Part shown: positions 1 to 64,000 of the stretch, piece after piece
How positions within the stretch are numbered: position 1 is the stretch's first letter
Layout of the letters: each line of letters begins with the position of its first letter
NCBI GenBank assembly: GCA_013178295.1
Contig: JABLWW010000011.1
Span: forward strand, 186,001-250,000
Length of the DNA stretch: 64,000 nucleotides
Source of the DNA: Anaerolineae bacterium
GTDB taxonomy: Bacteria > Chloroflexota > Anaerolineae > Anaerolineales > Anaerolineaceae
Direction of reading: 5' to 3'
Notes under the pieces: generated by a model
What the model was told of the DNA's origin: nothing
Databases searched by the model: none
What the model saw: only the letters and a program-made list of their open reading frames with translations
Translations under genes and position numbers: made by a program

Positions 1-352
1 CGCCTGCCAGCCAGAAGATGATTGCGTAGATTCTTGCCACCCACAGGGGGTCATCACCAACGAGATAATAGACTGCCGCGGTCAGTGTTTCCATGATGGG
101 CGGTTCAATCCAGATTTCCGAGTTGCCCAGCGCCATCGAGCGGTCGCGCTCAAAATCCGGAAGGTCAGGCTCAAGGTGGGCAAAAAAGCCGCGGGCAATC
201 AGCGCCGAATGGATTTGCCGCGCCGGGTGAAAGTCCAGAGGTGGGTCGTCCAGGTCATACAGACGGATTGCCAGCGCCGCAAGGAAGATCAACACAAGGG
301 TAATCCGCAAGGCGGTTCTTGGGAATGGGTCAGGTGGTCTCTGAACAGTCAT
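1..352 (-). CDS. GT39-like membrane glycosyltransferase, N-terminal part (cut by window edge)
   Basis: Reading the minus strand from an ATG at 352 gives 117 uninterrupted codons to the window edge. The product begins with a short polar N-terminus and one hydrophobic segment, then carries IRLYDL followed by DPPLDFHPARQ, and later EPPIMETL and LWVARIY. These blocks are shared almost exactly with the next gene upstream (360-1853), so the two are tandem paralogues. The family looks like the PMT/GT39 (ArnT-like) membrane glycosyltransferases that use lipid-linked sugars; the acidic residue after the first membrane segment fits that. It is the last gene of the minus-strand glycan operon seen here, 7 nt after its paralogue. 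Donor and acceptor cannot be told from sequence. Confidence 0.75.
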   Translation of the reverse strand, partial: MTVQRPPDPFPRTALRITLVLIFLAALAIRLYDLDDPPLDFHPARQIHSALIARGFFAHLEPDLPDFERDRSMALGNSEIWIEPPIMETLTAAVYYLVGDDPLWVARIYAIIFWLAG

Positions 353-359
353 ACCTGGT

Positions 360-1853
360 TTATTGTACTGGATGTTTTAAGTCAAAAAGTATATACCCAT
401 CTCCCTGCGCAAAGATGGGCAAAGCTTCCAGTTGTTTGCGCAGGGCTGGCTGGCTGTCTAGCTCATGGAATGCGGTTACCAGAAAGTAATCCATATCATG
501 TGCCATCTCTGCAAAGTGTTCGACGTCGTTGTGTGTGTTATTGCCCGCCAGCGAGAACAGGTTGCTATCGGCTTGAGTGGCCCAGTGCGCAGATGCTTTT
601 GTCCAACCGTAATAGCGCAGACGCATGCCATAGTCGCCGGTAAGTGCGATCACCTTTGCATTTGCAGGAATTGCCTGCCCTACCCGTTGCCAGCTGATGG
701 GTTCATGACGGTAATCGCTGGCATACAGCACCGAGCGCGCTACCCACAGCGAATACCCAACGGAGCAAATGAGAATGAGGCTGGCAAGCACATGACTGTG
801 CCACGGCTGGGTTTTTAGAGAGGAGAAAAAGACATCGAGAAGCGGCGGCAGAGAGATAGCTATCAGGGCTATCAGCGGCAGATGGTAATACTCGTGGGTG
901 GTGTACTGATAGGGAAACACCATCCCGTAGACAAAATACCCCACCCACAAGCCGAACACAGTTAGTTTGATTTTTTTGGGTATGATCAGGCTGCCCAGTA
1001 ACGCAGCCACAAAAATTGGCAAACTGGTCAGCCCTTTGATCATTGCCAGCCAGTCGGCGTAGAAGTTTGAAGTCAGAACGAGGTGCGCCAGAGAGCCTGT
1101 CCAGAATGCCATAAACCCGGATGAACGTTGCGGGTTGAGCAGCCAGTAATACACTGCGGAGGGCAACAGGGTTAAGATGGCTATTACCCACACCTGCGCT
1201 GTTTGTAACATCCGTTTGAAGCCATAAGTTTGTATGGCGATTGCAATCAGCACAGCGCCAATGAAAAAGCCAGCGACAATTTTGACCAGCAGAGCTATAG
1301 CGCTCAGGATTGCCACGAGAATAGCCCATTTCCATGTGTGGGTTTCTGACCAGCGCAGGGCGGCGTGGGTTGCCAGCAGTATCCACATTATCATCCATGG
1401 GTCGGGTTGAAAAGAGCGGCTGGCGATCACGCTGAAGGGGATGAAGAAGTAGAACGCCAGCCCCAGCAGCGCTGCCCATAGAGAAGTGTAGCGTCTTAAT
1501 ATTGCCAGCAATGCCAGCCCACCCACAGCCCAGAAGACTGCCAGGTAGATACGCGCAATCCACAGTTGTTCTGACCCGATGACCAGATAAGTCGCGCCGA
1601 CCAGCGTTTCAAGGATGGGAGGCTCGTACATCTCTAAATCTGCCAGGCTGGCGGCTTGCTCTCGCAAAGAAGGGGAAACATTGCTATTGAGCTGATAATA
1701 TACGGAGCGGGCAATCAGGGCGGAGCGCAACTGGCGTGCGGGGTGAAAGTCAAGCGGGGGGTCAGTCAGATCATACAGTCGTATGCCGATGCCCAACAGA
1801 AAGATGGCAAGCAGAGTGAACCGCTGTATGACGCTTTGCCCGTTAGCTTTCAT
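360..1853 (-). CDS. GT39-like (ArnT/PMT-type) membrane glycosyltransferase
   Basis: A 497-residue protein with about ten hydrophobic segments. The first lies at about residues 11-26 and is followed by DPPLDFHPARQ (about 33-43), the position where PMT-type transferases carry their acidic catalytic loop. Then come EPPILETL and WIARIYLAVFW, and a soluble tail ends the protein. The likely role is transfer of a sugar from a polyprenyl-phosphate donor outside the membrane; this is inferred from topology and the GT39-like N-terminus. The start overlaps the GT2 gene upstream by 11 nt, so translation is probably coupled. A second copy follows at 352-1. An O-antigen-ligase-like or undescribed function is possible. 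Confidence 0.72.
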   Translation of the reverse strand: MKANGQSVIQRFTLLAIFLLGIGIRLYDLTDPPLDFHPARQLRSALIARSVYYQLNSNVSPSLREQAASLADLEMYEPPILETLVGATYLVIGSEQLWIARIYLAVFWAVGGLALLAILRRYTSLWAALLGLAFYFFIPFSVIASRSFQPDPWMIMWILLATHAALRWSETHTWKWAILVAILSAIALLVKIVAGFFIGAVLIAIAIQTYGFKRMLQTAQVWVIAILTLLPSAVYYWLLNPQRSSGFMAFWTGSLAHLVLTSNFYADWLAMIKGLTSLPIFVAALLGSLIIPKKIKLTVFGLWVGYFVYGMVFPYQYTTHEYYHLPLIALIAISLPPLLDVFFSSLKTQPWHSHVLASLILICSVGYSLWVARSVLYASDYRHEPISWQRVGQAIPANAKVIALTGDYGMRLRYYGWTKASAHWATQADSNLFSLAGNNTHNDVEHFAEMAHDMDYFLVTAFHELDSQPALRKQLEALPIFAQGDGYILFDLKHPVQ

Positions 1854-2820
1854 GATGTATCCCTATTTGACTTTCTGAAAGGCGTCTCTTGCGGCGGGAA
1901 TCGCGCAGTTTATATGCAAGGGGCTGCAATTTTCCCAAACCTAGCAGCGAAACGAGGGTATAAACAAACCGCCGCCAGTCTTCGAGTACGGGTTGCGGAT
2001 GATAGAAAAAGCTGCGGAAATATGAAGCAATGGCTTTCTTTATTTCTCCGCTTTCGGAGAGGTAGCGGGCGTTGATCCAATATGCCCCGGCTTTGATTTT
2101 GCGTTGATAGCGGCGGTAGTGCTGCGAGAAATCTGCGTCGAATTGCATCCATTCTACTAACCTGAAAGCCTCTTTCCCAAACTCCGTTGCCATTGCAACG
2201 TTCTTGGCGGCAGGGTGGAAACGGGCAGCTGCCAGGGTTTTGGGGATGTGCTGGATGGGCGCAATCCGGGCAAGTCTGAGCCAGTACTGATGATCGAGCA
2301 GATAGTGATAACTGGTGTCGAGCAACCCTGCCTTTTTCATAACGGACCGCCGGAAGAAAACTCCCGGCTGTCCAATGATGCGGAAGCGCATCAGGTCGTT
2401 TAATTCCCAATTGTCATAGCGCATCAGGTTAATCGGGCGGCTATCGGCATCTACCGAGAGAACATTGCCGAAGATTAAACCTGTGTCTGGGTTTTGGGCA
2501 AATGCTGTCAGCACGGTCGCAAGACAGCCGGGCAGATAATAGTCATCCGAGTTTAGCCAAGCGACAATCTCTCCCTCTGCCCGCGCCAGCCCCTTGTTGA
2601 TAGCGTCTGCCTGCCCGCGATCGGGTTCTGAAACCCAGTATGCCAGCCTTTTTTCGTGTTTGCGGATGATTTCCTGGCTGCCGTCGGTGGAGTTCCCGTC
2701 AATGACGATGTATTGTAGCGAAGGGATGTTCTGATTAAGCACCGATAGAATGGTTTGCTCCAGATAGGCAGCCTGGTTGAAGGAAGGGGTGATGACGGAG
2801 ATTGAGAAGGGATCAGTCAT
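1843..2820 (-). CDS. Glycosyltransferase family 2
   Basis: A 325-residue protein whose first 110 residues are a classic GT-A fold: SVITPSFNQAAYLEQTI at the N-terminus, YIVIDGNSTDGS (the first metal/nucleotide-binding Asp block) at about 37-48, and WLNSDDYYLPG (DxD-like SDD) at about 88-98. Enzymes of this family move a sugar from a nucleotide donor to a lipid or glycan acceptor at the cytoplasmic face. The closest well-known pattern is the WcaA-like group. No membrane helices are evident. Its ATG shares an A with the stop of the DUF115-like gene (1-nt overlap at 2820) and its end overlaps the GT39-like gene, so it lies inside the surface-glycan operon. The exact sugar is unknown. Confidence 0.88.
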   Translation of the reverse strand: MTDPFSISVITPSFNQAAYLEQTILSVLNQNIPSLQYIVIDGNSTDGSQEIIRKHEKRLAYWVSEPDRGQADAINKGLARAEGEIVAWLNSDDYYLPGCLATVLTAFAQNPDTGLIFGNVLSVDADSRPINLMRYDNWELNDLMRFRIIGQPGVFFRRSVMKKAGLLDTSYHYLLDHQYWLRLARIAPIQHIPKTLAAARFHPAAKNVAMATEFGKEAFRLVEWMQFDADFSQHYRRYQRKIKAGAYWINARYLSESGEIKKAIASYFRSFFYHPQPVLEDWRRFVYTLVSLLGLGKLQPLAYKLRDSRRKRRLSESQIGIHHES

Positions 2821-3626
2821 TAGTGAAACAACGTGTCGAATTTAACTTTGGGAAAAACATCGAGCTTTCCCTCGATGGTGGCGTCGAGGATCTCGCGCCC
2901 CGCGTCCGTATATGCCTGACGTGCCATACGATAGGCGCGCTCGGATGTTTCGAGGTCGGGCAGTTGCCAGCGAAAGCCTTTGCCAAAATAAGAGGGTGAA
3001 AAGTGGTTAGGGTCGTCTCCCTGTGAGACGATGGTGGTGTTGGGCTTGCCCTGGGTGACGAAATTGTGGTCAACGCCAATCAGAATGACCTGTTGGAAAC
3101 CGAGATGGAAAGCCAGCTGCATGGCAACATAGGTGACTGTGGCGCCTTCCCACAGCCGCCCGGTGGCGGAGCGGGCAAATTTTGCCCCTGTGTAGGTGGT
3201 ATACAGGAAAAACAGGTCATTCTCGGCTTGCAACCATCGGCGGGCGCGCCATGAAACAAATCTTGGCATTTTCAATGCTTGGATATCGGTGGCGCATTGT
3301 TCAACAACCAGGTCATTGATGCATAGATAAAACGAGGTCTGAAAACCCAATTCAGGGAAAATTAAGTAGATGCGGTTCATCCCAATAGTAAACTCGCCGC
3401 GCAGTTTGCTCAAGTCGGTGTGTTTGAGGCTTGGCCCATTGCCAATGATGAAACAGCGTTCTCCACGGTATCTGTCCCGCAGTGCAGAAAGCTGGCGAAT
3501 CGTTGCACGTCTCCAGGGGTGAAAAGCGGCGCCTGGTAGCTCTTGCAGCCTCTGGGCGGTGTCGAAAGTTTCGCGCAGCAGGGAGATAACGGGCGCAGGT
3601 AGAATCTTTTTGATGAGCTGGCGCAA
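2820..3626 (-). CDS. DUF115/MptE-like protein of a glycan operon
   Basis: A 268-residue protein. After a basic N-terminal stretch it has RCFIIGNGPSL (about 56-66), the phosphate-binding-like loop typical of DUF115 and related 6-hydroxymethylpterin pyrophosphokinase-like or motility-accessory proteins. Further blocks are TIGMNRIY, LIGVDHNF and the final third with DATIEGKL. Relatives often sit in surface polysaccharide or flagellin-glycosylation loci, which agrees with the neighbours here. The start is TTG at 3626: AGGAG stands 9 nt before it, and no ATG fits as well. It follows the SDR gene by 17 nt. Biochemical role unknown; a nucleotide-sugar-related transferase is an inference. Confidence 0.66.
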   Translation of the reverse strand: MRQLIKKILPAPVISLLRETFDTAQRLQELPGAAFHPWRRATIRQLSALRDRYRGERCFIIGNGPSLKHTDLSKLRGEFTIGMNRIYLIFPELGFQTSFYLCINDLVVEQCATDIQALKMPRFVSWRARRWLQAENDLFFLYTTYTGAKFARSATGRLWEGATVTYVAMQLAFHLGFQQVILIGVDHNFVTQGKPNTTIVSQGDDPNHFSPSYFGKGFRWQLPDLETSERAYRMARQAYTDAGREILDATIEGKLDVFPKVKFDTLFH

Positions 3627-3643
3627 TAAGTGCTTCTCCTTGG

Positions 3644-4408
3644 TTATTCGGTGCTTAACCGTGCTGTGGCGCCGCCATCAATGATCAGTGCCTGCCCGGT
3701 CATGAAAGAGGACTGGGTTTCATCGGCAAGGAAGTAAATGGCGTGGGCAATTTCCTCTGGTTTGCCAACCCGTCCGTTGACAGTTTTGCGCGCCAGATTT
3801 TCCAGCCGCTCCTGAAGTGTTGCGCCCTGGACGTGATCGCGGTTCAGCCCGGCACGTAACATGGGCGTATCCACTGCGCCGGGGAGGATGGCGTTGACGC
3901 GGATGTTATCTGGGGCAAATTCGATTGCCAAGGCACGGGTCAGTGCTAGCAGACCGCCTTTGCTGGCGGCATAGGCGGCGATGTTAGCGGAGGTGGCTAT
4001 GGCATGCACTGACGACACGTTGACGATGGCACCTCCTCCTGCTGCCTTTAGCAGCGGGTATGCCAGCTTGGCGCTTAAAAAGACCGAGCGCAGATTAGAT
4101 GCCATCACCGCGTCCCATTCCTCAACGCTTGTTTCCAGCAGAGGTTTAGAGATTTGCAGGGCGGCATTGTTAATGATGGCATCCAGGGTAGGGCTCAATT
4201 TTTCAGCCTGGCGGTAGATGGTGTTCAGGTCTTGAGGGTCGGAAATATCGGCGCGGATGAAAATGCCGTTTTTGGGGAAATCTTCGCCAAAGTCAGCGCG
4301 ATCAACCCCGATAACACGCCATCCGGCGGCGCTGAAAACCTTGACGGTTGCCCTGCCAATGCCACCTGCGGCGCCAGTGATTAACATCACCCGATGATCT
4401 TTTGTCAT
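3644..4408 (-). CDS. SDR-family NAD(P)-dependent oxidoreductase
   Basis: A 254-residue classical short-chain dehydrogenase. The cofactor motif TGAAGGIG is at about residues 11-18, NNA at about 85-87, the catalytic Ser in NVSS, and YAASK (catalytic Tyr and Lys) at about 150-154. The end has PGAVDTPM and DGGA, all in the family order and at the usual length near 250. The Asp after strand beta-2 (GVDRAD) suggests NAD rather than NADP preference, an inference. It sits in a glycan operon, so a sugar or nucleotide-sugar substrate is possible, but SDR specificity cannot be read from motifs. A GAGGTG Shine-Dalgarno lies 6 nt before ATG 4408. Confidence 0.9.
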   Translation of the reverse strand: MTKDHRVMLITGAAGGIGRATVKVFSAAGWRVIGVDRADFGEDFPKNGIFIRADISDPQDLNTIYRQAEKLSPTLDAIINNAALQISKPLLETSVEEWDAVMASNLRSVFLSAKLAYPLLKAAGGGAIVNVSSVHAIATSANIAAYAASKGGLLALTRALAIEFAPDNIRVNAILPGAVDTPMLRAGLNRDHVQGATLQERLENLARKTVNGRVGKPEEIAHAIYFLADETQSSFMTGQALIIDGGATARLSTE

Positions 4409-4466
4409 TTGTTCACCTCATATCGTCCGTTGGGGATTGCCGGAGCGCCGGATTTGACGGAGAGGG

Positions 4467-6476
4467 CTATTCTAGCAGCTCCGGACACAAATTTGAAATG
4501 ATGTACTCGATTCGTTTTTGAGAATGGCGCATCCATATAAATTGCTCACAGTAAGCGTGGCGGAAGTTCTGATCATCTCGCAGCCAGCTAGCGAGGACGT
4601 TAGCGTCATCAAAGCGCTGGGCGCGGGCATAAGCCACAAAAAAAGGCATCCATTCGGATGTGTCCTGCGGTTGCAATCCAGCGCGTAACACCTCATCGGC
4701 AAGACGCACCGCTTCCTGCCAGTCCTCTTTCTGCCGTGCCAGACTTGCCTTTTGATAATAATAACACCAATTGTGTTCGGGTTCTTGCCCAAAGATGATT
4801 TCGGGGGGCGTTTTTTGAGATTGATCTGTTTCAATCATGCTGATCTGAGATAGGGGGGCTACCAGCCGGACCAGTGCATCCTCGTCTGCTGACAATTCCA
4901 GCCATTCTCCGTCAATGACATGTAAGCAAGAGCCTGGTTGTGGAATGCTGACCAATAGGCTGTTTTTATAGTCGAGGATGTATTCGATGCGGCGCACGGA
5001 GCGCCCCAGATTCTCTTGCCGCTTCATTTCAAACAGCGTTTTCTGATTGAGAATTTCACCGGCGACCTGCGGCGAGGTTTCACGGGGGTAAAAAATCAGG
5101 TTGGCAGGCGCCCAAATTTCATAGCTTTCACCAAGACGATAACCCGGCGGCAACATGGCAAGCAGGGCGGTATTCTGTTTCAGGGTGGGCGCGCGCCAGA
5201 CAAGCTGCCACCACAATTGTTTTTGATATGTCCACAGGTCGCGGAAATAGGCGGTATTGTTGATATGGGTCATGATTGCAGCTGCCAGCAGCCCGCCAAG
5301 CAATATGTTTCGCGCTTTTGGCTTTAGGGTTTTGAAGATAAGCCCCATCCAGAAGAGGGCCGCACCGATGGTGGCGGGGAGAGTATAACGGTCAAAGGTA
5401 TTTTCAAATTGAACCTGACGATTGGAAAGCACTACGGGCAAAATTGCGCTCAGCGTTGCCAGTCCCCCCAGATACACAAGCGCTTTTGTGCTGGGGAGGC
5501 TTTCTTCGTTGCTCGCTTGCGAAGACTTGTGCCACCACTGCAAATATGCACTGAGACCCAAGATGCCGATCAGCGCCAGGCATAAGGAGAGCAACAGGTC
5601 TGTGTAACGGGCTGTGACGGTTGTGTTATATAAAGGGACGCCCCATGCCAGAAATATGGTATCAACAAAGCTCTTAAGTGTCTCGGCTGCCAGACGCAAG
5701 ATCATAAATCCTGGCTGGCTGAGATATTCGCGGCTCAGTGCGCCGATATCCGTAACAGAGCGGGCGCTTTTGAAAATGAAAACCCGCCAGAAGAGAAAAC
5801 CTATTAATGCAATCAGATTGGGCAGCCATTTTTTCAAGACTTGCGGGATGTTCGGTTTTGGTGGGGTGTTTTCCCTTCCATAGAACAGATACAAAAGCAG
5901 CAGCAGGCGCACGCCTTCCAGACCTACCATGTATTCCATCATCAGGAAGCAGACCATGGCGAAGAAAATACTCACTATGGTAAAGAGGATACGTTTGCGG
6001 AGCGACTCACACCGCGCTGCCAGGATGGTGAAGATCAGGGAGAGGATGCCTGAGAGAAATCCTGAAAAGTGACACTGATAGGCACTGGCAGTTGGCATTT
6101 GCAGAAAACCGGGATACACGAGGAACAGCATGGCAGAAAGCGCGGTAGCCAGACGCTGCCCTGGAAGGAGCAAACGCAGCAGCCACAAAAAAGCCAGCGC
6201 ACTGCCAAGACGCAGAGTGAAGATGTATAATTGCCACGCCAGCGGGTTATTACCCAGAAGCAGGTATGTAAGCCCATACACCAATCCCATGAATGGTCGG
6301 TCAATGACGTGCAGGTCAATGATTGCCTGCCAGCCGCGGGTTGTACCTGCCCAGATGACGTGCCAGTCATCGCGATAAAAACCAAGCTGCCCAATCAGGG
6401 GAAGGTAGGTAAGCCCCGCAATTAGGGATAGGAAGAAAATCGTAACAACTGTTTCGGAAAAAATAAATTTCTTCAA
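4467..6476 (-). CDS. Large 'DDW' membrane protein with TPR-like tail (paralogue of 20354-22408)
   Basis: A 669-residue protein. The first 420 residues hold about eleven membrane segments; the loop after the first contains FYRDDWHVIW, an acidic DDW motif placed like the catalytic Asp of PMT-type glycosyltransferases. A soluble C-terminal part of about 250 residues contains EPEHNWCYYYQKA, then WQEAVRLADEVL and SEWMPFFVAYA, a helical-repeat-like segment. The same blocks recur in the protein at 20354-22408, so the two define a family I cannot name. It is the first gene of the minus-strand glycan operon and lies back to back with the radical SAM gene. A membrane glycosyltransferase role is inference. 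Confidence 0.7.
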   Translation of the reverse strand: MKKFIFSETVVTIFFLSLIAGLTYLPLIGQLGFYRDDWHVIWAGTTRGWQAIIDLHVIDRPFMGLVYGLTYLLLGNNPLAWQLYIFTLRLGSALAFLWLLRLLLPGQRLATALSAMLFLVYPGFLQMPTASAYQCHFSGFLSGILSLIFTILAARCESLRKRILFTIVSIFFAMVCFLMMEYMVGLEGVRLLLLLYLFYGRENTPPKPNIPQVLKKWLPNLIALIGFLFWRVFIFKSARSVTDIGALSREYLSQPGFMILRLAAETLKSFVDTIFLAWGVPLYNTTVTARYTDLLLSLCLALIGILGLSAYLQWWHKSSQASNEESLPSTKALVYLGGLATLSAILPVVLSNRQVQFENTFDRYTLPATIGAALFWMGLIFKTLKPKARNILLGGLLAAAIMTHINNTAYFRDLWTYQKQLWWQLVWRAPTLKQNTALLAMLPPGYRLGESYEIWAPANLIFYPRETSPQVAGEILNQKTLFEMKRQENLGRSVRRIEYILDYKNSLLVSIPQPGSCLHVIDGEWLELSADEDALVRLVAPLSQISMIETDQSQKTPPEIIFGQEPEHNWCYYYQKASLARQKEDWQEAVRLADEVLRAGLQPQDTSEWMPFFVAYARAQRFDDANVLASWLRDDQNFRHAYCEQFIWMRHSQKRIEYIISNLCPELLE

Positions 6477-6528
6477 CGAAAATGATTTTATCCTGTTTGT
6501 GGCAGGTTTGTCTAGTTTGAAAATTGCC

Positions 6529-6558
6529 TTGACTCTATAAGAAAAAATGTTCTATAAT
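6529..6558 (+). promoter_or_regulatory. Promoter of the radical SAM gene (leaderless)
   Basis: TTGACT at 6529-6534, an 18-bp spacer and a perfect TATAAT at 6553-6558. The ATG at 6565 is only 6 nt past the -10 box, so the predicted transcript starts at or next to the start codon. No Shine-Dalgarno is present. Confidence 0.75.
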
Positions 6559-6564
6559 GTAGCT

Positions 6565-7734
6565 ATGAATGAACTGTTGAAATTGAAAGCGTTCTCGCCG
6601 TATGCGGTATATGAGCTAGACGGTGAGGCAAGCCTTTCTGTACACCCTGCCTGTGGACGCAATTCCAAAGGGCAACCTGATGAGACAACAGAACTGCCTG
6701 TAACGATGGTGACGTTACCTGGTGGCAAGCGCGTCCCGATGTTGAAATCAATGCTGACGTCAGTCTGTGAGAAGAACTGTTACTACTGCGCTTTTCGGTC
6801 GGGGCGTGATTTTCGCCGCCACAGTTTTCACCCTGAGGAACTGGCAAAAACCAGTCTGTTGCTGTTTGAGCGTGGTGTTGCCGAGGGGATATTTCTTTCT
6901 TCTGGTGTCGTAGGGGGTGGTGTGAAAACGCAAGACCGTCTTCTGGCTGCCGCCGATATTTTGCGCAATAAGTTAGGATATATGGGGTATCTTCACCTGA
7001 AGATTATGCCGGGCGCTGAGCCAGAGCAGGTTTTGCGCGCCATGCAGCTTGCTGATCGGGTATCCGTCAATCTTGAAGCTCCCAATATGCAGCGTCTTTC
7101 TGAACTGTGTCCTGAGAAAACCATGTTGGATCAGCTTGTTGCTCCCCTCCAATGGGTGGAGCGATACCGTCAGACCCAGCCCCGTCAGATGGGTTGGAAA
7201 GGGCGTTGGCCATCCAGCACAACGCAATTTGTGGTGGGCGGTGGTAAGGAGACAGACCAGGAACTTTTACACTCCTCTCAGTACCTTTTGCGCAACATGC
7301 ATCTGGCGCGGGTCTATTTTTCGGGTTTTAGCCCGATCCTCGATACGCCTTTTGAAGATAGGGCAGCGGTTAATCCCTGGCGGCAGAATCGATTGTATCA
7401 GGCTTCTTTTTTGTTGCGCGACTATGGTTTTGATTATGATGAACTGATGTTTGACCAGCAGGGAAACTTACCGCTTGAACTTGATCCCAAACAGGCTTGG
7501 GCCGAGGTACACCTGCGCCATGCGCCTGTGGAGGTTAATCGCGCTGACTACCCTGAACTGCTTCGTATCCCTGGCATTGGGCCACGCAGTGCAAAGCAGA
7601 TTGTTGCGCAGCGGTTGCGTGCCCCTTTGCGCAGCGAGGATGATCTTAAGCGGCTGGGTATTTGCATCCAGCGGGTTGCGCCTTATGTTCTTGTGAATGG
7701 CAGGCGGGTGCCGGTGCAACGGGCGCTGTTTTAA
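6565..7734 (+). CDS. Radical SAM protein with C-terminal helix-hairpin-helix (DNA modification/repair type)
   Basis: A 389-residue protein. Cys68-x3-Cys72-x2-Cys75 (in SVCEKNCYYCAF) is the 4Fe-4S/SAM motif. Near the C-terminus EVNRADYPELLRIPGIG is a helix-hairpin-helix of the ComEA/UvrC type that binds DNA backbone. This architecture matches the family named 'putative DNA modification/repair radical SAM protein' (TIGR03916). In many genomes that family is paired with a UDG-like partner; no such gene is next to it here, and a kinase-like gene follows instead. The start at 6565 is preferred over ATG 6547 because 6547 lies upstream of the -10 box. The reaction is unknown. Confidence 0.85.
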   Translation: MNELLKLKAFSPYAVYELDGEASLSVHPACGRNSKGQPDETTELPVTMVTLPGGKRVPMLKSMLTSVCEKNCYYCAFRSGRDFRRHSFHPEELAKTSLLLFERGVAEGIFLSSGVVGGGVKTQDRLLAAADILRNKLGYMGYLHLKIMPGAEPEQVLRAMQLADRVSVNLEAPNMQRLSELCPEKTMLDQLVAPLQWVERYRQTQPRQMGWKGRWPSSTTQFVVGGGKETDQELLHSSQYLLRNMHLARVYFSGFSPILDTPFEDRAAVNPWRQNRLYQASFLLRDYGFDYDELMFDQQGNLPLELDPKQAWAEVHLRHAPVEVNRADYPELLRIPGIGPRSAKQIVAQRLRAPLRSEDDLKRLGICIQRVAPYVLVNGRRVPVQRALF

Positions 7735-7747
7735 TTGCTGGCAAATG

Positions 7748-7756
7748 TGATATAGT
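7748..7756 (+). promoter_or_regulatory. Extended -10 promoter of the ABC1 kinase gene
   Basis: TGA-TATAGT (TG at 7748-7749, -10 at 7751-7756) ends 6 nt before ATG 7763. The -35 region is weak, as is usual with an extended -10. No Shine-Dalgarno precedes the ATG, so a leaderless mRNA is expected. Confidence 0.6.
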
Positions 7757-7762
7757 AAGATT

Positions 7763-9484
7763 ATGTTTGATATTCTCTCACCGCTGCGCAGCATCCGGCG
7801 CTTTCGCGATGTGCAGCTTGTTTTGTTGCGCTACGGTTTTGGTTTTCTTCTGAGTAATCAGGAAATCAGGGCGCTGCGCAGAACCTTGCGCCGAACACTG
7901 GGATGGGGGTATTCCATAGAGGAGACCGAATACGAAGAGAGAGCTGCCCCGGCCCGTATGCGCATGATGCTGCAGGAACTGGGTCCGACCTATATCAAAA
8001 TCGGGCAGCTGCTTGCCAGCCGCGGCGATATGCTGCCGGAAGAGTGGATCGCTGAGCTGGCAAAATTGCAGGATGATGTTCCTCCATTTGGGTATGAGCA
8101 AGCGCGGGAGGTTATCGAGGGCGAATTTGGAAAACCAATCGGCGATATTTTTTGGGAATTTGAACAGCAGCCTTTTGCGGCGGCTTCGATTGGTCAGGTG
8201 CACCGCGCCCGTTTGCTGGATATGACACCGGTTGTGGTCAAAGTGCGGAGACCGAATGTGGTTGAGCAGGTGCGCTCGGATATTGAGATTATCCGAGAGA
8301 TTGTTAAACTGGTGGAGGGGCGTATTGCCTGGGGGAAACGTTACGGGTTGGTGGCTGTTTTTGAAGAATTTGCCCGTGCCTTGACGCTTGAGCTGGATTA
8401 TCGTATTGAGGCGTCCAATGCAGACCGCCTGCGCAAACAAACCATGCTAGAGCCCAAAGTGCATATCCCGCGCATTTATTGGGAATTGACAACCGATAAA
8501 GTACTCACAATGGAAGCCATTGAGGGAATCAAGATTAATGATCTGGAAGCGCTGGACGCCGCCGGAATTGACCGCGCTGAGATGGCACGGGTTTTTATCC
8601 AGTGTTTGTTTAAGCAAATCCTGATAGACGGATTTTTTCACTCCGATCCGCATCCGGGCAATGTGATTGTCGAGCTTGGCAAACAGCGCCTGGTGATCCT
8701 GGACACGGGGCAGATGGGGAGATTGATGCCAGAACAGCTGGTGCAGCTGGGAGACCTCGTGCAGTCAGTGCTGCGCCGCGACAGCCGGGATGTGATGCGT
8801 ATCTTTCTTGAGATTGGGACGCCTTTCAAAAAGGTAGATGAGCCAGCCTTTCGGCGTTCATTGGATTTCATCATCAATCGTTATCTGGATGCATCTCTGG
8901 ATCGTATCAAGTTTTCAAACATGTTTGCCGAGATGCTTGGCTCTATTTATAAACATGGCGTCCGCCTGCCAAGTGAATTGACCTTGGCAATTAAAGCCAT
9001 TATCCAGGCAGAAGAGATTGCACGCACACTAGACCCATCCATCCAAATAGTTGAAGTTGTTGAGGGTATCTATCGCCAGATTATTCAAAAAATGCTTGAC
9101 CCTCGCTCGATGTTTGACTCCGTACGCGATGGGGTACGAGAGGCTCGGCGGTTGCGTGGTGTGTTGCCGCGGGCGTTGGAATCAATCCTCCGACAGCTTG
9201 AGAGTGGCTCGTTGACCGTCGCTATTCAGATTCCCGAATTTATCAGCATTGTTGCCTCGCTAATGATCATTGCCAACCGTCTGGTAACCGGGCTGATTAT
9301 CGTGGGGATGATGATTGGCTCAGCGTTGTTGATGAATATCACGGTTGTCAAAGGCTGGGGATTTCTTAAGTATATTGGCATGTTTGCCTTTATTCTGGCA
9401 ATGCTGTCCGGGTTTATCTTGATTTGGGATGTTTTGCTGGATATCTGGGAGAATCAGCGGCGCAAGAAGGGTCCCTTTTACTAG
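7763..9484 (+). CDS. ABC1/UbiB-family protein kinase-like protein
   Basis: A 573-residue protein with the UbiB/ADCK signature. The KxGQ motif is in YIKIGQLLASRGDMLP (about 73-88), the Ala-rich nucleotide loop in AAASIGQVH, the invariant Lys in VVVKVRRPN, and the metal-binding SDPHPGNV in the middle. Two hydrophobic helices close the protein (about residues 495-560), as in bacterial UbiB, so it is a membrane-anchored ATPase or kinase. In other bacteria UbiB supports ubiquinone synthesis or lipid-quinone handling; no quinone gene is close by. Its stop overlaps that of the convergent rhomboid gene inside CTAG at 9481-9484. Confidence 0.9.
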   Translation: MFDILSPLRSIRRFRDVQLVLLRYGFGFLLSNQEIRALRRTLRRTLGWGYSIEETEYEERAAPARMRMMLQELGPTYIKIGQLLASRGDMLPEEWIAELAKLQDDVPPFGYEQAREVIEGEFGKPIGDIFWEFEQQPFAAASIGQVHRARLLDMTPVVVKVRRPNVVEQVRSDIEIIREIVKLVEGRIAWGKRYGLVAVFEEFARALTLELDYRIEASNADRLRKQTMLEPKVHIPRIYWELTTDKVLTMEAIEGIKINDLEALDAAGIDRAEMARVFIQCLFKQILIDGFFHSDPHPGNVIVELGKQRLVILDTGQMGRLMPEQLVQLGDLVQSVLRRDSRDVMRIFLEIGTPFKKVDEPAFRRSLDFIINRYLDASLDRIKFSNMFAEMLGSIYKHGVRLPSELTLAIKAIIQAEEIARTLDPSIQIVEVVEGIYRQIIQKMLDPRSMFDSVRDGVREARRLRGVLPRALESILRQLESGSLTVAIQIPEFISIVASLMIIANRLVTGLIIVGMMIGSALLMNITVVKGWGFLKYIGMFAFILAMLSGFILIWDVLLDIWENQRRKKGPFY

Positions 9485-10311
9485 CGCAGAAATACTGAGA
9501 TGGTAAAGATGGCTACCTCAGCGATGGCAACCAGCCATGCACGGGTATTTTGCCGCGTGTCTTGCATCAGGTAGCCGCTTTGCGTTTGGATAACCTGATA
9601 TTGTGTGCCAGCGAACCATGCAAACCCTAGCCCGCCGATTAAACCCCCTAGATGTCCCCAATTGTCAATCCCGGGTGATAATCCAAAAAGCAGGTTGATG
9701 ACTACAATGCCGATCACGTTTGCCAGCATTGCGCGCGCCTGGCTGCCAAACAGAAAGCGGTTGGCGTATATGAAGATACCCTGTGCGGCAATCAGACCAA
9801 AAATTGCCGTGGAAGCCCCTAGTGAGGCTTTAGGTGAAAACAGGTATGAGAAGACATTGCCGCAAAAGGCTGCAACAAAGTAGAGCATGGCGAAACGCAG
9901 ATGCCCATAATGACGTTCCAATCCGCGCCCGATAACGAATAACGCATACATGTTGAAAGCCAGATGGGCAATAGAGCCGTGCAGCATAACAGGGGTCATC
10001 AGCCGCCAATATTCCCCCATCTGAATGTAAGGATTGACTTTCATTCCCAGCAGAGCCGGGTAGTCATAGCCTGTCAGAGACTCGCTGATTATCTGGATTG
10101 CAAACACGCAGATGGTGACAGCCAGCAAGGTATAGGTAATGATCGCTTTGCGCTGCGGCAGTTGTATCTGAATGACAGGCGCGGCTGGGGGTAAAAGAGG
10201 GGACTGACTGACCTGACCGACCTGGCTTGTATCCTTGCCCGTTTGGGATGATGTTTCAGGGGGAAGTGGCGGAATATTCTTATCATCAGGCGGTGCTGTG
10301 GGCAGGGTCAT
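9481..10311 (-). CDS. Rhomboid-family intramembrane serine protease
   Basis: A 276-residue protein. A Pro-rich cytoplasmic tail of about 55 residues precedes six to seven hydrophobic helices. The catalytic Ser is S167 in GASTAIFG and the catalytic His is H220 in DNWGHLGG, the GxSx and H pair of the family. GSIAHLAFNMYAL supplies the HxxxN motif of helix 2. Such proteases cleave membrane-spanning substrates within or near the bilayer. Its start overlaps the gmk stop by 4 nt, so the two are cotranscribed and probably translationally coupled. The substrate is unknown. Confidence 0.92.
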   Translation of the reverse strand: MTLPTAPPDDKNIPPLPPETSSQTGKDTSQVGQVSQSPLLPPAAPVIQIQLPQRKAIITYTLLAVTICVFAIQIISESLTGYDYPALLGMKVNPYIQMGEYWRLMTPVMLHGSIAHLAFNMYALFVIGRGLERHYGHLRFAMLYFVAAFCGNVFSYLFSPKASLGASTAIFGLIAAQGIFIYANRFLFGSQARAMLANVIGIVVINLLFGLSPGIDNWGHLGGLIGGLGFAWFAGTQYQVIQTQSGYLMQDTRQNTRAWLVAIAEVAIFTISVFLR

Positions 10312-10937
10312 TGTTTGAGGTTTCTGTCGTTAACGCGATGGTGCTCTGCATGAATGCACTCAATGATGGTGCTGACGGCTTCTTCCAGGCGATTTTGGGC
10401 GTTAATGACAATATAGTCAAATTCTTTTAAACGCTTGAGTTCAGACCTGGCAGTATCCAAACGCAGCTGGAGCGTTTCGGGGGTCTCGGTGTTGCGTTGT
10501 TGCAGACGCAACAGCCATTCCTCGTCGTTTGCAGGGATCAGGAAGATCAATACTGAAGAATTGGGAAACAAGCTGCGCACTTTGGCAGCCCCCTGCACGT
10601 CTAAACGCAGGATGACATCCTTGCCGCTGGCTAAAGCCTGTTCCACCTGTGATCTGGGCACGCCTTTGAGATCATTGTACACCTGGGCGTACTCAATCAG
10701 TGCATCCTTTTGGATCATCTCTTCGAATTCTTCATGGGAGACGAAGAAGTAGTCCACGCCTTCGATCTCACCTGGGCGCGGGGGACGGGTGGTAGCGGTA
10801 ACCACAAAGTGAAAAGGTAGTTGGCGCTGTTTGAGGGATTTCAGCACGGCATCTTTGCCAACACCGGAGGGCCCTGAAATGACAATCACCAGCGGTTGTG
10901 GCTCAAAGATATCGAATGTCAGTGATTCCTGAGACAT
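10308..10937 (-). CDS. gmk: Guanylate kinase
   Basis: A 209-residue protein phosphorylating GMP or dGMP to the diphosphate with ATP. The Walker A loop is SGPSGVGKDAV (about 21-31), and the GMP-binding part shows TTRPPRPGEIEGVDYFF with the conserved Arg, Glu and Tyr. VILRLDVQGA matches the Walker B strand. Length is normal for the family. An ATTATAAT at 10973-10980, itself palindromic, can serve as -10 for this gene and for the divergent FmdB gene. The rhomboid gene follows with a 4-nt overlap. Confidence 0.95.
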   Translation of the reverse strand: MSQESLTFDIFEPQPLVIVISGPSGVGKDAVLKSLKQRQLPFHFVVTATTRPPRPGEIEGVDYFFVSHEEFEEMIQKDALIEYAQVYNDLKGVPRSQVEQALASGKDVILRLDVQGAAKVRSLFPNSSVLIFLIPANDEEWLLRLQQRNTETPETLQLRLDTARSELKRLKEFDYIVINAQNRLEEAVSTIIECIHAEHHRVNDRNLKQ

Positions 10938-11017
10938 ATAGTACTCTGCAAGAATTTCGTCTCGAGAATTTGATTATAATAGAGATTGCTTGAATTAAGT
11001 GTTTTCGAGGGTTAGAA

Positions 11018-11413
11018 ATGCCTACGTACGACTTTCGCTGTCTGGATTGTCATAAGCCTTTTGATGTTTACCTCTCTTATGCAGAATATGGCAAAAAACC
11101 GGTGATATGCCCGCATTGTCGCAGCCAGAACGTGATGCGCAAAATTGGACGCGTGCGTTTTGCGCGTTCTGAGGAAAGTCGCCTGGAGGATATGGCGGAT
11201 GTGGGTGATCTGGAAGGGCTGGAGAATGACCCGCGCGCGATGGGCAGGATGATGCGCAAGATGAGTGCCGAACTTGGCGAGGATATTGGTCCAGAATTCA
11301 ACGAGGTAGTGGATCGTCTGGAAAGAGGGCAAAGCCCAGAGGAGATTGAAAAGGCGTTGCCCGATCTTGGATCGGATAGCGGCTTTGGGGGCGGGCTGGA
11401 CGAGATGATGTGA
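11018..11413 (+). CDS. FmdB-family zinc ribbon protein
   Basis: A 131-residue protein. The N-terminal 45 residues carry MPTYDFRCLDC and a second CPHC pair, the FmdB/CxxC-CxxC zinc ribbon. The rest is an acidic, Met-rich, probably helical tail with AMGRMMRKMSAELGED and a Gly-rich end. FmdB proteins were named as regulators near formamidase genes, but most members are small uncharacterised zinc proteins. It is a single-gene unit divergent from gmk. TATAAT at 10975-10980 is a possible -10, and GAGGG at 11007-11011 may serve as Shine-Dalgarno. Confidence 0.85.
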   Translation: MPTYDFRCLDCHKPFDVYLSYAEYGKKPVICPHCRSQNVMRKIGRVRFARSEESRLEDMADVGDLEGLENDPRAMGRMMRKMSAELGEDIGPEFNEVVDRLERGQSPEEIEKALPDLGSDSGFGGGLDEMM

Positions 11414-11459
11414 TCTGCATCGTGAGCGGGAAAACCGGGTAGAGGCGTTTGCGTTTTGC

Positions 11460-12740
11460 TTATTGCGCCTGGATGGCGCGTTGCAGCTGCTCGAAAGAGG
11501 TCATCCAGGAAATTCTGTTGACAAATTCTGCCAGCGTGCGGCTCTGTTGGCGCAGGGCACGCACTGCCGGCCCCACCGGGTCGGCACCGGCTTCACCGCC
11601 GGGAACATCGGCGTATGCCCCATGAAAAGCAAAATATGCCTGATTGAGGCGGCGAATCTGGTAACCGTTTTCCCAGAACATCTTACGCCGCATTTCCATG
11701 TAAGTTTCAGCTGCCTCGATTTTGCCCTCAGCCAGAAGCGCATCAACGCGGACGCGGGTTTCATGCATCTCTGCTCGAAAATCAAAAGCTGCAGGCAGGT
11801 TTTGTGCAGGCTCTGGCGGCGCATTGCCTTGCTCTATGGGAGGAACTGGTGGTGGCGGAGGTAAAAATTCGGGATAAAATCTCTTTAGCATAGCCTGTCC
11901 GATTTCTTTGCCTGCGATGGATGCTGTTGTTTCGTTCATCGTGCGCAGTTCTGGACTGACTTCGTACGAGATGCCAAGTGGGCGCAGCGTCAAGTAGTTG
12001 TGTATCCATTCGTGAGCGATCGTTTCTGTGAACCAGAATAGGTCACTGGAGCGCATCACCATTGTGGGGTAAACACCCACACCCCCAATGCCGACAACCA
12101 ATGCAGAGACATTCAGCCCTTTTTCAACCTCCTGCTCCAGCTTGATGATGCTTTCCAGGGGCATGTCTGGGTTTAACGAGATGTTTGCTTCCTGACGGAT
12201 GACTTCGCGCGGGGAGATAATCAGCCCATCGGGCAGCGGCGTGGCGTGGTATAGCAATGGCGGGAGGCTTTGCCCGCCAAGCGTAAATCCCAGTTCTGCT
12301 AAGGTGGCGTTCATTTGCTGTTGCAGGATGGCTTCGCATAAAGGTATCATCTGGTTGAGAGTTTCCCGCAGGCGGTCGCGTTCTGCCCGCAGGGCGGCGG
12401 CGCTTGCGTCGGGGTCGTTGATGCTTGGATCGGTGTACATGCGGTCAATTTCTGCCTCAATTTGCCCCAGCCTGGAAACCATTTGCAAATATGTCTTGAC
12501 AATTTCAGTCTGTCTGCCAGTGTCCAAATAATGTTGGTCACCAAGCGCTGCTTGACCCAGTTTGATATAGAATGCATCAATGCTCCAGGTGATATAATCA
12601 AACTCTATGGAACGGGTATATGCCCGCACGCGCTCAATCTTATCACCGGGAGGCAGAACACTTCTTCCTAGAAGCAATAGACAGAGGAAAAAATATAAAG
12701 TTCTGTTGAAAGAAAACTTCGCATGCTGGTATGTACCCAT
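11460..12740 (-). CDS. Putative exported HExxH metalloprotein
   Basis: A protein of about 426 residues that I do not recognise as a named family. A basic then hydrophobic N-terminus (about 8-25) looks like a signal peptide or membrane anchor. The middle has ETIAHEWIHNYL, an HExxH zinc-protease motif, followed some 25 residues later by MNETTASIAGKEIG, where the Glu could be the third ligand as in gluzincins. A Pro-rich stretch (PPPPPVPP) and a helical tail follow. ATG 12740 is preferred over the in-frame TTG at 12752, which lies inside the likely -10 box (TATAAT, minus strand, 12757-12752). The proteolytic function is inferred, not shown. Confidence 0.65.
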   Translation of the reverse strand: MGTYQHAKFSFNRTLYFFLCLLLLGRSVLPPGDKIERVRAYTRSIEFDYITWSIDAFYIKLGQAALGDQHYLDTGRQTEIVKTYLQMVSRLGQIEAEIDRMYTDPSINDPDASAAALRAERDRLRETLNQMIPLCEAILQQQMNATLAELGFTLGGQSLPPLLYHATPLPDGLIISPREVIRQEANISLNPDMPLESIIKLEQEVEKGLNVSALVVGIGGVGVYPTMVMRSSDLFWFTETIAHEWIHNYLTLRPLGISYEVSPELRTMNETTASIAGKEIGQAMLKRFYPEFLPPPPPVPPIEQGNAPPEPAQNLPAAFDFRAEMHETRVRVDALLAEGKIEAAETYMEMRRKMFWENGYQIRRLNQAYFAFHGAYADVPGGEAGADPVGPAVRALRQQSRTLAEFVNRISWMTSFEQLQRAIQAQ

Positions 12741-12763
12741 AATTTGAGGCAATTATACCCTTC

Positions 12764-12792
12764 TTGAAATTATAGAGGTGAGACGGTATCAT
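12764..12792 (+). promoter_or_regulatory. Promoter of the HlyD-type gene
   Basis: TTGAAA at 12764-12769, a 17-bp spacer and TATCAT at 12787-12792. ATG 12804 follows after 11 nt, giving a predicted leader of only about 5 nt without a Shine-Dalgarno. The region also holds a minus-strand -10 for the divergent gene. Confidence 0.6.
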
Positions 12793-12803
12793 CGAGAGCC
12801 GAT

Positions 12804-14207
12804 ATGAAGCGCAAATTCGTTACACTTATTGTGGTTGTTGTCCTGGCAATGGGAGGCTTTTTTGGTTTTCGTGCCTATCAGCAGCAAAAAACTTCGGCTG
12901 CCAGTAAATTCCAGACGGTTACTCTGACGCGTGGCGCTCTGGTTGCCATCGTAGGTGGGACAGGCACCGTTCGCGCCGATCAAACGGCTCTGCTGAGCTG
13001 GCAGACAAGCGGTCAGATAGCGGCTGTTCGGGTGCAGGAAGGGGATGTGGTTGCGGCGGGGACACGGCTGGCGGAGCTGGAGCGCAATTCGTTGCCGCAA
13101 AATGTTATTCTGGCAGAAGCTGACCTGGTGGCTGCGCAGCGTGAGTTGGAGCGTATCAAAGAGTCGAGCGCGGCGAAGGCAAAGGCGCAGCTGACACTTG
13201 CGCAGGCACAGAAAGCGCTGGAAGATGCTCAGAAGCGGCGCGATCAAAAGGACTTTCAGCGCGCCTCTCAGGCGACTCTGGATGGCGCACGCGCCAATTA
13301 CATTCTGGCAGAACAGGCGCTTAAGGACGCGGAGGAGAATTACAAAGGTGTCTCGCATCTGGCAGATGATGATCCTGGTCGTGCCGCCGCGCTCAGCGTG
13401 CTGGCTACGGCGCGCCAGAACCGCGACCGGGCGCTTGCCAATCTGAACTGGCTGCTTTCCAAACCGGACGCTGTTGAGATCGCCCAGGCAGATGCGGAGC
13501 TGGAGGTTGCCAAAGCAAACCTGGAGGATGCACAGCGTGAGTGGGAGCGTCTGAAAGACGGACCCGATCCGGAAGATATTGTAGCTGCAGAAGCGCGGGT
13601 AACAGCGATCGAGGCAACCCTGGCAACAGCTTATCTGGAAGCTCCCTTTGCTGGGACGATTACTGAGGTGCGCTCGAAGCCCGGCGACCAGGTAACTCCG
13701 GGTACGGTGTCTTTCCGTATTGATGATTTGCGCCGTTTGTTGGTGGATGCGCAAATTCCTGAGGTGGACATCAACCGCGTGCAGGCTGGTCAACCAGCTG
13801 ACTTGACCTTCGATGCAATTCCCAATACGGTCTATGAGGCTAAAGTGGTTTCGGTGGGGCGTGTTGCCAGTGGTGCTACGCAGAGTGGGGTGAATTTTAC
13901 AGTAACGCTCGAACTGACTTTGCCCGATGATGCAGTGCGCCCCGGCATGACTGCCGCAGTTAACATCATTGTCAATCAATTGGAAGATGTCTTGCTTGTT
14001 CCCAATCGTGCCATTCGTTTTGATGGTAGCAGACGGGTGGTCTATGTCTTACGGGAGGGCTCGGCAGAGCCTGAAAAGGTGGAAGTGCAAATAGGCGCTT
14101 CTTCAGATTTGCAAAGTGAAGTGGTTGGGGGAGATGTCAAGGAAGGGGATGTGATTGTACTCAACCCGCCCGTCGAGAATCGGGGCGGCAGACCTTTTGG
14201 GGAGTAG
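12804..14207 (+). CDS. RND/MacA-type periplasmic adaptor (HlyD family)
   Basis: A 467-residue membrane-fusion protein. An uncleaved-type N-terminal hydrophobic segment (about 5-24) is followed by the first half of a lipoyl-like domain, a long Ala/Glu/Gln-rich coiled-coil hairpin (about 90-255), the second lipoyl half ([10 protein letters not shown]) and beta-barrel domains with RPGMTA. MacA-like adaptors join an inner-membrane ABC transporter to export. The ABC ATPase and FtsX-type permease follow at once, giving a MacAB-like set. As Chloroflexi usually lack a typical outer membrane, it may act without a TolC partner; this is inference. A 396-codon antisense ORF in this gene is a shadow. Confidence 0.9.
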
Positions 14208-14215
14208 GAAATTCG

Positions 14216-14899
14216 ATGCCTGATGATGTGATCCGGGCTTTGGATCTGCGCAAGACTTATCAGATGGGCAAGGTACAGGTACATGCGCTGTGTGGCGTTT
14301 CGCTGACCATTCGGCGCGGCGAGATTGTAGCCATTATGGGACCTTCGGGTTCAGGAAAATCTACGCTGATGAACATCCTTGGCTGTTTGGATCTTCCGAC
14401 TTCAGGCGAGTATTATCTGGATGGGGAAAAGGTATCAGATTTAAAAGATGATGCGCTTGCTGTGATTCGTAACCGCAAGGTGGGTTTTGTCTTTCAGAGC
14501 TTTATGCTGCTGCCGCGTGCTACGGCGCTGGCAAATGTTGAACTGCCTTTGCGCTATGCGGGTGTTATTCAGGGGCGGGTTGAGCGCGCCCGCCAATCCC
14601 TGGAAGCCGTTGGGCTGGCGGATCGTATCCATCACCGCCCCACAGAGCTTTCAGGCGGTCAGCAACAACGTGTGGCAATCGCGCGCGCGCTGGTTAATGA
14701 TCCGTCCATTCTTATGGCGGATGAACCTACGGGCAATCTTGACTCAAGGTCTGGCAGGGAAATCATGGAGCTGATCCTGAAACTGAACAAGGAGAGGGGG
14801 ACGACGATTATCATCGTCACCCATGATCCCAAGGTAGCAGAACAGACGCAGCGCATTATCCGTATTTATGATGGTGAAATTGTGGAAGAGTACGCATGA
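14216..14899 (+). CDS. ABC transporter ATP-binding protein (MacB/LolD type)
   Basis: A 227-residue ATPase. Walker [10 protein letters not shown] is at about 42-50, the Q-loop is in [17 protein letters not shown], the signature is [15 protein letters not shown] and Walker B is [12 protein letters not shown], followed by the H-loop in THD. The combination of GNLDS with the MacB-like Q-loop is typical of ATPases that work with FtsX-type permeases by mechanotransmission. It lies 8 nt after the adaptor gene and its stop overlaps the permease start (ATGA). Confidence 0.95.
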
Positions 14900-16122
14900 G
14901 TTTGGATCAGGCTGTTCTGGAGGCGCTTGAAAGTCTGAGCGCTAATAAGCTGCGCTCGGCGTTGACGATATTGGGAATTGTGATTGGCGTGGCGGCGGTT
15001 GTTGCCATGCTGGCAGTGGGGCAGGGTGCCCAGGATACCATCACGGGTTCGATTAGCGGTATTGGGGTGAATCTGCTGTTTGTTTTTCAGGGGAACAACC
15101 GCGAGGAGGTGCGCAACCCAAGACCGCTGACCCTGGCTGACACGCAGGCGCTGAATGACCCGTTCAGCGCGCCGCATATCATGAATGTGGCACCAGTGAT
15201 TGATAACAATCTGCTGATTTCCTTTGGCGGCGAGCAATTGCGCGCCAATGTCAGCGGGGTAACGCCAGCCTATCAGGAAGTGCGCAGCTGGGGGGTAAGC
15301 GAGGGCGAATTTATCAACGAGGAGCACATTTTGGGGAAGGCTTCGGTAGCGTTAGTTGGGGTAGATGTTGCTGACAAGCTTTTTGGGCGGCGCGAAGCGC
15401 TGGTTGGAGAAACGATTCGCATTGAGGGACAGCCTTTTCGAGTGATTGGTGTGTTGCTACCTAAGGGGGGTGGTTCGTTTGGTAGCCAGGACGAGGTTGT
15501 GTTGGTGCCGTTTAGCACTGCCCAGAGCAGGCTGATACGCCGCAACCGCGACAATGTGGATGTGGTGTTTATCCAGGCAATCAATGCCGAGGCGGTAGAA
15601 CAGGCGAAAGAGGAAATCACTGCTATCCTGCGCCAGCGGCACCGGATTATCTTGGGTCCAGACGATTTCACCATCTTTTCTCAGCAAGATTTTGTTGAGA
15701 CTGCCCAGACAATTACTGGGGTGTTTACCATTTTTCTGGGGGGCATTGCCGCTATTTCGTTGCTTGTGGGCGGTATCGGGATTATGAACATTATGCTGGT
15801 TTCAGTAACCGAGCGCACGCGGGAAATTGGGCTGCGCAAAGCGGTTGGTGCGCGCAAACGCGATATTCTCATTCAGTTTCTAACGGAGTCATCTCTATTA
15901 AGCTTGATGGGCGGGGTGATTGGTATTGGTTTCGGCTGGCTGATTGCGTTTATTGTGGGGCGGATTGCTGCGGCGAATAACACGCCTTTCACTCCGGTAG
16001 TCAGTGTTCAAGCCATCCTGCTGGCGACGCTTTTCTCAACGGCGGTTGGGTTGTTCTTTGGGATTTATCCGGCAAATCGCGCTGCAAATCTTGCCCCGGT
16101 CGAAGCGCTTCGTTCGGAGTGA
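14896..16122 (+). CDS. MacB-like ABC transporter permease (FtsX domain)
   Basis: A 408-residue permease. The first helix follows [18 protein letters not shown] (about 14-31), a large extracytoplasmic MacB-type domain fills about 50-270, and three C-terminal helices form the FtsX domain with [28 protein letters not shown]-type coupling sequence (positions 15769-15855). Together with the two preceding genes it forms a probable exporter of peptides, lipids or toxic compounds. The start overlaps the ATPase stop by 4 nt. Substrate unknown. Confidence 0.94.
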
Positions 16123-16133
16123 GTGCAAAAGGA

Positions 16134-16142
16134 TGGTAGAAT
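16134..16142 (+). promoter_or_regulatory. Extended -10 promoter before the flippase-like gene
   Basis: TGG-TAGAAT (16134-16142) lies just after the permease stop, and ATG 16150 follows after 7 nt. No Shine-Dalgarno precedes the ATG. An independent leaderless transcript is likely besides read-through from the exporter operon. Confidence 0.55.
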
Positions 16143-16149
16143 TTTCCCT

Positions 16150-17139
16150 ATGAAGCGCTGGCAATTCTGGCTTGGATTGGTGATCAGCGCGCTCCTCCTG
16201 TTTTTTGCTCTGCGGGGTCTCAAGCTGGATGAAGCCTGGCAGGCGCTGAGGGGTGCTCAATATCTGTGGCTGCTGCCCGGTGTGGCAGTCTATTTTGTTG
16301 GAGTGTGGGTGCGCGCCTGGCGCTGGCATTATTTGCTGCGTCCGCTTAAGAAAATCCCGACTCGAACGATGTTTCCCATTGTTACGATTGGCTATATGGG
16401 CAATAATATCTATCCAGCGCGCGCGGGTGAGGTGCTGCGAGCTGTCATTCTCAAACGGCGTGAAGGGGTGCCTGTTTCCGCTTCGCTGGCGACTGTGATC
16501 GTGGAACGTGTCTTTGACGGCGTGGTCATGCTGGCGTTTGTTTTCTTGAATCTGCCGCATCTGGCAACTCTGACAGTCGATTCGGGTTTTGTGGGCAGCA
16601 TACAAGATTTGGCATTGTGGGGGGCGCTGGCTTTTATTGGCGCGCTGATCCTCTTCTTGCTGGCAGCGATGTTTCCGCGTGTTACCGAACGGCTGGCGAA
16701 CCTTGTGATAGACCGTCTTATTCCTCTGGGCGGGCGCGAGAAAGTACGCAGTGTTGCGCTGCGTTTTTTGACTGGGCTGGAGTCGCTGCGTTCGCCGCAG
16801 GAAGCGTTGATGGTTTTTGTTACCACCGCGTTTATCTGGCTGTTGGAAACCGCCAAGTACTGGTTTGTGATGCACGCTTTTCCCTTTGAGGTCAGTTTTT
16901 TTGCTCTGATGTTGATGAATGGCATTGTCAATCTTGCCACGACATTGCCATCAGCACCGGGCTATATTGGCACCTTCGATGCTCCCGGCATTGCATTGCT
17001 GATGGCTTATGGTGTTTCACAGGGAGTGGCAGCCAGCTATACGCTGGTATTGCATGTGGCACTGTGGTTGCCAATTACACTGTTGGGTATATATTACTTT
17101 GCCCGTGAAGGGATGAAATGGGGAGGGAAGCTGGAATGA
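16150..17139 (+). CDS. Lysylphosphatidylglycerol-synthase TM-region/UPF0104 membrane protein
   Basis: A 329-residue integral membrane protein with about eight helices and no soluble catalytic domain. It shows family blocks such as WRWHYLLRPL, GYMGNNIYPARAGEVLRA (about 77-94) and the late SAPGYIGTFDAPG. Proteins with this LPG-synthase TM region flip or move aminoacyl-lipids when fused to a transferase, while stand-alone members are called flippase-like and often lie near glycolipid genes. ATG 16150 is chosen because it follows the -10 box; the upstream in-frame codons overlap that box. Its stop overlaps the next start (ATGA). Confidence 0.86.
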   Translation: MKRWQFWLGLVISALLLFFALRGLKLDEAWQALRGAQYLWLLPGVAVYFVGVWVRAWRWHYLLRPLKKIPTRTMFPIVTIGYMGNNIYPARAGEVLRAVILKRREGVPVSASLATVIVERVFDGVVMLAFVFLNLPHLATLTVDSGFVGSIQDLALWGALAFIGALILFLLAAMFPRVTERLANLVIDRLIPLGGREKVRSVALRFLTGLESLRSPQEALMVFVTTAFIWLLETAKYWFVMHAFPFEVSFFALMLMNGIVNLATTLPSAPGYIGTFDAPGIALLMAYGVSQGVAASYTLVLHVALWLPITLLGIYYFAREGMKWGGKLE

Positions 17140-18425
17140 AAATAGCTGTTATTGGCGCTGGCATTGGGGGAATGGCTGCCGCTTTTGATCTGCAGCGCGC
17201 AGGACATGCGGTAACTGTGTTTGAGTTTTCGGATTATGTGGGCGGGCTTGCCTCGGGGTTTAAGGAGCCGCACTGGGACTGGTCGGTGGAAAAGTACTAC
17301 CACCACTGGTTTACCAGCGACAGGGATATGTTTGCTTTGCTGAACGAACTGGGGCTTGCGGACAGGGTGGTTGTCCGCCGTCCGAAAACGGTGATGTATC
17401 ACCAGGGGCGGTTTTACCCACTAGACTCTCCACTGGCTGCGTTGACCTTTCCTGGTTTTACCTTTGCTGATATGGTGCGCTTTGGACTGGTGACAGTTTA
17501 TTTGCGCTATCTTTCGTCCTGGCAGCCTTTGGAAAAATACACAGCCCACGAGTGGATGTGCCGTTATTATGGTCAGAGGCTCTATCAGGTGCATTTTGAG
17601 CCGTTGCTGATGGGCAAGTTTGGTCAATATTACCGCGATGTCACCATGGCGTGGTTTTGGGCGCGTTTTAAGGCGCGCACGACCAAACTAGCGACATTTG
17701 AGGGAGGATTTCAGGCTTTTGCCGATATGTTTGCCGAGAGGTTGAGGAATCTCAGAGTGGGGATTCGTTTGGGTGAGGCTGTGCAATCAATTACGCCGTT
17801 TTCGGAGGGCGGTTTGCTGCTCCGACATGGGGCGGGCGATGAACATTTTGACCGCTGTCTGGTGACGGTTTCTCCTGCTATTCTGGCGCGCTTGGCGCCT
17901 CAGCTTCCGCCCGCTTATCTAAAAGGGTTACTGGATTTGAAGAGCATGGGGGCGGTGGTGCTGGTGCTGGCGCTGCGCTGTCGGCTTTCGCGGCAGGGGT
18001 ATTACTGGTACAACTTGCCCAAGTCAGCTGGTTATCCATTTCTGGCGCTGGTGGAACACACGAACTTTGTCTCTCCGGAGCATTTTGGCGGCGAGCATAT
18101 TGTGTACTGTGGTGATTATCTGGATGCGAGCCATGAGTACTTTGACCTTTCGCATGAGCAACTCCTGGAACGCTTTCTGCCTGCCCTGAAGCGTTTGAAC
18201 GCCGATTTCTCGCCAAGTTGGGTGCGTAAGAGCTGGTTGTTTCGCACGCCGTATGCGCAACCTGTGCCGCTGGTTAATCATTCCCGCAATATCCCTGCAT
18301 TGCGTACGCCGATTGCCGGACTGTATTTTGCTAGCATGAGTCAGGTGTACCCATGGGATCGTGGCACAAACTTTGCGGTGCAGGTTGGACGCCATGCAGC
18401 CCGCATGATGCTTGCTGAGGGTTGA
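17136..18425 (+). CDS. NAD(P)/FAD-dependent oxidoreductase (protoporphyrinogen-oxidase-like)
   Basis: A 429-residue flavoprotein. Residues 1-40 form the dinucleotide-binding fold with GAGIGGMAAAFDL and the Glu of FEFSDYVGG. The sequence continues as in amine-oxidase/HemY/UDP-galactopyranose-mutase relatives, and PWDRGTNFAVQVG near the end contacts FAD in this superfamily. Members near glycan genes often act on isoprenoid or sugar-lipid substrates; the coupling to the flippase-like gene (4-nt overlap) suggests a lipid role, which is inference. GGGAGGGAAG ahead of ATG 17136 is a good Shine-Dalgarno, so the longer start at 17118 is not needed. Confidence 0.86.
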   Translation: MKIAVIGAGIGGMAAAFDLQRAGHAVTVFEFSDYVGGLASGFKEPHWDWSVEKYYHHWFTSDRDMFALLNELGLADRVVVRRPKTVMYHQGRFYPLDSPLAALTFPGFTFADMVRFGLVTVYLRYLSSWQPLEKYTAHEWMCRYYGQRLYQVHFEPLLMGKFGQYYRDVTMAWFWARFKARTTKLATFEGGFQAFADMFAERLRNLRVGIRLGEAVQSITPFSEGGLLLRHGAGDEHFDRCLVTVSPAILARLAPQLPPAYLKGLLDLKSMGAVVLVLALRCRLSRQGYYWYNLPKSAGYPFLALVEHTNFVSPEHFGGEHIVYCGDYLDASHEYFDLSHEQLLERFLPALKRLNADFSPSWVRKSWLFRTPYAQPVPLVNHSRNIPALRTPIAGLYFASMSQVYPWDRGTNFAVQVGRHAARMMLAEG

Positions 18426-18596
18426 TTCCAGTTTTGGCGCGTTTGGTGTTTTTGTTGGCTGGATTAGTTGGTTAACAAAATTTAGGATTTAACAATTCTA
18501 TGCGAAATCATGTGAATTTTTTTTGACTGATTGCCGAAGATATTGTGTGTAATGCTTCTTAATGGGGTATATGTGGGGGTTTTGTGGGTGGGTATA

Positions 18597-18638
18597 AATG
18601 TTAAAAAAAGTTGATTTTTCAGAGTTTTTCTTAACATT
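18597..18638. repeat. AT-rich inverted repeat upstream of dnaA
   Basis: AATGTTAA at 18597-18604 pairs with TTAACATT at 18631-18638; inside, A-runs and T-runs extend the pairing after one mismatch. It could be an unwinding element, a protein-binding site or a hairpin in RNA. It is not a normal terminator, because it lies 170 bp past the last stop. Confidence 0.6.
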
Positions 18639-18687
18639 TTCTGTCTTAAAAAATTGCGTTTTTTTAGGGGAGCGTAGGGTAAGCGGC

Positions 18688-18716
18688 TTGTTTGTCGCTA
18701 GATTATCTGCTAGAAT
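18688..18716 (+). promoter_or_regulatory. Probable dnaA promoter
   Basis: TTGTTT at 18688-18693, a 17-bp spacer and TAGAAT at 18711-18716. It would give a dnaA leader of about 190 nt that includes the GNRA-capped hairpin at 18859-18876. Confidence 0.5.
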
Positions 18717-18858
18717 AACGCTTGGATGATGAAGCGCTGTCGAAGCCACTTGTCCGCCAATCTTTCCTGTAGTTTTTGTAATCATTTCGTATAAAGTATT
18801 TGCTTCTGCCGTTTGACGAGAGGAGGATATTTCTTTGTCTCGGAAAGCGGGTGTATAT

Positions 18859-18876
18859 CCCCTTTGGAAAAAGGGG
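18859..18876 (+). promoter_or_regulatory. dnaA: GNRA-tetraloop hairpin in the dnaA leader
   Basis: CCCCTTT (18859-18865), the tetraloop GGAA and AAAGGGG (18870-18876) form a perfect 7-bp stem. The Shine-Dalgarno GGAGGT begins 21 nt later at 18898. The tetraloop obeys GNRA, so it should be very stable in RNA and could affect ribosome access or mRNA life. Confidence 0.6.
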
Positions 18877-18912
18877 CGTGGATAAACTTTGTCTCATGGA
18901 GGTGCCCGAGCT

Positions 18913-20274
18913 ATGAATCCACAACAAGCCTGGCAAGCGACACTTGGACAACTGCAAATGGAAATGTCAAAAGCATCCTTTGACACCTGGGTGCGCAGTT
19001 CGGAACTGGTCTCTTACGATCAGGGGATATTTACCATTGGCGTTCAGAACGCTTATGCCCGCGATTGGCTTGAAGATCGCCTTTCCAGTACAGTTTCTAA
19101 CTTGTTGACTGGCTTTATGGATTCGCCTCAGAGGGTGAAATTTGTTGTCTGGCATGGAGAGTATGAGAGCGGTGAACCTGAACGGCAGGCGCGCGAGGTT
19201 AGCCCCTTTGCTGTGATGGTCAACAACAGCCAACCGCCCTCGATTAATCCGCGTTATACGTTTGATAATTTTGTGGTAGGTAACAGCAACCGTCTGGCAC
19301 ACGCCGCCTGCATGGCGGTGGGGGAACTGGCGGTGACGGAAAACCCGGCGCGTTCTTACAACCCGCTTTTTGTCTATAGCGGGGTTGGTTTGGGAAAAAC
19401 CCATTTGTTGCATGCTATTGGCAATGCGGTGGCGCAGCGCGGACTGCGTGTGCTGTATGTCTCGTCCGAAGAGTTTGCCAATGACCTGATCAAGTCTATT
19501 CAGACGCGCACTACAGCGGCTTTTCGCGATCGCTACCGGCTGACAGATGTCTTGCTGATTGATGATATTCAATTTTTCATCGGCAAAGAAGCCACCCTGG
19601 AGGAGTTCTTTCACACGTTCAACACCCTATATGGGCAGAACAAGCAGATTGTCATTTCTTCGGACCGCCCGCCCAAAGCGATGGCGACGCTTGAAGAACG
19701 TCTGCGTTCACGTTTTGAATGGGGGTTGCAGGTGGATATCCAGCCCCCCGATCTGGAAACCCGTATTGCCATTCTGCGTTGCAAGGCGGAGCAGTGTCAG
19801 CGGAACGTCCCAGACGACATTATGCGCGTGATTGCTCACCGCATCCAGACCAACATCCGCGAACTGGAGGGCGCACTGACACGTGTCCTGGCGTATGCCG
19901 ACCTGAGCGGTCAGCCGCTTAGCCAGGAACTGGTGCAGATTGCTCTGGCAGACCTGCTGCCCAACCGCGACCACATTGAGCCTTCGCAGGTGGTCAAAAC
20001 TGTTGCCAGGGCATTCAACGTGGATTCGGATAAGCTGCTGGGGCGCGACCGCTCGGCGAATATTGCTCTGCCGCGCCATGTTGCCATGTATCTACTGCGC
20101 GAGGATGCCAATATCTCGCTGCCGCAGATTGGCGAGGCGCTTGGCGGGCGCGACCACACCACGGTGATGCACGCCTGCGATAAGGTTGCTGACCTGATCG
20201 AGCGCGATGATGCGCTGCGTCGGCAGATTATCAAGATACGAGAACAATTGTACGGCACGCCGCTCGCAGCATAG
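18913..20274 (+). CDS. dnaA: Chromosomal replication initiator protein DnaA
   Basis: A 453-residue AAA+ initiator. Domain I (helical, MNPQQAWQATLGQLQ start) is followed by a short linker and domain III with TFDNFVVGNSNRLAHAA, Walker A GVGLGKTHLL and Walker B LLIDDIQF. Domain IV has the DnaA signature GGRDHTTVMHACDK, which contacts DnaA boxes. All domains have family length. ATG 18913 is favoured by GGAGGT nine nt upstream; ATG 18889 lies before that site. Unlike the common dnaA-dnaN-recF arrangement, dnaN does not follow, and recF is 26 kb away beside def. Confidence 0.98.
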   Translation: MNPQQAWQATLGQLQMEMSKASFDTWVRSSELVSYDQGIFTIGVQNAYARDWLEDRLSSTVSNLLTGFMDSPQRVKFVVWHGEYESGEPERQAREVSPFAVMVNNSQPPSINPRYTFDNFVVGNSNRLAHAACMAVGELAVTENPARSYNPLFVYSGVGLGKTHLLHAIGNAVAQRGLRVLYVSSEEFANDLIKSIQTRTTAAFRDRYRLTDVLLIDDIQFFIGKEATLEEFFHTFNTLYGQNKQIVISSDRPPKAMATLEERLRSRFEWGLQVDIQPPDLETRIAILRCKAEQCQRNVPDDIMRVIAHRIQTNIRELEGALTRVLAYADLSGQPLSQELVQIALADLLPNRDHIEPSQVVKTVARAFNVDSDKLLGRDRSANIALPRHVAMYLLREDANISLPQIGEALGGRDHTTVMHACDKVADLIERDDALRRQIIKIREQLYGTPLAA

Positions 20275-20316
20275 CAGCCTGGTATATTGGTTAAATTGGA
20301 GGGTTCTGCCCTATCC

Positions 20317-20345
20317 TTGACCAGTTGCGCCAACCGCGTTAACAT
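20317..20345 (+). promoter_or_regulatory. Promoter of the second DDW membrane protein gene
   Basis: TTGACC at 20317-20322, a 17-bp spacer and TAACAT at 20340-20345. ATG 20354 follows after 8 nt with no Shine-Dalgarno, again a leaderless arrangement. Confidence 0.6.
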
Positions 20346-20353
20346 CAGTTGAT

Positions 20354-22408
20354 ATGCTAACAACCCGCCATGGCACTTTTTCTCTATGGCTGCCCCCGCT
20401 GGTGCTTTTGGCACTTTGTGTTCTCAGCTTTGGTTTGCTGATCCCGTATCTGGGGTATTATTTTGACGATTGGCCCAAGATGCTGGTGGGGCGTTTTTGG
20501 GGGCTTGGAGGGTATTGGGCGTACTATGCTGGCGACCGCCCATTGTCCTCGTGGACGCACATTGTTTTCATCCCCATTTTGGGGTATAAACCTGTTGCCT
20601 GGCATGTTTTCACCCTGTTGCTGCGCTGGCTGACCTCTGTTGGGGTGTGGTGGTGGCTGCGCCATCTGTGGCCTGGGCGCAATTTACAGGCATTTTTGAC
20701 GGCAGCGGTTTTTTCGGTGTACCCGTTTTTCACTCAGCAAGCTATCCCGGTAACATACTTCCAGCAATGGCTGCAATACGCGCTTTTTGTGTTTGCTATG
20801 GGTGCCATGGTGCAGTCGGTGCGCCAACCACGCCGCTTTTTGTTATGGGGCGGGTTGTCGCTCGCTGCCAGCCTGGTGCAGCTTACCATCACCGAGTATT
20901 TTGCCGTGCTGGAGTTTTTGCGGTTGCCGATATTGTGGTTTCTGCTGGGTCAGGACGGGGGCGCTTTGCGCCAGCGCTTCACCCGCACGCTGCGGCTTTG
21001 GCTGCCCTATCTGGTGCTCATTCTGGCTTTTCTGCTCTGGCGGTTGCTGCTCATGCGCTTTCCGGGTGATGAAGACCCTTATCGTCCTGGGCTGCTCTAT
21101 TCCCTTCCGCATGACCCAGCAGTGTTAGTGAAATTGGCGCGAATTGTGGGCGTTGATACGTTGTATGTCCTGGTTACTCACTGGTCGCGTGTCATTGAGC
21201 TGGGACTCAGCCCTGTCCCGTCGCCTTTTGTTCTCTTTTCGTGGGGAGTGGGTTTGTTCTCGGCGCTGCTGATGATAGCGTATCTGCTACGGGGAGGAGC
21301 GGATGGTGACGAGGATCGCCCGGCACCGACGCAATGGGTATGGCAGGCGCTGGTGCTGGGGTTGCTGGCGTTTGCCTTTGGCTGCGCCCCAGCGTGGCTT
21401 TCAGAGCGTGTGGTGATTGAAGGCTACCGCTCTGACCGCTATGCTTTGCCTGCACTTGTGGGTGCCTCGCTCTTGACCACTGCATTGATTGATTGCGCTG
21501 TCCAGCGACGGGTGCAAAAGGCGGCGGTATTCAGTTTGCTACTGGGATTGTCCATCGCTTTTAATTTTCAGATCGGCAATCATTACCGCTGGCAGAACCT
21601 CTATCAAAATCGCTTTTTCTGGCAGCTTTACTGGCGGGCGCCCTACATTGAACCTGGGACGGCTATTCTCATGGAAAAGGATGTTTTCCCTGATTTGGGG
21701 CTTTTCTCGCTTTCGGCGGCGGTCAATCTGATTTACCCTCCGCCGCAGGAGGAGGAACGGCTGTCTTACTGGGTGTACACCCTGTTACCCAAGTACGCTG
21801 GTCAGTTGCCTGATCCAAATAATATTGCCTTCTTTACCCACTTTCGCTCGCTGGTTTTTGAGGGTAGCACGCCACAGACGCTGTTAATGCACTATGACCC
21901 TGAAAGAGCTAACTGCTGGTGGATGCTCAGTCCGCAGGATGATGTAAACCCGTATCTTCCATCTTTAGTAAAGGGGATGCTTGTGGCTTCTCATCTGGAA
22001 CGTATACTTCCGGCGCCGGTCAGCGCTGATTATCCCCCAACGGATTTGTTTGGCAGGGAACCTGAGCACGGCTGGTGCTATTATTATCAGAAAGCTGACC
22101 TGGCGCGGCAGACTGGCGACTGGCAAAAAGCAGCCGCGCTAGCAGATCAGGCGCTATTGGCCGGTTATGCGCCGCAAAGTACAGGCTCCAATTCTCCGCA
22201 CGAGTGGATGCCATTCATTGAAGCGTATGCTCATATTGGCGATTGGGAAAAGGCGCGCATCCTGACATTGAGCTGCTATGAAGTTGACAGGGAATATGGC
22301 AACGCTTTTTGTAACCTGTGGAGTCGCATTAGCAACGAAACAGCGGAGAATGAAGCAAAAGCCGAGAATCGCGAGCAGGTCTTGTCTGTACTGGGTTGCT
22401 CGAATTGA
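20354..22408 (+). CDS. Large 'DDW' membrane protein with TPR-like tail (paralogue of 4467-6476)
   Basis: A 684-residue protein with about eleven membrane segments in the first 420 residues. The loop after the first contains YYFDDWPKMLVG, the same acidic motif as in its paralogue. The soluble tail has EPEHGWCYYYQKADLA, WQKAAALADQALLAGY and HEWMPFIEAYAHIG, like a short TPR array, and ends in a variable Glu-rich segment. It is a stand-alone gene after dnaA, convergent with the lipoprotein gene (stops 2 nt apart). A membrane glycosyltransferase role is possible from topology but unproven. Confidence 0.7.
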   Translation: MLTTRHGTFSLWLPPLVLLALCVLSFGLLIPYLGYYFDDWPKMLVGRFWGLGGYWAYYAGDRPLSSWTHIVFIPILGYKPVAWHVFTLLLRWLTSVGVWWWLRHLWPGRNLQAFLTAAVFSVYPFFTQQAIPVTYFQQWLQYALFVFAMGAMVQSVRQPRRFLLWGGLSLAASLVQLTITEYFAVLEFLRLPILWFLLGQDGGALRQRFTRTLRLWLPYLVLILAFLLWRLLLMRFPGDEDPYRPGLLYSLPHDPAVLVKLARIVGVDTLYVLVTHWSRVIELGLSPVPSPFVLFSWGVGLFSALLMIAYLLRGGADGDEDRPAPTQWVWQALVLGLLAFAFGCAPAWLSERVVIEGYRSDRYALPALVGASLLTTALIDCAVQRRVQKAAVFSLLLGLSIAFNFQIGNHYRWQNLYQNRFFWQLYWRAPYIEPGTAILMEKDVFPDLGLFSLSAAVNLIYPPPQEEERLSYWVYTLLPKYAGQLPDPNNIAFFTHFRSLVFEGSTPQTLLMHYDPERANCWWMLSPQDDVNPYLPSLVKGMLVASHLERILPAPVSADYPPTDLFGREPEHGWCYYYQKADLARQTGDWQKAAALADQALLAGYAPQSTGSNSPHEWMPFIEAYAHIGDWEKARILTLSCYEVDREYGNAFCNLWSRISNETAENEAKAENREQVLSVLGCSN

Positions 22409-22410
22409 GC

Positions 22411-24411
22411 TTATTGGCAGTTATCCGAATAAACGTATACGTACTCCACTTCAAGGATGCTGGTATTTCCGCCCGCGGCGGTTACGACGCTGTTTCCTAG
22501 AACAAAGTTTAGTCTATTTGCCGGGTAACTGATGTTGGTATAGCTTTTGGCTGGTGTGGTATCGCCATCTACATAGAGGTTTGCCTGGATATAGACATCG
22601 TTGAGCACTTCCCAGGTGATGCGAAATGTATGATAAACCCCATAGGTGTCTGAGCTTAGGGTAACGGTCTCCGCGTTGGTCTCAATGCCGCCTTCTCGTG
22701 TGGCGAAAATGATTTTGGTGTTGTCAACGTCTGCTGGGTCGCTGCGAACGTAGATTCCGTATGTAGCAGTGTTGTAATCTGTGGTATCCATCCAGCCGTA
22801 TTGGAATGACCCGTCGCCAGTCTCACTTGTGCGCAACTTGATATCGGTTCTTCCCCACAAACAGGCTTTTTTCGACTGCAATTTCATATCATCGGTGACG
22901 GCGTTGATTTCCTGGCGCATGCGTTGCTCACGTGGCCAGGTGCGCACACCGCCGCCGCCCGCGTCAAAAACTGTCCATACCGCCGGATTGTAACCGTTGG
23001 GAGAGGTTTCGAAATCATCCCGTATAGGCGCGGCGGGGGTGGTTGTCAGAGTAGCGGTTGGGGTTTGTGTGGCAGTCGCGCTGGGGGCGGTTGTGGCAGT
23101 CGGCGCGGTGGTGGCGCTGGGGGCGGTGGTGGCGGTTGGCGCGGTGGTGTTGGTGGGTTGGGCGGTGTTAGTCGGTTTTGGCGTATTGGTTGGGGCTGTT
23201 GTGGCGGTAGGTGTGCTGGTAATTGTCGGGATGCTGGTGCGTGTGGGTACGGGTGTGTTGGTGTTGGTAACAGTCGGTGAAACGTACATCAGCGTTTCAT
23301 ATTTTTTCTGTGTGACTACCTCTTTGCAGATGACCAGCTTGACGGTATCTTTGAGCGCGTTGAGGGTTTTGCCAGCTTCTGGCTCCTGACGAATGATTTT
23401 GTTCAGGCTTTCCTGTTTTGTGCACGGTTCCTGAATCTGCGTGCTCTTTAAATAAAAGGCAGAACGGACGAACACCTGGTCATAGTTGAGCCAGTTAATT
23501 ATCTCCTCGGATATCCCTGCTGTGGTGGGGACGTATCCTTCAGGCACGCCTTTGGGGGATTCTTTGACTTTTGTTTCTGCCCAGTTGATTTCAGCGGCAG
23601 TAACGCCTGTGTAGTTTCCCACCTGCACATTTTGTACCTGCGTGATAAAGTTAGTGATGGGCAGTGTGGAGGGGGTAAGGAAGCTGAAGATGACGTATTG
23701 ATAAGAGGCAGCAACCTTTTTAGGCGCCGCCAGCTTTCCGCCACTTGCCGCTGTGCTGGAAGTGGTTAGCAAAATAGTGTGTGCGGCGGGGGTCTGATAG
23801 ACGTTATAGGTGTCTGTGTCTTTATACGTATCCTGCACAGGCAGGATGATGTTAATGGGCCCCCGATCCCACACGCTGGTTAAGTACTGTGTCAGATTTG
23901 CCAGAGTCATGTCTCCCAGCTTTTGGCTGGCAAGGGAGGCAGTATCCAGGCTCTCGATCGGGCGCGCGCTCCACAGCCATTCAGCGCCCACCTGAGTCAG
24001 AACAATTTGTTGAACGGGGTCGCGGTTTTTGGGGAATTCGCCAACGTTGGGGAGGTAACGCCCCAGCGGGTCAACGCTCTCCACAAGGAAACTCTGGGCG
24101 AATTCGATGGCATCCACCTGGACGCTGGTTACATCGCGCTCACCCAGCGGGTCGAGAATAATAATCAATTCTTTTTTCCCCAGAGTTTCTCCTACCTTCC
24201 CGTGCATGACAGTGGCAGTGAGCTGTGCAATACCAGTAGCGGTAATATCCGGAGTGGCGGTGCGGTATGTCAGTGTTTGCACAAAGTTGGAAGTTTGTGT
24301 ATACGTGCAGGAAAGTGAGACAAGCCCCATCAGTAATAACGCGGCGGACAATCTGTACCAGAACAGGCACATAGCTCTCGCTTTTATGGTGGTCAGTCGT
24401 GGTCGTATCAT
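22411..24411 (-). CDS. Exported lipoprotein-like protein with PASTA-like segment, Thr/Pro linker and beta-sandwich domain
   Basis: A protein of about 666 residues. The N-terminus has a basic start, a hydrophobic stretch and VSLSC, a loose lipobox. A domain of about 330 residues without a name follows, then a PASTA-like piece (IIRQEPEAGKTLNAL then VKLVICK). A linker of about 82 residues made nearly only of Thr, Ala, Pro, Ser and Asn comes next. The last 205 residues look like a LamG/concanavalin-type beta sandwich with two Cys (KKAC, DNCQ) that may pair. The ORF extends upstream to 24861, but that part overlaps the divergent photolyase gene and its promoter, so ATG 24411 is used. A surface binding protein is the best guess. 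Confidence 0.7.
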   Translation of the reverse strand: MIRPRLTTIKARAMCLFWYRLSAALLLMGLVSLSCTYTQTSNFVQTLTYRTATPDITATGIAQLTATVMHGKVGETLGKKELIIILDPLGERDVTSVQVDAIEFAQSFLVESVDPLGRYLPNVGEFPKNRDPVQQIVLTQVGAEWLWSARPIESLDTASLASQKLGDMTLANLTQYLTSVWDRGPINIILPVQDTYKDTDTYNVYQTPAAHTILLTTSSTAASGGKLAAPKKVAASYQYVIFSFLTPSTLPITNFITQVQNVQVGNYTGVTAAEINWAETKVKESPKGVPEGYVPTTAGISEEIINWLNYDQVFVRSAFYLKSTQIQEPCTKQESLNKIIRQEPEAGKTLNALKDTVKLVICKEVVTQKKYETLMYVSPTVTNTNTPVPTRTSIPTITSTPTATTAPTNTPKPTNTAQPTNTTAPTATTAPSATTAPTATTAPSATATQTPTATLTTTPAAPIRDDFETSPNGYNPAVWTVFDAGGGGVRTWPREQRMRQEINAVTDDMKLQSKKACLWGRTDIKLRTSETGDGSFQYGWMDTTDYNTATYGIYVRSDPADVDNTKIIFATREGGIETNAETVTLSSDTYGVYHTFRITWEVLNDVYIQANLYVDGDTTPAKSYTNISYPANRLNFVLGNSVVTAAGGNTSILEVEYVYVYSDNCQ
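23030..23275 (-). repeat. Low-complexity Thr/Pro/Ala linker-coding repeat
   Basis: About 82 codons encode imperfect repeats such as TATTAP, TNTP and SATTAP. The DNA is G-rich on the plus strand and repeats the unit ggcggt/ggtggc with variations. Such linkers are common in exported Anaerolineae proteins and vary in length by slippage. Confidence 0.8.
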
Positions 24412-24440
24412 GCAAATTTCCAGAAGGAGAAACTCTTTTA

Positions 24441-24511
24441 CTATTCTATTCGGGTGTGCTGTACGGGTTAATAAAATCGCGATTAAAAATTTTACCCGAA
24501 TGGTAGAATAG
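24441..24511. promoter_or_regulatory. Symmetric divergent promoter region between lipoprotein and photolyase genes
   Basis: Minus-strand -10 TAGAAT at 24448-24443 with a -35-like TTAACC 17 bp upstream; plus-strand extended -10 TGG-TAGAAT at 24501-24509. Next to each -10 stands a copy of ACCCGAA (minus copy at 24455-24449, plus copy at 24494-24500), making an inverted repeat across the promoters with 38 bp between the copies. Confidence 0.55.
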
Positions 24512-24551
24512 AAAAGATGTATTTTCTGTGTGTGCAAGAAGCATTCCAGGT

Positions 24552-25940
24552 ATGAAGACGGCCATCTGGTGGATACGCAGGGATTTACGTCTGAAAGATA
24601 ACCACGCATTGTGCGAGGCGCTGGCTGCTGCTGATATGGTCTTGCCGGTGTTTGTTCTAGACCCATTTCTGCTGGCGAAAGCGGCTGAAAAAAGGCGAGC
24701 TTTCCTTTTTGATGGCTTGCATCGACTGGATCGAGCTTTGCGTGAGAGGGGTTCATATCTGGTTCTGCGGCAGGGAAGCCCGTTGGAGGAACTATCGCGC
24801 CTGGTGGCTGAAAGTGGCGCAACGGCAATTTATGCCGAGGAGGATATTTCTCCCTATGCACGCCGCCGTGATTCCCTGGTTGCGTCGGTATTGCCTTTGC
24901 ACTTTGTGCATGGGGTCACTGCGCACCATCCCGCGGCAGTCCGCAAGCCTGATGGCGAGCCATATACCGTATTTACCCCCTTCAGCCGCATGTGGAAAGT
25001 CCTGCCTTTGCCAGTTGTGGCGCAGCAGGTTGTGCAGCGCATAGTATCCCCAGAGGGAATTTCGTCTCTTCCGTTGCCGGAAGTCCAGCCTCTGGCGGAG
25101 TTTCCGGCGGGGGAGGCGGAGGCAGCGCGGCGGCTTGAGCAGTTTCTTGATGGCGCAGTGTATGCGTATGCTTCTGCGCGGGATCGCCTTGACCTGGATG
25201 GCACTTCGGCGCTTTCGCCGTATTTTCGCTTTGGGATGGTTTCGGCACGTTCAGCAGTGACAGCAGTCTTGCGGGCAAAGGAATATGCGCCCGATGGGGT
25301 TGCAAAAAAGGGGTGTGAGACATGGTTGAACGAACTCATCTGGCGGGAGTTTTATTACATGATTTTGTACGCGTATCCGCAAGTGTTGAATACCGCCTTT
25401 AAGTCAGATATGCGTGCAATCCCCTGGAGAAACTCGCCAGAAGAGCTAGATGCCTGGAAGGCAGGAAAGACTGGGTATCCGCTGGTGGATGCCGCCATGC
25501 GCCAACTTGCCAGCATTGGCTGGATGCACAACCGCGCCCGCATGGTGGTGGCTTCGTTTTTGAGTAAAGATTTATTGATCAACTGGCAGGAGGGCGAGCG
25601 CTGGTTTATGCGTCAGCTTGTGGATGGCGATCCAGCGTCTAACAATGGCGGATGGCAGTGGAGCGCAGGTGTGGGCACAGATGCGGCGCCTTACTTTCGC
25701 ATTTTTAACCCCATATTGCAGGGAAAGAAATTTGATCCCCAAGGGATCTATATCCGCCGGTGGCTGCCTGAGCTTGCCTTTGTGCCTGAGGAATATCTGC
25801 ATGAACCCTGGCGGATGCCTTTAAGCGTCCAGCATGCCAGCGGTTGTGTGATGGGAAAAGAATATCCGTACCCTATTGTAGATCGCTCTCTAGTGCGGGA
25901 ACGAACACTGGCGGCATATCGGGCAGGCAAAGACCTCTAG
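24552..25940 (+). CDS. phr: Deoxyribodipyrimidine photolyase
   Basis: A protein of about 462 residues. The N-terminal alpha/beta domain begins [18 protein letters not shown] and would bind the antenna chromophore. The FAD-binding helical domain has [11 protein letters not shown], then EFYYMILY, and the signature block [16 protein letters not shown] with the [13 protein letters not shown] segment that contacts FAD and substrate. It repairs UV cyclobutane dimers using blue light. ATG 24552 is preferred to GTG 24528 because homologues begin close to the first strand. Its stop overlaps that of the convergent PPK2 gene in CTAG at 25937-25940. Confidence 0.93.
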
Positions 25941-26746
25941 CCAAGTGCCTGTTTGTATTCTTCGATTGATCCTTCCAGCGTTGGGTAGCGCATATCCAGC
26001 TCTTTGAGCTTATCCACCAGCACCGATGCGATGACCAGATTACGATACCACTTGCGATCAGCGGGAACCAGATACCAGGGTGCCCAGGGTGTGCTGGTCT
26101 TCTCAAGGACATCCTCGTACGCCTTCAGATACTCTGACCACAATGTGCGCTCTTTGATGTCATTGGGGTTGAATTTCCAGCGTTTGTGAGGATGCTCCAG
26201 TCTTTCAATCAGGCGTTCCTTTTGTTCGTCGCTGCTGATGTGTAGATAAAATTTGAGGATGGTGGTGCCTTCCTCTGCCAGCATCTTCTCAAAGTGGTTG
26301 ATCTGATCAAAACGTTTCCCCCATATTTCTGGCGCAACCAGGCTGTGAACGCGCACAATGAGCACATCTTCATAGTGGCTGCGGTTAAAGATGACAATTT
26401 CGCCTCTGGCTGGTGTCTGTTTGTGAATGCGCCACAGGTAGTCATGGTCGAGTTCCTCTGCAGTTGGTGCTTTGAAGCTTGCCACGCGCACACCCTGCGG
26501 GTTGACACCTTCGAATACATGCCGGATGACGCCGTCCTTGCCGCTGGTATCCATACCTTGCAAGACAATCAAGACTTTATGCTTGTGTTCGGCATAGAGC
26601 AGTTCCTGGAGTTCTTCAAGTTCGTCATTGAGTTGTAACAGTCTGGCTCTTCCCTCTTCTTCGCTGCCGTCAAAAGCACTGCGGTCTTTGGTGTCCCACT
26701 TGCTGAGGTTGACCTTTGTATTTGGTTTGATACAATAGCAGTCCAT
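25937..26746 (-). CDS. Polyphosphate kinase 2 family protein
   Basis: A 269-residue P-loop kinase. Walker A is GMDTSGKDG at residues 64-72, followed by [18 protein letters not shown], the Walker B/metal region [10 protein letters not shown] and a lid segment rich in Arg. Single-domain PPK2 enzymes use polyphosphate to phosphorylate nucleoside mono- or diphosphates; the length and the FKAPT block fit the class that prefers nucleotides (often class III), but the class cannot be fixed here. GGAGGA stands about 9 nt before ATG 26746. TATAAT on the minus strand near 26786 is a likely -10. Confidence 0.92.
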
Positions 26747-26808
26747 GCGCGCTGTCCTCCGTAGTTAACAAAGTACAGAATCATTATACAGGGAATGGGA
26801 TAAAACCA

Positions 26809-26817
26809 TGATAGAAT
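26809..26817 (+). promoter_or_regulatory. metG: Extended -10 promoter of metG
   Basis: TGA-TAGAAT at 26809-26817 gives a leader of about 28 nt. GAGGTG precedes ATG 26852, so this unit has a normal ribosome site, unlike the leaderless ones. Confidence 0.5.
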
Positions 26818-26851
26818 TTGGCACAAAGTCTAACCTGTGATGAGGTGTCTG

Positions 26852-28645
26852 ATGCCTGAACATGTTTTAATTGCCGTTGCCTGGCCGTATGCGAATGCAG
26901 AGATCCATGTGGGTAATTTGACAGGGGCGTATTTACCAGCGGATATTGTGGCGCGTTACCATCGGATGCGCGGCAGAAAAGTATTGATGGTCTCCGGTTC
27001 GGATGCGCATGGTACCCCTATTACTGTGCGGGCTGATGCCGAGAAAACCACAGCTTACCAAGTGTACCAGCGTTATCACGAGGGCTTTCTCGATCTGTTC
27101 CAGCAGGTGGGGTTGCATTATGATTTGTTCACCAGCACACACACAGAGAACCACTTTAAGGTGGCGCAGACGATTTTTCTGGCTTTGAAAGAGAACGGTT
27201 ATTTATATACTGCGCGTGAATACCAGTGGTATGCGCCTAGCCAGGGGCGGTTTTTGCCAGATCGGTATGTGGAAGGAAAATGCTATATTTGTGGGTATAC
27301 CAATGCGCGCAGCGATCAGTGTGATAAGTGTGGCAATCTCTTGGAAGCAGCGCAGTTGATTGACCCGCGCTCCAAAATAGATGGCAGCACACCCGAATTG
27401 CGCGAGACCGAACATTACTATCTTGATCTTGGCAAGCTGGAAAACCAGGTAGTGGATTTTTTGCGCCAGCGCGAGTCCTATTGGCGGCCGAATGTCCTGC
27501 GGCAATCGCTTGGGCAGATCCAGGCGGAAGGGCTGCGTGGGCGGCCGATCACCCGTGATTTGGATTGGGGCATCCCCGTGCCGATAGAGAGCTGGGAAGG
27601 TAAATGTCTTTACGTTTGGTTCGAGGCGGTCATCGGCTATCTCTCTGCCACCATTGAATGGGGGCGATTGAACAATCAGCCTGATATTTGGAGAAATTGG
27701 TGGCATGATCCCGAGGCGCGCACGTATTATTTTATTGGCAAAGATAATATTCCATTCCATGCGGTAATCTGGCCAGCGCAATTGATTGGTGCAGGTGCGG
27801 CATTTGACCGATTGTTTGGTGAGGCTCGGCAGGAATCTTTCACACTTCCTTACGATGTGCCGGCAAATGAGTTTATGAATCTGGAAGGGGAAAAAATTTC
27901 TGGGAGCCGTAACTGGGCGGTGTATGTCAAAGACTTTCTCAGCCGTTATGATCCTGACCCCCTGCGGTATTATTTGACTGTCAATATGCCCGAAGCAAAG
28001 GATACTGATTGGAACTGGGAAGATTTTCTCAAGCGCAACAACGATGAATTGGTGGCAACCTGGGGGAATCTGGCGCATCGTGTTCTTTCTTTTGCATATA
28101 AGCACTGGGGTGGGGTTGTTCCTCATCCTGGCGAGCTACTTGCGGAAGACCAGGCGCTTTTGACAATGGTTGAACGAGGGTTTGAGACGGTGGGGCAGGA
28201 ACTGGAGGCGGTGCATCTGCGTTCTGCTCTTGGGGAATGTATGCGTCTGGCAACTGAAGTCAACCGTTATCTTGATCAGGCAGCTCCGTGGAAGACCATC
28301 AAAACGGATAAGATGCTGGCGGCGCGCGCTATCTATACGGCTATCCGATCTATTGATTCGCTCAAGGTGCTGTTTGCGCCTTTTCTGCCGTTTAGCAGTG
28401 AAAAACTGCATACCTGTTTGAGCTATGCCCGACCGCTTTTTGGAGAACAAAAGGTGATTGCTGTTCAGGATGGGCTGGGCGAACACCGCGCTCTGACCTA
28501 TGACCCTCAAGGAGCAATAGGTGAGTGGAAACCAAGCCAGTTAGAACCTGGGAGACCGCTCCAACCGCCGCAACCGCTTTTTCGCAAGCTGGATGCGGGT
28601 ATTGTGGAGGAGGAGCGCTCACGCTTGGGTAAGTTGCCAGTATAA
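26852..28645 (+). CDS. metG: Methionine--tRNA ligase
   Basis: A 597-residue class I synthetase charging tRNA-Met. The HIGH-type motif is AWPYANAEIHVGN near the N-terminus. The zinc knuckle shows CYICG and CDKCG in the CP domain. The KMSKS loop reads KISGSRN, a variant found in MetRS of some lineages. The anticodon-binding helical domain is intact, but the C-terminal tRNA-binding extension present in some MetRS is absent. ATG 26852 has GAGGTG 6 nt upstream; ATG 26837 lies before it. Confidence 0.95.
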   Translation: MPEHVLIAVAWPYANAEIHVGNLTGAYLPADIVARYHRMRGRKVLMVSGSDAHGTPITVRADAEKTTAYQVYQRYHEGFLDLFQQVGLHYDLFTSTHTENHFKVAQTIFLALKENGYLYTAREYQWYAPSQGRFLPDRYVEGKCYICGYTNARSDQCDKCGNLLEAAQLIDPRSKIDGSTPELRETEHYYLDLGKLENQVVDFLRQRESYWRPNVLRQSLGQIQAEGLRGRPITRDLDWGIPVPIESWEGKCLYVWFEAVIGYLSATIEWGRLNNQPDIWRNWWHDPEARTYYFIGKDNIPFHAVIWPAQLIGAGAAFDRLFGEARQESFTLPYDVPANEFMNLEGEKISGSRNWAVYVKDFLSRYDPDPLRYYLTVNMPEAKDTDWNWEDFLKRNNDELVATWGNLAHRVLSFAYKHWGGVVPHPGELLAEDQALLTMVERGFETVGQELEAVHLRSALGECMRLATEVNRYLDQAAPWKTIKTDKMLAARAIYTAIRSIDSLKVLFAPFLPFSSEKLHTCLSYARPLFGEQKVIAVQDGLGEHRALTYDPQGAIGEWKPSQLEPGRPLQPPQPLFRKLDAGIVEEERSRLGKLPV

Positions 28646-28656
28646 ATGTGGACTTT

Positions 28657-29385
28657 CTAGGTGGGGGGGGTATATGCTGGCGGGCGGTGCACACGAATGA
28701 TCGCTAGCCATTTGGGCAGACGCTGGAGCAGGTCTTGCATAACCTGCTTTGCCCCTTCCTGAAAAACCTCGGGCTGTCCGTAAGCTTCGCCGCGCATTTC
28801 GTTGACCAAGTCGCTTGCCCCGCGCAGGATGAGACAGGGGAGATGATTGCGGTGCGCTACCCACGCGATGGCGCCTGACTCCCAATCGGCTGCAATTGCG
28901 CCAAATTTTTCTCTCAACATGTTGACTTCCTGCGGAGCAATGTCGCGGTCGGCAGAAACCAGACGGGTGGTGTGGACTGTTTGTAGCAGATGGGCGGGCA
29001 GCCAGGAAAGATCAAATTTTGTGGTGTACGCATCAATGGCTTCCTGTGGGTCCCCCATTTTTTCTTCGATATCATATATCAAAGTCTCGCTGGCAAGGAT
29101 GATTTCGCCCTGGCTGATGCTGCCACCTAAGCCGCCGCAGGTGCCCAGATTAATCATCACCTCCGGTTGCCAGTGATCAATCACATATTGAGCCGAAGCC
29201 GCGGCGGAGACTTTTCCCCAGCCCCCCTGAACAAAGAGGGTGGGTTGGGAATCAACGTATATGGAGAACCATTCGCCGTAGGGATATCGTTGGGTTGCAG
29301 TTAATGCGAAGAATTGTTTTGCAATCTGCCACTCGCTGTTAGCGGAGATGATAACTGCACAGGCAATGTTTTCTTCACTGCGCAT
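28657..29385 (-). CDS. MTA/SAH nucleosidase-like (phosphorylase superfamily)
   Basis: A protein of about 242 residues of the PNP/UDP phosphorylase superfamily. NLGTCGGLGG is the Gly-rich strand that contacts the nucleoside, and GAIAADWESGAIAWVAHRN holds the Glu that binds ribose in MTAN. RGASDLVNE supplies the catalytic Asp. It probably hydrolyses 5'-methylthioadenosine or S-adenosylhomocysteine, or another nucleoside, but substrate choice is not certain. The start could be ATG 29400 or 29385; AGAGGA lies 12 nt ahead of 29385. It overlaps the end of the glycosyltransferase gene by 11 nt. Confidence 0.82.
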   Translation of the reverse strand: MRSEENIACAVIISANSEWQIAKQFFALTATQRYPYGEWFSIYVDSQPTLFVQGGWGKVSAAASAQYVIDHWQPEVMINLGTCGGLGGSISQGEIILASETLIYDIEEKMGDPQEAIDAYTTKFDLSWLPAHLLQTVHTTRLVSADRDIAPQEVNMLREKFGAIAADWESGAIAWVAHRNHLPCLILRGASDLVNEMRGEAYGQPEVFQEGAKQVMQDLLQRLPKWLAIIRVHRPPAYTPPT

Positions 29386-30631
29386 CTTTTTTGTTGTCAT
29401 CCTCTGGCGAGGATATTTGCCAGGTGATATCAAAGCGTGTGAGCAGATCAATCAGGTGTGGGCGATTTTTCGACTGTTTGTTGCTCTCTTCCGATTTGCG
29501 TTTGGCGGTTGACCATATTAGTTCGGCGATGTCATAAGCAGCGCGCGGCCGACTCAGTTTTTCCGCCGCTCTTGCACGCTCTGTCAGAATTTTGCGGTGG
29601 TTCATTGTCCAGTGTGCTATGGTTTCAAGCAGCTCGATTGGGCTTTGAGCAAGCTCTCCGGCCCCACCGTCCACCACGTATCGGGCATTACCTGTTTCCT
29701 GTCCTGGTATGATGTCAATCAGAATCATCGGGAGCTTGCAAGCTAATGCTTCGGTGACGATAAGCCCGCCAGCCTTGCAAATCAGCAAGTCGGATGCAAG
29801 CATCAGTTTGGGGACAAAGTCCACATACTCATACAGGTGTACTGGAACATGCCATTTGATGGTTTTCAAAGTCTGATACAGGTCTTTATCTTTACCGACA
29901 GCAACGGCAAGTTGCAGGGGGGTGCCAATATGATTAATCACGTTGAGTGCATCTAAAAGGTGCTCAACGCGGCGGCTGCCGACTGCGAGAATGGTCAACA
30001 GGTTCGGATTCCAGCCCAGTTCTTTGCGGATATCCGCTTTGGGGCGTGTTTCGTGGATGATTTGCGTGTTGACCGGTATGCCTGTGATGTGGATTTTCTC
30101 TGGTTTTATGCCATAGTGAACGGCAAGGGTTCTCACTTCTTCTGTGGGTACCAGAATGGCATCCACACCGGAACTGAACCACATGCGATGGACGGTTACC
30201 AGGTCGGTAACAACGGTGAGGAGTGGTATGCGGTAGCGGTGGATGGTGAAGACAGCGCGCAGCGGAGCTTGATAGATTGGGTAGGTAGTTACCACAACGT
30301 CTGGCTGATGGGTGGTGATCAGATCGCGCATCACCTCGAAAAGCATGACTGTCAATGCGGATTCAACGATGGCGGCTGGCAATGCTGCGTCGCTGGCGTC
30401 ATAGCCGAAGCGGTATAGCTCTGGCATATCTCGTACAATCTTATCGTAGTCTGTCTGGCTATCCCTGACAAAGAAAGGCGTGCGCTTGTCGTCCATGGGG
30501 TTTGACAGGATGATTTGACAGGAATCACCGTATGTCTCCAAAAGGGCATTGGCGATGGCATTTGCTGCGCTGCGATGGCCAAAGCCCGCGTCTGCGGTCA
30601 GTATGAGAATTTTTTTAGGGGTGTCGTTCAT
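29375..30631 (-). CDS. MGDG synthase/UgtP-like processive glycolipid glycosyltransferase (GT28)
   Basis: A protein of about 418 residues. The N-terminal half starts KILILTADAGFGHRSAANAIANAL (positions 30616-30545), the MGDG-synthase-type acceptor domain that binds diacylglycerol. The C-terminal half has the GT-B donor site with LICKAGGLIVTEAL and GQETGNARYV, like MurG and UgtP. It likely adds hexoses to diacylglycerol at the inner face of the membrane. ATG 30631 is chosen because conserved sequence begins right after it; the ORF reaches 30709. It belongs to the cinA operon. Confidence 0.85.
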   Translation of the reverse strand: MNDTPKKILILTADAGFGHRSAANAIANALLETYGDSCQIILSNPMDDKRTPFFVRDSQTDYDKIVRDMPELYRFGYDASDAALPAAIVESALTVMLFEVMRDLITTHQPDVVVTTYPIYQAPLRAVFTIHRYRIPLLTVVTDLVTVHRMWFSSGVDAILVPTEEVRTLAVHYGIKPEKIHITGIPVNTQIIHETRPKADIRKELGWNPNLLTILAVGSRRVEHLLDALNVINHIGTPLQLAVAVGKDKDLYQTLKTIKWHVPVHLYEYVDFVPKLMLASDLLICKAGGLIVTEALACKLPMILIDIIPGQETGNARYVVDGGAGELAQSPIELLETIAHWTMNHRKILTERARAAEKLSRPRAAYDIAELIWSTAKRKSEESNKQSKNRPHLIDLLTRFDITWQISSPEDDNKKDAQ

Positions 30632-30666
30632 GACTGCTTGCTCTAAACGATCAAGGTAAAGTATTT

Positions 30667-30909
30667 TTAGACTGCAGGGTGTGGCAGGTGACGAGGCTTG
30701 ATAAACCACACGTTTTTATCTTTATTATGGACCAACTCAAACAACTGGTTTTGCGCGGTGCGTACAAGGTAGTGGGTGTGTTGTTCGGATGTCCAGCTTC
30801 GTCCTATGTCAATAATTTCGAGCCATTCGCCTTCCCATGAAAAGCGTATGGGTAGAGGCTGGTGAGGGGGGCTTTCAGAGGTAGTTAGTTCAACTTGGGA
30901 CAGCTTCAT
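30667..30909 (-). CDS. Small hypothetical protein (possibly DUF6504-like)
   Basis: An 80-residue protein. It has the pattern P-IRFSWEGEWLEIIDIGRSW then HYLVRTAQNQLFELVH, with regularly spaced Trp and Tyr as in small beta-barrel domains such as DUF6504. It overlaps cinA by 20 nt and ends 35 nt before the glycosyltransferase start, so it is part of that operon. Function unknown; the family link is only a resemblance. Confidence 0.6.
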   Translation of the reverse strand: MKLSQVELTTSESPPHQPLPIRFSWEGEWLEIIDIGRSWTSEQHTHYLVRTAQNQLFELVHNKDKNVWFIKPRHLPHPAV

Positions 30910-31411
30910 CGTCTTTATCTTCCAGGTATTCCCATAGTAGCTTTAAAGCAGCGGTGGTTGCGCTTTCTTTTACATCCAGGCGGCTGCCAGTGAAGTGAAA
31001 CTCCCAGACGTGTGCCCCCCCAGGTGTAGACAAGGCGATGAAAACCAGCCCGACTGGCTTTGTGGGTGTTGCGCCGCCGGGCCCGGCAATTCCAGTAACC
31101 GCCAGCCCAATGGTACTTTCAATGGGGTAATGACCTGCCAGGACTTTTCTGACGCCTTCTGCCATTTCCAGGACGGTGGGGCGGCTGACGGCGCCATGCT
31201 GTTGCAGTGTGGTGTGCCGTACTTGCAGAAGCTGTTCTTTTGTTTCGTAGGCATAGGCGGTGATGCTGCCAAGATAATAGTTTGAGGCGCCGGGTATGTT
31301 TGTGATGCGGTGTCCGATCAGCCCCCCGGTACATGACTCGGCAATCATGAGTTTAAGCCCTTTTTTGAGCATTGCTACCCCGATGCGTTCCTCGTATGGT
31401 CTTGCCTCCAT
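30890..31411 (-). CDS. CinA-like nicotinamide-nucleotide amidase domain protein
   Basis: A protein of about 173 residues made of the C-terminal CinA domain alone (PncC type). AESCTGGLIGHRITNIPGAS is the hallmark (catalytic Ser in ESCTGG), followed by VTGIAGPGGATPTKPVG. PncC hydrolyses nicotinamide mononucleotide in NAD salvage. The length fits stand-alone members. ATG 31411 is preferred over TTG 31447. TATAAT on the minus strand near 31480 is the likely -10; the divergent LysM gene shares the region. Confidence 0.9.
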   Translation of the reverse strand: MEARPYEERIGVAMLKKGLKLMIAESCTGGLIGHRITNIPGASNYYLGSITAYAYETKEQLLQVRHTTLQQHGAVSRPTVLEMAEGVRKVLAGHYPIESTIGLAVTGIAGPGGATPTKPVGLVFIALSTPGGAHVWEFHFTGSRLDVKESATTAALKLLWEYLEDKDDEAVPS

Positions 31412-31519
31412 AATGCGAGATTTTCCCTTGATATATCCACTGAACAATACCAGACTGCATCACCGATCTGATTCAATTATACTGTGTTTCTTGTGCCTAA
31501 AGGCTGGACTGATCTCTGC

Positions 31520-31548
31520 TTGACCTTGCTATTCGCTTATGTTATGAT
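31520..31548 (+). promoter_or_regulatory. Promoter of the LysM-M23 gene (leaderless)
   Basis: TTGACC at 31520-31525, a 17-bp spacer and TATGAT at 31543-31548. ATG 31555 follows after 6 nt without a Shine-Dalgarno. Confidence 0.7.
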
Positions 31549-31554
31549 GCCAGC

Positions 31555-32754
31555 ATGTTGGAGAATCAAGAAACACAATTGCCTGCCCAAGAGATATTGC
31601 CATCTACTTCTGAGGAACCTCAGGTTGAGAGAATGGACTGGGCTTGGATATGGGAGCAGATAGTCAGAGCTGGGTTTGCTGGCATCTTTACCCGTGTTGC
31701 TACGCTGGTGTTGCTTCTTGCCATGGCGCTGCTGGTAACATGGGTGATGGACAGGTTTTATGTTGCGGGGCAAGGAATATCCTCCCAGCAGGTTCTGGCG
31801 GCACAACCTGAACCTACTCCTACGATCGCGGTGATGATGCCTGTGTATGATGTGAGCATGCTGGCTGCTGCCGATGGGCGCGTGCTGCGCAATTCTGTTC
31901 TTCAAACAAACCGCCCTGCCCGCCCCAGATATGATGTGCTTGTCTATGAAGTGATGCCTGGTGATACCATATTTGGGATTGCGCAGAAGTTTAATCTTCG
32001 CCCTGAGACGATTCTGTGGGGAAACTATAACGTTTTGGCGGATGATCCACACCGGTTGCGGCCAGGGCAAAAGTTGAATATTTTGCCTACGAATGGCGTT
32101 TATTATGAGTGGCATGCGGGCGATGGCTTGAACGGCGTGGCTGAGTTTTTTGGGGTAACAGCGGATGATATTGTGGATTTCCCTGGCAATCGCTTGAATC
32201 GCGAAACTTTGGGAGATTATGCTAACCCCAATATTCAACCGGGCACCTGGCTGGTTGTGCCCGGCGGGCGGCGTGAGTTTATTACCTGGAGCGCGCCGCG
32301 CATCACACGCGACAATCCGGCAGTTGCCAAAGTGCTTGGACCAGGTTCCTGCGAGGGCGCATGGGATGGTCCTGTGGGCATTGGAACGTTTATCTGGCCA
32401 ACTGCCCAGCATACACTTTCCGGATTTGACTATTCGCCGGAAACTAACCATTATGGAGTTGACATTGGGGGTTACGCAGGGGCGGCTATCTACGCGGTGG
32501 ATAATGGGGTGGTGGTCTATGCTGGCTGGAATGATTGGGGCTACGGGAACATGGTGGTGATTGACCACGGGGGGGACTGGCAGTCGTTGTATGCCCACCT
32601 GAGCGCGTGGAATGTTACCTGCGGTGCGGGGGTGTATCAGGGTGACGTGATTGGGGCAATGGGAAGCACAGGGAACTCGTCGGGGCCACACCTGCATTTT
32701 GAGTTGCGTATAGGGTCTTCGAGGGTCAATCCCTGGAGCTTCCTGCCCAAGTGA
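31555..32754 (+). CDS. LysM and M23-family peptidoglycan endopeptidase
   Basis: A 399-residue cell-wall hydrolase. A signal anchor lies at about 45-65. A LysM domain follows (YEVMPGDTIFGIAQKFNL, about 129-146), then a second weaker LysM (WHAGDGLNGVAEFFGV). The C-terminal M23 domain has HYGVDIGG (zinc His and Asp), YAHLS and HLHFE, the full set of Zn ligands. It would cut peptide cross-bridges or be a LytM-type factor. The gene is convergent with the lytic transglycosylase gene, with 8 nt between stops. Confidence 0.93.
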   Translation: MLENQETQLPAQEILPSTSEEPQVERMDWAWIWEQIVRAGFAGIFTRVATLVLLLAMALLVTWVMDRFYVAGQGISSQQVLAAQPEPTPTIAVMMPVYDVSMLAAADGRVLRNSVLQTNRPARPRYDVLVYEVMPGDTIFGIAQKFNLRPETILWGNYNVLADDPHRLRPGQKLNILPTNGVYYEWHAGDGLNGVAEFFGVTADDIVDFPGNRLNRETLGDYANPNIQPGTWLVVPGGRREFITWSAPRITRDNPAVAKVLGPGSCEGAWDGPVGIGTFIWPTAQHTLSGFDYSPETNHYGVDIGGYAGAAIYAVDNGVVVYAGWNDWGYGNMVVIDHGGDWQSLYAHLSAWNVTCGAGVYQGDVIGAMGSTGNSSGPHLHFELRIGSSRVNPWSFLPK

Positions 32755-32762
32755 TGGGCTGC

Positions 32763-33374
32763 TCAGTAGCTTCGATATATAGATAAGACCTTATCGGCAT
32801 ATTGATATCCTGAACCAGCAGGACCATACGATTTTAGTGCGTCGCGCGGGTTGCCGTGCCGCTGCATTAAACCGGCAAGCATTCTGACTCCATAATTGAT
32901 GTTAAAATCGGGGTCGTACAGTTCTGCCATACTGGGGCGGGAGGCAAAACAGGGGCCATTGGGGCATACGAAACCGGCAGCTAGCCCGTCACGGGGCATA
33001 ACTTGCATCAGCCCTACTGCTCCACTGGGAGAATATGCTTGCGGATTTCCGCCGCTTTCTACCAGAATGACGGCTGCTATCAGGTTAGGGTCAATGCCAT
33101 GCTGATTTGCGGCCGAGGTAATGCTGGTGCACCATTGCTGGATAGACGCGGGGTAACCGTTGCTGATGGCGCAACCTGTTTCTTGCGAAGTGATCGGGGC
33201 AGATGCCTGTAATGGGCTTGTAGGAGCATCTTGCGGCTGGTTGAGGTGAAACATCGTCGTTAACGTATCTGCGGCAAAGACGATGGGTGCTTTTGTGATT
33301 TTCTGGCTCAGAAAAAAAAGGACAATGCTCCCGAAGACAAACCCCTGAAAAATAGCAAAATGGATACGGTTCAT
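32763..33374 (-). CDS. Lytic transglycosylase (SLT domain)
   Basis: A 203-residue exported muramidase-like enzyme. The N-terminal hydrophobic segment (about 5-22) is a signal or anchor. The SLT domain has NLIAAVILVESGGNP with the catalytic Glu, then SPSGAVGLMQVMP and NINYGVRMLAGL. It cleaves the glycan strand of peptidoglycan. AGAGGA about 10 nt before ATG 33374 supports that start rather than ATG 33398. The neighbour M23 enzyme and the beta-lactamase-like protein suggest a loose cell-wall group. Confidence 0.92.
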   Translation of the reverse strand: MNRIHFAIFQGFVFGSIVLFFLSQKITKAPIVFAADTLTTMFHLNQPQDAPTSPLQASAPITSQETGCAISNGYPASIQQWCTSITSAANQHGIDPNLIAAVILVESGGNPQAYSPSGAVGLMQVMPRDGLAAGFVCPNGPCFASRPSMAELYDPDFNINYGVRMLAGLMQRHGNPRDALKSYGPAGSGYQYADKVLSIYRSY

Positions 33375-33475
33375 GGCAGATGTTCCTCTTGCCGCCATAA
33401 TAGCACATAAGTTCTATTTATGCAACAAATTTTAAGATTCTCCCCGCTGCTTGTTTCCTTTTGCAAGGCGATAGT

Positions 33476-34279
33476 TTACTCGAACGTAATCTCTACAGCT
33501 GCGCGCAGCTTTCGATAAGCCTCTAATTTTTCTTTGTTTTGTTTGGCTTCGTTCTTATCTTCGGAATTTGCCAGCGCTTCCAATGGGGCAATCAGGTTGT
33601 AATCAATGAAGTTTTGTAATTTGCGCGTATCTTCCAGAGAGTTAGCACCCTTGAATACAATAATAATTGCAACCATTGCCGCCACTTTTTTTGCCTGTTC
33701 TGCCTGTCTGCTTTCATAAAAGACCCTCAGCGCTGGTGTCATGTTCCCCCCACTGGGCGTTTTGCCAGTACAGAGGCAGTTAGTAATGTCGGCATAGCGG
33801 TCTAAATAGGCATACGCTTCATTACCAACAAAGGATAAGATGTTGTTGATTTTTTGTTTGGTTTGTGCGCGCGCCCCAAAATCGGCTATCCTTTTCATCT
33901 TTAGGGCGATAACGCTTCTCAAATACACCTTGAGTATTTGCACGTGCACCGGGTCTTGGAGGAGTTGTCTAAAGCGCATATTCCACTGGACTGATTTTTC
34001 CAGCGCAATGGTTTTTATATCTGCAAAACCTTTTTTCTTTGTTTCTGAGACCAGTTTTTGCCATTCCTGAGTATCTTCGAGAATGCCGCGTTTAAGTTCC
34101 TCTAAGAGCGTTCCGTGACTGCAGAAATGGTTGCTGAGCAGAACAGGCCAAAGGTCAGAGTCTTGCTCAAAATTGAAAGCAAGATTGGCTTCTTGTTTTG
34201 AGTCTAGTCTAACGGAGAATCCGGTCGTTTCCACGCGTCGTGTTCCCTGTGTTTGAATACTTCTTACGTATTCTATCAT
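33476..34279 (-). CDS. Hypothetical protein, unrecognised
   Basis: A 267-residue protein that I do not recognise. It is mostly helical in appearance, Lys-rich and free of a signal peptide; one short hydrophobic piece (VAAMVAIIIVF) sits near residue 200. Cys residues are few (SNHFCSHG, TNCLCTG). Base composition is more AT-rich than its neighbours, with many AAA and TTT codons, which could mean acquisition by transfer. The start is uncertain: ATG 34279 overlaps a TGA-TAGAAT -10-like sequence on the same strand. It is divergent from the beta-lactamase-like gene. Confidence 0.55.
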   Translation of the reverse strand: MIEYVRSIQTQGTRRVETTGFSVRLDSKQEANLAFNFEQDSDLWPVLLSNHFCSHGTLLEELKRGILEDTQEWQKLVSETKKKGFADIKTIALEKSVQWNMRFRQLLQDPVHVQILKVYLRSVIALKMKRIADFGARAQTKQKINNILSFVGNEAYAYLDRYADITNCLCTGKTPSGGNMTPALRVFYESRQAEQAKKVAAMVAIIIVFKGANSLEDTRKLQNFIDYNLIAPLEALANSEDKNEAKQNKEKLEAYRKLRAAVEITFE

Positions 34280-34328
34280 AATTAGGATTTGACAAAGTTA
34301 CCAAAGTCGTTAGCTCTCACCGCGAATC

Positions 34329-34337
34329 TGGTAAAAT
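34329..34337 (+). promoter_or_regulatory. Extended -10 promoter of the beta-lactamase-like gene
   Basis: TGG-TAAAAT at 34329-34337, with the predicted start about 24 nt before ATG 34368. A TTGACA at 34289-34294 is too far away to be its -35. Confidence 0.5.
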
Positions 34338-34367
34338 AGTCGCGTTGTGTAGTCTGGTAGTGAAACA

Positions 34368-35861
34368 ATGATGATTCGCTCTCGATCGAGAAACTTCTTC
34401 TCGTTTTTGCGCTGGTTCTCGCTTGCGCTGTTATTTCTCTCGCTTGTGCTGACGGTTGTTCAACTGGTTACCTTCAGCCGTATTCGCAGTAATTTCCCTT
34501 TGGGGATGGTGATTGCGGGGGTGCCGGTGGGTGGTTTAAATCAGAACCAGGCGGCAGAGAGGCTAACACAGGCGTATGGCATCCCTGTTGAAATTCGCTA
34601 TAAGGAAGCGGTGATACAGGTCAAACCGGCATTGGTAGGTTTTGAACTTGACCTGGCGGCGATGCTGGCGGCGGCTGACCTGGAGCGTCTTAATCAGCCA
34701 TTTTGGAGTGCTTTCTGGTCATATCTATGGGGGCGGATGGATATCCCCAAAGAAGTCCCGTTGATTGCCACTGTGTCTGATGATCGTTTGAAGGCATACT
34801 TACGTAGTGAGATTGCGGCGCGTTATGATCAGCCCCCCTCCCCATCGATACCGGTTCCGGGAAGCGTCAATTTTAACCCTGGAGAACCGGGTACTGTTCT
34901 GGATGTGGATCGGGCGGTTATTCTTATAAAGGATGCTTTGCGCTCACCCAACGCTCGGGTTGTCAATTTGACATTTGATACTATTAAGCCACCACGTCCC
35001 TCTTTGCAAAATTTACAAATTCTTCTTCAGCAGATTATCCAGCTGTCTGGTTTTGATGGACTCACTGAGATTTACCTGATGGATCTTCAAACCGCGCAGG
35101 AGCTTAATTTTGCATACCAAAATGGCGAAAATCCTGAACCGGGGATAGCGTTTACGGCTGCCAGCACGATTAAGATACCGATTATGGTCTCAGTGTTTCG
35201 CCGTCTGGGTGAACCCCCACCAGACGATGCGGTTCGGCTAATTGAACTGATGATTGAACGTTCTGAGAATGGCCCAGCGGATCAGTTGATGGAGCGGGTT
35301 TTGGATCGAACGCTTGGCCCGCTGATGGTAGCGGAGGATATGAAAACACTGGGTCTGCAAAGCACCTTCCTGGCTGGGCACTTTTACCCTGGCGCGGCGT
35401 TGTTGCAGCGTTTTGAGACACCAGCAAATGCGCGCAGCGATGTGTTTACTGATCCGGATGTGTATAATCAGACCACCACAATTGAGATGGGACAGCTTCT
35501 CAACGATATTTACCAGTGTGCCGAAACAGGCGGTAGCGCTCTGGTGGCTGCTTTTCCGGGAGAAATCACTCAGCAGGAATGCCGCCTGATGATCCAGTAT
35601 CTATCGCTGAATAAAATAGGTGTCCTTATCCAGGCGGGGTTGCCGGATGGTACACGGGCAGCGCATAAACATGGTTGGATTACGGAGACAGACGGGGTGA
35701 TACACACGATAGGCGATGCTGGTATCATCTATACCCCGGGTGGCAATTATGTCCTGGTAATTTTTGTTTATCACCCTGATCAGCTGGTCTGGGATGAAGC
35801 GAATATTCTGGTGGCTCAACTCTCAACCGCCATTTATAATTATTTTAATCAGGTGCGATGA
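34368..35861 (+). CDS. Membrane-anchored class A beta-lactamase-like serine hydrolase
   Basis: A 497-residue protein. A transmembrane anchor (about 12-36) is followed by a domain like the YoaR/VanW-associated peptidoglycan-binding region (about 40-205). The C-terminal half is a penicillin-recognising hydrolase: S266-T-I-K269 is the SxxK motif, S299-E-N301 the SxN motif and K434-H-G436 stands for KTG. Such fusions in Gram-positive-like bacteria may act on the cell wall rather than give drug resistance. The start may be either of two adjacent ATGs. The MoaD-like gene follows 7 nt later. Confidence 0.85.
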   Translation: MMIRSRSRNFFSFLRWFSLALLFLSLVLTVVQLVTFSRIRSNFPLGMVIAGVPVGGLNQNQAAERLTQAYGIPVEIRYKEAVIQVKPALVGFELDLAAMLAAADLERLNQPFWSAFWSYLWGRMDIPKEVPLIATVSDDRLKAYLRSEIAARYDQPPSPSIPVPGSVNFNPGEPGTVLDVDRAVILIKDALRSPNARVVNLTFDTIKPPRPSLQNLQILLQQIIQLSGFDGLTEIYLMDLQTAQELNFAYQNGENPEPGIAFTAASTIKIPIMVSVFRRLGEPPPDDAVRLIELMIERSENGPADQLMERVLDRTLGPLMVAEDMKTLGLQSTFLAGHFYPGAALLQRFETPANARSDVFTDPDVYNQTTTIEMGQLLNDIYQCAETGGSALVAAFPGEITQQECRLMIQYLSLNKIGVLIQAGLPDGTRAAHKHGWITETDGVIHTIGDAGIIYTPGGNYVLVIFVYHPDQLVWDEANILVAQLSTAIYNYFNQVR

Positions 35862-35868
35862 GCGTATT

Positions 35869-36180
35869 ATGGAGTTGAAAATCACTCTGCATGGGGTTTT
35901 GAGGGAGAAGTTGCCTGCTGAAGCGCGCGGCAAAACCTGTATTTCTATGCCAGAGGGCACAACCATAGCGGATGTGATTGGTTATCTTGGTTTGTCAGAC
36001 GCCGTTGTCGCTTCGGTAAATGACGTATTGACTCGAGATAGGGGGACTCGTTTGAAAGATGGTGATGCGTTGCGCTTCTTTCGCCCTGGGGCGGGAGGTG
36101 GATATTGCAAGCTGGTTGTGGGGCGTCTTGCCGAATCAACAGCAATACAGTATAGTGCTGTATGTAGTTCTAAACCTTGA
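35869..36180 (+). CDS. MoaD/ThiS-family ubiquitin-like protein with C-terminal tail
   Basis: A 103-residue protein with a beta-grasp domain: the pattern begins LKITLHGVLREKL, has TIADVIGYLGL and ends with DGDALRFFRPGAGGG at about residue 79. MoaD and ThiS normally stop at the di-glycine that is adenylated and thiolated for sulfur transfer. Here about 24 residues follow (from YCKLVVGRL onward), so the Gly-Gly is internal and would need cleavage. The tail DNA also holds an inverted repeat around a -10-like TATAGT (36145-36163). It may serve molybdopterin or thiamine synthesis, but no partner gene is nearby. Confidence 0.72.
   Translation: MELKITLHGVLREKLPAEARGKTCISMPEGTTIADVIGYLGLSDAVVASVNDVLTRDRGTRLKDGDALRFFRPGAGGGYCKLVVGRLAESTAIQYSAVCSSKP
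36145..36163. promoter_or_regulatory. Inverted repeat with -10-like core before the Agl23-like gene
   Basis: ATACAG (36145-36150), TATAGTG and CTGTAT (36158-36163) form a 6-bp inverted repeat whose spacer holds a -10-like TATAGT. It lies in the tail of the MoaD-like ORF, 42 nt before ATG 36206, and may act as operator and promoter. Confidence 0.35.
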
Positions 36181-36205
36181 CGGATGCACCGAATAAAAAG
36201 AGACT

Positions 36206-39200
36206 ATGAAACCAGAAAATCACAATATAGCTGCCTGGCTGGATAAGCCGCTTTCTTCCATTTTGCCGCGCTGGAATATCGAGACGCTGCTGGTCGTCAT
36301 CGTTTTGTTGGTTGCGGTTATCAGTCGTTTTTATCATGTGGATTTGCGTGTGATGAGCCATGATGAGGTCAATCATGTTGTGCCATCCTTTGATCTCTAT
36401 AAGGGGCGTGGCTACCGTCATGACCCGGTCACTCATGGACCATTGCAGTTTCATTTGCTGGCGCTTTCATTCTTCATGCTGGGAGATAGCGACTTCAGCG
36501 CGCGTGTGCCCGCGGTGTTGTTTAGTATTGCAACGGTTGCTGTTGTTTTATTAGCTTATCGCCGCTACCTGGGACGCAGCGGGGCACTGGTGGCTGGTCT
36601 TTTGTTTTTGATCTCGCCATTTTTCCTGTTTTATGGGCGTTATACGCGTAACGAGGCCTTTGTGGGGCTGTTTGGGGTGCTCATGCTCTATGCAGTTTTG
36701 CGGCATCTGGACAAGGGGGACAATTTTTCGCTTTACCTTTTAACCCTATCAACGGTTTTGCACTTTACTGCTAAGGAAACCGCATATATCTATGTCGCTC
36801 AGATGCTACTGTTTCTGGCAGTTATCTTTCTGGATGATATTAGCCGGGCGCGTTGGAAAAATCTTATGGCGCGGCGGCAGTTTTTATCATTGATGTTGGT
36901 GTTTATCGTGCTGATTTTTGTGGCTTTGGGTGTGGCTGCCTGGAGCGCAGATGGGGAGAAATCCGTTTCTGAGGTCGCTTCGCCACCTGTGGGCACTGAG
37001 GCTGCTCCGGCTGCAATGCATCCGGTAACGCCTCTGCAGATTACTCTGTATATATCTCTGGCTGCCGCGTCAATTGTGGCTGCGATTGCGTTTGTGTTGT
37101 TGGGGCGCTGGCTGGGATGGGAGGAGATACGCGAGCAGCGCTCGTTCGATTTACTGATGTTGCTTGGGACGCTGGTTTTGCCTCAGTTGACGGCTTTTCC
37201 CGTTAAGCTGGTGGGCTGGGACCCTTTGGATTATAGTTCGGTGGGTATACAGCGCACAGGGTTGTTCCTCGTGGTTCTTTTTGTGATTTCGTTCTTTCTT
37301 GGAATGTGGTGGAAGCCAAAATACTGGCTGCAATTTTCTCGTAGCAAGTTATCATTTCCAGTTTCAACGTTATGGCTTTACAATGCGGCGCTGTTTTATG
37401 GGGTTTTCATCATTCTCTACACCACATTTTTTACCAATGGGGCAGGTTTCTTTACCGGTATTGTAGGTTCTCTTGGGTATTGGCTCTCGCAGCAGGGTGT
37501 GCAGCGCGGGAGTCAACCCTGGTACTATTATGCTCTGGTGCAAATGCCCATCTATGAATATCTGGCGATATTGGGCACACTTCTGGCTGCCTATTTTGGA
37601 ATTCGCTACTGGCGTTTTGCCACACTGCCCGGTCGTTCACCGGCGGCTGAGCAGGAACAAGCGGGAAACACGGTTGGCATTTCGTCTGAACAGGGACGGC
37701 CGCTGCCTGTTCTGACATTGTTGCTGTATTGGGCGGTAACCAGTCTGATGGCATTTAGCGTGGCGGGAGAGAAGATGCCCTGGCTGACAGTGCACATTGC
37801 GCTGGGGTTTTTGCTAAGCGCTGCCTGGGGAATAGGTTACCTGATTGATATCACACCCTGGAAGAAGATTGCAAACATACGTGGCCTAGTGGCAGTGCTT
37901 CTGATGCCCGCTTTTCTGGCGAGTCTGGCGGGAGTGATGGGCGGTTTGCTTGGCACGCAGCCACCATTTCAGGGAAAGACGCTTGAACAGCTGCAGGCTA
38001 CGAGCTCGTTTCTGTTAGCGCTGGTCATGTTGTTGGGCACTGGCTTTGGCATTCTTAAACTTCTTCGGGATTGGTCTTCGTCGGAGATTATGTCATTGCT
38101 GAGCAATGTGTTTTTTGCGATGATGGCGCTGTTAACCATACGTACTTCTTACATGGCTTCTTATGTCAACTATGACTACGCTACGGAGTATATGGTGTAT
38201 GCGCATGCTGCCCCTGGCCCAAAGCAGGTGTTGGCACAGGTGGAAGAAATCTCGCGGCGCATCACGCGCGGCAGGGATATTGTTGTAGCTTATGATAACG
38301 ATGCCCTTTACCCATACTGGTGGTATTTGCGCAACTACCCCAATCACCGCTGGTATACGGACAAACCGACGCGTGATCTGCGCGACGCCCCGTTAATCAT
38401 CGCGGGTGATGCCACTTCTGGCAAGATGGCGCCCATTGTTCAGGACAACTATGTGCGCTTTGAGTATATGCGTCTGTGGTGGCCTAATCAAGATTATTTT
38501 GACCTGACATGGGAGCGTATCTGGAATGCGGTTTCAGATCGTCAGATGCGCAAGGCGATTTTTGATATCTGGTTGAACCGGGATTATACGGCGTATGCAA
38601 AGTTGACGAATAATCAGACGCTGACACCGGAGACCTGGCAGCCCAGCGCACGCATGGTCTTCTTTATCCGCAAGGATGTGGCTGCGCAAATGTGGGAATT
38701 TGGCGCTGTTCCATCTGTTACTGAAAAGGTTGAGGCTGACCCGTATAAGGATAAAATTGTTACATTGCAAGCTGATCGGGTGATTGGTATGCCGGGAACT
38801 CAACCTGGACAATTCCAGGCGCCGCGTGGGGTGGCTGTTGCTCCGGATGGGTCAATTTACGTTGCCGATTCGCGCAATCATCGCATCCAGCACTTCTCTT
38901 CGGATGGACAGCTGTTACATGCCTGGGGAAGTTTTGCGGATGCTGCGGCGGGATTGGAACAGGCGCCGGGCGGCACATTTAATGAGCCGTGGGGTGTGGC
39001 GGTTGCTCCGGATGGTGCGGTGTATGTTTCAGATACCTGGAATCACCGTATTCAGAAGTTTACTGCAGATGGCAGGTTTATTTCAATGTGGGGATATTTT
39101 GGTCAGGCGGAGAAGCCAGAAGCTTTCTGGGGGCCGCGTGGGCTTGCGGTTGACTCAAGAGGGCAGGTATACGTGGCGGATACGGGCAACAAACGCATCG

Positions 39201-39658
39201 TGGTTTTCAGCGCCAACCAGGAGTATGTCACCCAATTTGGCTCCGCTGGGCTGGATTTTGGACAGTTTGACGAGCCTGTGGCGGTGGCGCTCGATCAAAA
39301 TGGGAATGCCTATGTGACGGATACCTGGAATCAGCGTATTCAGGTTTTTGTGGCAAATGAACAACGTAACGTTTTCACTCCCCTGAAGATGTGGGATGTG
39401 TATGGCTGGTTTGGGCAGTCTCTGGATAACAAGCCGTTTATTGCCATTAGCCCGGCGGGGGATGTCTTTGTAACAGACCCGGAGGGATATCGTGTCCTGC
39501 GTTATGACGCGGAGGGTAATTTCAAGAGCGGCTGGGGAGACTTTTCTGCTGGTCTGGACGGGTTTGGTTTGAGTTCGGGCATTGCGGTTGATAATGCGGG
39601 AGGCGTGTGGGTCAGCGATGCAGGCAACAATCGTCTGATGCACTTCAGTGTGCCGTGA
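36206..39658 (+). CDS. Agl23/TIGR03663-type membrane protein with C-terminal NHL repeats
   Basis: A 1150-residue protein. The N-terminal 660 residues hold about thirteen membrane segments in the PMT/GT39 style; the first large loop has VMSHDEVNH, the acidic motif expected for a polyprenyl-phosphate-sugar transferase. A long extracytoplasmic domain comes next, and from about 860 to the end run five NHL-type beta-propeller repeats (GVAVAPDGSIYVADSRNHRI and variants). TIGR03663 proteins are called flippase-activity-associated Agl23 and occur in Chloroflexi and haloarchaea. The likely role is in protein or lipid glycosylation at the cell surface. The end overlaps the GNAT gene by 14 nt. Confidence 0.83.
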   Translation: MKPENHNIAAWLDKPLSSILPRWNIETLLVVIVLLVAVISRFYHVDLRVMSHDEVNHVVPSFDLYKGRGYRHDPVTHGPLQFHLLALSFFMLGDSDFSARVPAVLFSIATVAVVLLAYRRYLGRSGALVAGLLFLISPFFLFYGRYTRNEAFVGLFGVLMLYAVLRHLDKGDNFSLYLLTLSTVLHFTAKETAYIYVAQMLLFLAVIFLDDISRARWKNLMARRQFLSLMLVFIVLIFVALGVAAWSADGEKSVSEVASPPVGTEAAPAAMHPVTPLQITLYISLAAASIVAAIAFVLLGRWLGWEEIREQRSFDLLMLLGTLVLPQLTAFPVKLVGWDPLDYSSVGIQRTGLFLVVLFVISFFLGMWWKPKYWLQFSRSKLSFPVSTLWLYNAALFYGVFIILYTTFFTNGAGFFTGIVGSLGYWLSQQGVQRGSQPWYYYALVQMPIYEYLAILGTLLAAYFGIRYWRFATLPGRSPAAEQEQAGNTVGISSEQGRPLPVLTLLLYWAVTSLMAFSVAGEKMPWLTVHIALGFLLSAAWGIGYLIDITPWKKIANIRGLVAVLLMPAFLASLAGVMGGLLGTQPPFQGKTLEQLQATSSFLLALVMLLGTGFGILKLLRDWSSSEIMSLLSNVFFAMMALLTIRTSYMASYVNYDYATEYMVYAHAAPGPKQVLAQVEEISRRITRGRDIVVAYDNDALYPYWWYLRNYPNHRWYTDKPTRDLRDAPLIIAGDATSGKMAPIVQDNYVRFEYMRLWWPNQDYFDLTWERIWNAVSDRQMRKAIFDIWLNRDYTAYAKLTNNQTLTPETWQPSARMVFFIRKDVAAQMWEFGAVPSVTEKVEADPYKDKIVTLQADRVIGMPGTQPGQFQAPRGVAVAPDGSIYVADSRNHRIQHFSSDGQLLHAWGSFADAAAGLEQAPGGTFNEPWGVAVAPDGAVYVSDTWNHRIQKFTADGRFISMWGYFGQAEKPEAFWGPRGLAVDSRGQVYVADTGNKRIVVFSANQEYVTQFGSAGLDFGQFDEPVAVALDQNGNAYVTDTWNQRIQVFVANEQRNVFTPLKMWDVYGWFGQSLDNKPFIAISPAGDVFVTDPEGYRVLRYDAEGNFKSGWGDFSAGLDGFGLSSGIAVDNAGGVWVSDAGNNRLMHFSVP

Positions 39659-40619
39659 GCTCAATAGACATCCATATCAGGGTGTTCTGCAACGCAAAAC
39701 CAGCGCTTTCAAAGGCGTGTGTTGCCTGCCCGGCAGGGTAGTTGACATAGCAAGGGCGCTTGTTCCCGAGGGCGTGGCGCACGGTGGGCAGCAGGGCGCG
39801 GATGGCGTAGTCCTGATAATCAGTTTCTGCTCCCAGCCATATTGTGTCGGCTGACCACCTGCCCGGCTCCCATATCGCCGTGCCAATCAATTTGCCGTCT
39901 AAGAGGGCAGTCCAATGCCGTTGTTCGTCGGCATTGAGCCATCGGGTCAGACGGTTGAGGAAGCTGGGTTTGAAACGCCCCGTGTGGAAGGCGAAGTTCC
40001 AGGCGACTTCTTCAGGATATGTGTTGTTGAGCCAGCTTTCCTGCTTTTTCCAGTCTTTTGGTGTTCCAGCGAACACTTCGACTTCTGGGGGAATGAAAAC
40101 GTTTTGAGGGTAGGGGGTGATATTTTGCCATGTTGATCGCTTGCAGCGCGGCTGAAAGCCGAGCGAAAGATAAAGAGCAATAGCGCTCTCGTTGTCATCG
40201 CGCACCTGGAGCCAGACAGCCGATACATGGTGTTGGCGGGCGTGTTGAATGGCTTGTTGGGTGAGTTGTCTGGCAATTCCTTTTCGGCGGTAAGCTGGGT
40301 GCACAGCCACGTTCACTACCATGTAAATCCATTTGTTTCTCCAGGAAAAAGGTAAAAGGGTCAGATTGGCAACGATTTTTTGGTCTTCTTCCCAAACGTA
40401 GCCGTCTAATGGGTAAGAAAGCATTTCGCCTGCGCCAGGCATCCAGCGGAAGTAGCTGCCATCGCGGGCGGTCTGATGCATTTGTCGCAGGTATTCCTGC
40501 CCATCGGCATCCATCTGATCCCCGAAGCATAGCTGAATGAGGTCGGCGACGGGCAACAGATCGCGCCTAACGTTGATTCGCCGCATATAAGGGGGAGTGC
40601 TGGTTGGCGAGAGGGGCAT
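39645..40619 (-). CDS. GNAT-family N-acetyltransferase
   Basis: A 324-residue protein. The central GNAT core has VVNVAVHPAYRRKGIARQL (acetyl-CoA pyrophosphate loop RxxGxA) and ALYLSLGFQPR. The C-terminal third is less typical and could be a second, degenerate GNAT fold. Such enzymes acetylate small amines or protein N-termini; the substrate cannot be told. A minus-strand TAAAAT (40632-40627) stands 7 nt before ATG 40619, supporting that start in a leaderless mode, although ATG 40586 is possible. Confidence 0.84.
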   Translation of the reverse strand: MPLSPTSTPPYMRRINVRRDLLPVADLIQLCFGDQMDADGQEYLRQMHQTARDGSYFRWMPGAGEMLSYPLDGYVWEEDQKIVANLTLLPFSWRNKWIYMVVNVAVHPAYRRKGIARQLTQQAIQHARQHHVSAVWLQVRDDNESAIALYLSLGFQPRCKRSTWQNITPYPQNVFIPPEVEVFAGTPKDWKKQESWLNNTYPEEVAWNFAFHTGRFKPSFLNRLTRWLNADEQRHWTALLDGKLIGTAIWEPGRWSADTIWLGAETDYQDYAIRALLPTVRHALGNKRPCYVNYPAGQATHAFESAGFALQNTLIWMSIELTAH

Positions 40620-40677
40620 TGGGGTTATTTTACACCCAATAGCAATGGGATTCTTATGTCAATCTTATATCTTTTTC

Positions 40678-40707
40678 TTGTTTAGTTAATCTTCGCAGTG
40701 CTATAAT
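40678..40707 (+). promoter_or_regulatory. clpC: Promoter of clpC
   Basis: TTGTTT at 40678-40683, an 18-bp spacer and a perfect TATAAT at 40702-40707. AAGGAAG just before ATG 40747 is the ribosome site. I see no CIRCE (TTAGCACTC-N9-GAGTGCTAA) operator here. Confidence 0.65.
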
Positions 40708-40746
40708 CTGATTGATAAGGACAAATAAGGTAAAGGAAGCTATGCG

Positions 40747-43278
40747 ATGATGCGATTTGACCGTTTTACTGAACGGGCTCAAGAAGCCGCCCAACGGGCA
40801 GCCGAGATTATTCAGCGCTACGGGCACAACCAGATTGATACAGAGCATATCCTGCTGGCATTGATTGAACAGCCCCAAGGGGTTATCACTCAGATTCTTG
40901 AGATGTTGAAAGTTGATCCAAATGCCATTTCTGATCGTCTGGATTATATCTTGCGCACCAGTCCGAAAGCCAGCATTTTTGGGGGTGGTGCGGGGCAGAT
41001 CTTTATTACCCCGCGGGTGAAACGTATTATTGACCAGGCAAACGAGGAAGCCAATCGTCTTAAGGATGAGTTTATCTCTACAGAGCACCTGTTTTTGGCA
41101 ATCCTTACAGAGCGTAATACGCCAGCAGCGCGTTTGCTGGAAAGCGCCGGCTTGACGCGCGAACGTGTGCATGAAGCTATCCAGGAGCTGCGCGGCGGGC
41201 AAAAAGTTACAGACCCGCATGCAGAAACCCGTTATCGGACTTTAGAGAAGTATTCTCGCGATCTGACCCAGATGGCGCGAGAGGGCAAACTTGACCCGGT
41301 GATTGGGCGTGATAAAGAAATTCTGCGTGTCATGCAAATCCTTTCACGGCGCACAAAAAACAATCCTGTTCTTATTGGCGAGGCAGGGGTTGGAAAGACA
41401 GCGATTGTAGAAGGACTGGCACAGAAAATTGCGAATAACGATGTCCCAGAGATATTGATGGGCAAACGGGTGATTTCTTTGGATCTAGGGGCGATGATTG
41501 CCGGTTCTCGTTTTCGGGGCGAATTTGAAGAGCGTCTTAAAGCGGCGATTGAAGAAATCCAGAGAGCTGCTGGCGAGGTGATCCTCTTTATTGATGAACT
41601 GCACACTGTCGTTGGCGCAGGCGCCGCACAGGGCGCCATGGATGCCTCGAACATGCTTAAGCCTGCGTTGGCGCGTGGGGAGCTGCAATGTGTGGGCGCC
41701 ACGACTTTGGATGAGTATCAAAAACACATCGAGAAAGATGCTGCCCTGGAACGGCGCTTTGCACCTGTATATGTGGAAGAGCCAAAGGTGGAAGATACCA
41801 TTGTCATGTTAAAAGGGCTGCGCGACCGCTATGAGGCGCATCATAAAGTGCGCTTTTCGGACGAAGCGCTTGTTGCTGCGGTGCGGCTTTCGGATCGTTA
41901 TGTTACCGACCGGCATTTACCTGATAAAGCCATTGATTTGATTGATGAGGCGGCGGCCAAGCTTCGTGTGGCGCTGTATTCGCTTCCACCCGAGTTAAAG
42001 GAAAAGAAAAGCGAAATAGAGCGCCTTCAGGCAGAGGAAGAACAGGCACATCTAGAACGCGATTATGAGCGCGCGGCGCGCAAAAGAGCGGAGCGGTTGC
42101 GTCTGGAAGATGAATTTAACCGCGAGCGCGATACCTGGGAACAGGAACATAAGCTGGATGAAGTCGTGGATGTCAGTGATATTACGGAAGTGCTGGCGCA
42201 ATGGACGGGTATTCCTGTGAGTCAGATGATGGAGACGGAGGCAGAGCGCTTGTTGAATATGGAAGAGCGGCTGCATGATCGAATTGTCGGGCAGGACGAA
42301 GCCATCCACGCGGTTGCCGATGCGATCCGCCGGGCGCGCTCTGGACTGAAGGATCCGCGCCGTCCGATAGGCTCGTTTATTTTCATCGGACCTTCGGGGG
42401 TGGGCAAAACCGAGCTTGCCCGCGCCCTGGCAGAGTTTATGTTTGGTGATGAGGAAGCTCTAGTGCGTTTGGATATGAGCGAGTATCGCGAACAGCACAC
42501 CGTTTCGCGCCTTTTTGGCGCCCCGCCGGGTTATGTGGGTTACGAGGAAGGTGGGCAGCTGACAGAGGCGGTGCGCCGACGCCCGTATCGGGTTATTCTC
42601 TTCGATGAGGTGGAAAAGGCGCATCCTGAAGTGTGGAATGCCTTGCTGCAAATTCTCGATGACGGGCGTTTGACGGATGGGCAGGGACGAACGGTTGATT
42701 TTCGCAATACTGTGTTGATTATGACCAGCAATTTGGGCACAGAGTTTGTCCGCCGGGGCGGGACATTGGGCTTTTTGCAGCAAGAGAGTAACCGGGAAGA
42801 ACGCGAGGCGCACAGCAAGATTGAAAAGGCCCTCAAGAGCACATTCCGCCCGGAATTTCTCAACCGCATAGACGAAATCATCATGTTCTCGCCGCTTTCC
42901 CTCGAGGATATGGGGCGGATTGTTGACCTGCAAATGAAAGATGTCCAGCAGCGCCTTGCCGAACATGGTCTGGATGTTGAGTTGACTCCTGCAGCACGGG
43001 AATGGCTGGCAACGGTGGGGTATGATCCGTCTTTTGGCGCCCGCCCACTTCGGCGCGCACTGCAAAAGTATATCGAAAGCCCATTATCGGTCAGCCTGCT
43101 TTCTGGAGAGTTCTCATCTGGTGATATGGTCGTTGTTGATGTGGAGGAGCTGCCTTCGCAGGAAACGGACAACGGAGAGCCGCAGACAGCGCAGAAGAAA
43201 ATTACTTTTCGCAGGATGGTGGATCGGAACGTACCGCAAAATGTTGAAGCGGTGAATACGGCGTCAAGTTCTAAATAA
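40747..43278 (+). CDS. clpC: ATP-dependent Clp protease ATP-binding subunit ClpC
   Basis: An 843-residue Hsp100 unfoldase. Two N-terminal Clp repeats ([15 protein letters not shown], about 5-19, and the second near 82) are followed by AAA module 1 with [13 protein letters not shown], a short middle domain with the UVR-like [15 protein letters not shown], and AAA module 2 with [13 protein letters not shown] and SNLGTEF. The C-terminal D2-small domain is complete. The short middle domain separates it from ClpB. It feeds unfolded proteins to ClpP, which is not in the window. ATG 40750 is an equally possible start. Confidence 0.95.
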
Positions 43279-43287
43279 AGAGAGCGG

Positions 43288-43812
43288 ATGATGAAATTTG
43301 CTTGTCTCAACTTGATGTGGATTATTTTGATTTTTGCGCTGGCTGGCTGTAGCATTCTTGGGGGAGGTGGAGAGGAGGCCCCTGTCGCTGTGCCCGGCAA
43401 ACCGCAGCCCACGTTATCCAGTCTGAGACCAATATCATCGGGTGGAGAGCTTATGCTCTTGCCGGGTGAGGTGATTGAGGTCAACACACCTACCCCAGCT
43501 GCGCCTTCGACGATGTATGATACAGTCTATCTTAAGAAGGCGGAGTTGGTGGCGGAGAAAAGTACCACCCATCCTGTTGTTCGCCTTCAGGGTAATCTTC
43601 CTACACCCTGCCATAAGCTCTTAATCCGCATGGAGAAGCCAGATAGCAGGAATGTCATTCAAATTAAGGTCTTTTCTTCTGTCAGCCTGAATATGTCCTG
43701 CTGTCAGGTGCTTCAACCATTTAGCCAGGAAGTGTATCTGGGTGATTTGCCTGCGGGCACATATAAAATATGGGTAGGTTCGGGTGTTATTGGCGAAGTG
43801 GTCATTCCTTAA
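43288..43812 (+). CDS. Small lipoprotein
   Basis: A 174-residue protein. A hydrophobic N-terminus ends in LAGC, a good lipobox, with Cys at about residue 20, followed by a Gly-rich flexible stretch. The mature part (about 70-174) seems all-beta, with two further Cys in NMSCCQVLQPF and one in TPCHKLL. I do not recognise the family. It lies 9 nt after clpC and 35 nt before the cNMP/PH gene, so it is probably cotranscribed with both. Confidence 0.75.
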   Translation: MMKFACLNLMWIILIFALAGCSILGGGGEEAPVAVPGKPQPTLSSLRPISSGGELMLLPGEVIEVNTPTPAAPSTMYDTVYLKKAELVAEKSTTHPVVRLQGNLPTPCHKLLIRMEKPDSRNVIQIKVFSSVSLNMSCCQVLQPFSQEVYLGDLPAGTYKIWVGSGVIGEVVIP

Positions 43813-43847
43813 AGGACTGATGTCTTGTTGCAGGGGGTGTTGTTGCC

Positions 43848-45524
43848 GTGAACATTGAGCGTTCAAGATTGCTTGGTTTTTTGAGGTCTTTGTACCCTTT
43901 CTACAAGCTCAACGATGCAATGCTGGAGGCCGTTGTTGAAAAGCTGGAAACGGTTGAAATATCAGCAGGCACCCGGCTTTTTGCTCAAGGAGCGCCTGCT
44001 GAGAATGATGCGCTGTACATTGTGTATGATGGGAAAGTGCGCTTGTATCGGCGGCGTGGGAATGCGGAAGAGGAGGTATCTGTTCTAGAGCGCGGCGAGA
44101 TATTTGGCTATGAAATGCTTGGCACTAACATTCCTCATCCGGTCAATGCGTCTGCATTGACTCCGCTGACGCTGCTTGCGCTGAGACGCAGTCAGATCAG
44201 GATGCTGTTGACCCAAATCCCGCAGCTTTTGGCTGTCTTGCGGATGCTTCTCAACAGTTACTTTTTGCGTCTCAAGGTGCGCTTGCCCTGGTGCGACTCT
44301 CAGGAGATAGTCCACTATATTGCCAATAAACACCCCTTATTTTTGTGGATTCGGCTTGCTCTTCCGATTGCGCTAGCGCTGGTCAGTTTGCCTTTTCTCT
44401 ATTCCTGGTATCACTATATTCCCCAGGCGCGAGGGGGGGCGCTTTTTGTCCTGTTTGTCATTCTGTTGGTGATGGCTGGCTGGGCATTGTGGAATTATGT
44501 AGATTGGTCGAATGACTATGCTGTCATCACCAACCGGCGTGTGGCGTATCAGCAGAAGGTTTTATTGCTGTATGAAAGCCGACAGGAGGCTCCTCTGGAG
44601 GCTATTCTTTCGATTGCGGTGAAAACGAGTTACTGGGGCAGGGTGTTTTATTATGGCGATGTTATTGTCCGCACCTATGCGGGTGCGGTGACGCTTCCGC
44701 ATCAGCAATTCCCTCAGCTGGTTGCGAATTTTCTTGATCTGCAGTGGAAACGCGCCAGCGATGTTCGCAAAGATACTGAGAAAAGCGCATTGGAAGAGAC
44801 AATACGCCAGCGTCTTGGGTTTTCAAAAGCGGGTTCTCAGCCAATGCAAAGCCCGAACAAGCCTGTGCCTGCCAGCATCCAACCCGGATCGGTGCAGAAG
44901 CTTTTTAAATTGGTGGCGGATATGTTTCATTTGAGGGTTGAAAAGGCAGGTGAGATCACCTATCGCATGCATTGGATCATTCTGTTGCGGCAAATCGCAT
45001 TGCCAACGGTGTTGTTATTGGGGTTGTGGGTCTTGATACTGGTTAGTCTGTTTTCGGGATTATCTGTTTTGCCGCTGGGAGTGATACTTGGCATTCTCTT
45101 GCTGGCAACGCTTGGCATTGGCTTTTGGTGGGTGTACGAGTTTATAGACTGGCGTGATGATTATTATGTGATTGCGCAGGATCAGATACACGATGTGTAC
45201 CGCAAGCCCTTTGGCAAAGAGGATCGGCGTTCGGCGCCCTTGAAGAACATCCAAAGTGTCCAGTTTGAGCGGCTGGGTTTAATTGGACTTCTTTTGAACT
45301 ATGGAACAGTAACCATACTGGTTGGTGATGCGAAACTCACCTTTGACCATGTGTATAATCCTTCTGATGTGCAGCGTGAGCTTTTTAAACGTTTGGCAGA
45401 ACGCGAATATGCCGAAAAGCGCGCCAAGCAGGAGGCGGAACAGAAATGGGTTGGGGACTGGCTGGCTGCCTATCACCGCGTTGTTCAGGAGGAAACCAGA
45501 GGGAGTGGCGGTGTTTCGCGGTAG
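43848..45524 (+). CDS. Cyclic-nucleotide-binding-domain protein fused to two membrane PH-like (bPH2) modules
   Basis: A 558-residue protein starting at GTG 43848. Residues 1-125 form a CAP-family cNMP-binding domain (LFAQGAPAENDALYIV, then VLERGEIFGYEML). Two similar modules follow, each a helical hairpin in the membrane (about 165-205 and 380-425) and then a PH-like domain with WSNDYAVITNRRV in the first and WRDDYYVIAQDQI in the second, the bPH2/YdbS pattern. A charged coiled tail ends it. The RxA phosphate-cassette is not evident, so nucleotide binding is unproven. It may sense a ligand and act at the membrane. Confidence 0.8.
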   Translation: MNIERSRLLGFLRSLYPFYKLNDAMLEAVVEKLETVEISAGTRLFAQGAPAENDALYIVYDGKVRLYRRRGNAEEEVSVLERGEIFGYEMLGTNIPHPVNASALTPLTLLALRRSQIRMLLTQIPQLLAVLRMLLNSYFLRLKVRLPWCDSQEIVHYIANKHPLFLWIRLALPIALALVSLPFLYSWYHYIPQARGGALFVLFVILLVMAGWALWNYVDWSNDYAVITNRRVAYQQKVLLLYESRQEAPLEAILSIAVKTSYWGRVFYYGDVIVRTYAGAVTLPHQQFPQLVANFLDLQWKRASDVRKDTEKSALEETIRQRLGFSKAGSQPMQSPNKPVPASIQPGSVQKLFKLVADMFHLRVEKAGEITYRMHWIILLRQIALPTVLLLGLWVLILVSLFSGLSVLPLGVILGILLLATLGIGFWWVYEFIDWRDDYYVIAQDQIHDVYRKPFGKEDRRSAPLKNIQSVQFERLGLIGLLLNYGTVTILVGDAKLTFDHVYNPSDVQRELFKRLAEREYAEKRAKQEAEQKWVGDWLAAYHRVVQEETRGSGGVSR

Positions 45525-45551
45525 AATATCCTTTGGAAGGCTCAGGTAAAG

Positions 45552-46076
45552 ATGGCGATACGAGAGATTGTGAGCACACCGCACCCTGTTTTGCGCAAAA
45601 AAGCGCATAAGGTGACAAAGTTTGACCGTGATTTACAGGTGTTGATTGATGACATGATCGAGACAATGCGTGAAGCTCCTGGTGTGGGTTTGGCGGCGAA
45701 CCAGGTAGGCGTTGCAGAACAGGTGATTGTTGTTGAGTATGGTGAGGAGGAGGATGACCAGGAGGGGAGCAAACAGGCTGCCAAAAAATTGTATGTGGTG
45801 GTCAACCCGCAGATTGTCGAAAGCTCTCCTGAAACTGTCATGGGGGTAGAAGCCTGTCTTTCGGTGCCGAACTACTATGGGGAGGTGGAGCGCCACACCC
45901 AGGTGGTGGTAAAAGGATTGAACCGCCGCGGCAAACCGTTGCGGGTGAAAGCGGAAGGATGGCTGGCGCGCATTTTTCAGCATGAGATAGACCATCTTGA
46001 AGGTATTTTGTTCACCGACCGTGCTACCCGAATATGGCAGCCGAAGGAAGATGAATCGTTGCCAGCTGATGTTTGA
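45552..46076 (+). CDS. def: Peptide deformylase
   Basis: A 174-residue metalloenzyme removing the formyl group from new proteins. The three motifs are present: GVGLAANQVG (about 44-53), EACLSVP with metal ligand C102 and QHEIDHLEG with H144 and H148 plus catalytic E145. EACLS replaces the more usual EGCLS. An insertion with a Glu/Asp run (about 64-78) lies between motifs 1 and 2. A TAGAAT at about 45524-45529 is a possible -10. recF starts 2 nt after its stop. Confidence 0.94.
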   Translation: MAIREIVSTPHPVLRKKAHKVTKFDRDLQVLIDDMIETMREAPGVGLAANQVGVAEQVIVVEYGEEEDDQEGSKQAAKKLYVVVNPQIVESSPETVMGVEACLSVPNYYGEVERHTQVVVKGLNRRGKPLRVKAEGWLARIFQHEIDHLEGILFTDRATRIWQPKEDESLPADV

Positions 46077-46078
46077 TT

Positions 46079-47281
46079 ATGCATCTTGCACATCTTTCTC
46101 TGACCAATTTCCGCCTTTTTCATCGGCTGGATGTAGAAATCCCGCCCCGCTTTCTTCTTCTTACAGGGGCGAACGCGCAGGGAAAAACCAGTTTGCTAGA
46201 GGCGATTTATTTTCTGGCGACGTTCACTTCTTTTCAGGCGCAACATGATAGACAGCTGATAAATTTTCTGGCTCTAAGGGAAGACCTTCCGGTAACGCGT
46301 CTGCTGGCTGATTTTCATCAAGGTGGACACAGCCGTCGCCTTGAGGTGCGCATCATTTTGGAAAACAATGGAAATGGCGGTGCCAGGCTGCGCAAGGAAA
46401 TTCTCTTGGACGGTGTGCGCCGCCCGGCACATGATGCCGTTGGACAATTTGCTGCTGTGATTTTTCTTCCGCAAATGGCGCGGGTTGTTGAGGGCGCACC
46501 AGAGGAGCGACGCCGGTATATGAACCTGGCAATCTCGCAGGCTTTTCCAGGTTACGCACGCCTCTTGGGCGAGTATCAGCAGGTCTTAACGCAGCGGAAT
46601 GCCCTGTTAAAACAGATCGCGGAGAGCGGGCGGGGGCGCGACCAACTTGATTACTGGGATGAGTTGTTAGCGGATAAGGGGGCGCAGTTAATGTATGCCC
46701 GCATTAAGGCAGTTGAGGAACTTGAGCGTATTGTCACGGGGATCCATCTTCGATTGACACGTGGAAAAGAAGAACTGCGCCTGATGTATATGCCAGCGTA
46801 TGATCCGCAGGCTCAACGTGCCGGGCAGTATGCGTTGCCTATTCACACTACGGTGGTGCGTCGTGCGATGGGGCAGGATGAGATACGCAAAGGGTTTATT
46901 GAACGGCTGCAGGCACTGCGGAACGAGGAGATTCTGCGCGGTGTGAGCACCATCGGCCCACACCGCGATGATTTGCGTTTTTTGGCAAACCAGGTAGACC
47001 TTGGGGATTTTGGTTCACGAGGGCAAATACGTACTTTGCTTCTGGCACTTAAGGTAGCGGAAGCGGCATGGCTGAAAGAATGTAAAGGGGAGTTTCCGGT
47101 GGTGCTTTTGGATGAAATCCTTGCTGAACTGGATATTCAAAGGCGCAACGATTTATTATACGCCTTATCCGAATGTGAGCAGGTCTTATGTACTTCCACA
47201 GACCCAAGCATGTTTTCTCCTGACTTTGTTGAGCAGTGCACCGTGTGGCAGGTTGTTGGAGGGCAGGTAAGCTCGTTATAA
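46079..47281 (+). CDS. recF: DNA replication and repair protein RecF
   Basis: A 400-residue SMC-like ATPase that loads RecA at gaps. The Walker A motif GANAQGKTSLLEAIYFL begins at about residue 30, the signature region has LRGVSTIGPHRDDL and Walker B is VVLLDEILAELD. All are in the standard order and length. ATG 46079 is preferred over TTG 46073, which overlaps the def stop. It is paired with def rather than dnaN or gyrB. The last codon and stop TTATAA are shared with the convergent rsmG gene. Confidence 0.95.
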   Translation: MHLAHLSLTNFRLFHRLDVEIPPRFLLLTGANAQGKTSLLEAIYFLATFTSFQAQHDRQLINFLALREDLPVTRLLADFHQGGHSRRLEVRIILENNGNGGARLRKEILLDGVRRPAHDAVGQFAAVIFLPQMARVVEGAPEERRRYMNLAISQAFPGYARLLGEYQQVLTQRNALLKQIAESGRGRDQLDYWDELLADKGAQLMYARIKAVEELERIVTGIHLRLTRGKEELRLMYMPAYDPQAQRAGQYALPIHTTVVRRAMGQDEIRKGFIERLQALRNEEILRGVSTIGPHRDDLRFLANQVDLGDFGSRGQIRTLLLALKVAEAAWLKECKGEFPVVLLDEILAELDIQRRNDLLYALSECEQVLCTSTDPSMFSPDFVEQCTVWQVVGGQVSSL

Positions 47282-47986
47282 TGGCTTTTTGGCTGGTATG
47301 CCGCACCTGCGCGGATAATGAGGGGGCGTGGCTGCTTTTTTTTGGATGACGATCAAGTAACGGTCTTCGGCGACGCCCGGTAAATTGACTTTGTAAAGCT
47401 GGTGCAGATGTCCGCCGAGCAGACGGATGGCGCGCTCGGCACTCTGTGCCTCGACTGGGCCAGTTTCTCCCTTTTGCGCCAGCATGGCGCCACCAACGCG
47501 GACCAGTGGGAGCAAGTATTCAGCCAGCGTGGGCAAGTTTGCCACTGCACGGGCTACTGCCCAATCGTACTTTTCGCGATGGTCTGGAGACTGACCAAGA
47601 TCTTCGGCGCGAGATTGGATGACCTCCACCTGTTCCAGCCCCAGTTGTTTGATGATGTGGCGGCAAAAATCCGCCTTTTTACCCACAGATTCCACCAGAG
47701 TGACGCGCAGACTGGGACAGATAATTTTCAGAGGGACACCTGGAAAGCCTGCACCGGTACCTACGTCCACCAGAGTTTTTGGAGGGTTCTCACGCATTAC
47801 CAGAAGACAACTCAGGGAGTCTAAGAAGTGTTTGGTACGTATCCCTTCCTGGTCGCGTATAGCGGTCAGATTGAATTGCGCCGACCAGGTTAAAAGCTCC
47901 TGTTCAAAATACAGTAATGCCTTAATCTGAGAGTGGCTCAGCTTAATACCTAATAGATTGTCCACATCGCGTAGAAATTTTTCCAT
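47276..47986 (-). CDS. rsmG: 16S rRNA (guanine527-N7)-methyltransferase RsmG (GidB)
   Basis: A 236-residue SAM-dependent methyltransferase. The SAM loop is LVDVGTGAGFPGVPLKI (about 72-88), followed by VTLVESVGKKADFCRH and WAVARAVANLPTLAEYLLPLV, all RsmG hallmarks. It methylates G527 in the 530 loop. TATAAT on the minus strand (48003-47998) ends 11 nt before ATG 47986, leaving almost no leader and no Shine-Dalgarno. The stop lies in TTATAA at 47276-47281, shared with recF. Confidence 0.95.
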   Translation of the reverse strand: MEKFLRDVDNLLGIKLSHSQIKALLYFEQELLTWSAQFNLTAIRDQEGIRTKHFLDSLSCLLVMRENPPKTLVDVGTGAGFPGVPLKIICPSLRVTLVESVGKKADFCRHIIKQLGLEQVEVIQSRAEDLGQSPDHREKYDWAVARAVANLPTLAEYLLPLVRVGGAMLAQKGETGPVEAQSAERAIRLLGGHLHQLYKVNLPGVAEDRYLIVIQKKAATPPHYPRRCGIPAKKPL

Positions 47987-48058
47987 ACAATGTGGTAATT
48001 ATATCCTTAATGTTTTTGGTTAAAACCTGATACAATGCCCCCGTTAAGGCGGTATTTG

Positions 48059-48673
48059 GTGGAGATAGAAGCTTTTTCTAACTCAGAAGAGATCGTTGTA
48101 GGGGTGGTGTCTGACACGCACGTCCCTGACCTGGCAAACGGCTTGCACCCGCAATTAATCCCGGCGCTAAAACAGGAGAACGTCCAGCTTATTTTTCATG
48201 CAGGAGATATCTGTACGCCTTCAGTCATTTGTTCGCTGGAGGAGGTTGCTCCGGTCATTGCTGTGCGGGGTAACCGTGATTTTCTCTTTTTAGATCAGTT
48301 GCCGCTTGTTCGGCAAGTTGAACTTTGTGGTCAGAGGATCGTTGTCATGCACGGGCATCGAGGGTGGTATACTTATTTGCGGGACAAGTTTCAGAATTAC
48401 ATCGAGGGGTACCGCCTAGATCGGTATGTCCCCAGATTGGGGGAACCGTTTCCCGAAGCCGCGGTGATTGTGTTTGGACATACGCATTTTGCGGTAAGTT
48501 TTTTGCATGGAACACAGCTGTTTTTTAATCCGGGTTCAGCTATTTGCAAAGCGGGACTTAAACAGCGGCCATCGTTTGGGGTTTTATCAATCTCCAAGCA
48601 GGGGGTGAAGGGGAAACACATCATTTTAGAGAAAGCCGCCTTGCGTCACAGGCAATGGGTGACGATTTTTTAA
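48059..48673 (+). CDS. YfcE/MJ0936-type metallophosphoesterase
   Basis: A protein of about 204 residues (calcineurin-like fold). Metal ligands lie in VGVVSDTHV, HAGDI, AVRGNRDF, VMHGHRG and VFGHTHFAV, the full set of the YfcE phosphodiesterase group. GTG 48059 is chosen because AAGGCGG lies six nt before it and an extended -10 (TGATACAAT, 48028-48036) overlaps the other candidate, ATG 48035. The cellular substrate is unknown. An 8-bp inverted repeat spans the stop codon. Confidence 0.88.
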   Translation: MEIEAFSNSEEIVVGVVSDTHVPDLANGLHPQLIPALKQENVQLIFHAGDICTPSVICSLEEVAPVIAVRGNRDFLFLDQLPLVRQVELCGQRIVVMHGHRGWYTYLRDKFQNYIEGYRLDRYVPRLGEPFPEAAVIVFGHTHFAVSFLHGTQLFFNPGSAICKAGLKQRPSFGVLSISKQGVKGKHIILEKAALRHRQWVTIF

Positions 48674-48686
48674 GAGAATCTTAAAA
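48668..48686. repeat. Perfect AT-rich inverted repeat over the phosphoesterase stop, before rpoB
   Basis: TTTTAAGA (48668-48675), GAA, TCTTAAAA (48679-48686). It includes the TAA stop and ends 4 nt before the rpoB -35 box. It may be a weak terminator in RNA or a protein site next to the rpoB promoter. Confidence 0.6.
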
Positions 48687-48690
48687 TTTC

Positions 48691-48719
48691 TTGCTTTAAA
48701 CGGGATTTATTGATAGAAT
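48691..48719 (+). promoter_or_regulatory. rpoB: rpoB promoter
   Basis: TTGCTT at 48691-48696, a 17-bp spacer and TAGAAT at 48714-48719 with an upstream TGA. The leader would be about 80 nt and includes TTGCA-N5-TGCAA, a small hairpin. Confidence 0.65.
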
Positions 48720-48806
48720 GATATTTTGCATGCCCTGCAAGTGTTTTTGCATGGATACAGCATATATGGCGATTATACCAGGTTTTACAATTCCAGGAGA
48801 GATTTT

Positions 48807-51800
48807 ATGGATTCTACGTTGTCAACCAGGTCTTATGGGCGTATTCCCGACATTTTTAAGTTACCCAACCTGATAGAAGTTCAAATTGAATCGTTTCAGC
48901 GCTTGAAAACTGAGGGTCTGGTTGATCTATTCAATGAAATTTCCCCCATTGAATCCTATAACAAAGGGATGAAGCTGTATTTCCCTTCGCTGAACAAACC
49001 GGAGGCAAAAGATTTAAAGTTTTGGTTTGAAAAGCCCAAACACACGATTGAGGAGTGTGTGGAACGGGATTTGACCTATGCCTGCCCTCTGTATGTGTCG
49101 GTGTTGCTTTCTGGTCCTGATGTGCCAGCCCCGGTTAAACAGGATATTTTCCTGGGGGATTTCCCCGAGATGACGGAGAAGGGTACCTTTATCATCAATG
49201 GCACCGAACGGGTGGTTGTATCCCAGCTGATTCGCTCACCGGGTGTTTATTTTGAGGCACCAGTTGACCGCGCGACGGGGCATCGCCTGGCAATGGCAAA
49301 ACTGATACCCGATCGCGGCGCCTGGATGGAGTTTGAAACCCGCAAGAATGATTATCTCATCTTGAAGTTCAACCGCAAACGCACGGTCCCCATTACGATT
49401 TTCCTGCGCGCCCTGGCGGCAGTTAACGATGGGCTGCCCGACTCACCAATAAAAGAGGGTACAGATGAGGAGTTAATTGCGCTGTTCCAGGATGTGGATA
49501 ACAATCCCGACCGGCTTTTTATTCCCTCTACGTTGCGGCAGGAACCGCCCTGGGATTTATCAGGGGGGGTAACGGTGGCAGAGGCGGCGTTGATTGAGTT
49601 CTTCAAGCGTATGCGCCCGGGCGACCCAGCCACACTTGAAAATGCCCGCCAGTTTTTGGAGGAGCAACTGTTTGACCAGCGCCATTATGATCTGGAAAAA
49701 GTGGGGCGTTATAAACTTAACCAGAAGCTGGATTTGATGGAGCATATTCCTATCAAACACCGCACGGTGACCAAGTGGGATGTGGTGTATCTGGTGCGGC
49801 GGATGATCATGATCAACAACCTGATGGAAGAAAAAGATGATATTGATCATCTTGGCAACCGCCGCGTTAAAACGGTGGGTGAGCTTATCCAGAATAAACT
49901 GCGCATTGGTTTACGCCGCATGGAGCGTGTGATTAAAGAGCGCATGTCCATTCGTGATCAAGAAACAGTTTCGCCTGTCAATTTGATCAATATCCGTCCC
50001 GTTGTCGCTGCACTGCGTGAATTTTTTGGCTCCAGCCAGCTGTCGCAGTTCATGGATCAGACCAATCCACTGGCTGAGCTGAGACATAAGCGCACTCTTT
50101 CTGCATTGGGTCCAGGCGGTTTGCGGCGTGAGCGCGCCGGGTTTGATGTGCGTGATGTGCATCATTCTCACTATGGCCGCATTTGCCCGATTGAAACGCC
50201 AGAAGGTCCCAATATCGGTTTGATTGGGCGTTTAGCCTGTTTTGCGCGTGTGAATGAGTATGGTTTTATTGAGACGCCTTATCGCAGAGTAATCAGGGTT
50301 CTTCCTTCTGATGACCCGCGTTTGGTGGGGCGGCAGGTGGTTGATGATCTGGTTGATCCAGATACGAAGGAAGTGATTGTCAAAGCCGGGGAACGTATCA
50401 CCAAACAAATGTTGCCAGCGATACGCAAGCTCAATCGTCCGAATATCTTTATCACGCCCTTTGTTTCCAACGACCCGCAGGATGTTGTCTATCTTTCTGC
50501 GGATGCAGAGGATAAATATGTCATTGCTCAGGCAAATACGCTTTTGAATGAATATAACGAGTTTGTGCTCAAGAGGATATCCTGTCGTCATCACTCAGAC
50601 TTCGTTGACTCAACCCCTGACAATGTTAACTACATGGATGTGGCTCCGCATCAGGTGGTGGGAGTAAGTGCGTCGCTCATCCCGTTTTTGGAGCATGATG
50701 ATGCTAACCGCGCTCTGATGGGATCGAATATGCAGGCACAGGCAGTACCGCTGATATGCCCGGATATTCCGCTGATCTCAACTGGAATGGAAGCGTATGC
50801 GGCACTTGATTCGGGGCAGGTCGTTGTTGCCCAAGAAGATGGCGAAGTGGTGTCGGTTACGGGAAAGCAGGTGGTTGTGCGTAATGAGGAAGGCGCGTTG
50901 CAGCAGTATTCGTTGCGGAAGTATCAGCGCTCAAACCAGAGTACTTGTATAGATCAGCGTCCAGCAGTGGTGAAGGGACAGCGGGTACGCAAGAACGATG
51001 TGTTAGCCGATTCATCATCCACTGTCAATGGGCAGCTTGCGCTGGGGCAGAATGTGGTGGTTGCTTTTCTCTCTTTTGAAGGAAGCAATTTTGAGGATGC
51101 CATTTTAATCTCCGAGCGGCTTGTACAGGAGGACCGCTTTACCTCTGTTCATATCGAAAAATATGAGCTTGAGGCGCGCGATACCAAATTGGGGCCAGAA
51201 GAAGTAACCCGCGATATTCCCAATGTGGGTGAAGATGCAATCAAGGATTTGGATGACAAAGGCATCATTCGGATTGGCGCTGAGGTTGGGCCAAATGATA
51301 TCCTGGTGGGGAAGATTACTCCCAAAGGTGAAAAGGAGCTTACCCCGGAAGAGCGTTTGCTGCGTGCTATCTTCGGTGAGAAGTCCAGAGATGTCAAAGA
51401 CACTTCACTGCGTATGCCGCATGGTGAGCGTGGTAAAGTGGTTGATGTCAAAGTCTTCACCCGCGAAGAGAACACTGACCTTTCGGCAGGTGTTGATATG
51501 ATGGTGCGCGTTTCTGTGGCGCAGCGCCGCAAGATTACAGCTGGCGATAAGATGGCAGGCCGCCACGGCAATAAAGGGGTTGTTTCACGGGTTGTTCCAG
51601 TGGAGGATATGCCCTTCCTAGAAGATGGCACGCCGGTAGATATTATCTTGAACCCGCTGGGTGTGCCTGGTCGTATGAATATTGGTCAGGTGCTTGAAAC
51701 ACATTTGGGGTGGGCGGCGTACCGTCTGGGGTATCGCGCCCTGACGCCGGTGTTTGACGGGGCGGTCGAGTCTGAGATTGAGGCTGAGCTGGCGCGCGCT

Positions 51801-52757
51801 TGGTTGATTGACTGGGCATGGAAAAAAACCACTGAAAAAGCATGGGAGTGGGTATCGCAATACGAAGATTACAACCCTGAGGCTTTTCGAGATGACGACG
51901 AAGTGCGTTTGATGTATCTGGAAAACTGGCTGGGTGAACGGGGGTATGATGTCTACCGCCTGAAGTCGGATGTGGTATACGCACGGCGCGCGGCGTTGGA
52001 ACAGTGGCTGCGCGATTGGGGATACGATAGCGATAGCGTGCTTGATTTTGATGCACATGTTAAAAGTCTTCTGGCGGTTGAACCCAAAAATCAGGAAGCA
52101 ATCAGAGTGTGTTTGCAGCTTTGGCTGATTGAGCAGGGGAATGGTGAAGAGGTTAAATCGCTTTCGTATGAGGAAGTGCGTCAGAAAGCAGAAGAAGTGA
52201 TGACGCGGACGGGTAACCCAATGCCCATTTTGGGAAAGCAGATTCTGCGCGATGGAAAAACGGGTGAGCCTTACGACCAGCCTGTTACTGTTGGTGTGAT
52301 GACCATGCTCAAGCTGCACCATCTGGTTGAGGATAAAGTCCATGCGCGCTCAACTGGCCCGTATAGTCTTGTGACGCAGCAGCCGCTGGGCGGCAAAGCG
52401 CAGTTTGGTGGTCAGCGCTTTGGGGAGATGGAGGTCTGGGCACTGGAAGCTTACGGTGCAGCCTACACTTTGCAGGAGATGTTGACCGTTAAATCAGATG
52501 ATGTGCAGGGACGGGTGAACACGTATGAAGCCATTGTCAAAGGTGAGCCGATCGAAGAACCCAGCCTGCCAGCTTCTTTCCGTGTGCTTGTGAAGGAATT
52601 GCAGAGTCTGGGGATTGCTGTAGAAGCTGTTCTTGACTCGAATGAGGTTATCCGTTTCGGAAAGGATGAGGAACGGCAGCGTCCTCCCAAGATGAGTACA
52701 GGCTTGCTGGGGCTTGGCGAAGATTTGGATCTATCGAGCTTCATGGGAGGCTTGTAA
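48807..52757 (+). CDS. rpoB: DNA-directed RNA polymerase subunit beta
   Basis: A 1316-residue beta subunit. Conserved regions are all present: [20 protein letters not shown]-type fork (near residues 125-144), the rifampicin region [29 protein letters not shown] (about 410-440), [16 protein letters not shown] and the closing [24 protein letters not shown]. Between [10 protein letters not shown] (about 983) and GKQILRDG (about 1143) it has roughly 125 residues more than E. coli, Trp-rich with three LxxWLxxxG units (about 1038, 1064, 1103). AGGAGAG before ATG 48807 fixes the start. rpoC does not follow and rplJ/rplL do not precede. Confidence 0.97.
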
Positions 52758-52764
52758 CGTGTCC

Positions 52765-52793
52765 TTGACGCTGTTGGGGCTTTGTGATAAACT
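52765..52793 (+). promoter_or_regulatory. rpsL: str operon promoter before rpsL
   Basis: TTGACG at 52765-52770, a 17-bp spacer and TAAACT at 52788-52793 preceded by TGA (extended -10). It lies 8 nt after the rpoB stop, so rpsL and followers can be expressed apart from rpoB. Confidence 0.6.
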
Positions 52794-52842
52794 TGCGCCT
52801 TGTCATCCTTTGGGTGAGCAGTGTTGGAGTTGGTCAAACGCC

Positions 52843-52869
52843 GAGGCCATCGAAGCACGGGATGGCCTC
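52843..52869 (+). promoter_or_regulatory. rpsL: 9-bp perfect hairpin in the rpsL leader
   Basis: GAGGCCATC (52843-52851), a 9-nt loop and GATGGCCTC (52861-52869). No T-run follows, so it is not a simple terminator. It sits midway in the leader of about 135 nt and is a candidate for autogenous ribosomal-protein control. Confidence 0.65.
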
Positions 52870-52934
52870 CCTTGTTGAAAGCAGAGAGTTTGTAAGATTT
52901 TGGTTGGAAGTGGACTTTTATACGGAGAGTAAGA

Positions 52935-53354
52935 ATGCCAACAATTAATCAATTGATACGCAAAGGCCGGAGTAGCAAAAAGGTAAAGAGCAAGGCGCCA
53001 GCTTTGCTTTATACGTTGAATTCTGTCAAACAGCGCCGCACGCGCCAGCCAATGGGCGCGCCGCAGAAGCGTGGTGTTTGCACAGTGGTGCGTACCATGA
53101 CGCCGAAAAAACCGAATTCTGCCCTGCGCAAGATTGCCCGTGTGCGTCTCTCCAATGGGCTTGAGGTTACGGCTTATATTCCGGGTGAGGGACATTCTTT
53201 GCAGGAGCACTCAGTTGTTTTGGTGCGCGGTGGTCGTGTCAAGGATTTGCCGGGTGTTCGTTATCACATTGTGCGTGGAACGCTGGATACAACCGGTGTT
53301 GCCAAGCGCTCGCAGGGTCGTTCCAAGTATGGTTCCAAACGACCCAAGTCGTAG
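52935..53354 (+). CDS. rpsL: 30S ribosomal protein S12
   Basis: A 139-residue decoding-centre protein. It contains [20 protein letters not shown], including the Lys classically altered in streptomycin resistance (wild-type here), and [17 protein letters not shown] with the second such Lys also wild-type. The N-terminus is normal (INQLIRKGR). GGAGAG lies before the ATG. It heads the str cluster. Confidence 0.98.
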
Positions 53355-53396
53355 CCTGGTATGTTGAAAGAGTTTGTCTTTTGAAGGAGAATTTAC

Positions 53397-53864
53397 ATGC
53401 GGAGAACAAAACCTGAAAAGAGGGAAGTGCCCCCGGATGTGCGCTATAACAGTGTTACTGCACAGCACATGATCAATCGTATCATGCGCCGTGGAAAGAA
53501 AAGCACAGCAATGCGCCTATTCTATGATGCACTTGAAATTGTTGGCGAAAAAACGGGCAAAGATCCGGCTGAGATGTTAGAACTGGCGCTTAAAAACGTT
53601 GGTCCATTGATGGAAGTACGCCCGCGCCGCGTAGGTGGTGCAACGTATCAGGTGCCTATGGAAGTCCCAGCTGACCGACGTATGACCCTGGCGATGCGCT
53701 GGATTATTGATGCGGCTAAAAGCCGCACGGGTAAGTCTTTTTCGGAGAAGCTCTCTGCCGAGTTGCTGGATGCCATCAATAATCAGGGTGCTGCGTATCG
53801 CAAACGTGAAGAAACCCACAAAATGGCGGAGGCAAACCGCGCTTTTTCACATTATAGGTTGTAG
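53397..53864 (+). CDS. rpsG: 30S ribosomal protein S7
   Basis: A 155-residue protein that nucleates the 30S head. It shows MRRTKPEKREVPPDV, then NRIMRRGKKSTA and EVRPRRVGGATYQVP, and ends with the usual EANRAFSHYR. AAGGAGA is 9 nt upstream of the ATG. It lies 42 nt after rpsL and 41 nt before fusA, so one operon is likely. Confidence 0.98.
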   Translation: MRRTKPEKREVPPDVRYNSVTAQHMINRIMRRGKKSTAMRLFYDALEIVGEKTGKDPAEMLELALKNVGPLMEVRPRRVGGATYQVPMEVPADRRMTLAMRWIIDAAKSRTGKSFSEKLSAELLDAINNQGAAYRKREETHKMAEANRAFSHYRL

Positions 53865-53905
53865 GCAGCAAGGAAACTGTCGCTGAGTGAACTGTTGGAT
53901 GCCCG

Positions 53906-55978
53906 ATGGCTGGAACCTTTCCATTAGAGAAGTACCGAAATATTGGCGTTATTGCCCACATTGATGCTGGCAAAACGACCACCACTGAGCGCATCCTGTT
54001 TTATACAGGCAAAACATATCGAATCGGCTCGGTGGACGATGGTACGACGGTAACCGATTATATGGCGCAGGAGCGTGAACGGGGTATCACAATCGTTTCT
54101 GCTGCGGTAACTGCCGAATGGAAAGACCATCGGATTAATCTGATTGACACTCCCGGACATATTGATTTCACCGCTGAGGTGCAGCGTTCGTTGCGGGTGT
54201 TGGATGGCGGTGTGGTTGTGTTTGATGCCACGCAAGGGGTTGAGCCGCAGAGTGAGACTGTTTGGCGTCAGGCAGACCGATATGGCGTGCCGCGCATTTG
54301 TTTTGCGAACAAAATGGACCGCGTTGGCGCTTCCTATGAGTATACGATCGAGACCATACGACAGCGTTTGGGCGCCAACCCGATTGCAATGCAATTGCCA
54401 ATCGGCAGTGAGGAAAAATTTTCAGGCGTCATTGATCTTCTGCTTGAGAAAGCAGTATACTGGGATGACCCGCAGGGGAAGGAAATTCGCTACGATGACA
54501 TACCGCCGGATATGGCGCGGCATGTTGAGGAGGCGCGCGCTACTCTGATAGAAAAGATTGCCGAGTTGGATGATGCTCTGACGGTCAAATTCCTTGAGGG
54601 TGAAGAGATTACTGTTGAGGAATTGAAAAAAGCATTACGCAAAGCGGTGATTGGCAATCTTGCCACGCCCGTTTTTTGTGGTTCGGCGTTGCGCAATAAG
54701 GGGGTACAGCCTGTTCTGGATGCGGTGATAGATTATTTGCCTTCACCTCTGGATATTCCCCCGGTAAAAGGGGTTGATCCGGAAAAAGGGAAAGAAGTGC
54801 AGCGTCCGGCAGATGAAAACGCGCCGCTGAGCGCACTTGTTTTCAAAATTGTAACTGATCCCTATGTCGGCAGGCTGGCATATTTTCGTGTGTATTCCGG
54901 GCGGATTGTGGAGGGGACGTCGGTTTACAACCCGGTCAAAAACAAGCGTGAGCGGGTTGGACGTTTGCTGCGCATGTATGCTGATCGGCGGGAGGAGATT
55001 GGCGAAGTGCTGGCGGGGGATATTGCCGCTGTGCTGGGCTTGAAAGAAACTTTTACAGGGGATACTCTGTGCGATGCCAAAGCACCTATTGTTCTAGAGA
55101 GCATTTCATTTCCTGAACCAGTCATCTCAGTTGCTATTGAGCCGAAGACGATGGCTGATCAAGACAAGATGGCGGAGGCGTTGCGCAAACTATCTGAAGA
55201 AGACCCGACTTTTCGTGTTCGCAATGATGAAACCACTGCCCAGACGATTATTTCGGGAATGGGCGAACTTCACCTGGATGTGCTGGTTGACCGTATGTTG
55301 CGCGAATTTCGGGTGAAAGCCAATATTGGCAAACCACGCGTGGCTTATCGCGAGACGATTACCCGTCCTGTAAAGAATATTGACTATCGCTATGTAAAAC
55401 AGACGGGTGGGCATGGTCAATATGGGCATGTCGTTTTGGATATGGAGCCATTGGAGAGGGGCAATGGCATTGTGTTTGAAAGCAAAATCATCGGCGGAGT
55501 TGTGCCTGCAGAGTATATCCCGGCTGTCGAAAAAGGGATTCGAGAGGCTTCGGAGAGCGGAGTGCTGGCTGGCTATACGGTGACGGATGTCAAGGTAACC
55601 CTGGTGGATGGTTCCTATCACGAAGTTGATTCGAGCGAGATGGCTTTTCGGATGGCTGCTATCCTGGCGTTTAAACAGGGAATCGAAAGAGGAGCCCCTG
55701 TTCTGCTTGAGCCTATTATGCGGGTGGAGGTTGTTATACCAGAGGAGTATATTGGTGATGTGCTTGGGCAGTTAAATACGCGTAGAGCAGTTATCGCGGG
55801 TATCGAACCCAGACCTGGGAATGCTCAGGCAATACGAGGGCTTGTGCCCATGTCTGAAATGTTTGGATATGCGACTGGATTGCGTTCGGCTACGCAAGGG
55901 CGGGGAGTGTTTTCGATGGAATTTGATCACTATGCTCCTGTTCCCCGCGATGTTGCCGAGAAATTGCTGGCGTTATAG
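53906..55978 (+). CDS. fusA: Elongation factor G
   Basis: A 690-residue GTPase driving translocation. G1 is [15 protein letters not shown], switch-II is [12 protein letters not shown] and the NKMD element is ANKMDRVGA. Domain IV holds [18 protein letters not shown], and the C-terminal domain V ends in the usual [13 protein letters not shown]. Length is normal. The Shine-Dalgarno is weak, so coupling with rpsG may help. Confidence 0.97.
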
Positions 55979-56024
55979 TGAAAAACGGAAATAATTCATA
56001 GTATCTTAAGGAGATTTTGAAATC

Positions 56025-57226
56025 ATGGCGAAGCAAAAATTTGAGCGAACGAAACCGCACCTGAACGTAGGCACGATGGGGCACATTGATCATGGGAAGA
56101 CGACGCTGACGGCGGCGATCACCAAATACTGCCAGTTTTTGGGGCATGGTGAATTCCGGGCGTACGATCAGATTGACAATGCGCCGGAAGAGAAAGCGCG
56201 CGGCATCACCATTAACATTGCCCATGTGGAATACGAGACGGACAAGCGGCATTATGCACATGTAGACATGCCGGGGCACCGTGACTACATCAAGAACATG
56301 ATCACCGGTGCGGCGCAGGTAGACGGCGCCATTCTGGTGGTGGCTGCGCCGGATGGGCCGATGCCGCAGACGAAAGAGCATGTGCTGCTGGCGCGGCAGG
56401 TGGAAGTGCCGAGCATTGTGGTCTATCTGAACAAGGTTGACCAGATGAACGACCCCGAACTGCTGGAGCTGGTGGAGTTGGAACTGCGCGAGATGCTGAC
56501 CGGGTACGGGTTTCCTGGGGATCAAACGCCGATCGTGCGGGGGAGTGCGCTGCAGGCGCTGGAATGCTCCTCGACTGACCCGAATGCGCCGGAATACGAG
56601 AGCATCCGCCAGCTGCTGGATGTGATTGACAACTACATTCCGGAGCCGGTGCGTGAGGTGGACAAGCCGTTCATGATGCCGATTGAGGATGTGTTCTCGA
56701 TCAAAGGGCGCGGGACGGTGGTGACCGGGCGTATTGACCGCGGCAAGATCAAGGTATCCGACCCGGTGGAAATCATTGGGCTGCGCGAAAAGAGCATGAG
56801 TTCAGTGTGCACTGGGGTAGAGATGTTCCACAAGATGCTGGACGAGGGCATCGCAGGCGACAATGTGGGTCTGCTGCTGCGCGGGATTGAGCGCACGGAT
56901 GTGGAGCGCGGGATGGTGGTAGCCAAACCGGGGAGCATCAAACCGCACACCAAATTCACGGCGCGGGTGTATGTGTTGAAGAAAGAAGAAGGCGGGCGGC
57001 ACAAGCCGTTCTTCTCTGGGTATCGTCCGCAGTTCTACATCCGCACGATGGATGTAACCGGCTCGATCAAGCTGCCGGAAGGCGTTGAGATGGTTTTGCC
57101 GGGTGATACGTGGACATGGAAGTGGAGTTGATTGTGCCGGTAGCGCTTGAACAAGGTTCCAAATTCGCCATCCGCGAAGGCGGTCTCACCGTCGGCGCTG
57201 GCGTCATCACCAAGATTCTTGAGTAA
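56025..57226 (+). CDS. tuf: Elongation factor Tu with an apparent 1-nt deletion near the 3' end
   Basis: The intact reading gives G1 GHIDHGKT (19-26), DMPGHRDY (81-88) and NKVD (136-139), then domains 2 and 3. After VLPGD (about residue 361) the frame runs into a premature stop at 57131. Restoring one base near 57107 (GGTGATA-CGTGG read as GAT AAC GTG) rejoins a perfect EF-Tu end ([12 protein letters not shown] ... [11 protein letters not shown]) ending with TAA at 57224-57226 and gives exactly 400 residues. A sequencing error or a true frameshift are both possible. DMPGHRDY replaces the more common DCPGHADY. Codons are richer in GC than in fusA or rpsJ. Confidence 0.9.
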
Positions 57227-57235
57227 GAGGTAGTT

Positions 57236-57544
57236 ATGGCAAAACAGCGTATTCGTATTCGCCTCAAGGCATACGATCACCGTATTCTGGATCAGTCTGC
57301 TAAGCGGATTGTGGAAACCGCTGAGCGCAGTGGGTCGCAGGTGGTCGGTCCGGTACCTTTACCGACAAAGATCGAGCGTTTCACTATTCGCCGTTCGACC
57401 TTTATTGATAAGGATTCGCATGAACACTTTGAAATCCGTACACATAACCGCTTGATTGATGTGCTCGAGCCGGATTCGAAAACGATTGATATGTTAATGC
57501 GTCTCAACCTGCCCGCAGGTGTTGATATTGAGATTAAGATTTAG
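57236..57544 (+). CDS. rpsJ: 30S ribosomal protein S10
   Basis: A 102-residue protein that also serves in transcription antitermination with NusB. It has [17 protein letters not shown] at the start and [13 protein letters not shown] with the loop contacting NusB. It starts 9 nt after the restored tuf stop with GAGGTAG upstream. In many bacteria rpsJ is directly followed by rplC; here 231 bp separate them. Confidence 0.97.
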
Positions 57545-57775
57545 TGTGAGGTTTTTGCTGCAAAAGTCTGGCAAAAAAACAAATTTGTGGTAAAATGTAC
57601 AGGTTTGCGCTAAAATATGGCGCTGACTGAGGCGGCGTAGGAGTTACGCTGCGGGCGCACGACAAAGAAAAAAGGTGTTGCCCGATCGTTGCTGACCACG
57701 CCGCGGACGGAGATGATGCAGCCGTGCCCAGGCTGACAGTCTCGTCAAGATTATTTTTGAAGGAGAACAATTGAG
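57545..57775 (+). promoter_or_regulatory. rplC: Structured 231-bp leader between rpsJ and rplC with its own promoter
   Basis: The block starts with AT-rich sequence and a promoter (57568-57596), then a GC-rich part. GCGGCGTA (57632-57639), loop GGAGT and TACGCTGC (57645-57652) make an 8-bp stem with one wobble pair. CAGCC (57719-57723) pairs with GGCTG (57731-57735). AAGGAG precedes ATG 57776. Such leaders in S10 operons often bind L4 or another ribosomal protein; that role is inference here. Confidence 0.6.
57568..57596 (+). promoter_or_regulatory. rplC: Internal promoter upstream of rplC
   Basis: CTGGCA at 57568-57573 (4 of 6), a 17-bp spacer and TGG-TAAAAT, an extended -10 at 57588-57596. 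A second TAAAAT at 57611-57616 has no clear -35. Confidence 0.55.
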
Positions 57776-58405
57776 ATGTTTAAAGGGCTGATAGGAAGAA
57801 AAATCGGCATGACCCAGATTTTCGATGAGGATGGCTTGGCTATTCCTGTAACAATTATCGAAGCTGGGCCATGTTACGTTACACAGGTAAGAATGCCCGA
57901 AAAGGATGGGTATTCGGCTGTGCAGCTGGGCTTTGAAGAGACAAAACCGAAACGCCTGACAGGCGGCGAACTGGGGCATCTTAAACGTAATGAGCTGCCC
58001 CCCCTGCGCTTTTTGCGTGAATTTCGGGCAAAATCGGTGCAGGTGACTGAGGGTGATGTGGTCAAGGTAGACCAGTTCGCCATTGGCGATCGTGTGGATG
58101 TGGTTGGCACCAGCAAGGGGCGCGGTTTTCAAGGCGGTGTGCGGCGTTATCATTTTGCTGGCGGGCCAAAAACGCATGGCGCTTCGGATCGGGAGCGCGC
58201 TCCCGGTTCGCGGAGTTCTGGGACAACCCCCGGTCGCGTTTTTAAAGGTTCTCGCGGCGCCGGTCACATGGGCAATGACCGCGTCACGGCGCAGAATTTA
58301 AAGGTGGTTCTGGTGGACGTTGAGCGTAATTTACTCGGTGTACGTGGTGCTGTTCCTGGGGCACGTAATGGATTGGTATTAGTAAAGGAGGGACGAAAAC
58401 AGTGA
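57776..58405 (+). CDS. rplC: 50S ribosomal protein L3
   Basis: A 209-residue early-assembly protein near the peptidyl-transferase centre. It begins [17 protein letters not shown] and has the long loop with [29 protein letters not shown] (nt 58129-58215) that reaches into 23S rRNA. AAGGAG is 7 nt upstream of the ATG. It heads the promoter-proximal part of the S10 unit. Confidence 0.98.
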
Positions 58406-58454
58406 CCCGGATGGAAAAAACGGGAAAAGACTGTTTTTGTGCACAAGGAGCGAA

Positions 58455-59090
58455 ATGACTATGTTAGTGGATGTATATAACATGCAAGGTGAAAAGGTCA
58501 AGACGGTGGAGTTACCGCCAAGCATCTTTGAAGCCCCTGTTTATACCGATCTGATGCACCAGGCTTATGTGCGCCAGAGGGCAAATGCCCGCTTGGGTAC
58601 ACACGATACCAAAACGCGCGGTGAAGTTTCTGGTGGCGGGCGCAAACCCTGGCGGCAGAAAGGCACAGGGCGTGCCCGGCAGGGTTCAACCCGTTCGCCA
58701 ATCTGGAAAGGTGGCGGGAAGGCGCATACTCCTCATCCGCATCACTATACACTGGCAATGCCGCGTAAAATGCGTCAGGCTGCATTGCGTTCTGCGCTGA
58801 CAGTTAAGGCTTCAGGCAATGATATTGTGGTTGTGGATGAACTCAAGTTGGACGAGCCGAAGACCCGCCTGATGGCAAAGGCGTTAGACGCCCTGGTGGG
58901 ACAGGCAAGCGCCCTGATCCTTATCCCAGAAAAGAGCACTGCCATCCAGGACGTTATCCGTGCCACAAATAACCTTCCGGATGCAAAGCTTTTGTTAGCC
59001 AATTATCTCAACATCCAGGATTTGCTGGGTTTTGACAAACTGGTCATACCGGTGGCAGCGCTGGATGTGATTACATCCAATCTGGGATAG
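58455..59090 (+). CDS. rplD: 50S ribosomal protein L4
   Basis: A 211-residue protein whose loop lines the exit tunnel (RPWRQKGTGRARQG-type segment; here KPWRQKGTGRARQGS at about 68-82). In other bacteria L4 represses its own S10 operon through the leader. The start may be ATG 58455 or 58461; AAGGAG lies at 58445-58450, so 58461 is equally well spaced. It lies 49 nt after rplC. Confidence 0.97.
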   Translation: MTMLVDVYNMQGEKVKTVELPPSIFEAPVYTDLMHQAYVRQRANARLGTHDTKTRGEVSGGGRKPWRQKGTGRARQGSTRSPIWKGGGKAHTPHPHHYTLAMPRKMRQAALRSALTVKASGNDIVVVDELKLDEPKTRLMAKALDALVGQASALILIPEKSTAIQDVIRATNNLPDAKLLLANYLNIQDLLGFDKLVIPVAALDVITSNLG

Positions 59091-59104
59091 GTAGGAGGTT
59101 CCCA

Positions 59105-59407
59105 ATGACTACGATTTATGATGTTCTCCGCCGTCCTCTGGTTACAGAAAAGACGAATTATCAGGTCAGCAAGCTGCACCAGTATGTTTTTGAAGTGTCC
59201 GATGATGCGACAAAGACAATGGTCAAGGATGCGGTTGAGCTTTTGTTCAAGGTGAAGGTTCAGCGAGTCAACATCATGAACACAGCGGCAAAGCGGACGC
59301 GGCGCGCACGCAGCCGGCGCATGGTGGTGCGCAACCCGAGCTACAAAAAGGCGATCGTTACGCTCTCGCCTGAAGATCGAATTCCTTTCTTTGAAGGGGT
59401 TGAATAA
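59105..59407 (+). CDS. rplW: 50S ribosomal protein L23
   Basis: A 100-residue protein at the tunnel exit that docks trigger factor and SRP. It has [15 protein letters not shown] at the start and [11 protein letters not shown] in the middle. AGGAGG is a strong ribosome site 7 nt before the ATG. The TAA stop overlaps the rplB start by one base. Confidence 0.97.
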
Positions 59408-60246
59408 TGGCTGTCAAGATTTATAAACCGGTAACCCCCGGTCTGCGAGGTATGACCGGGTATACATTTGAAGAGATCACAAAACAGAAGCCGGAACGTT
59501 CCCTGGTTGTGGTGCGGAAGAAACACGCCGGACGCAACAATGTGGGGCGCATCACGGTGCGGCATCAGGGCGGCGGTAATCGCCGTTATATTCGCCTGGT
59601 GGATTTTAAGCGCAACAAGCGCGACATTGCGGCGCGGGTGAGCGCTATTGAGTATGACCCAAATCGCACGGCGCGCCTGGCTTTGCTGGTTTATGCCGAT
59701 GGTGAAAAGCGCTACATTTTGGCTCCGGTTGGCTTGCGAGTGGGTGATGTCGTTCAGGCAGGCGCAACGGCAGAGATTCGACCGGGCAACAGTTTGCCCA
59801 TTGCTAACATTCCGGTTGGCACTATGGTGCACAATGTGGAGCTGGCAGAAGGGCGCGGGGGGCAGCTGGCGCGCACGGCTGGGGCGGCAGCGCAATTGCT
59901 GGCAAAGGAAGGCGATTATGCGCAAATCCGTTTGCCCTCCGGCGAGGTTCGGCTTGTAAGGCAGACTTGCTATGCGACCATCGGTCAGGTCGGTAATCTG
60001 GACCACGGCAATGTGAAGCTAGGCAAAGCGGGACGTAAAATCCACATGGGAATTCGTCCTACAGTGCGCGGTACGGCGATGTCGCCACGCGATCATCCGC
60101 ATGGTGGCGGTGAAGGACGGCAGCCAGTGGGTATGCCGGGCCCGAAAAGCCCGTGGGGCAAACCGACGCGTGGTTATCGCACTCGTCGCAACAAAAAGAC
60201 TGATCAATACATTGTGCGCCGCCGTGGTAAAGGTGGCGGGCGGTAA
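59407..60246 (+). CDS. rplB: 50S ribosomal protein L2
   Basis: A 279-residue protein needed for subunit joining and peptidyl transfer. It shows [17 protein letters not shown] (about 57-73) and the C-terminal [17 protein letters not shown] with the critical His. Length is normal. It starts in the last base of rplW and is probably translated by coupling. Confidence 0.98.
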
Positions 60247-60278
60247 TTCTTAGAGAGGCGATAGAAAGGGACGAAAAT

Positions 60279-60560
60279 ATGTCACGATCGCTTAAGAAGG
60301 GTCCTTATATTGACCCCAAGCTGTTGAAAAAAATTGAGACCATGAACACGCGTGGTGAAAAGAAAGTCATTCGCACCTGGAGCCGCGAGAGCACCATTTT
60401 CCCCCAATGTGTTGGACATACCATTGCTGTACATGATGGACGTCGCCATGTCCCCATTTACATCACCGAAAATATGGTGGGGCACAGGTTGGGCGAATTT
60501 GCCCCCACGCGGCATTTTCGCGGTCATTTAGCGGAAAAGTCTTCGAAAGGGAAGAAATAA
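60279..60560 (+). CDS. rpsS: 30S ribosomal protein S19
   Basis: A 93-residue 30S-head protein. It begins [19 protein letters not shown] and has the signature [27 protein letters not shown] (nt 60435-60510). It lies 32 nt after rplB and ends 3 nt before rplV, with AAAGGGACG upstream. Confidence 0.98.
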
Positions 60561-60563
60561 GCC

Positions 60564-60905
60564 ATGACAGACATTCGAGCTCGTTTAAGTCATTGTGGTG
60601 TTTCTGCCCAGAAAGTGCGACTGGTGATTGATACTGTACGGGGAAAATCCGCGGTGGATGCTCTGGATATGCTCAAGTTTACCCAGAAGGCCGCTGCCAG
60701 CCATGTCCGCAAACTGTTGGCTTCTGCAATTGCGAACGCTGAAGAAAACTTTGGCGTCAGCCGTGATGATTTGGTGATCTATAGGATCACAGCGGATGAA
60801 GCCCCGACGCGCAAATGGCGTCGCTTTGGCGCGCGCGGTCGGTTCAAGCCGATTCAGCGGCGTGCGTCGCATATTACGATTGTTTTACGAGAAGGGAGCA
60901 AGTGA
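60564..60905 (+). CDS. rplV: 50S ribosomal protein L22
   Basis: A 113-residue protein whose hairpin lines the exit tunnel. It has the family pattern with SAQKVRLVIDTVRGKS near the start and TRKWRRFGARGRFKPIQRRASH in the hairpin region (nt 60810-60875). It starts 3 nt after rpsS. Confidence 0.97.
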   Translation: MTDIRARLSHCGVSAQKVRLVIDTVRGKSAVDALDMLKFTQKAAASHVRKLLASAIANAEENFGVSRDDLVIYRITADEAPTRKWRRFGARGRFKPIQRRASHITIVLREGSK

Positions 60906-60968
60906 TCTTTTGCTTGTTGCATCGCATGACTTGCTCCGTGGCAATGAGTAGAGACACCAGGAGATAAT

Positions 60969-61646
60969 ATGGGTCGAAAAGTACATCCAGTAGGTTTTCG
61001 CTTGAATCTTAACCGTCCTTGGGAAGGTCGGTGGTACGCTGATGATGACCAATTTGCCGATCAGCTGCATCAGGATTTTGCTATTCGTAAACTGGTTGAA
61101 GAAGAAACGGATCGTGCCGGTGTGTCGTTGATCGAAATCGAGCGCTTTCCGGGCAAGGTTAAGGTGGTGGTCAACACTGCAAAACCGGGGATTCTGATTG
61201 GGCGCAAGGGGGAAAGTGTCAAGAAGATTCGCCAGAGTTTGGAAGAATTAACCGGCAAGAAAATTGACCTTGAGATTAAAGAGATTAAGAATCCCGATCG
61301 GGATGCTTATCTGGTAGCGCGTAACATTGCTGGTCAGATTGAGCGCCGTGTCAGTTACCGACGGGCGATGAAGCGCGCTATTCAACAGGCTATTCGTGAG
61401 GGTGCGCAAGGCTGCAAGATCGAAGTGGCTGGCAGGCTGAGCGGGGCGGAAATGGCGCGCAGTGTGTGGCTGCGAGAGGGTCGTGTGCCCCTGCAAACCT
61501 TGCGTGCGGATGTGGATTTTGCCCGCGCAAATGCGCAGACGACGTACGGAATCATTGGTGTGAAGGTTTGGATTTATAACGGCATTGTGTTGCCCGAGGT
61601 GGAAGAAAAAGCTGAAGCCACCGAAGGTGTTTACGTGAGCGAATGA
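60969..61646 (+). CDS. rpsC: 30S ribosomal protein S3
   Basis: A 225-residue protein with an N-terminal KH domain ([16 protein letters not shown], about 75-90) and the C-terminal S3 domain ([17 protein letters not shown]). It helps mRNA helicase activity at the entry channel. AGGAGA precedes the ATG; 63 nt separate it from rplV. Confidence 0.98.
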
Positions 61647-61691
61647 AATTTGCGCCGGGGCCCCCCTCCGGCTGGAGATGAAAGAGGTAGC

Positions 61692-62120
<429 letters not shown>

Positions 62121-62124
<4 letters not shown>

Positions 62125-62333
62125 AAGTGTCAGAAATTCGGTTGTTGTCTACAGAAGAAATCAAGGGAAAGCTGTCCGACACCCGGCAGGAATTGATGAA
62201 TCTGAGATTTCAGTTTGTCAACGGACAGTTGACGGATACCAGCCGTTTGAAGTTGACGCGTCGTCAGATTGCCCGTTTTGAGACAATTCTGCGCGAACGT
62301 GAGCAAATGGCAATGCAGGAAGGTGAGAAATGA
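62121..62333 (+). CDS. rpmC: 50S ribosomal protein L29
   Basis: A 70-residue two-helix protein near the tunnel exit. It has [15 protein letters not shown] then [14 protein letters not shown] and the closing helix with [12 protein letters not shown]. Four-nt overlaps on both sides join it to rplP and rpsQ. Confidence 0.95.
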
Positions 62334-62599
62334 ACCAGCGTCGTCGAATGATCGGTGTTGTTAAGAGCAACAAGATGACAAAAACGGTTGTTGTGCAGGT
62401 GGAGAGAACCTATCGGCATCCCCTATACCACAAGGTTGTCCATCTCCATCAAAAGTTCAAAGCACATGATGAGCTGGGATGTCAGGTTGGCGATGAGGTG
62501 ATGATTGTCGAAAGCCGGCCCCTATCCCGCGAAAAGCGTTGGGTTGTGCAGTCTATCGTCAAGCGTCTTGGGCAAACAGACGTCGTACAGGGGGCTTAG
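62330..62599 (+). CDS. rpsQ: 30S ribosomal protein S17
   Basis: An 89-residue OB-fold protein of the 30S body. It shows [20 protein letters not shown] near the start, KFKAHDE and the family signature [18 protein letters not shown]. The ATG overlaps the rpmC stop by 4 nt. Confidence 0.97.
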
Positions 62600-62601
62600 C
62601 C

Positions 62602-62973
62602 ATGATACAGCAAGAGACACGACTGAATGTTGCGGATAATACTGGCGCGCGCGAACTGCTGGTGATCCATGTTGTGGGCGGTACCCGACGCCGTTACGGA
62701 CGAGTTGGGGATGTGGTCGTTGCGACTGTGAAATCAGCCGCGCCACAGGGATCAGTGAAGAAAAGCGATATTGTCAAGGCGGTCATCGTGCGATGCTCGA
62801 AGGAGTGGCGGCGTGAAGATGGCTCTACCATCCGCTTTGACGATAATGCGGCGGTGATTCTCGATACGGATGGCTCAAACCCGAAGGGCACGCGCATCTT
62901 TGGTCCAGTCGCACGCGAGCTTAGGGAACGCGGCTTTATGAAAATTGTTTCGCTTGCTCCCGAAGTAATATAG
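62602..62973 (+). CDS. rplN: 50S ribosomal protein L14
   Basis: A 123-residue protein at the subunit interface. It begins [20 protein letters not shown] and has [21 protein letters not shown] and the end [25 protein letters not shown] 62602 is used; the frame opens earlier but inside rpsQ. It lies 2 nt after rpsQ. Confidence 0.98.
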
Positions 62974-62996
62974 GCAAGGGTTTGCAGGAGCTGATT

Positions 62997-63329
62997 ATGA
63001 AAGTGAAGATACATAAAAACGATCTTGTAGTGGTTATCAGTGGCCGCGCCGAAGATAAAGGCAAACGCGGTGAGGTCATCAAAGTCTTGCCGGAAGAGAA
63101 GCGCGTTGTGGTGCAGGGTGTTAACCTGCGAACGAAACATCAACGTCAGGTGCAGGCGCAGGGACGCAATGTTAGCCCCGGCAAGGTGCGCTTTGAAGCG
63201 CCGATTGACATCTCGAATGTGATGCTGATTTGCCCGAAGTGTGGCAAGGCGACCCGCGTGGGCATATCTCGGGATGGAGATAAAGCGGCGCGTGTGTGTA
63301 AGAAATGTGAAGCCCCAATTGATGACTAA
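62997..63329 (+). CDS. rplX: 50S ribosomal protein L24 with zinc-ribbon-like C-terminus
   Basis: A 110-residue assembly initiator with a KOW motif (GRAEDKGKRGEVIKVLPEEKRV, nt 63043-63108). The C-terminal part has LICPKCGKATRVG and VCKKCEAP, two CxxC pairs that could bind zinc; many L24 proteins lack one or both. AGGAG lies 7 nt before ATG 62997. Confidence 0.96.
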   Translation: MKVKIHKNDLVVVISGRAEDKGKRGEVIKVLPEEKRVVVQGVNLRTKHQRQVQAQGRNVSPGKVRFEAPIDISNVMLICPKCGKATRVGISRDGDKAARVCKKCEAPIDD

Positions 63330-63347
63330 ATGGGCTGGGAGATAGCT

Positions 63348-63890
63348 ATGAATTTGTTAAAAGAACGTTATAAACAAGAAGTCGTCCCTGCTTTGATGAA
63401 GACGCTGGAATTAAAAAACGTCATGCAGGTGCCGCGATTGCAGAAGGTGGTTGTGAATATTGGTCTGGGAGAGGCGATTGACAACCCCAAAGCGCTGGAC
63501 GCTGCTGCGGCTGATCTGGCGGCAGTTACCGGGCAGAAACCGATTATCACCAAAGCGCGCAAGAGCATTGCGAACTTTAAGTTGCGCGAAGGACGCTCGA
63601 TTGGCGCCAAAGTTACCCTGCGCGGCGACCGTATGTGGGATTTTCTGGATCGCCTGGTAAATATTGTGCTGCCCCGTGTGCGCGACTTTCATGGCGTTTC
63701 GCCAAATGCCTTTGACGGCCGCGGCAACTATACACTTGGGTTACGAGAACAATTGATCTTTCCTGAGATTGATTACGATAAGATTGACAAAATACGCGGT
63801 ATGGAAATTTCTATTGTGACGACAGCAAAAACAGATGAGCATGCTTCAGTATTGCTTCAGATGCTTGGCATGCCTTTCAGGAAGGGATGA
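63348..63890 (+). CDS. rplE: 50S ribosomal protein L5
   Basis: A 180-residue protein that binds 5S rRNA and P-site tRNA. It has [20 protein letters not shown], then [22 protein letters not shown] and [21 protein letters not shown] 63348 is used, with GGGAGA upstream; an in-frame ATG directly after the rplX stop (63330) would add six residues. Confidence 0.97.
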
Positions 63891-63891
63891 T

Positions 63892-64000
63892 ATGGCAAAG
63901 AAATGCATGATGTACCGTGAAACGCGGCGTAAGTTTGACAATCAGGTGCGCAATCGCTGCAGAATCTGTGGGCGGCCGCGTGGCTATTTGCGTCGCTTTG
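63892..64000 (+). CDS. rpsN: 30S ribosomal protein S14, type Z, N-terminal part (cut by window edge)
   Basis: Thirty-six codons after ATG 63892 read MAKKCMMYRETRRKF and then RCRICGRPRGYLRRF, the zinc-binding CxxC of the short S14 type. The second CxxC would lie past the edge. AAGGGA precedes the start, one base after the rplE stop, and its place in the spc order supports the call. Confidence 0.93.
   Translation, partial: MAKKCMMYRETRRKFDNQVRNRCRICGRPRGYLRRF

Follow-up and report, generated by a model that had tools for sequence, protein, structure and literature searches.

A large Anaerolineales-type family of membrane proteins with a predicted GT-C glycosyltransferase fold and a TPR-like tail

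Two proteins encoded within a 64,000-nucleotide stretch of DNA from an Anaerolineae bacterium (contig JABLWW010000011.1; the whole stretch is referred to as the window) are members of a large, previously unmodelled, Anaerolineales-type family of membrane proteins, in which a membrane part with a predicted GT-C glycosyltransferase fold is followed by a short TPR-like tail. Its members very probably attach sugars on the external side of the cell membrane. We infer, with a probability of about 0.75, that its members are GT-C transferases of TMTC-like build that would take a sugar from polyprenyl phosphate outside the membrane, hold the acceptor with the TPR tail and, in one branch, work with an arn-like set of genes.

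The window proteins and their family

Family member 1 (684 aa; 20354..22408, + strand; ORF, alignment and AlphaFold model) carries a GT-C membrane part and a TPR-like tail; family member 2 (669 aa, TTG start; 4467..6476, − strand) heads a run of glycan genes on the minus strand, and its interval read on the + strand contains 16 stops. A preliminary description of this DNA had proposed both ORFs and their homology, and this was borne out, with the 4467 and 20354 proteins aligning nearly end to end over 664 columns at 30% identity (176 bits; E 3e-51 as a single comparison). Its figure of about eleven shared membrane segments agreed with a Kyte-Doolittle scan giving 11 hydrophobic peaks in each protein, but is a soft count, because one peak of the 20354 protein (residues 444-462) lies beyond the final, long membrane helix that the model shows.

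What had been presented as a pair of paralogues proved to be much larger, the organism's own genome holding ten copies, both window proteins among them. Counting the organism's own genome, 61 genomes of relatives were searched and 43 contained family matches, with a maximum of 12 matches per genome. To our knowledge the surface chemistry of Anaerolineales-type bacteria is little studied, and a large paralogue family of these bacteria here gains a fold and a testable reaction. Relatives were sampled at 80 of 527 (79 labelled Chloroflexota, one without label), and the family alignment was built with 72 of 80 loci collected; the remaining eight, judged on inspection to be truncated or to have a broken frame, were not used. 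The phylum search scored at most three candidates per genome; the one strong match outside the class came from a genome 84% complete in 320 contigs (G074) and may be a binning error.

The view that this is a family of its own stood up: no whole-length match to a named family appeared in Pfam, in PHROGs or, for the two window proteins, in NCBIfam. The family reached no curated model in Pfam or PHROGs, and NCBIfam, searched with the two window proteins, gave no match for either at E up to 10. When the ten own members were scanned against Pfam with E up to 0.1, six families were listed; these matches, Lactate_perm and DUF6223 in one member each among them, were taken as noise. A plasmid search with one window protein gave no matches, and no description of a TPR-tailed GT-C family was found in open-licence papers on GT-C, TPR or Chloroflexota glycosylation.

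Predicted fold and conserved residues of the membrane part

The AlphaFold2 model of the 20354 protein, made from 74 sequences with the 4467 protein as one alignment row, had a pLDDT of 94.0 and a pTM of 0.93. By this model, the GT-C glycosyltransferase fold is present in the membrane part (residues 13-428; 20390..21637, + strand; bounded by AlphaFold helices), the structural matches starting at residue 1 or 2 and ending near residue 547. Structural comparison by VIA-align gave Z 18.6 (5.0 Å, 391 residues) for yeast STT3, followed by AglB (17.5), PglB (16.5), Pmt4 (16.2) and ArnT (15.4); the comparison with PMT, ArnT and AglB proposed earlier as a check was thereby made for the 20354 protein. 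Among the best 50 rows (Z 18.6 to 8.7), 45 were glycosyltransferases or oligosaccharyltransferase complexes by title; the other five, four GPI transamidase chains and one translocon complex, we take to be GT-C-fold subunits as well. Weighing against this, Foldseek with the same model returned low TM-scores (0.29-0.38 in its first six rows); just two rows fell below E 0.001, and from rank 7 down transporters appeared.

Profile comparison by hhalign matched the family to 13 TMTC-like Chloroflexota GT-C proteins with 98.6% probability (E 1e-15). This set comprised ten of 12 loci (L138 and L141 were cut) plus L099, L101 and L103; these three and L132 had been recruited by the family's own profile. 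Selection bias as the source of the match was rejected, since 97.3% (E 2.3e-11) remained after these four rows were removed; 92.6% remained when L130 was also removed. L130, a protein of another Chloroflexota genome with PMT_2 over cut-off and a TPR array, matched the family by itself at 88.2% (E 3e-6). Against 11 own PMT_2 proteins (of 22 PMT_2 matches, L110 being dropped for a cut frame) the family scored 94% (E 1.4e-7). Fourteen unrelated polytopic control families gave at most 1.2%; because these controls were small (2 to 4 rows each) and taken from mechanical ORFs, the test alignments were also reversed, which gave 0.6% and 1.1%, and hydrophobicity was set aside as the source of the match. 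By profile, then, the membrane part is at least as close to TMTC-type proteins as to PMT_2, by a modest margin, the TMTC-type relatives compared being Chloroflexota proteins. The topology had earlier been likened to GT39; the GT-C build stood up. With PMT_2/GT39 (PF13231) the family shares the fold and a weak profile similarity; the best PMT_2 score of a family member, in a genome search, came from one paralogue (C17:64587; 21.5 bits, cut-off 26.1), and PMT_2 was listed for none of the ten own members scanned singly at E up to 0.1. Nor was DUF1736 (PF08409) among the six families of that scan.

The DDW motif lies in the first outer loop, at residues 38-40 of member 1 (20465..20473, + strand) and, from the translation, at residues 36-38 of member 2 (6363..6371, − strand). 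It was complete in 69 of the 74 aligned members, with the first D in 74, the second in 70 and the W in 72. Elsewhere in the alignment, R62 and R362 were present in all 74 members, and P63 and E181 in 73. D38/D39, R62-P63, E181 and R362 have aligned counterparts in the TMTC-like set (DD, RP, E and R), although the partner of E181 is E in only 7 of 13 rows there and the partner of R362 is R in only 8 of 13. The animal O-mannosyltransferases TMTC1-4 and prokaryotic GT-C proteins with TPR resemble the family in the GT-C membrane part, the DD and RP of the first outer loop, the later Glu and the late Arg; PMC7801869 ties these TMTC residues to binding of acceptor, metal and donor phosphate. As judged by alignment, DDW is placed where GT-C enzymes carry the catalytic Asp, in agreement with the acidic, catalytic-type motif first described.

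The TPR-like tail

The tail of member 1 (residues 563-684; 22040..22405, + strand; profile match and fold searches) is a short TPR-like domain of about three hairpins. It had been described as unlike known members, which no longer holds: its profile matched designed PPR repeats (E 2.3e-11), and fold searches matched TPR structures, though the Z values were modest by the standards of helical-repeat proteins. Pfam TPR models matched the family below cut-off only, and Foldseek with the tail model gave no row under E 0.001. This model was predicted from a single sequence (residues 428-684; mean pLDDT 54.5, only the tail being good). The fold searches were made with the tail alone because the rest of the outer-part model is unreliable (its residues 1-142 have pLDDT under 50).

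In this TPR-like tail, the two blocks described at the outset, EPEHxWCYYYQKA and EWMPFxxAYA, each form the leading helix of a hairpin. For hairpin 1 this helix is EPEHGWCYYYQKA in member 1 (residues 569-581; 22058..22096, + strand; model and motif alignment), which corresponds to EPEHNWCYYYQKA in member 2 (residues 565-577; 4746..4784, − strand; translation and pairwise alignment). These blocks were conserved in part: the core WC-x3-[QE][KR]A occurred in 74/74 members, but the preceding E, P, E and H were kept in 60, 54, 24 and 48 of 74, respectively, and only the E of EWMPF was near-invariant (73/74).

Four tail cysteines occurred together in 70 of 74 members, and may perhaps form two disulfides, C521-C575 and C653-C682. 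The other four members all lack both C653 and C682; these exceptions form a single clade, and the paired loss may therefore be one event. According to PMC7801869, the TPR tail of TMTC lies on the outer or lumenal side. The TMTC tail has about ten TPRs, compared to about three hairpins here, and the conserved cysteines are the family's own. A bacterial GT-C protein with a small, disulfide-held TPR tail would also offer a convenient system in which to study TMTC enzymes.

Gene neighbourhoods and proposed function

The claim that one copy heads a glycan operon was confirmed. Downstream of the 4467 gene, on the same strand, lie an SDR (short-chain dehydrogenase; 3644..4408, 58 nt downstream; PF13561), an MptE-like protein (2820..3626; PF01973, 43.2 bits, cut-off 34.6), a GT2 glycosyltransferase (1843..2820; PF00535) and a PMT_2 GT-C protein (360..1853; Pfam match), and the run continues beyond the window with two more PMT_2 proteins and a gene named GT2-like by eye (contig C3, locus L107).

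A different set of genes was coupled to one branch of the family. A GT2 gene of one cluster was the immediate same-strand neighbour at 20 of 85 loci (15 downstream, 5 upstream), and at 13 of the 15 downstream loci a same-strand DegT gene was also present. This coupling is confined to one part of the family tree (built without L042, L054 and L071, three of the 15 downstream loci), and neither window copy has it. The GT2 of locus L066 matched the structures of ArnC (E 1.5e-47) and the GtrB-type sll0501 (E 1.1e-43), while none of the three GT2 proteins tested came near the cut-offs of the ArnC and PgfS models. All three DegT proteins tested were WecE over cut-off (e.g., 562.7 vs 375 bits); the ArnB model gave 206-233 bits (cut-off 631). 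The ArnC-like GT2, WbqC, a methyltransferase-like gene (its protein below Pfam cut-off) and the WecE aminotransferase make up an arn-like set. The resemblance to ArnT and its operon lies in the fold and in the ArnC-like GT2 and DegT genes of the same run, whereas the family differs in its TPR-like tail and in an aminotransferase that is WecE.

In the mechanism that we favour, the polytopic membrane part would take a sugar from a polyprenyl-phosphate carrier on the external face of the membrane, with the conserved first-loop DD serving as an acidic or metal site, and the extracytoplasmic tail would probably bind the acceptor, whether a protein of the cell surface or a glycan of the wall. Paralogues within a genome would probably serve different sugars or acceptors. 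The data directly support the family, its fold, the conserved motif, the TPR-like nature of the tail and the gene coupling, whereas activity, donor, sugar, acceptor, disulfides and the division of labour among copies are inferred. The operon of the coupled branch hints at the sugar used. That branch may work like arnB-arnC-arnT: the WecE-type aminotransferase would form a 4-amino-4,6-dideoxy sugar nucleotide, which would then be modified by the methyltransferase-like protein and by WbqC or an acetyltransferase of WecD type. The ArnC-like GT2 would load the sugar onto undecaprenyl phosphate, from which the family member would transfer it. Since the ArnC-, WecE- and WbqC-like coupling predicts a sugar, this branch is directly testable. 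A bolder proposal, which we regard as unlikely, is a lineage-specific, multi-enzyme TMTC-type system of the Anaerolineales for glycosylating proteins of the outer surface, with up to a dozen disulfide-clamped, TPR-tailed transferases each having its own protein acceptor, and one branch adding an N-modified 4-amino-4,6-dideoxyhexose to proteins; were it true, animal TMTC O-mannosylation would be paralleled in bacteria, though with different sugars.

An enzyme of this same class might instead act on a cell-wall or capsular polysaccharide, in a three-component side-chain modification as in the Gtr systems or GT136, with the tail holding a complex together rather than binding the substrate. This reading departs from the favoured mechanism solely in what is glycosylated and in what the tail does, and we give it a considerable chance, though short of even. 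The coupling of a GT-C protein with a lipid-sugar synthase, here an ArnC/GtrB-like GT2, resembles such systems as portrayed in PMC11127046, and the 4467 copy sits among other glycan genes. However, TPR tails are known from the protein-modifying TMTC (PMC7801869), and no Wzx- or Wzy-like gene was recognised by eye in seven own loci. The family also differs from the GT136/Gtr systems in that its tail is TPR-like rather than a carbohydrate-binding module (PMC11127046) and that no flippase was recognised by eye alongside the family genes in the eight operons read, which weighs against the favoured mechanism as well.

That the proteins are catalytically dead GT-C relatives, acting as scaffolds, lipid-sugar flippases or polymerases, seems quite improbable. 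Motif M4 of TMTC, KE(T/Q)xxT, is not present as such, its Glu being kept in 73/74 members and the Lys that precedes this Glu in TMTC and ArnT being absent from all 74; the 4467 copy, on the longest branch of the family tree (2.22), further deviates at D268, W348 and Y219, positions kept in most members. Against this, even the 4467 copy retains D38, R62, E181 and R362, which is not a dead-site pattern. Least probable is an oligosaccharyltransferase moving a glycan en bloc, considered because STT3, AglB and PglB head the structural list, slightly above Pmt4 and ArnT, but WWD, the signature of the STT3/PglB family in its outer domain, occurs in 0/74 members and the GT2 partners resemble single-sugar loaders.

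The other window copy does stand by dnaA (18889..20274, + strand), 79 nt downstream of it, as first described, but the adjacency is not conserved: among 97 loci, whose flanks ranged from hardly any sequence, where contigs end, up to about 9 kb, dnaA was near a family gene at one, the window's own, and a link with dnaA was discounted on this count.

Two window genes within a larger family

Both open reading frames named in the preliminary description exist, at 20354-22408 (plus strand, 684 aa) and 4467-6476 (minus strand, 669 aa), and their proteins are paralogues, as proposed (30% identity over 664 columns, E 3e-51, pairwise alignment). The shared family was upheld but not its limitation to a pair, for there are ten members in the window's genome; the other nine are 29-48% identical to the 20354 protein in a search of that genome. 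Family matches were found in 43 of 61 genomes (the window's own included, most of the same taxonomic family), one of them, G029, weakly (6.8e-9); 18 of the 61 had at least five matches and the maximum was 12, counts that fragmented genomes may inflate. The copies may divide labour among themselves. Phylum-wide, 33 of 301 genomes matched, 23 of them from the same order. Nine of the ten genomes outside the order matched weakly (E 3e-10 or worse), and the single strong match came from a fragmented genome (G074). Eight proteins responsible for weak matches looked GT-C-like by eye, and one alone (locus L099) came near a Pfam GT-C model (PMT_2, 25.7 of 26.1 bits). In a species-level genome collection, 79 of the best 80 loci carried the Chloroflexota label, and these loci also suggested Anaerolineales as the order of the window's genome. 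Loci L098 and L100, in Chloroflexota outside the window's class, hold a separate group of membrane proteins that look GT-C-like by eye; these gave no Pfam GT-C match, and a glycosyltransferase-like gene (by eye) adjoins each.

Fold and conserved site of the membrane part

The membrane part is homologous to TMTC-like proteins, and its profile similarity extends more weakly to PMT_2 proteins. The family profile matched an alignment of 13 TMTC-like Chloroflexota GT-C proteins at 98.6% (E 1e-15, columns 16-447); four of these rows had come from the family's own profile, and the match was 97.3% (E 2.3e-11) with them removed, 92.6% with L130 removed also, and 88.2% against L130 alone. Eleven PMT_2 proteins of the window's genome were matched at 94% (E 1.4e-7, columns 62-231). 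As controls for these comparisons, 14 unrelated polytopic families gave no more than 1.2%, and reversed alignments 0.6% and 1.1%. L130 has PMT_2 above cut-off and a TPR array, which is the TMTC architecture; of five other rows scanned, four had no Pfam match and the fifth matched PMT_2 weakly, and among L099, L101 and L103 a weak PMT_2 match was seen in L099 only. Because few rows match Pfam, the label "TMTC-like" rests for most of them on similarity to L099 and L130.

The fold agrees. An AlphaFold model was built for the 20354 protein only, from 74 sequences including the 4467 protein as a row (pLDDT 94, pTM 0.93). The first six PDB rows from Foldseek were STT3, ArnT and DPY19, ahead of transporters, at low TM-scores (0.29-0.38) and with only two rows at E < 0.001. 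VIA-align gave yeast STT3 at Z 18.6 (5.0 Å, 391 residues), Pmt4 at 16.2 and ArnT at 15.4; by title, 45 of its best 50 rows were glycosyltransferases or oligosaccharyltransferase complexes, the other five being GPI transamidase (four) and a translocon complex.

Six residues (20354 numbering) are invariant in all 74 aligned members, D38, R62, R362, Q424, W427 and R428, and three nearly so: D39 (70/74), P63 (73/74) and E181 (73/74). In the profile alignment their TMTC-like partners were D in 11/13 rows for D38, R in 11/13 for R62, R in 8/13 for R362, D in 13/13 for D39, P in 13/13 for P63 and E in 7/13 for E181. PMC7801869 aligns the TMTC DD with ArnT D55/E56 and Pmt1 D77/E78, all of which share the first Asp, and describes contact between an Arg in a late loop and the donor phosphate. 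TMTC motif M4 includes a Lys that has no counterpart in the family (0/74), a real difference.

The family, alike in build to TMTC, most likely consists of extracytoplasmic GT-C transferases that would use a polyprenyl-phosphate sugar, with the TPR-like tail serving the acceptor. The architecture of transferase plus TPR is known, since PMC7801869 notes prokaryotic examples; open-licence literature on GT-C enzymes and Chloroflexota glycosylation yielded no description of the family itself, nor of the cysteine pattern, the short tail, the expansion or the operon.

The tail and its cysteines

The tail had been called unlike known members; Pfam, profile and structure searches showed instead that it is TPR-like after residue 560. 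Pfam TPR models matched below threshold, and a profile search matched designed PPR proteins (E 2.3e-11). Foldseek returned mostly TPR structures (best E 1.2e-3, no rows below 0.001), as did VIA, with Nup120 as top row, at rmsd 2.6-5.3 Å and Z 8.7-10.6, which is modest for helical repeats, the searched model being a single-sequence one that is good in the tail only. The two blocks previously noted, EPEHxWCYYYQKA and EWMPF-x2-AYA, each supply the first helix of a hairpin (hairpins 1 and 2).

Cys 521, 575, 653 and 682 occur jointly in 70 of 74 members, and the other four lack exactly Cys 653 and 682; no additional Cys lies past residue 430 in 69 of 74. From the alignment, this pattern suggests disulfides C521-C575 and C653-C682, and such predicted bonds would suggest that the tail is extracytoplasmic. 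The paired loss represents one event and not proof, because the four exceptions form one clade in the tree.

Gene neighbourhoods

The earlier statement that the 4467 copy leads a glycan operon fits: this copy heads a series of closely spaced minus-strand genes and is followed by SDR, MptE-like and GT2 genes, three PMT_2 genes and a GT2-like gene. The three PMT_2 genes lie in tandem (window 360-1853, continuing on contig C3, L107:11296-15854), the first being 40% and 35% identical to the others; the genome has 14 PMT_2 matches above cut-off besides the ten family members. Divergent from the 4467 gene lies one for a radical SAM protein (6547-7734) that also has a helix-hairpin-helix domain. The position of the 20354 copy by dnaA was borne out (79 nt after it) but not as a conserved adjacency, dnaA being close to a family gene in 1 of 97 loci. 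The next gene is on the opposite strand, and no recognised glycan partner adjoins this copy in the window.

Context was surveyed in 87 loci (L011-L097, excluding those of the window copies), 85 of them with a family gene (92 genes in total). GT2 genes of one cluster occurred in 24 loci, in 20 as immediate same-strand neighbour (15 downstream, 5 upstream). In an 82-row FastTree tree, the downstream arrangement clusters (12 rows, 3 changes against 11.4 in shuffles), as does the upstream one (5 rows, 2 against 4.9), although such clustering can arise from relatedness alone. The 15 downstream loci then have a WbqC-cluster gene in 10 (named from one member, L016, PF08889 above cut-off), a methyltransferase-like gene in 10 (named from one member, under cut-off) and a DegT gene in 13. 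All three DegT proteins tested (L016, L066, L077) were WecE, dTDP-4-amino-4,6-dideoxygalactose transaminase, above cut-off, and that of L016 matched a solved WecE-type structure at E 2.9e-125. The GT2s tested were nearest to ArnC (L016, L066) and PgfS (L015), all under cut-off; against structures, that of L066 matched ArnC (E 1.5e-47) and sll0501 (E 1.1e-43). In operon logic this branch most likely resembles ArnT. At L077 WbqC's usual place is taken by a WecD-like acetyltransferase (101 bits against a cut-off of 219); this replacement suggests the 4-amino group as the target of WbqC. The sugar predicted for this branch is not transferable to the window copies, because their neighbours differ.

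Of the four ArnC-like GT2 genes ranked closest in the window's genome, two sit beside family members (contigs C9 and C2), against about 0.02 such pairs expected by chance for an estimated 3,600 genes or so, the query itself being one adjoining gene. The run of family GT-C, ArnC-like GT2, WbqC, methyltransferase-like and WecE genes was seen at L016:5364-10944 and also at L044 (without WecE, the contig ending there), L047, L050, L057, L066, L067, L071 and L089. At L014:7396-14498 carbamoyltransferase-like genes flank a tandem pair of family members, and the gene next in line is carbamate-kinase-like (names given by eye from the sequence).
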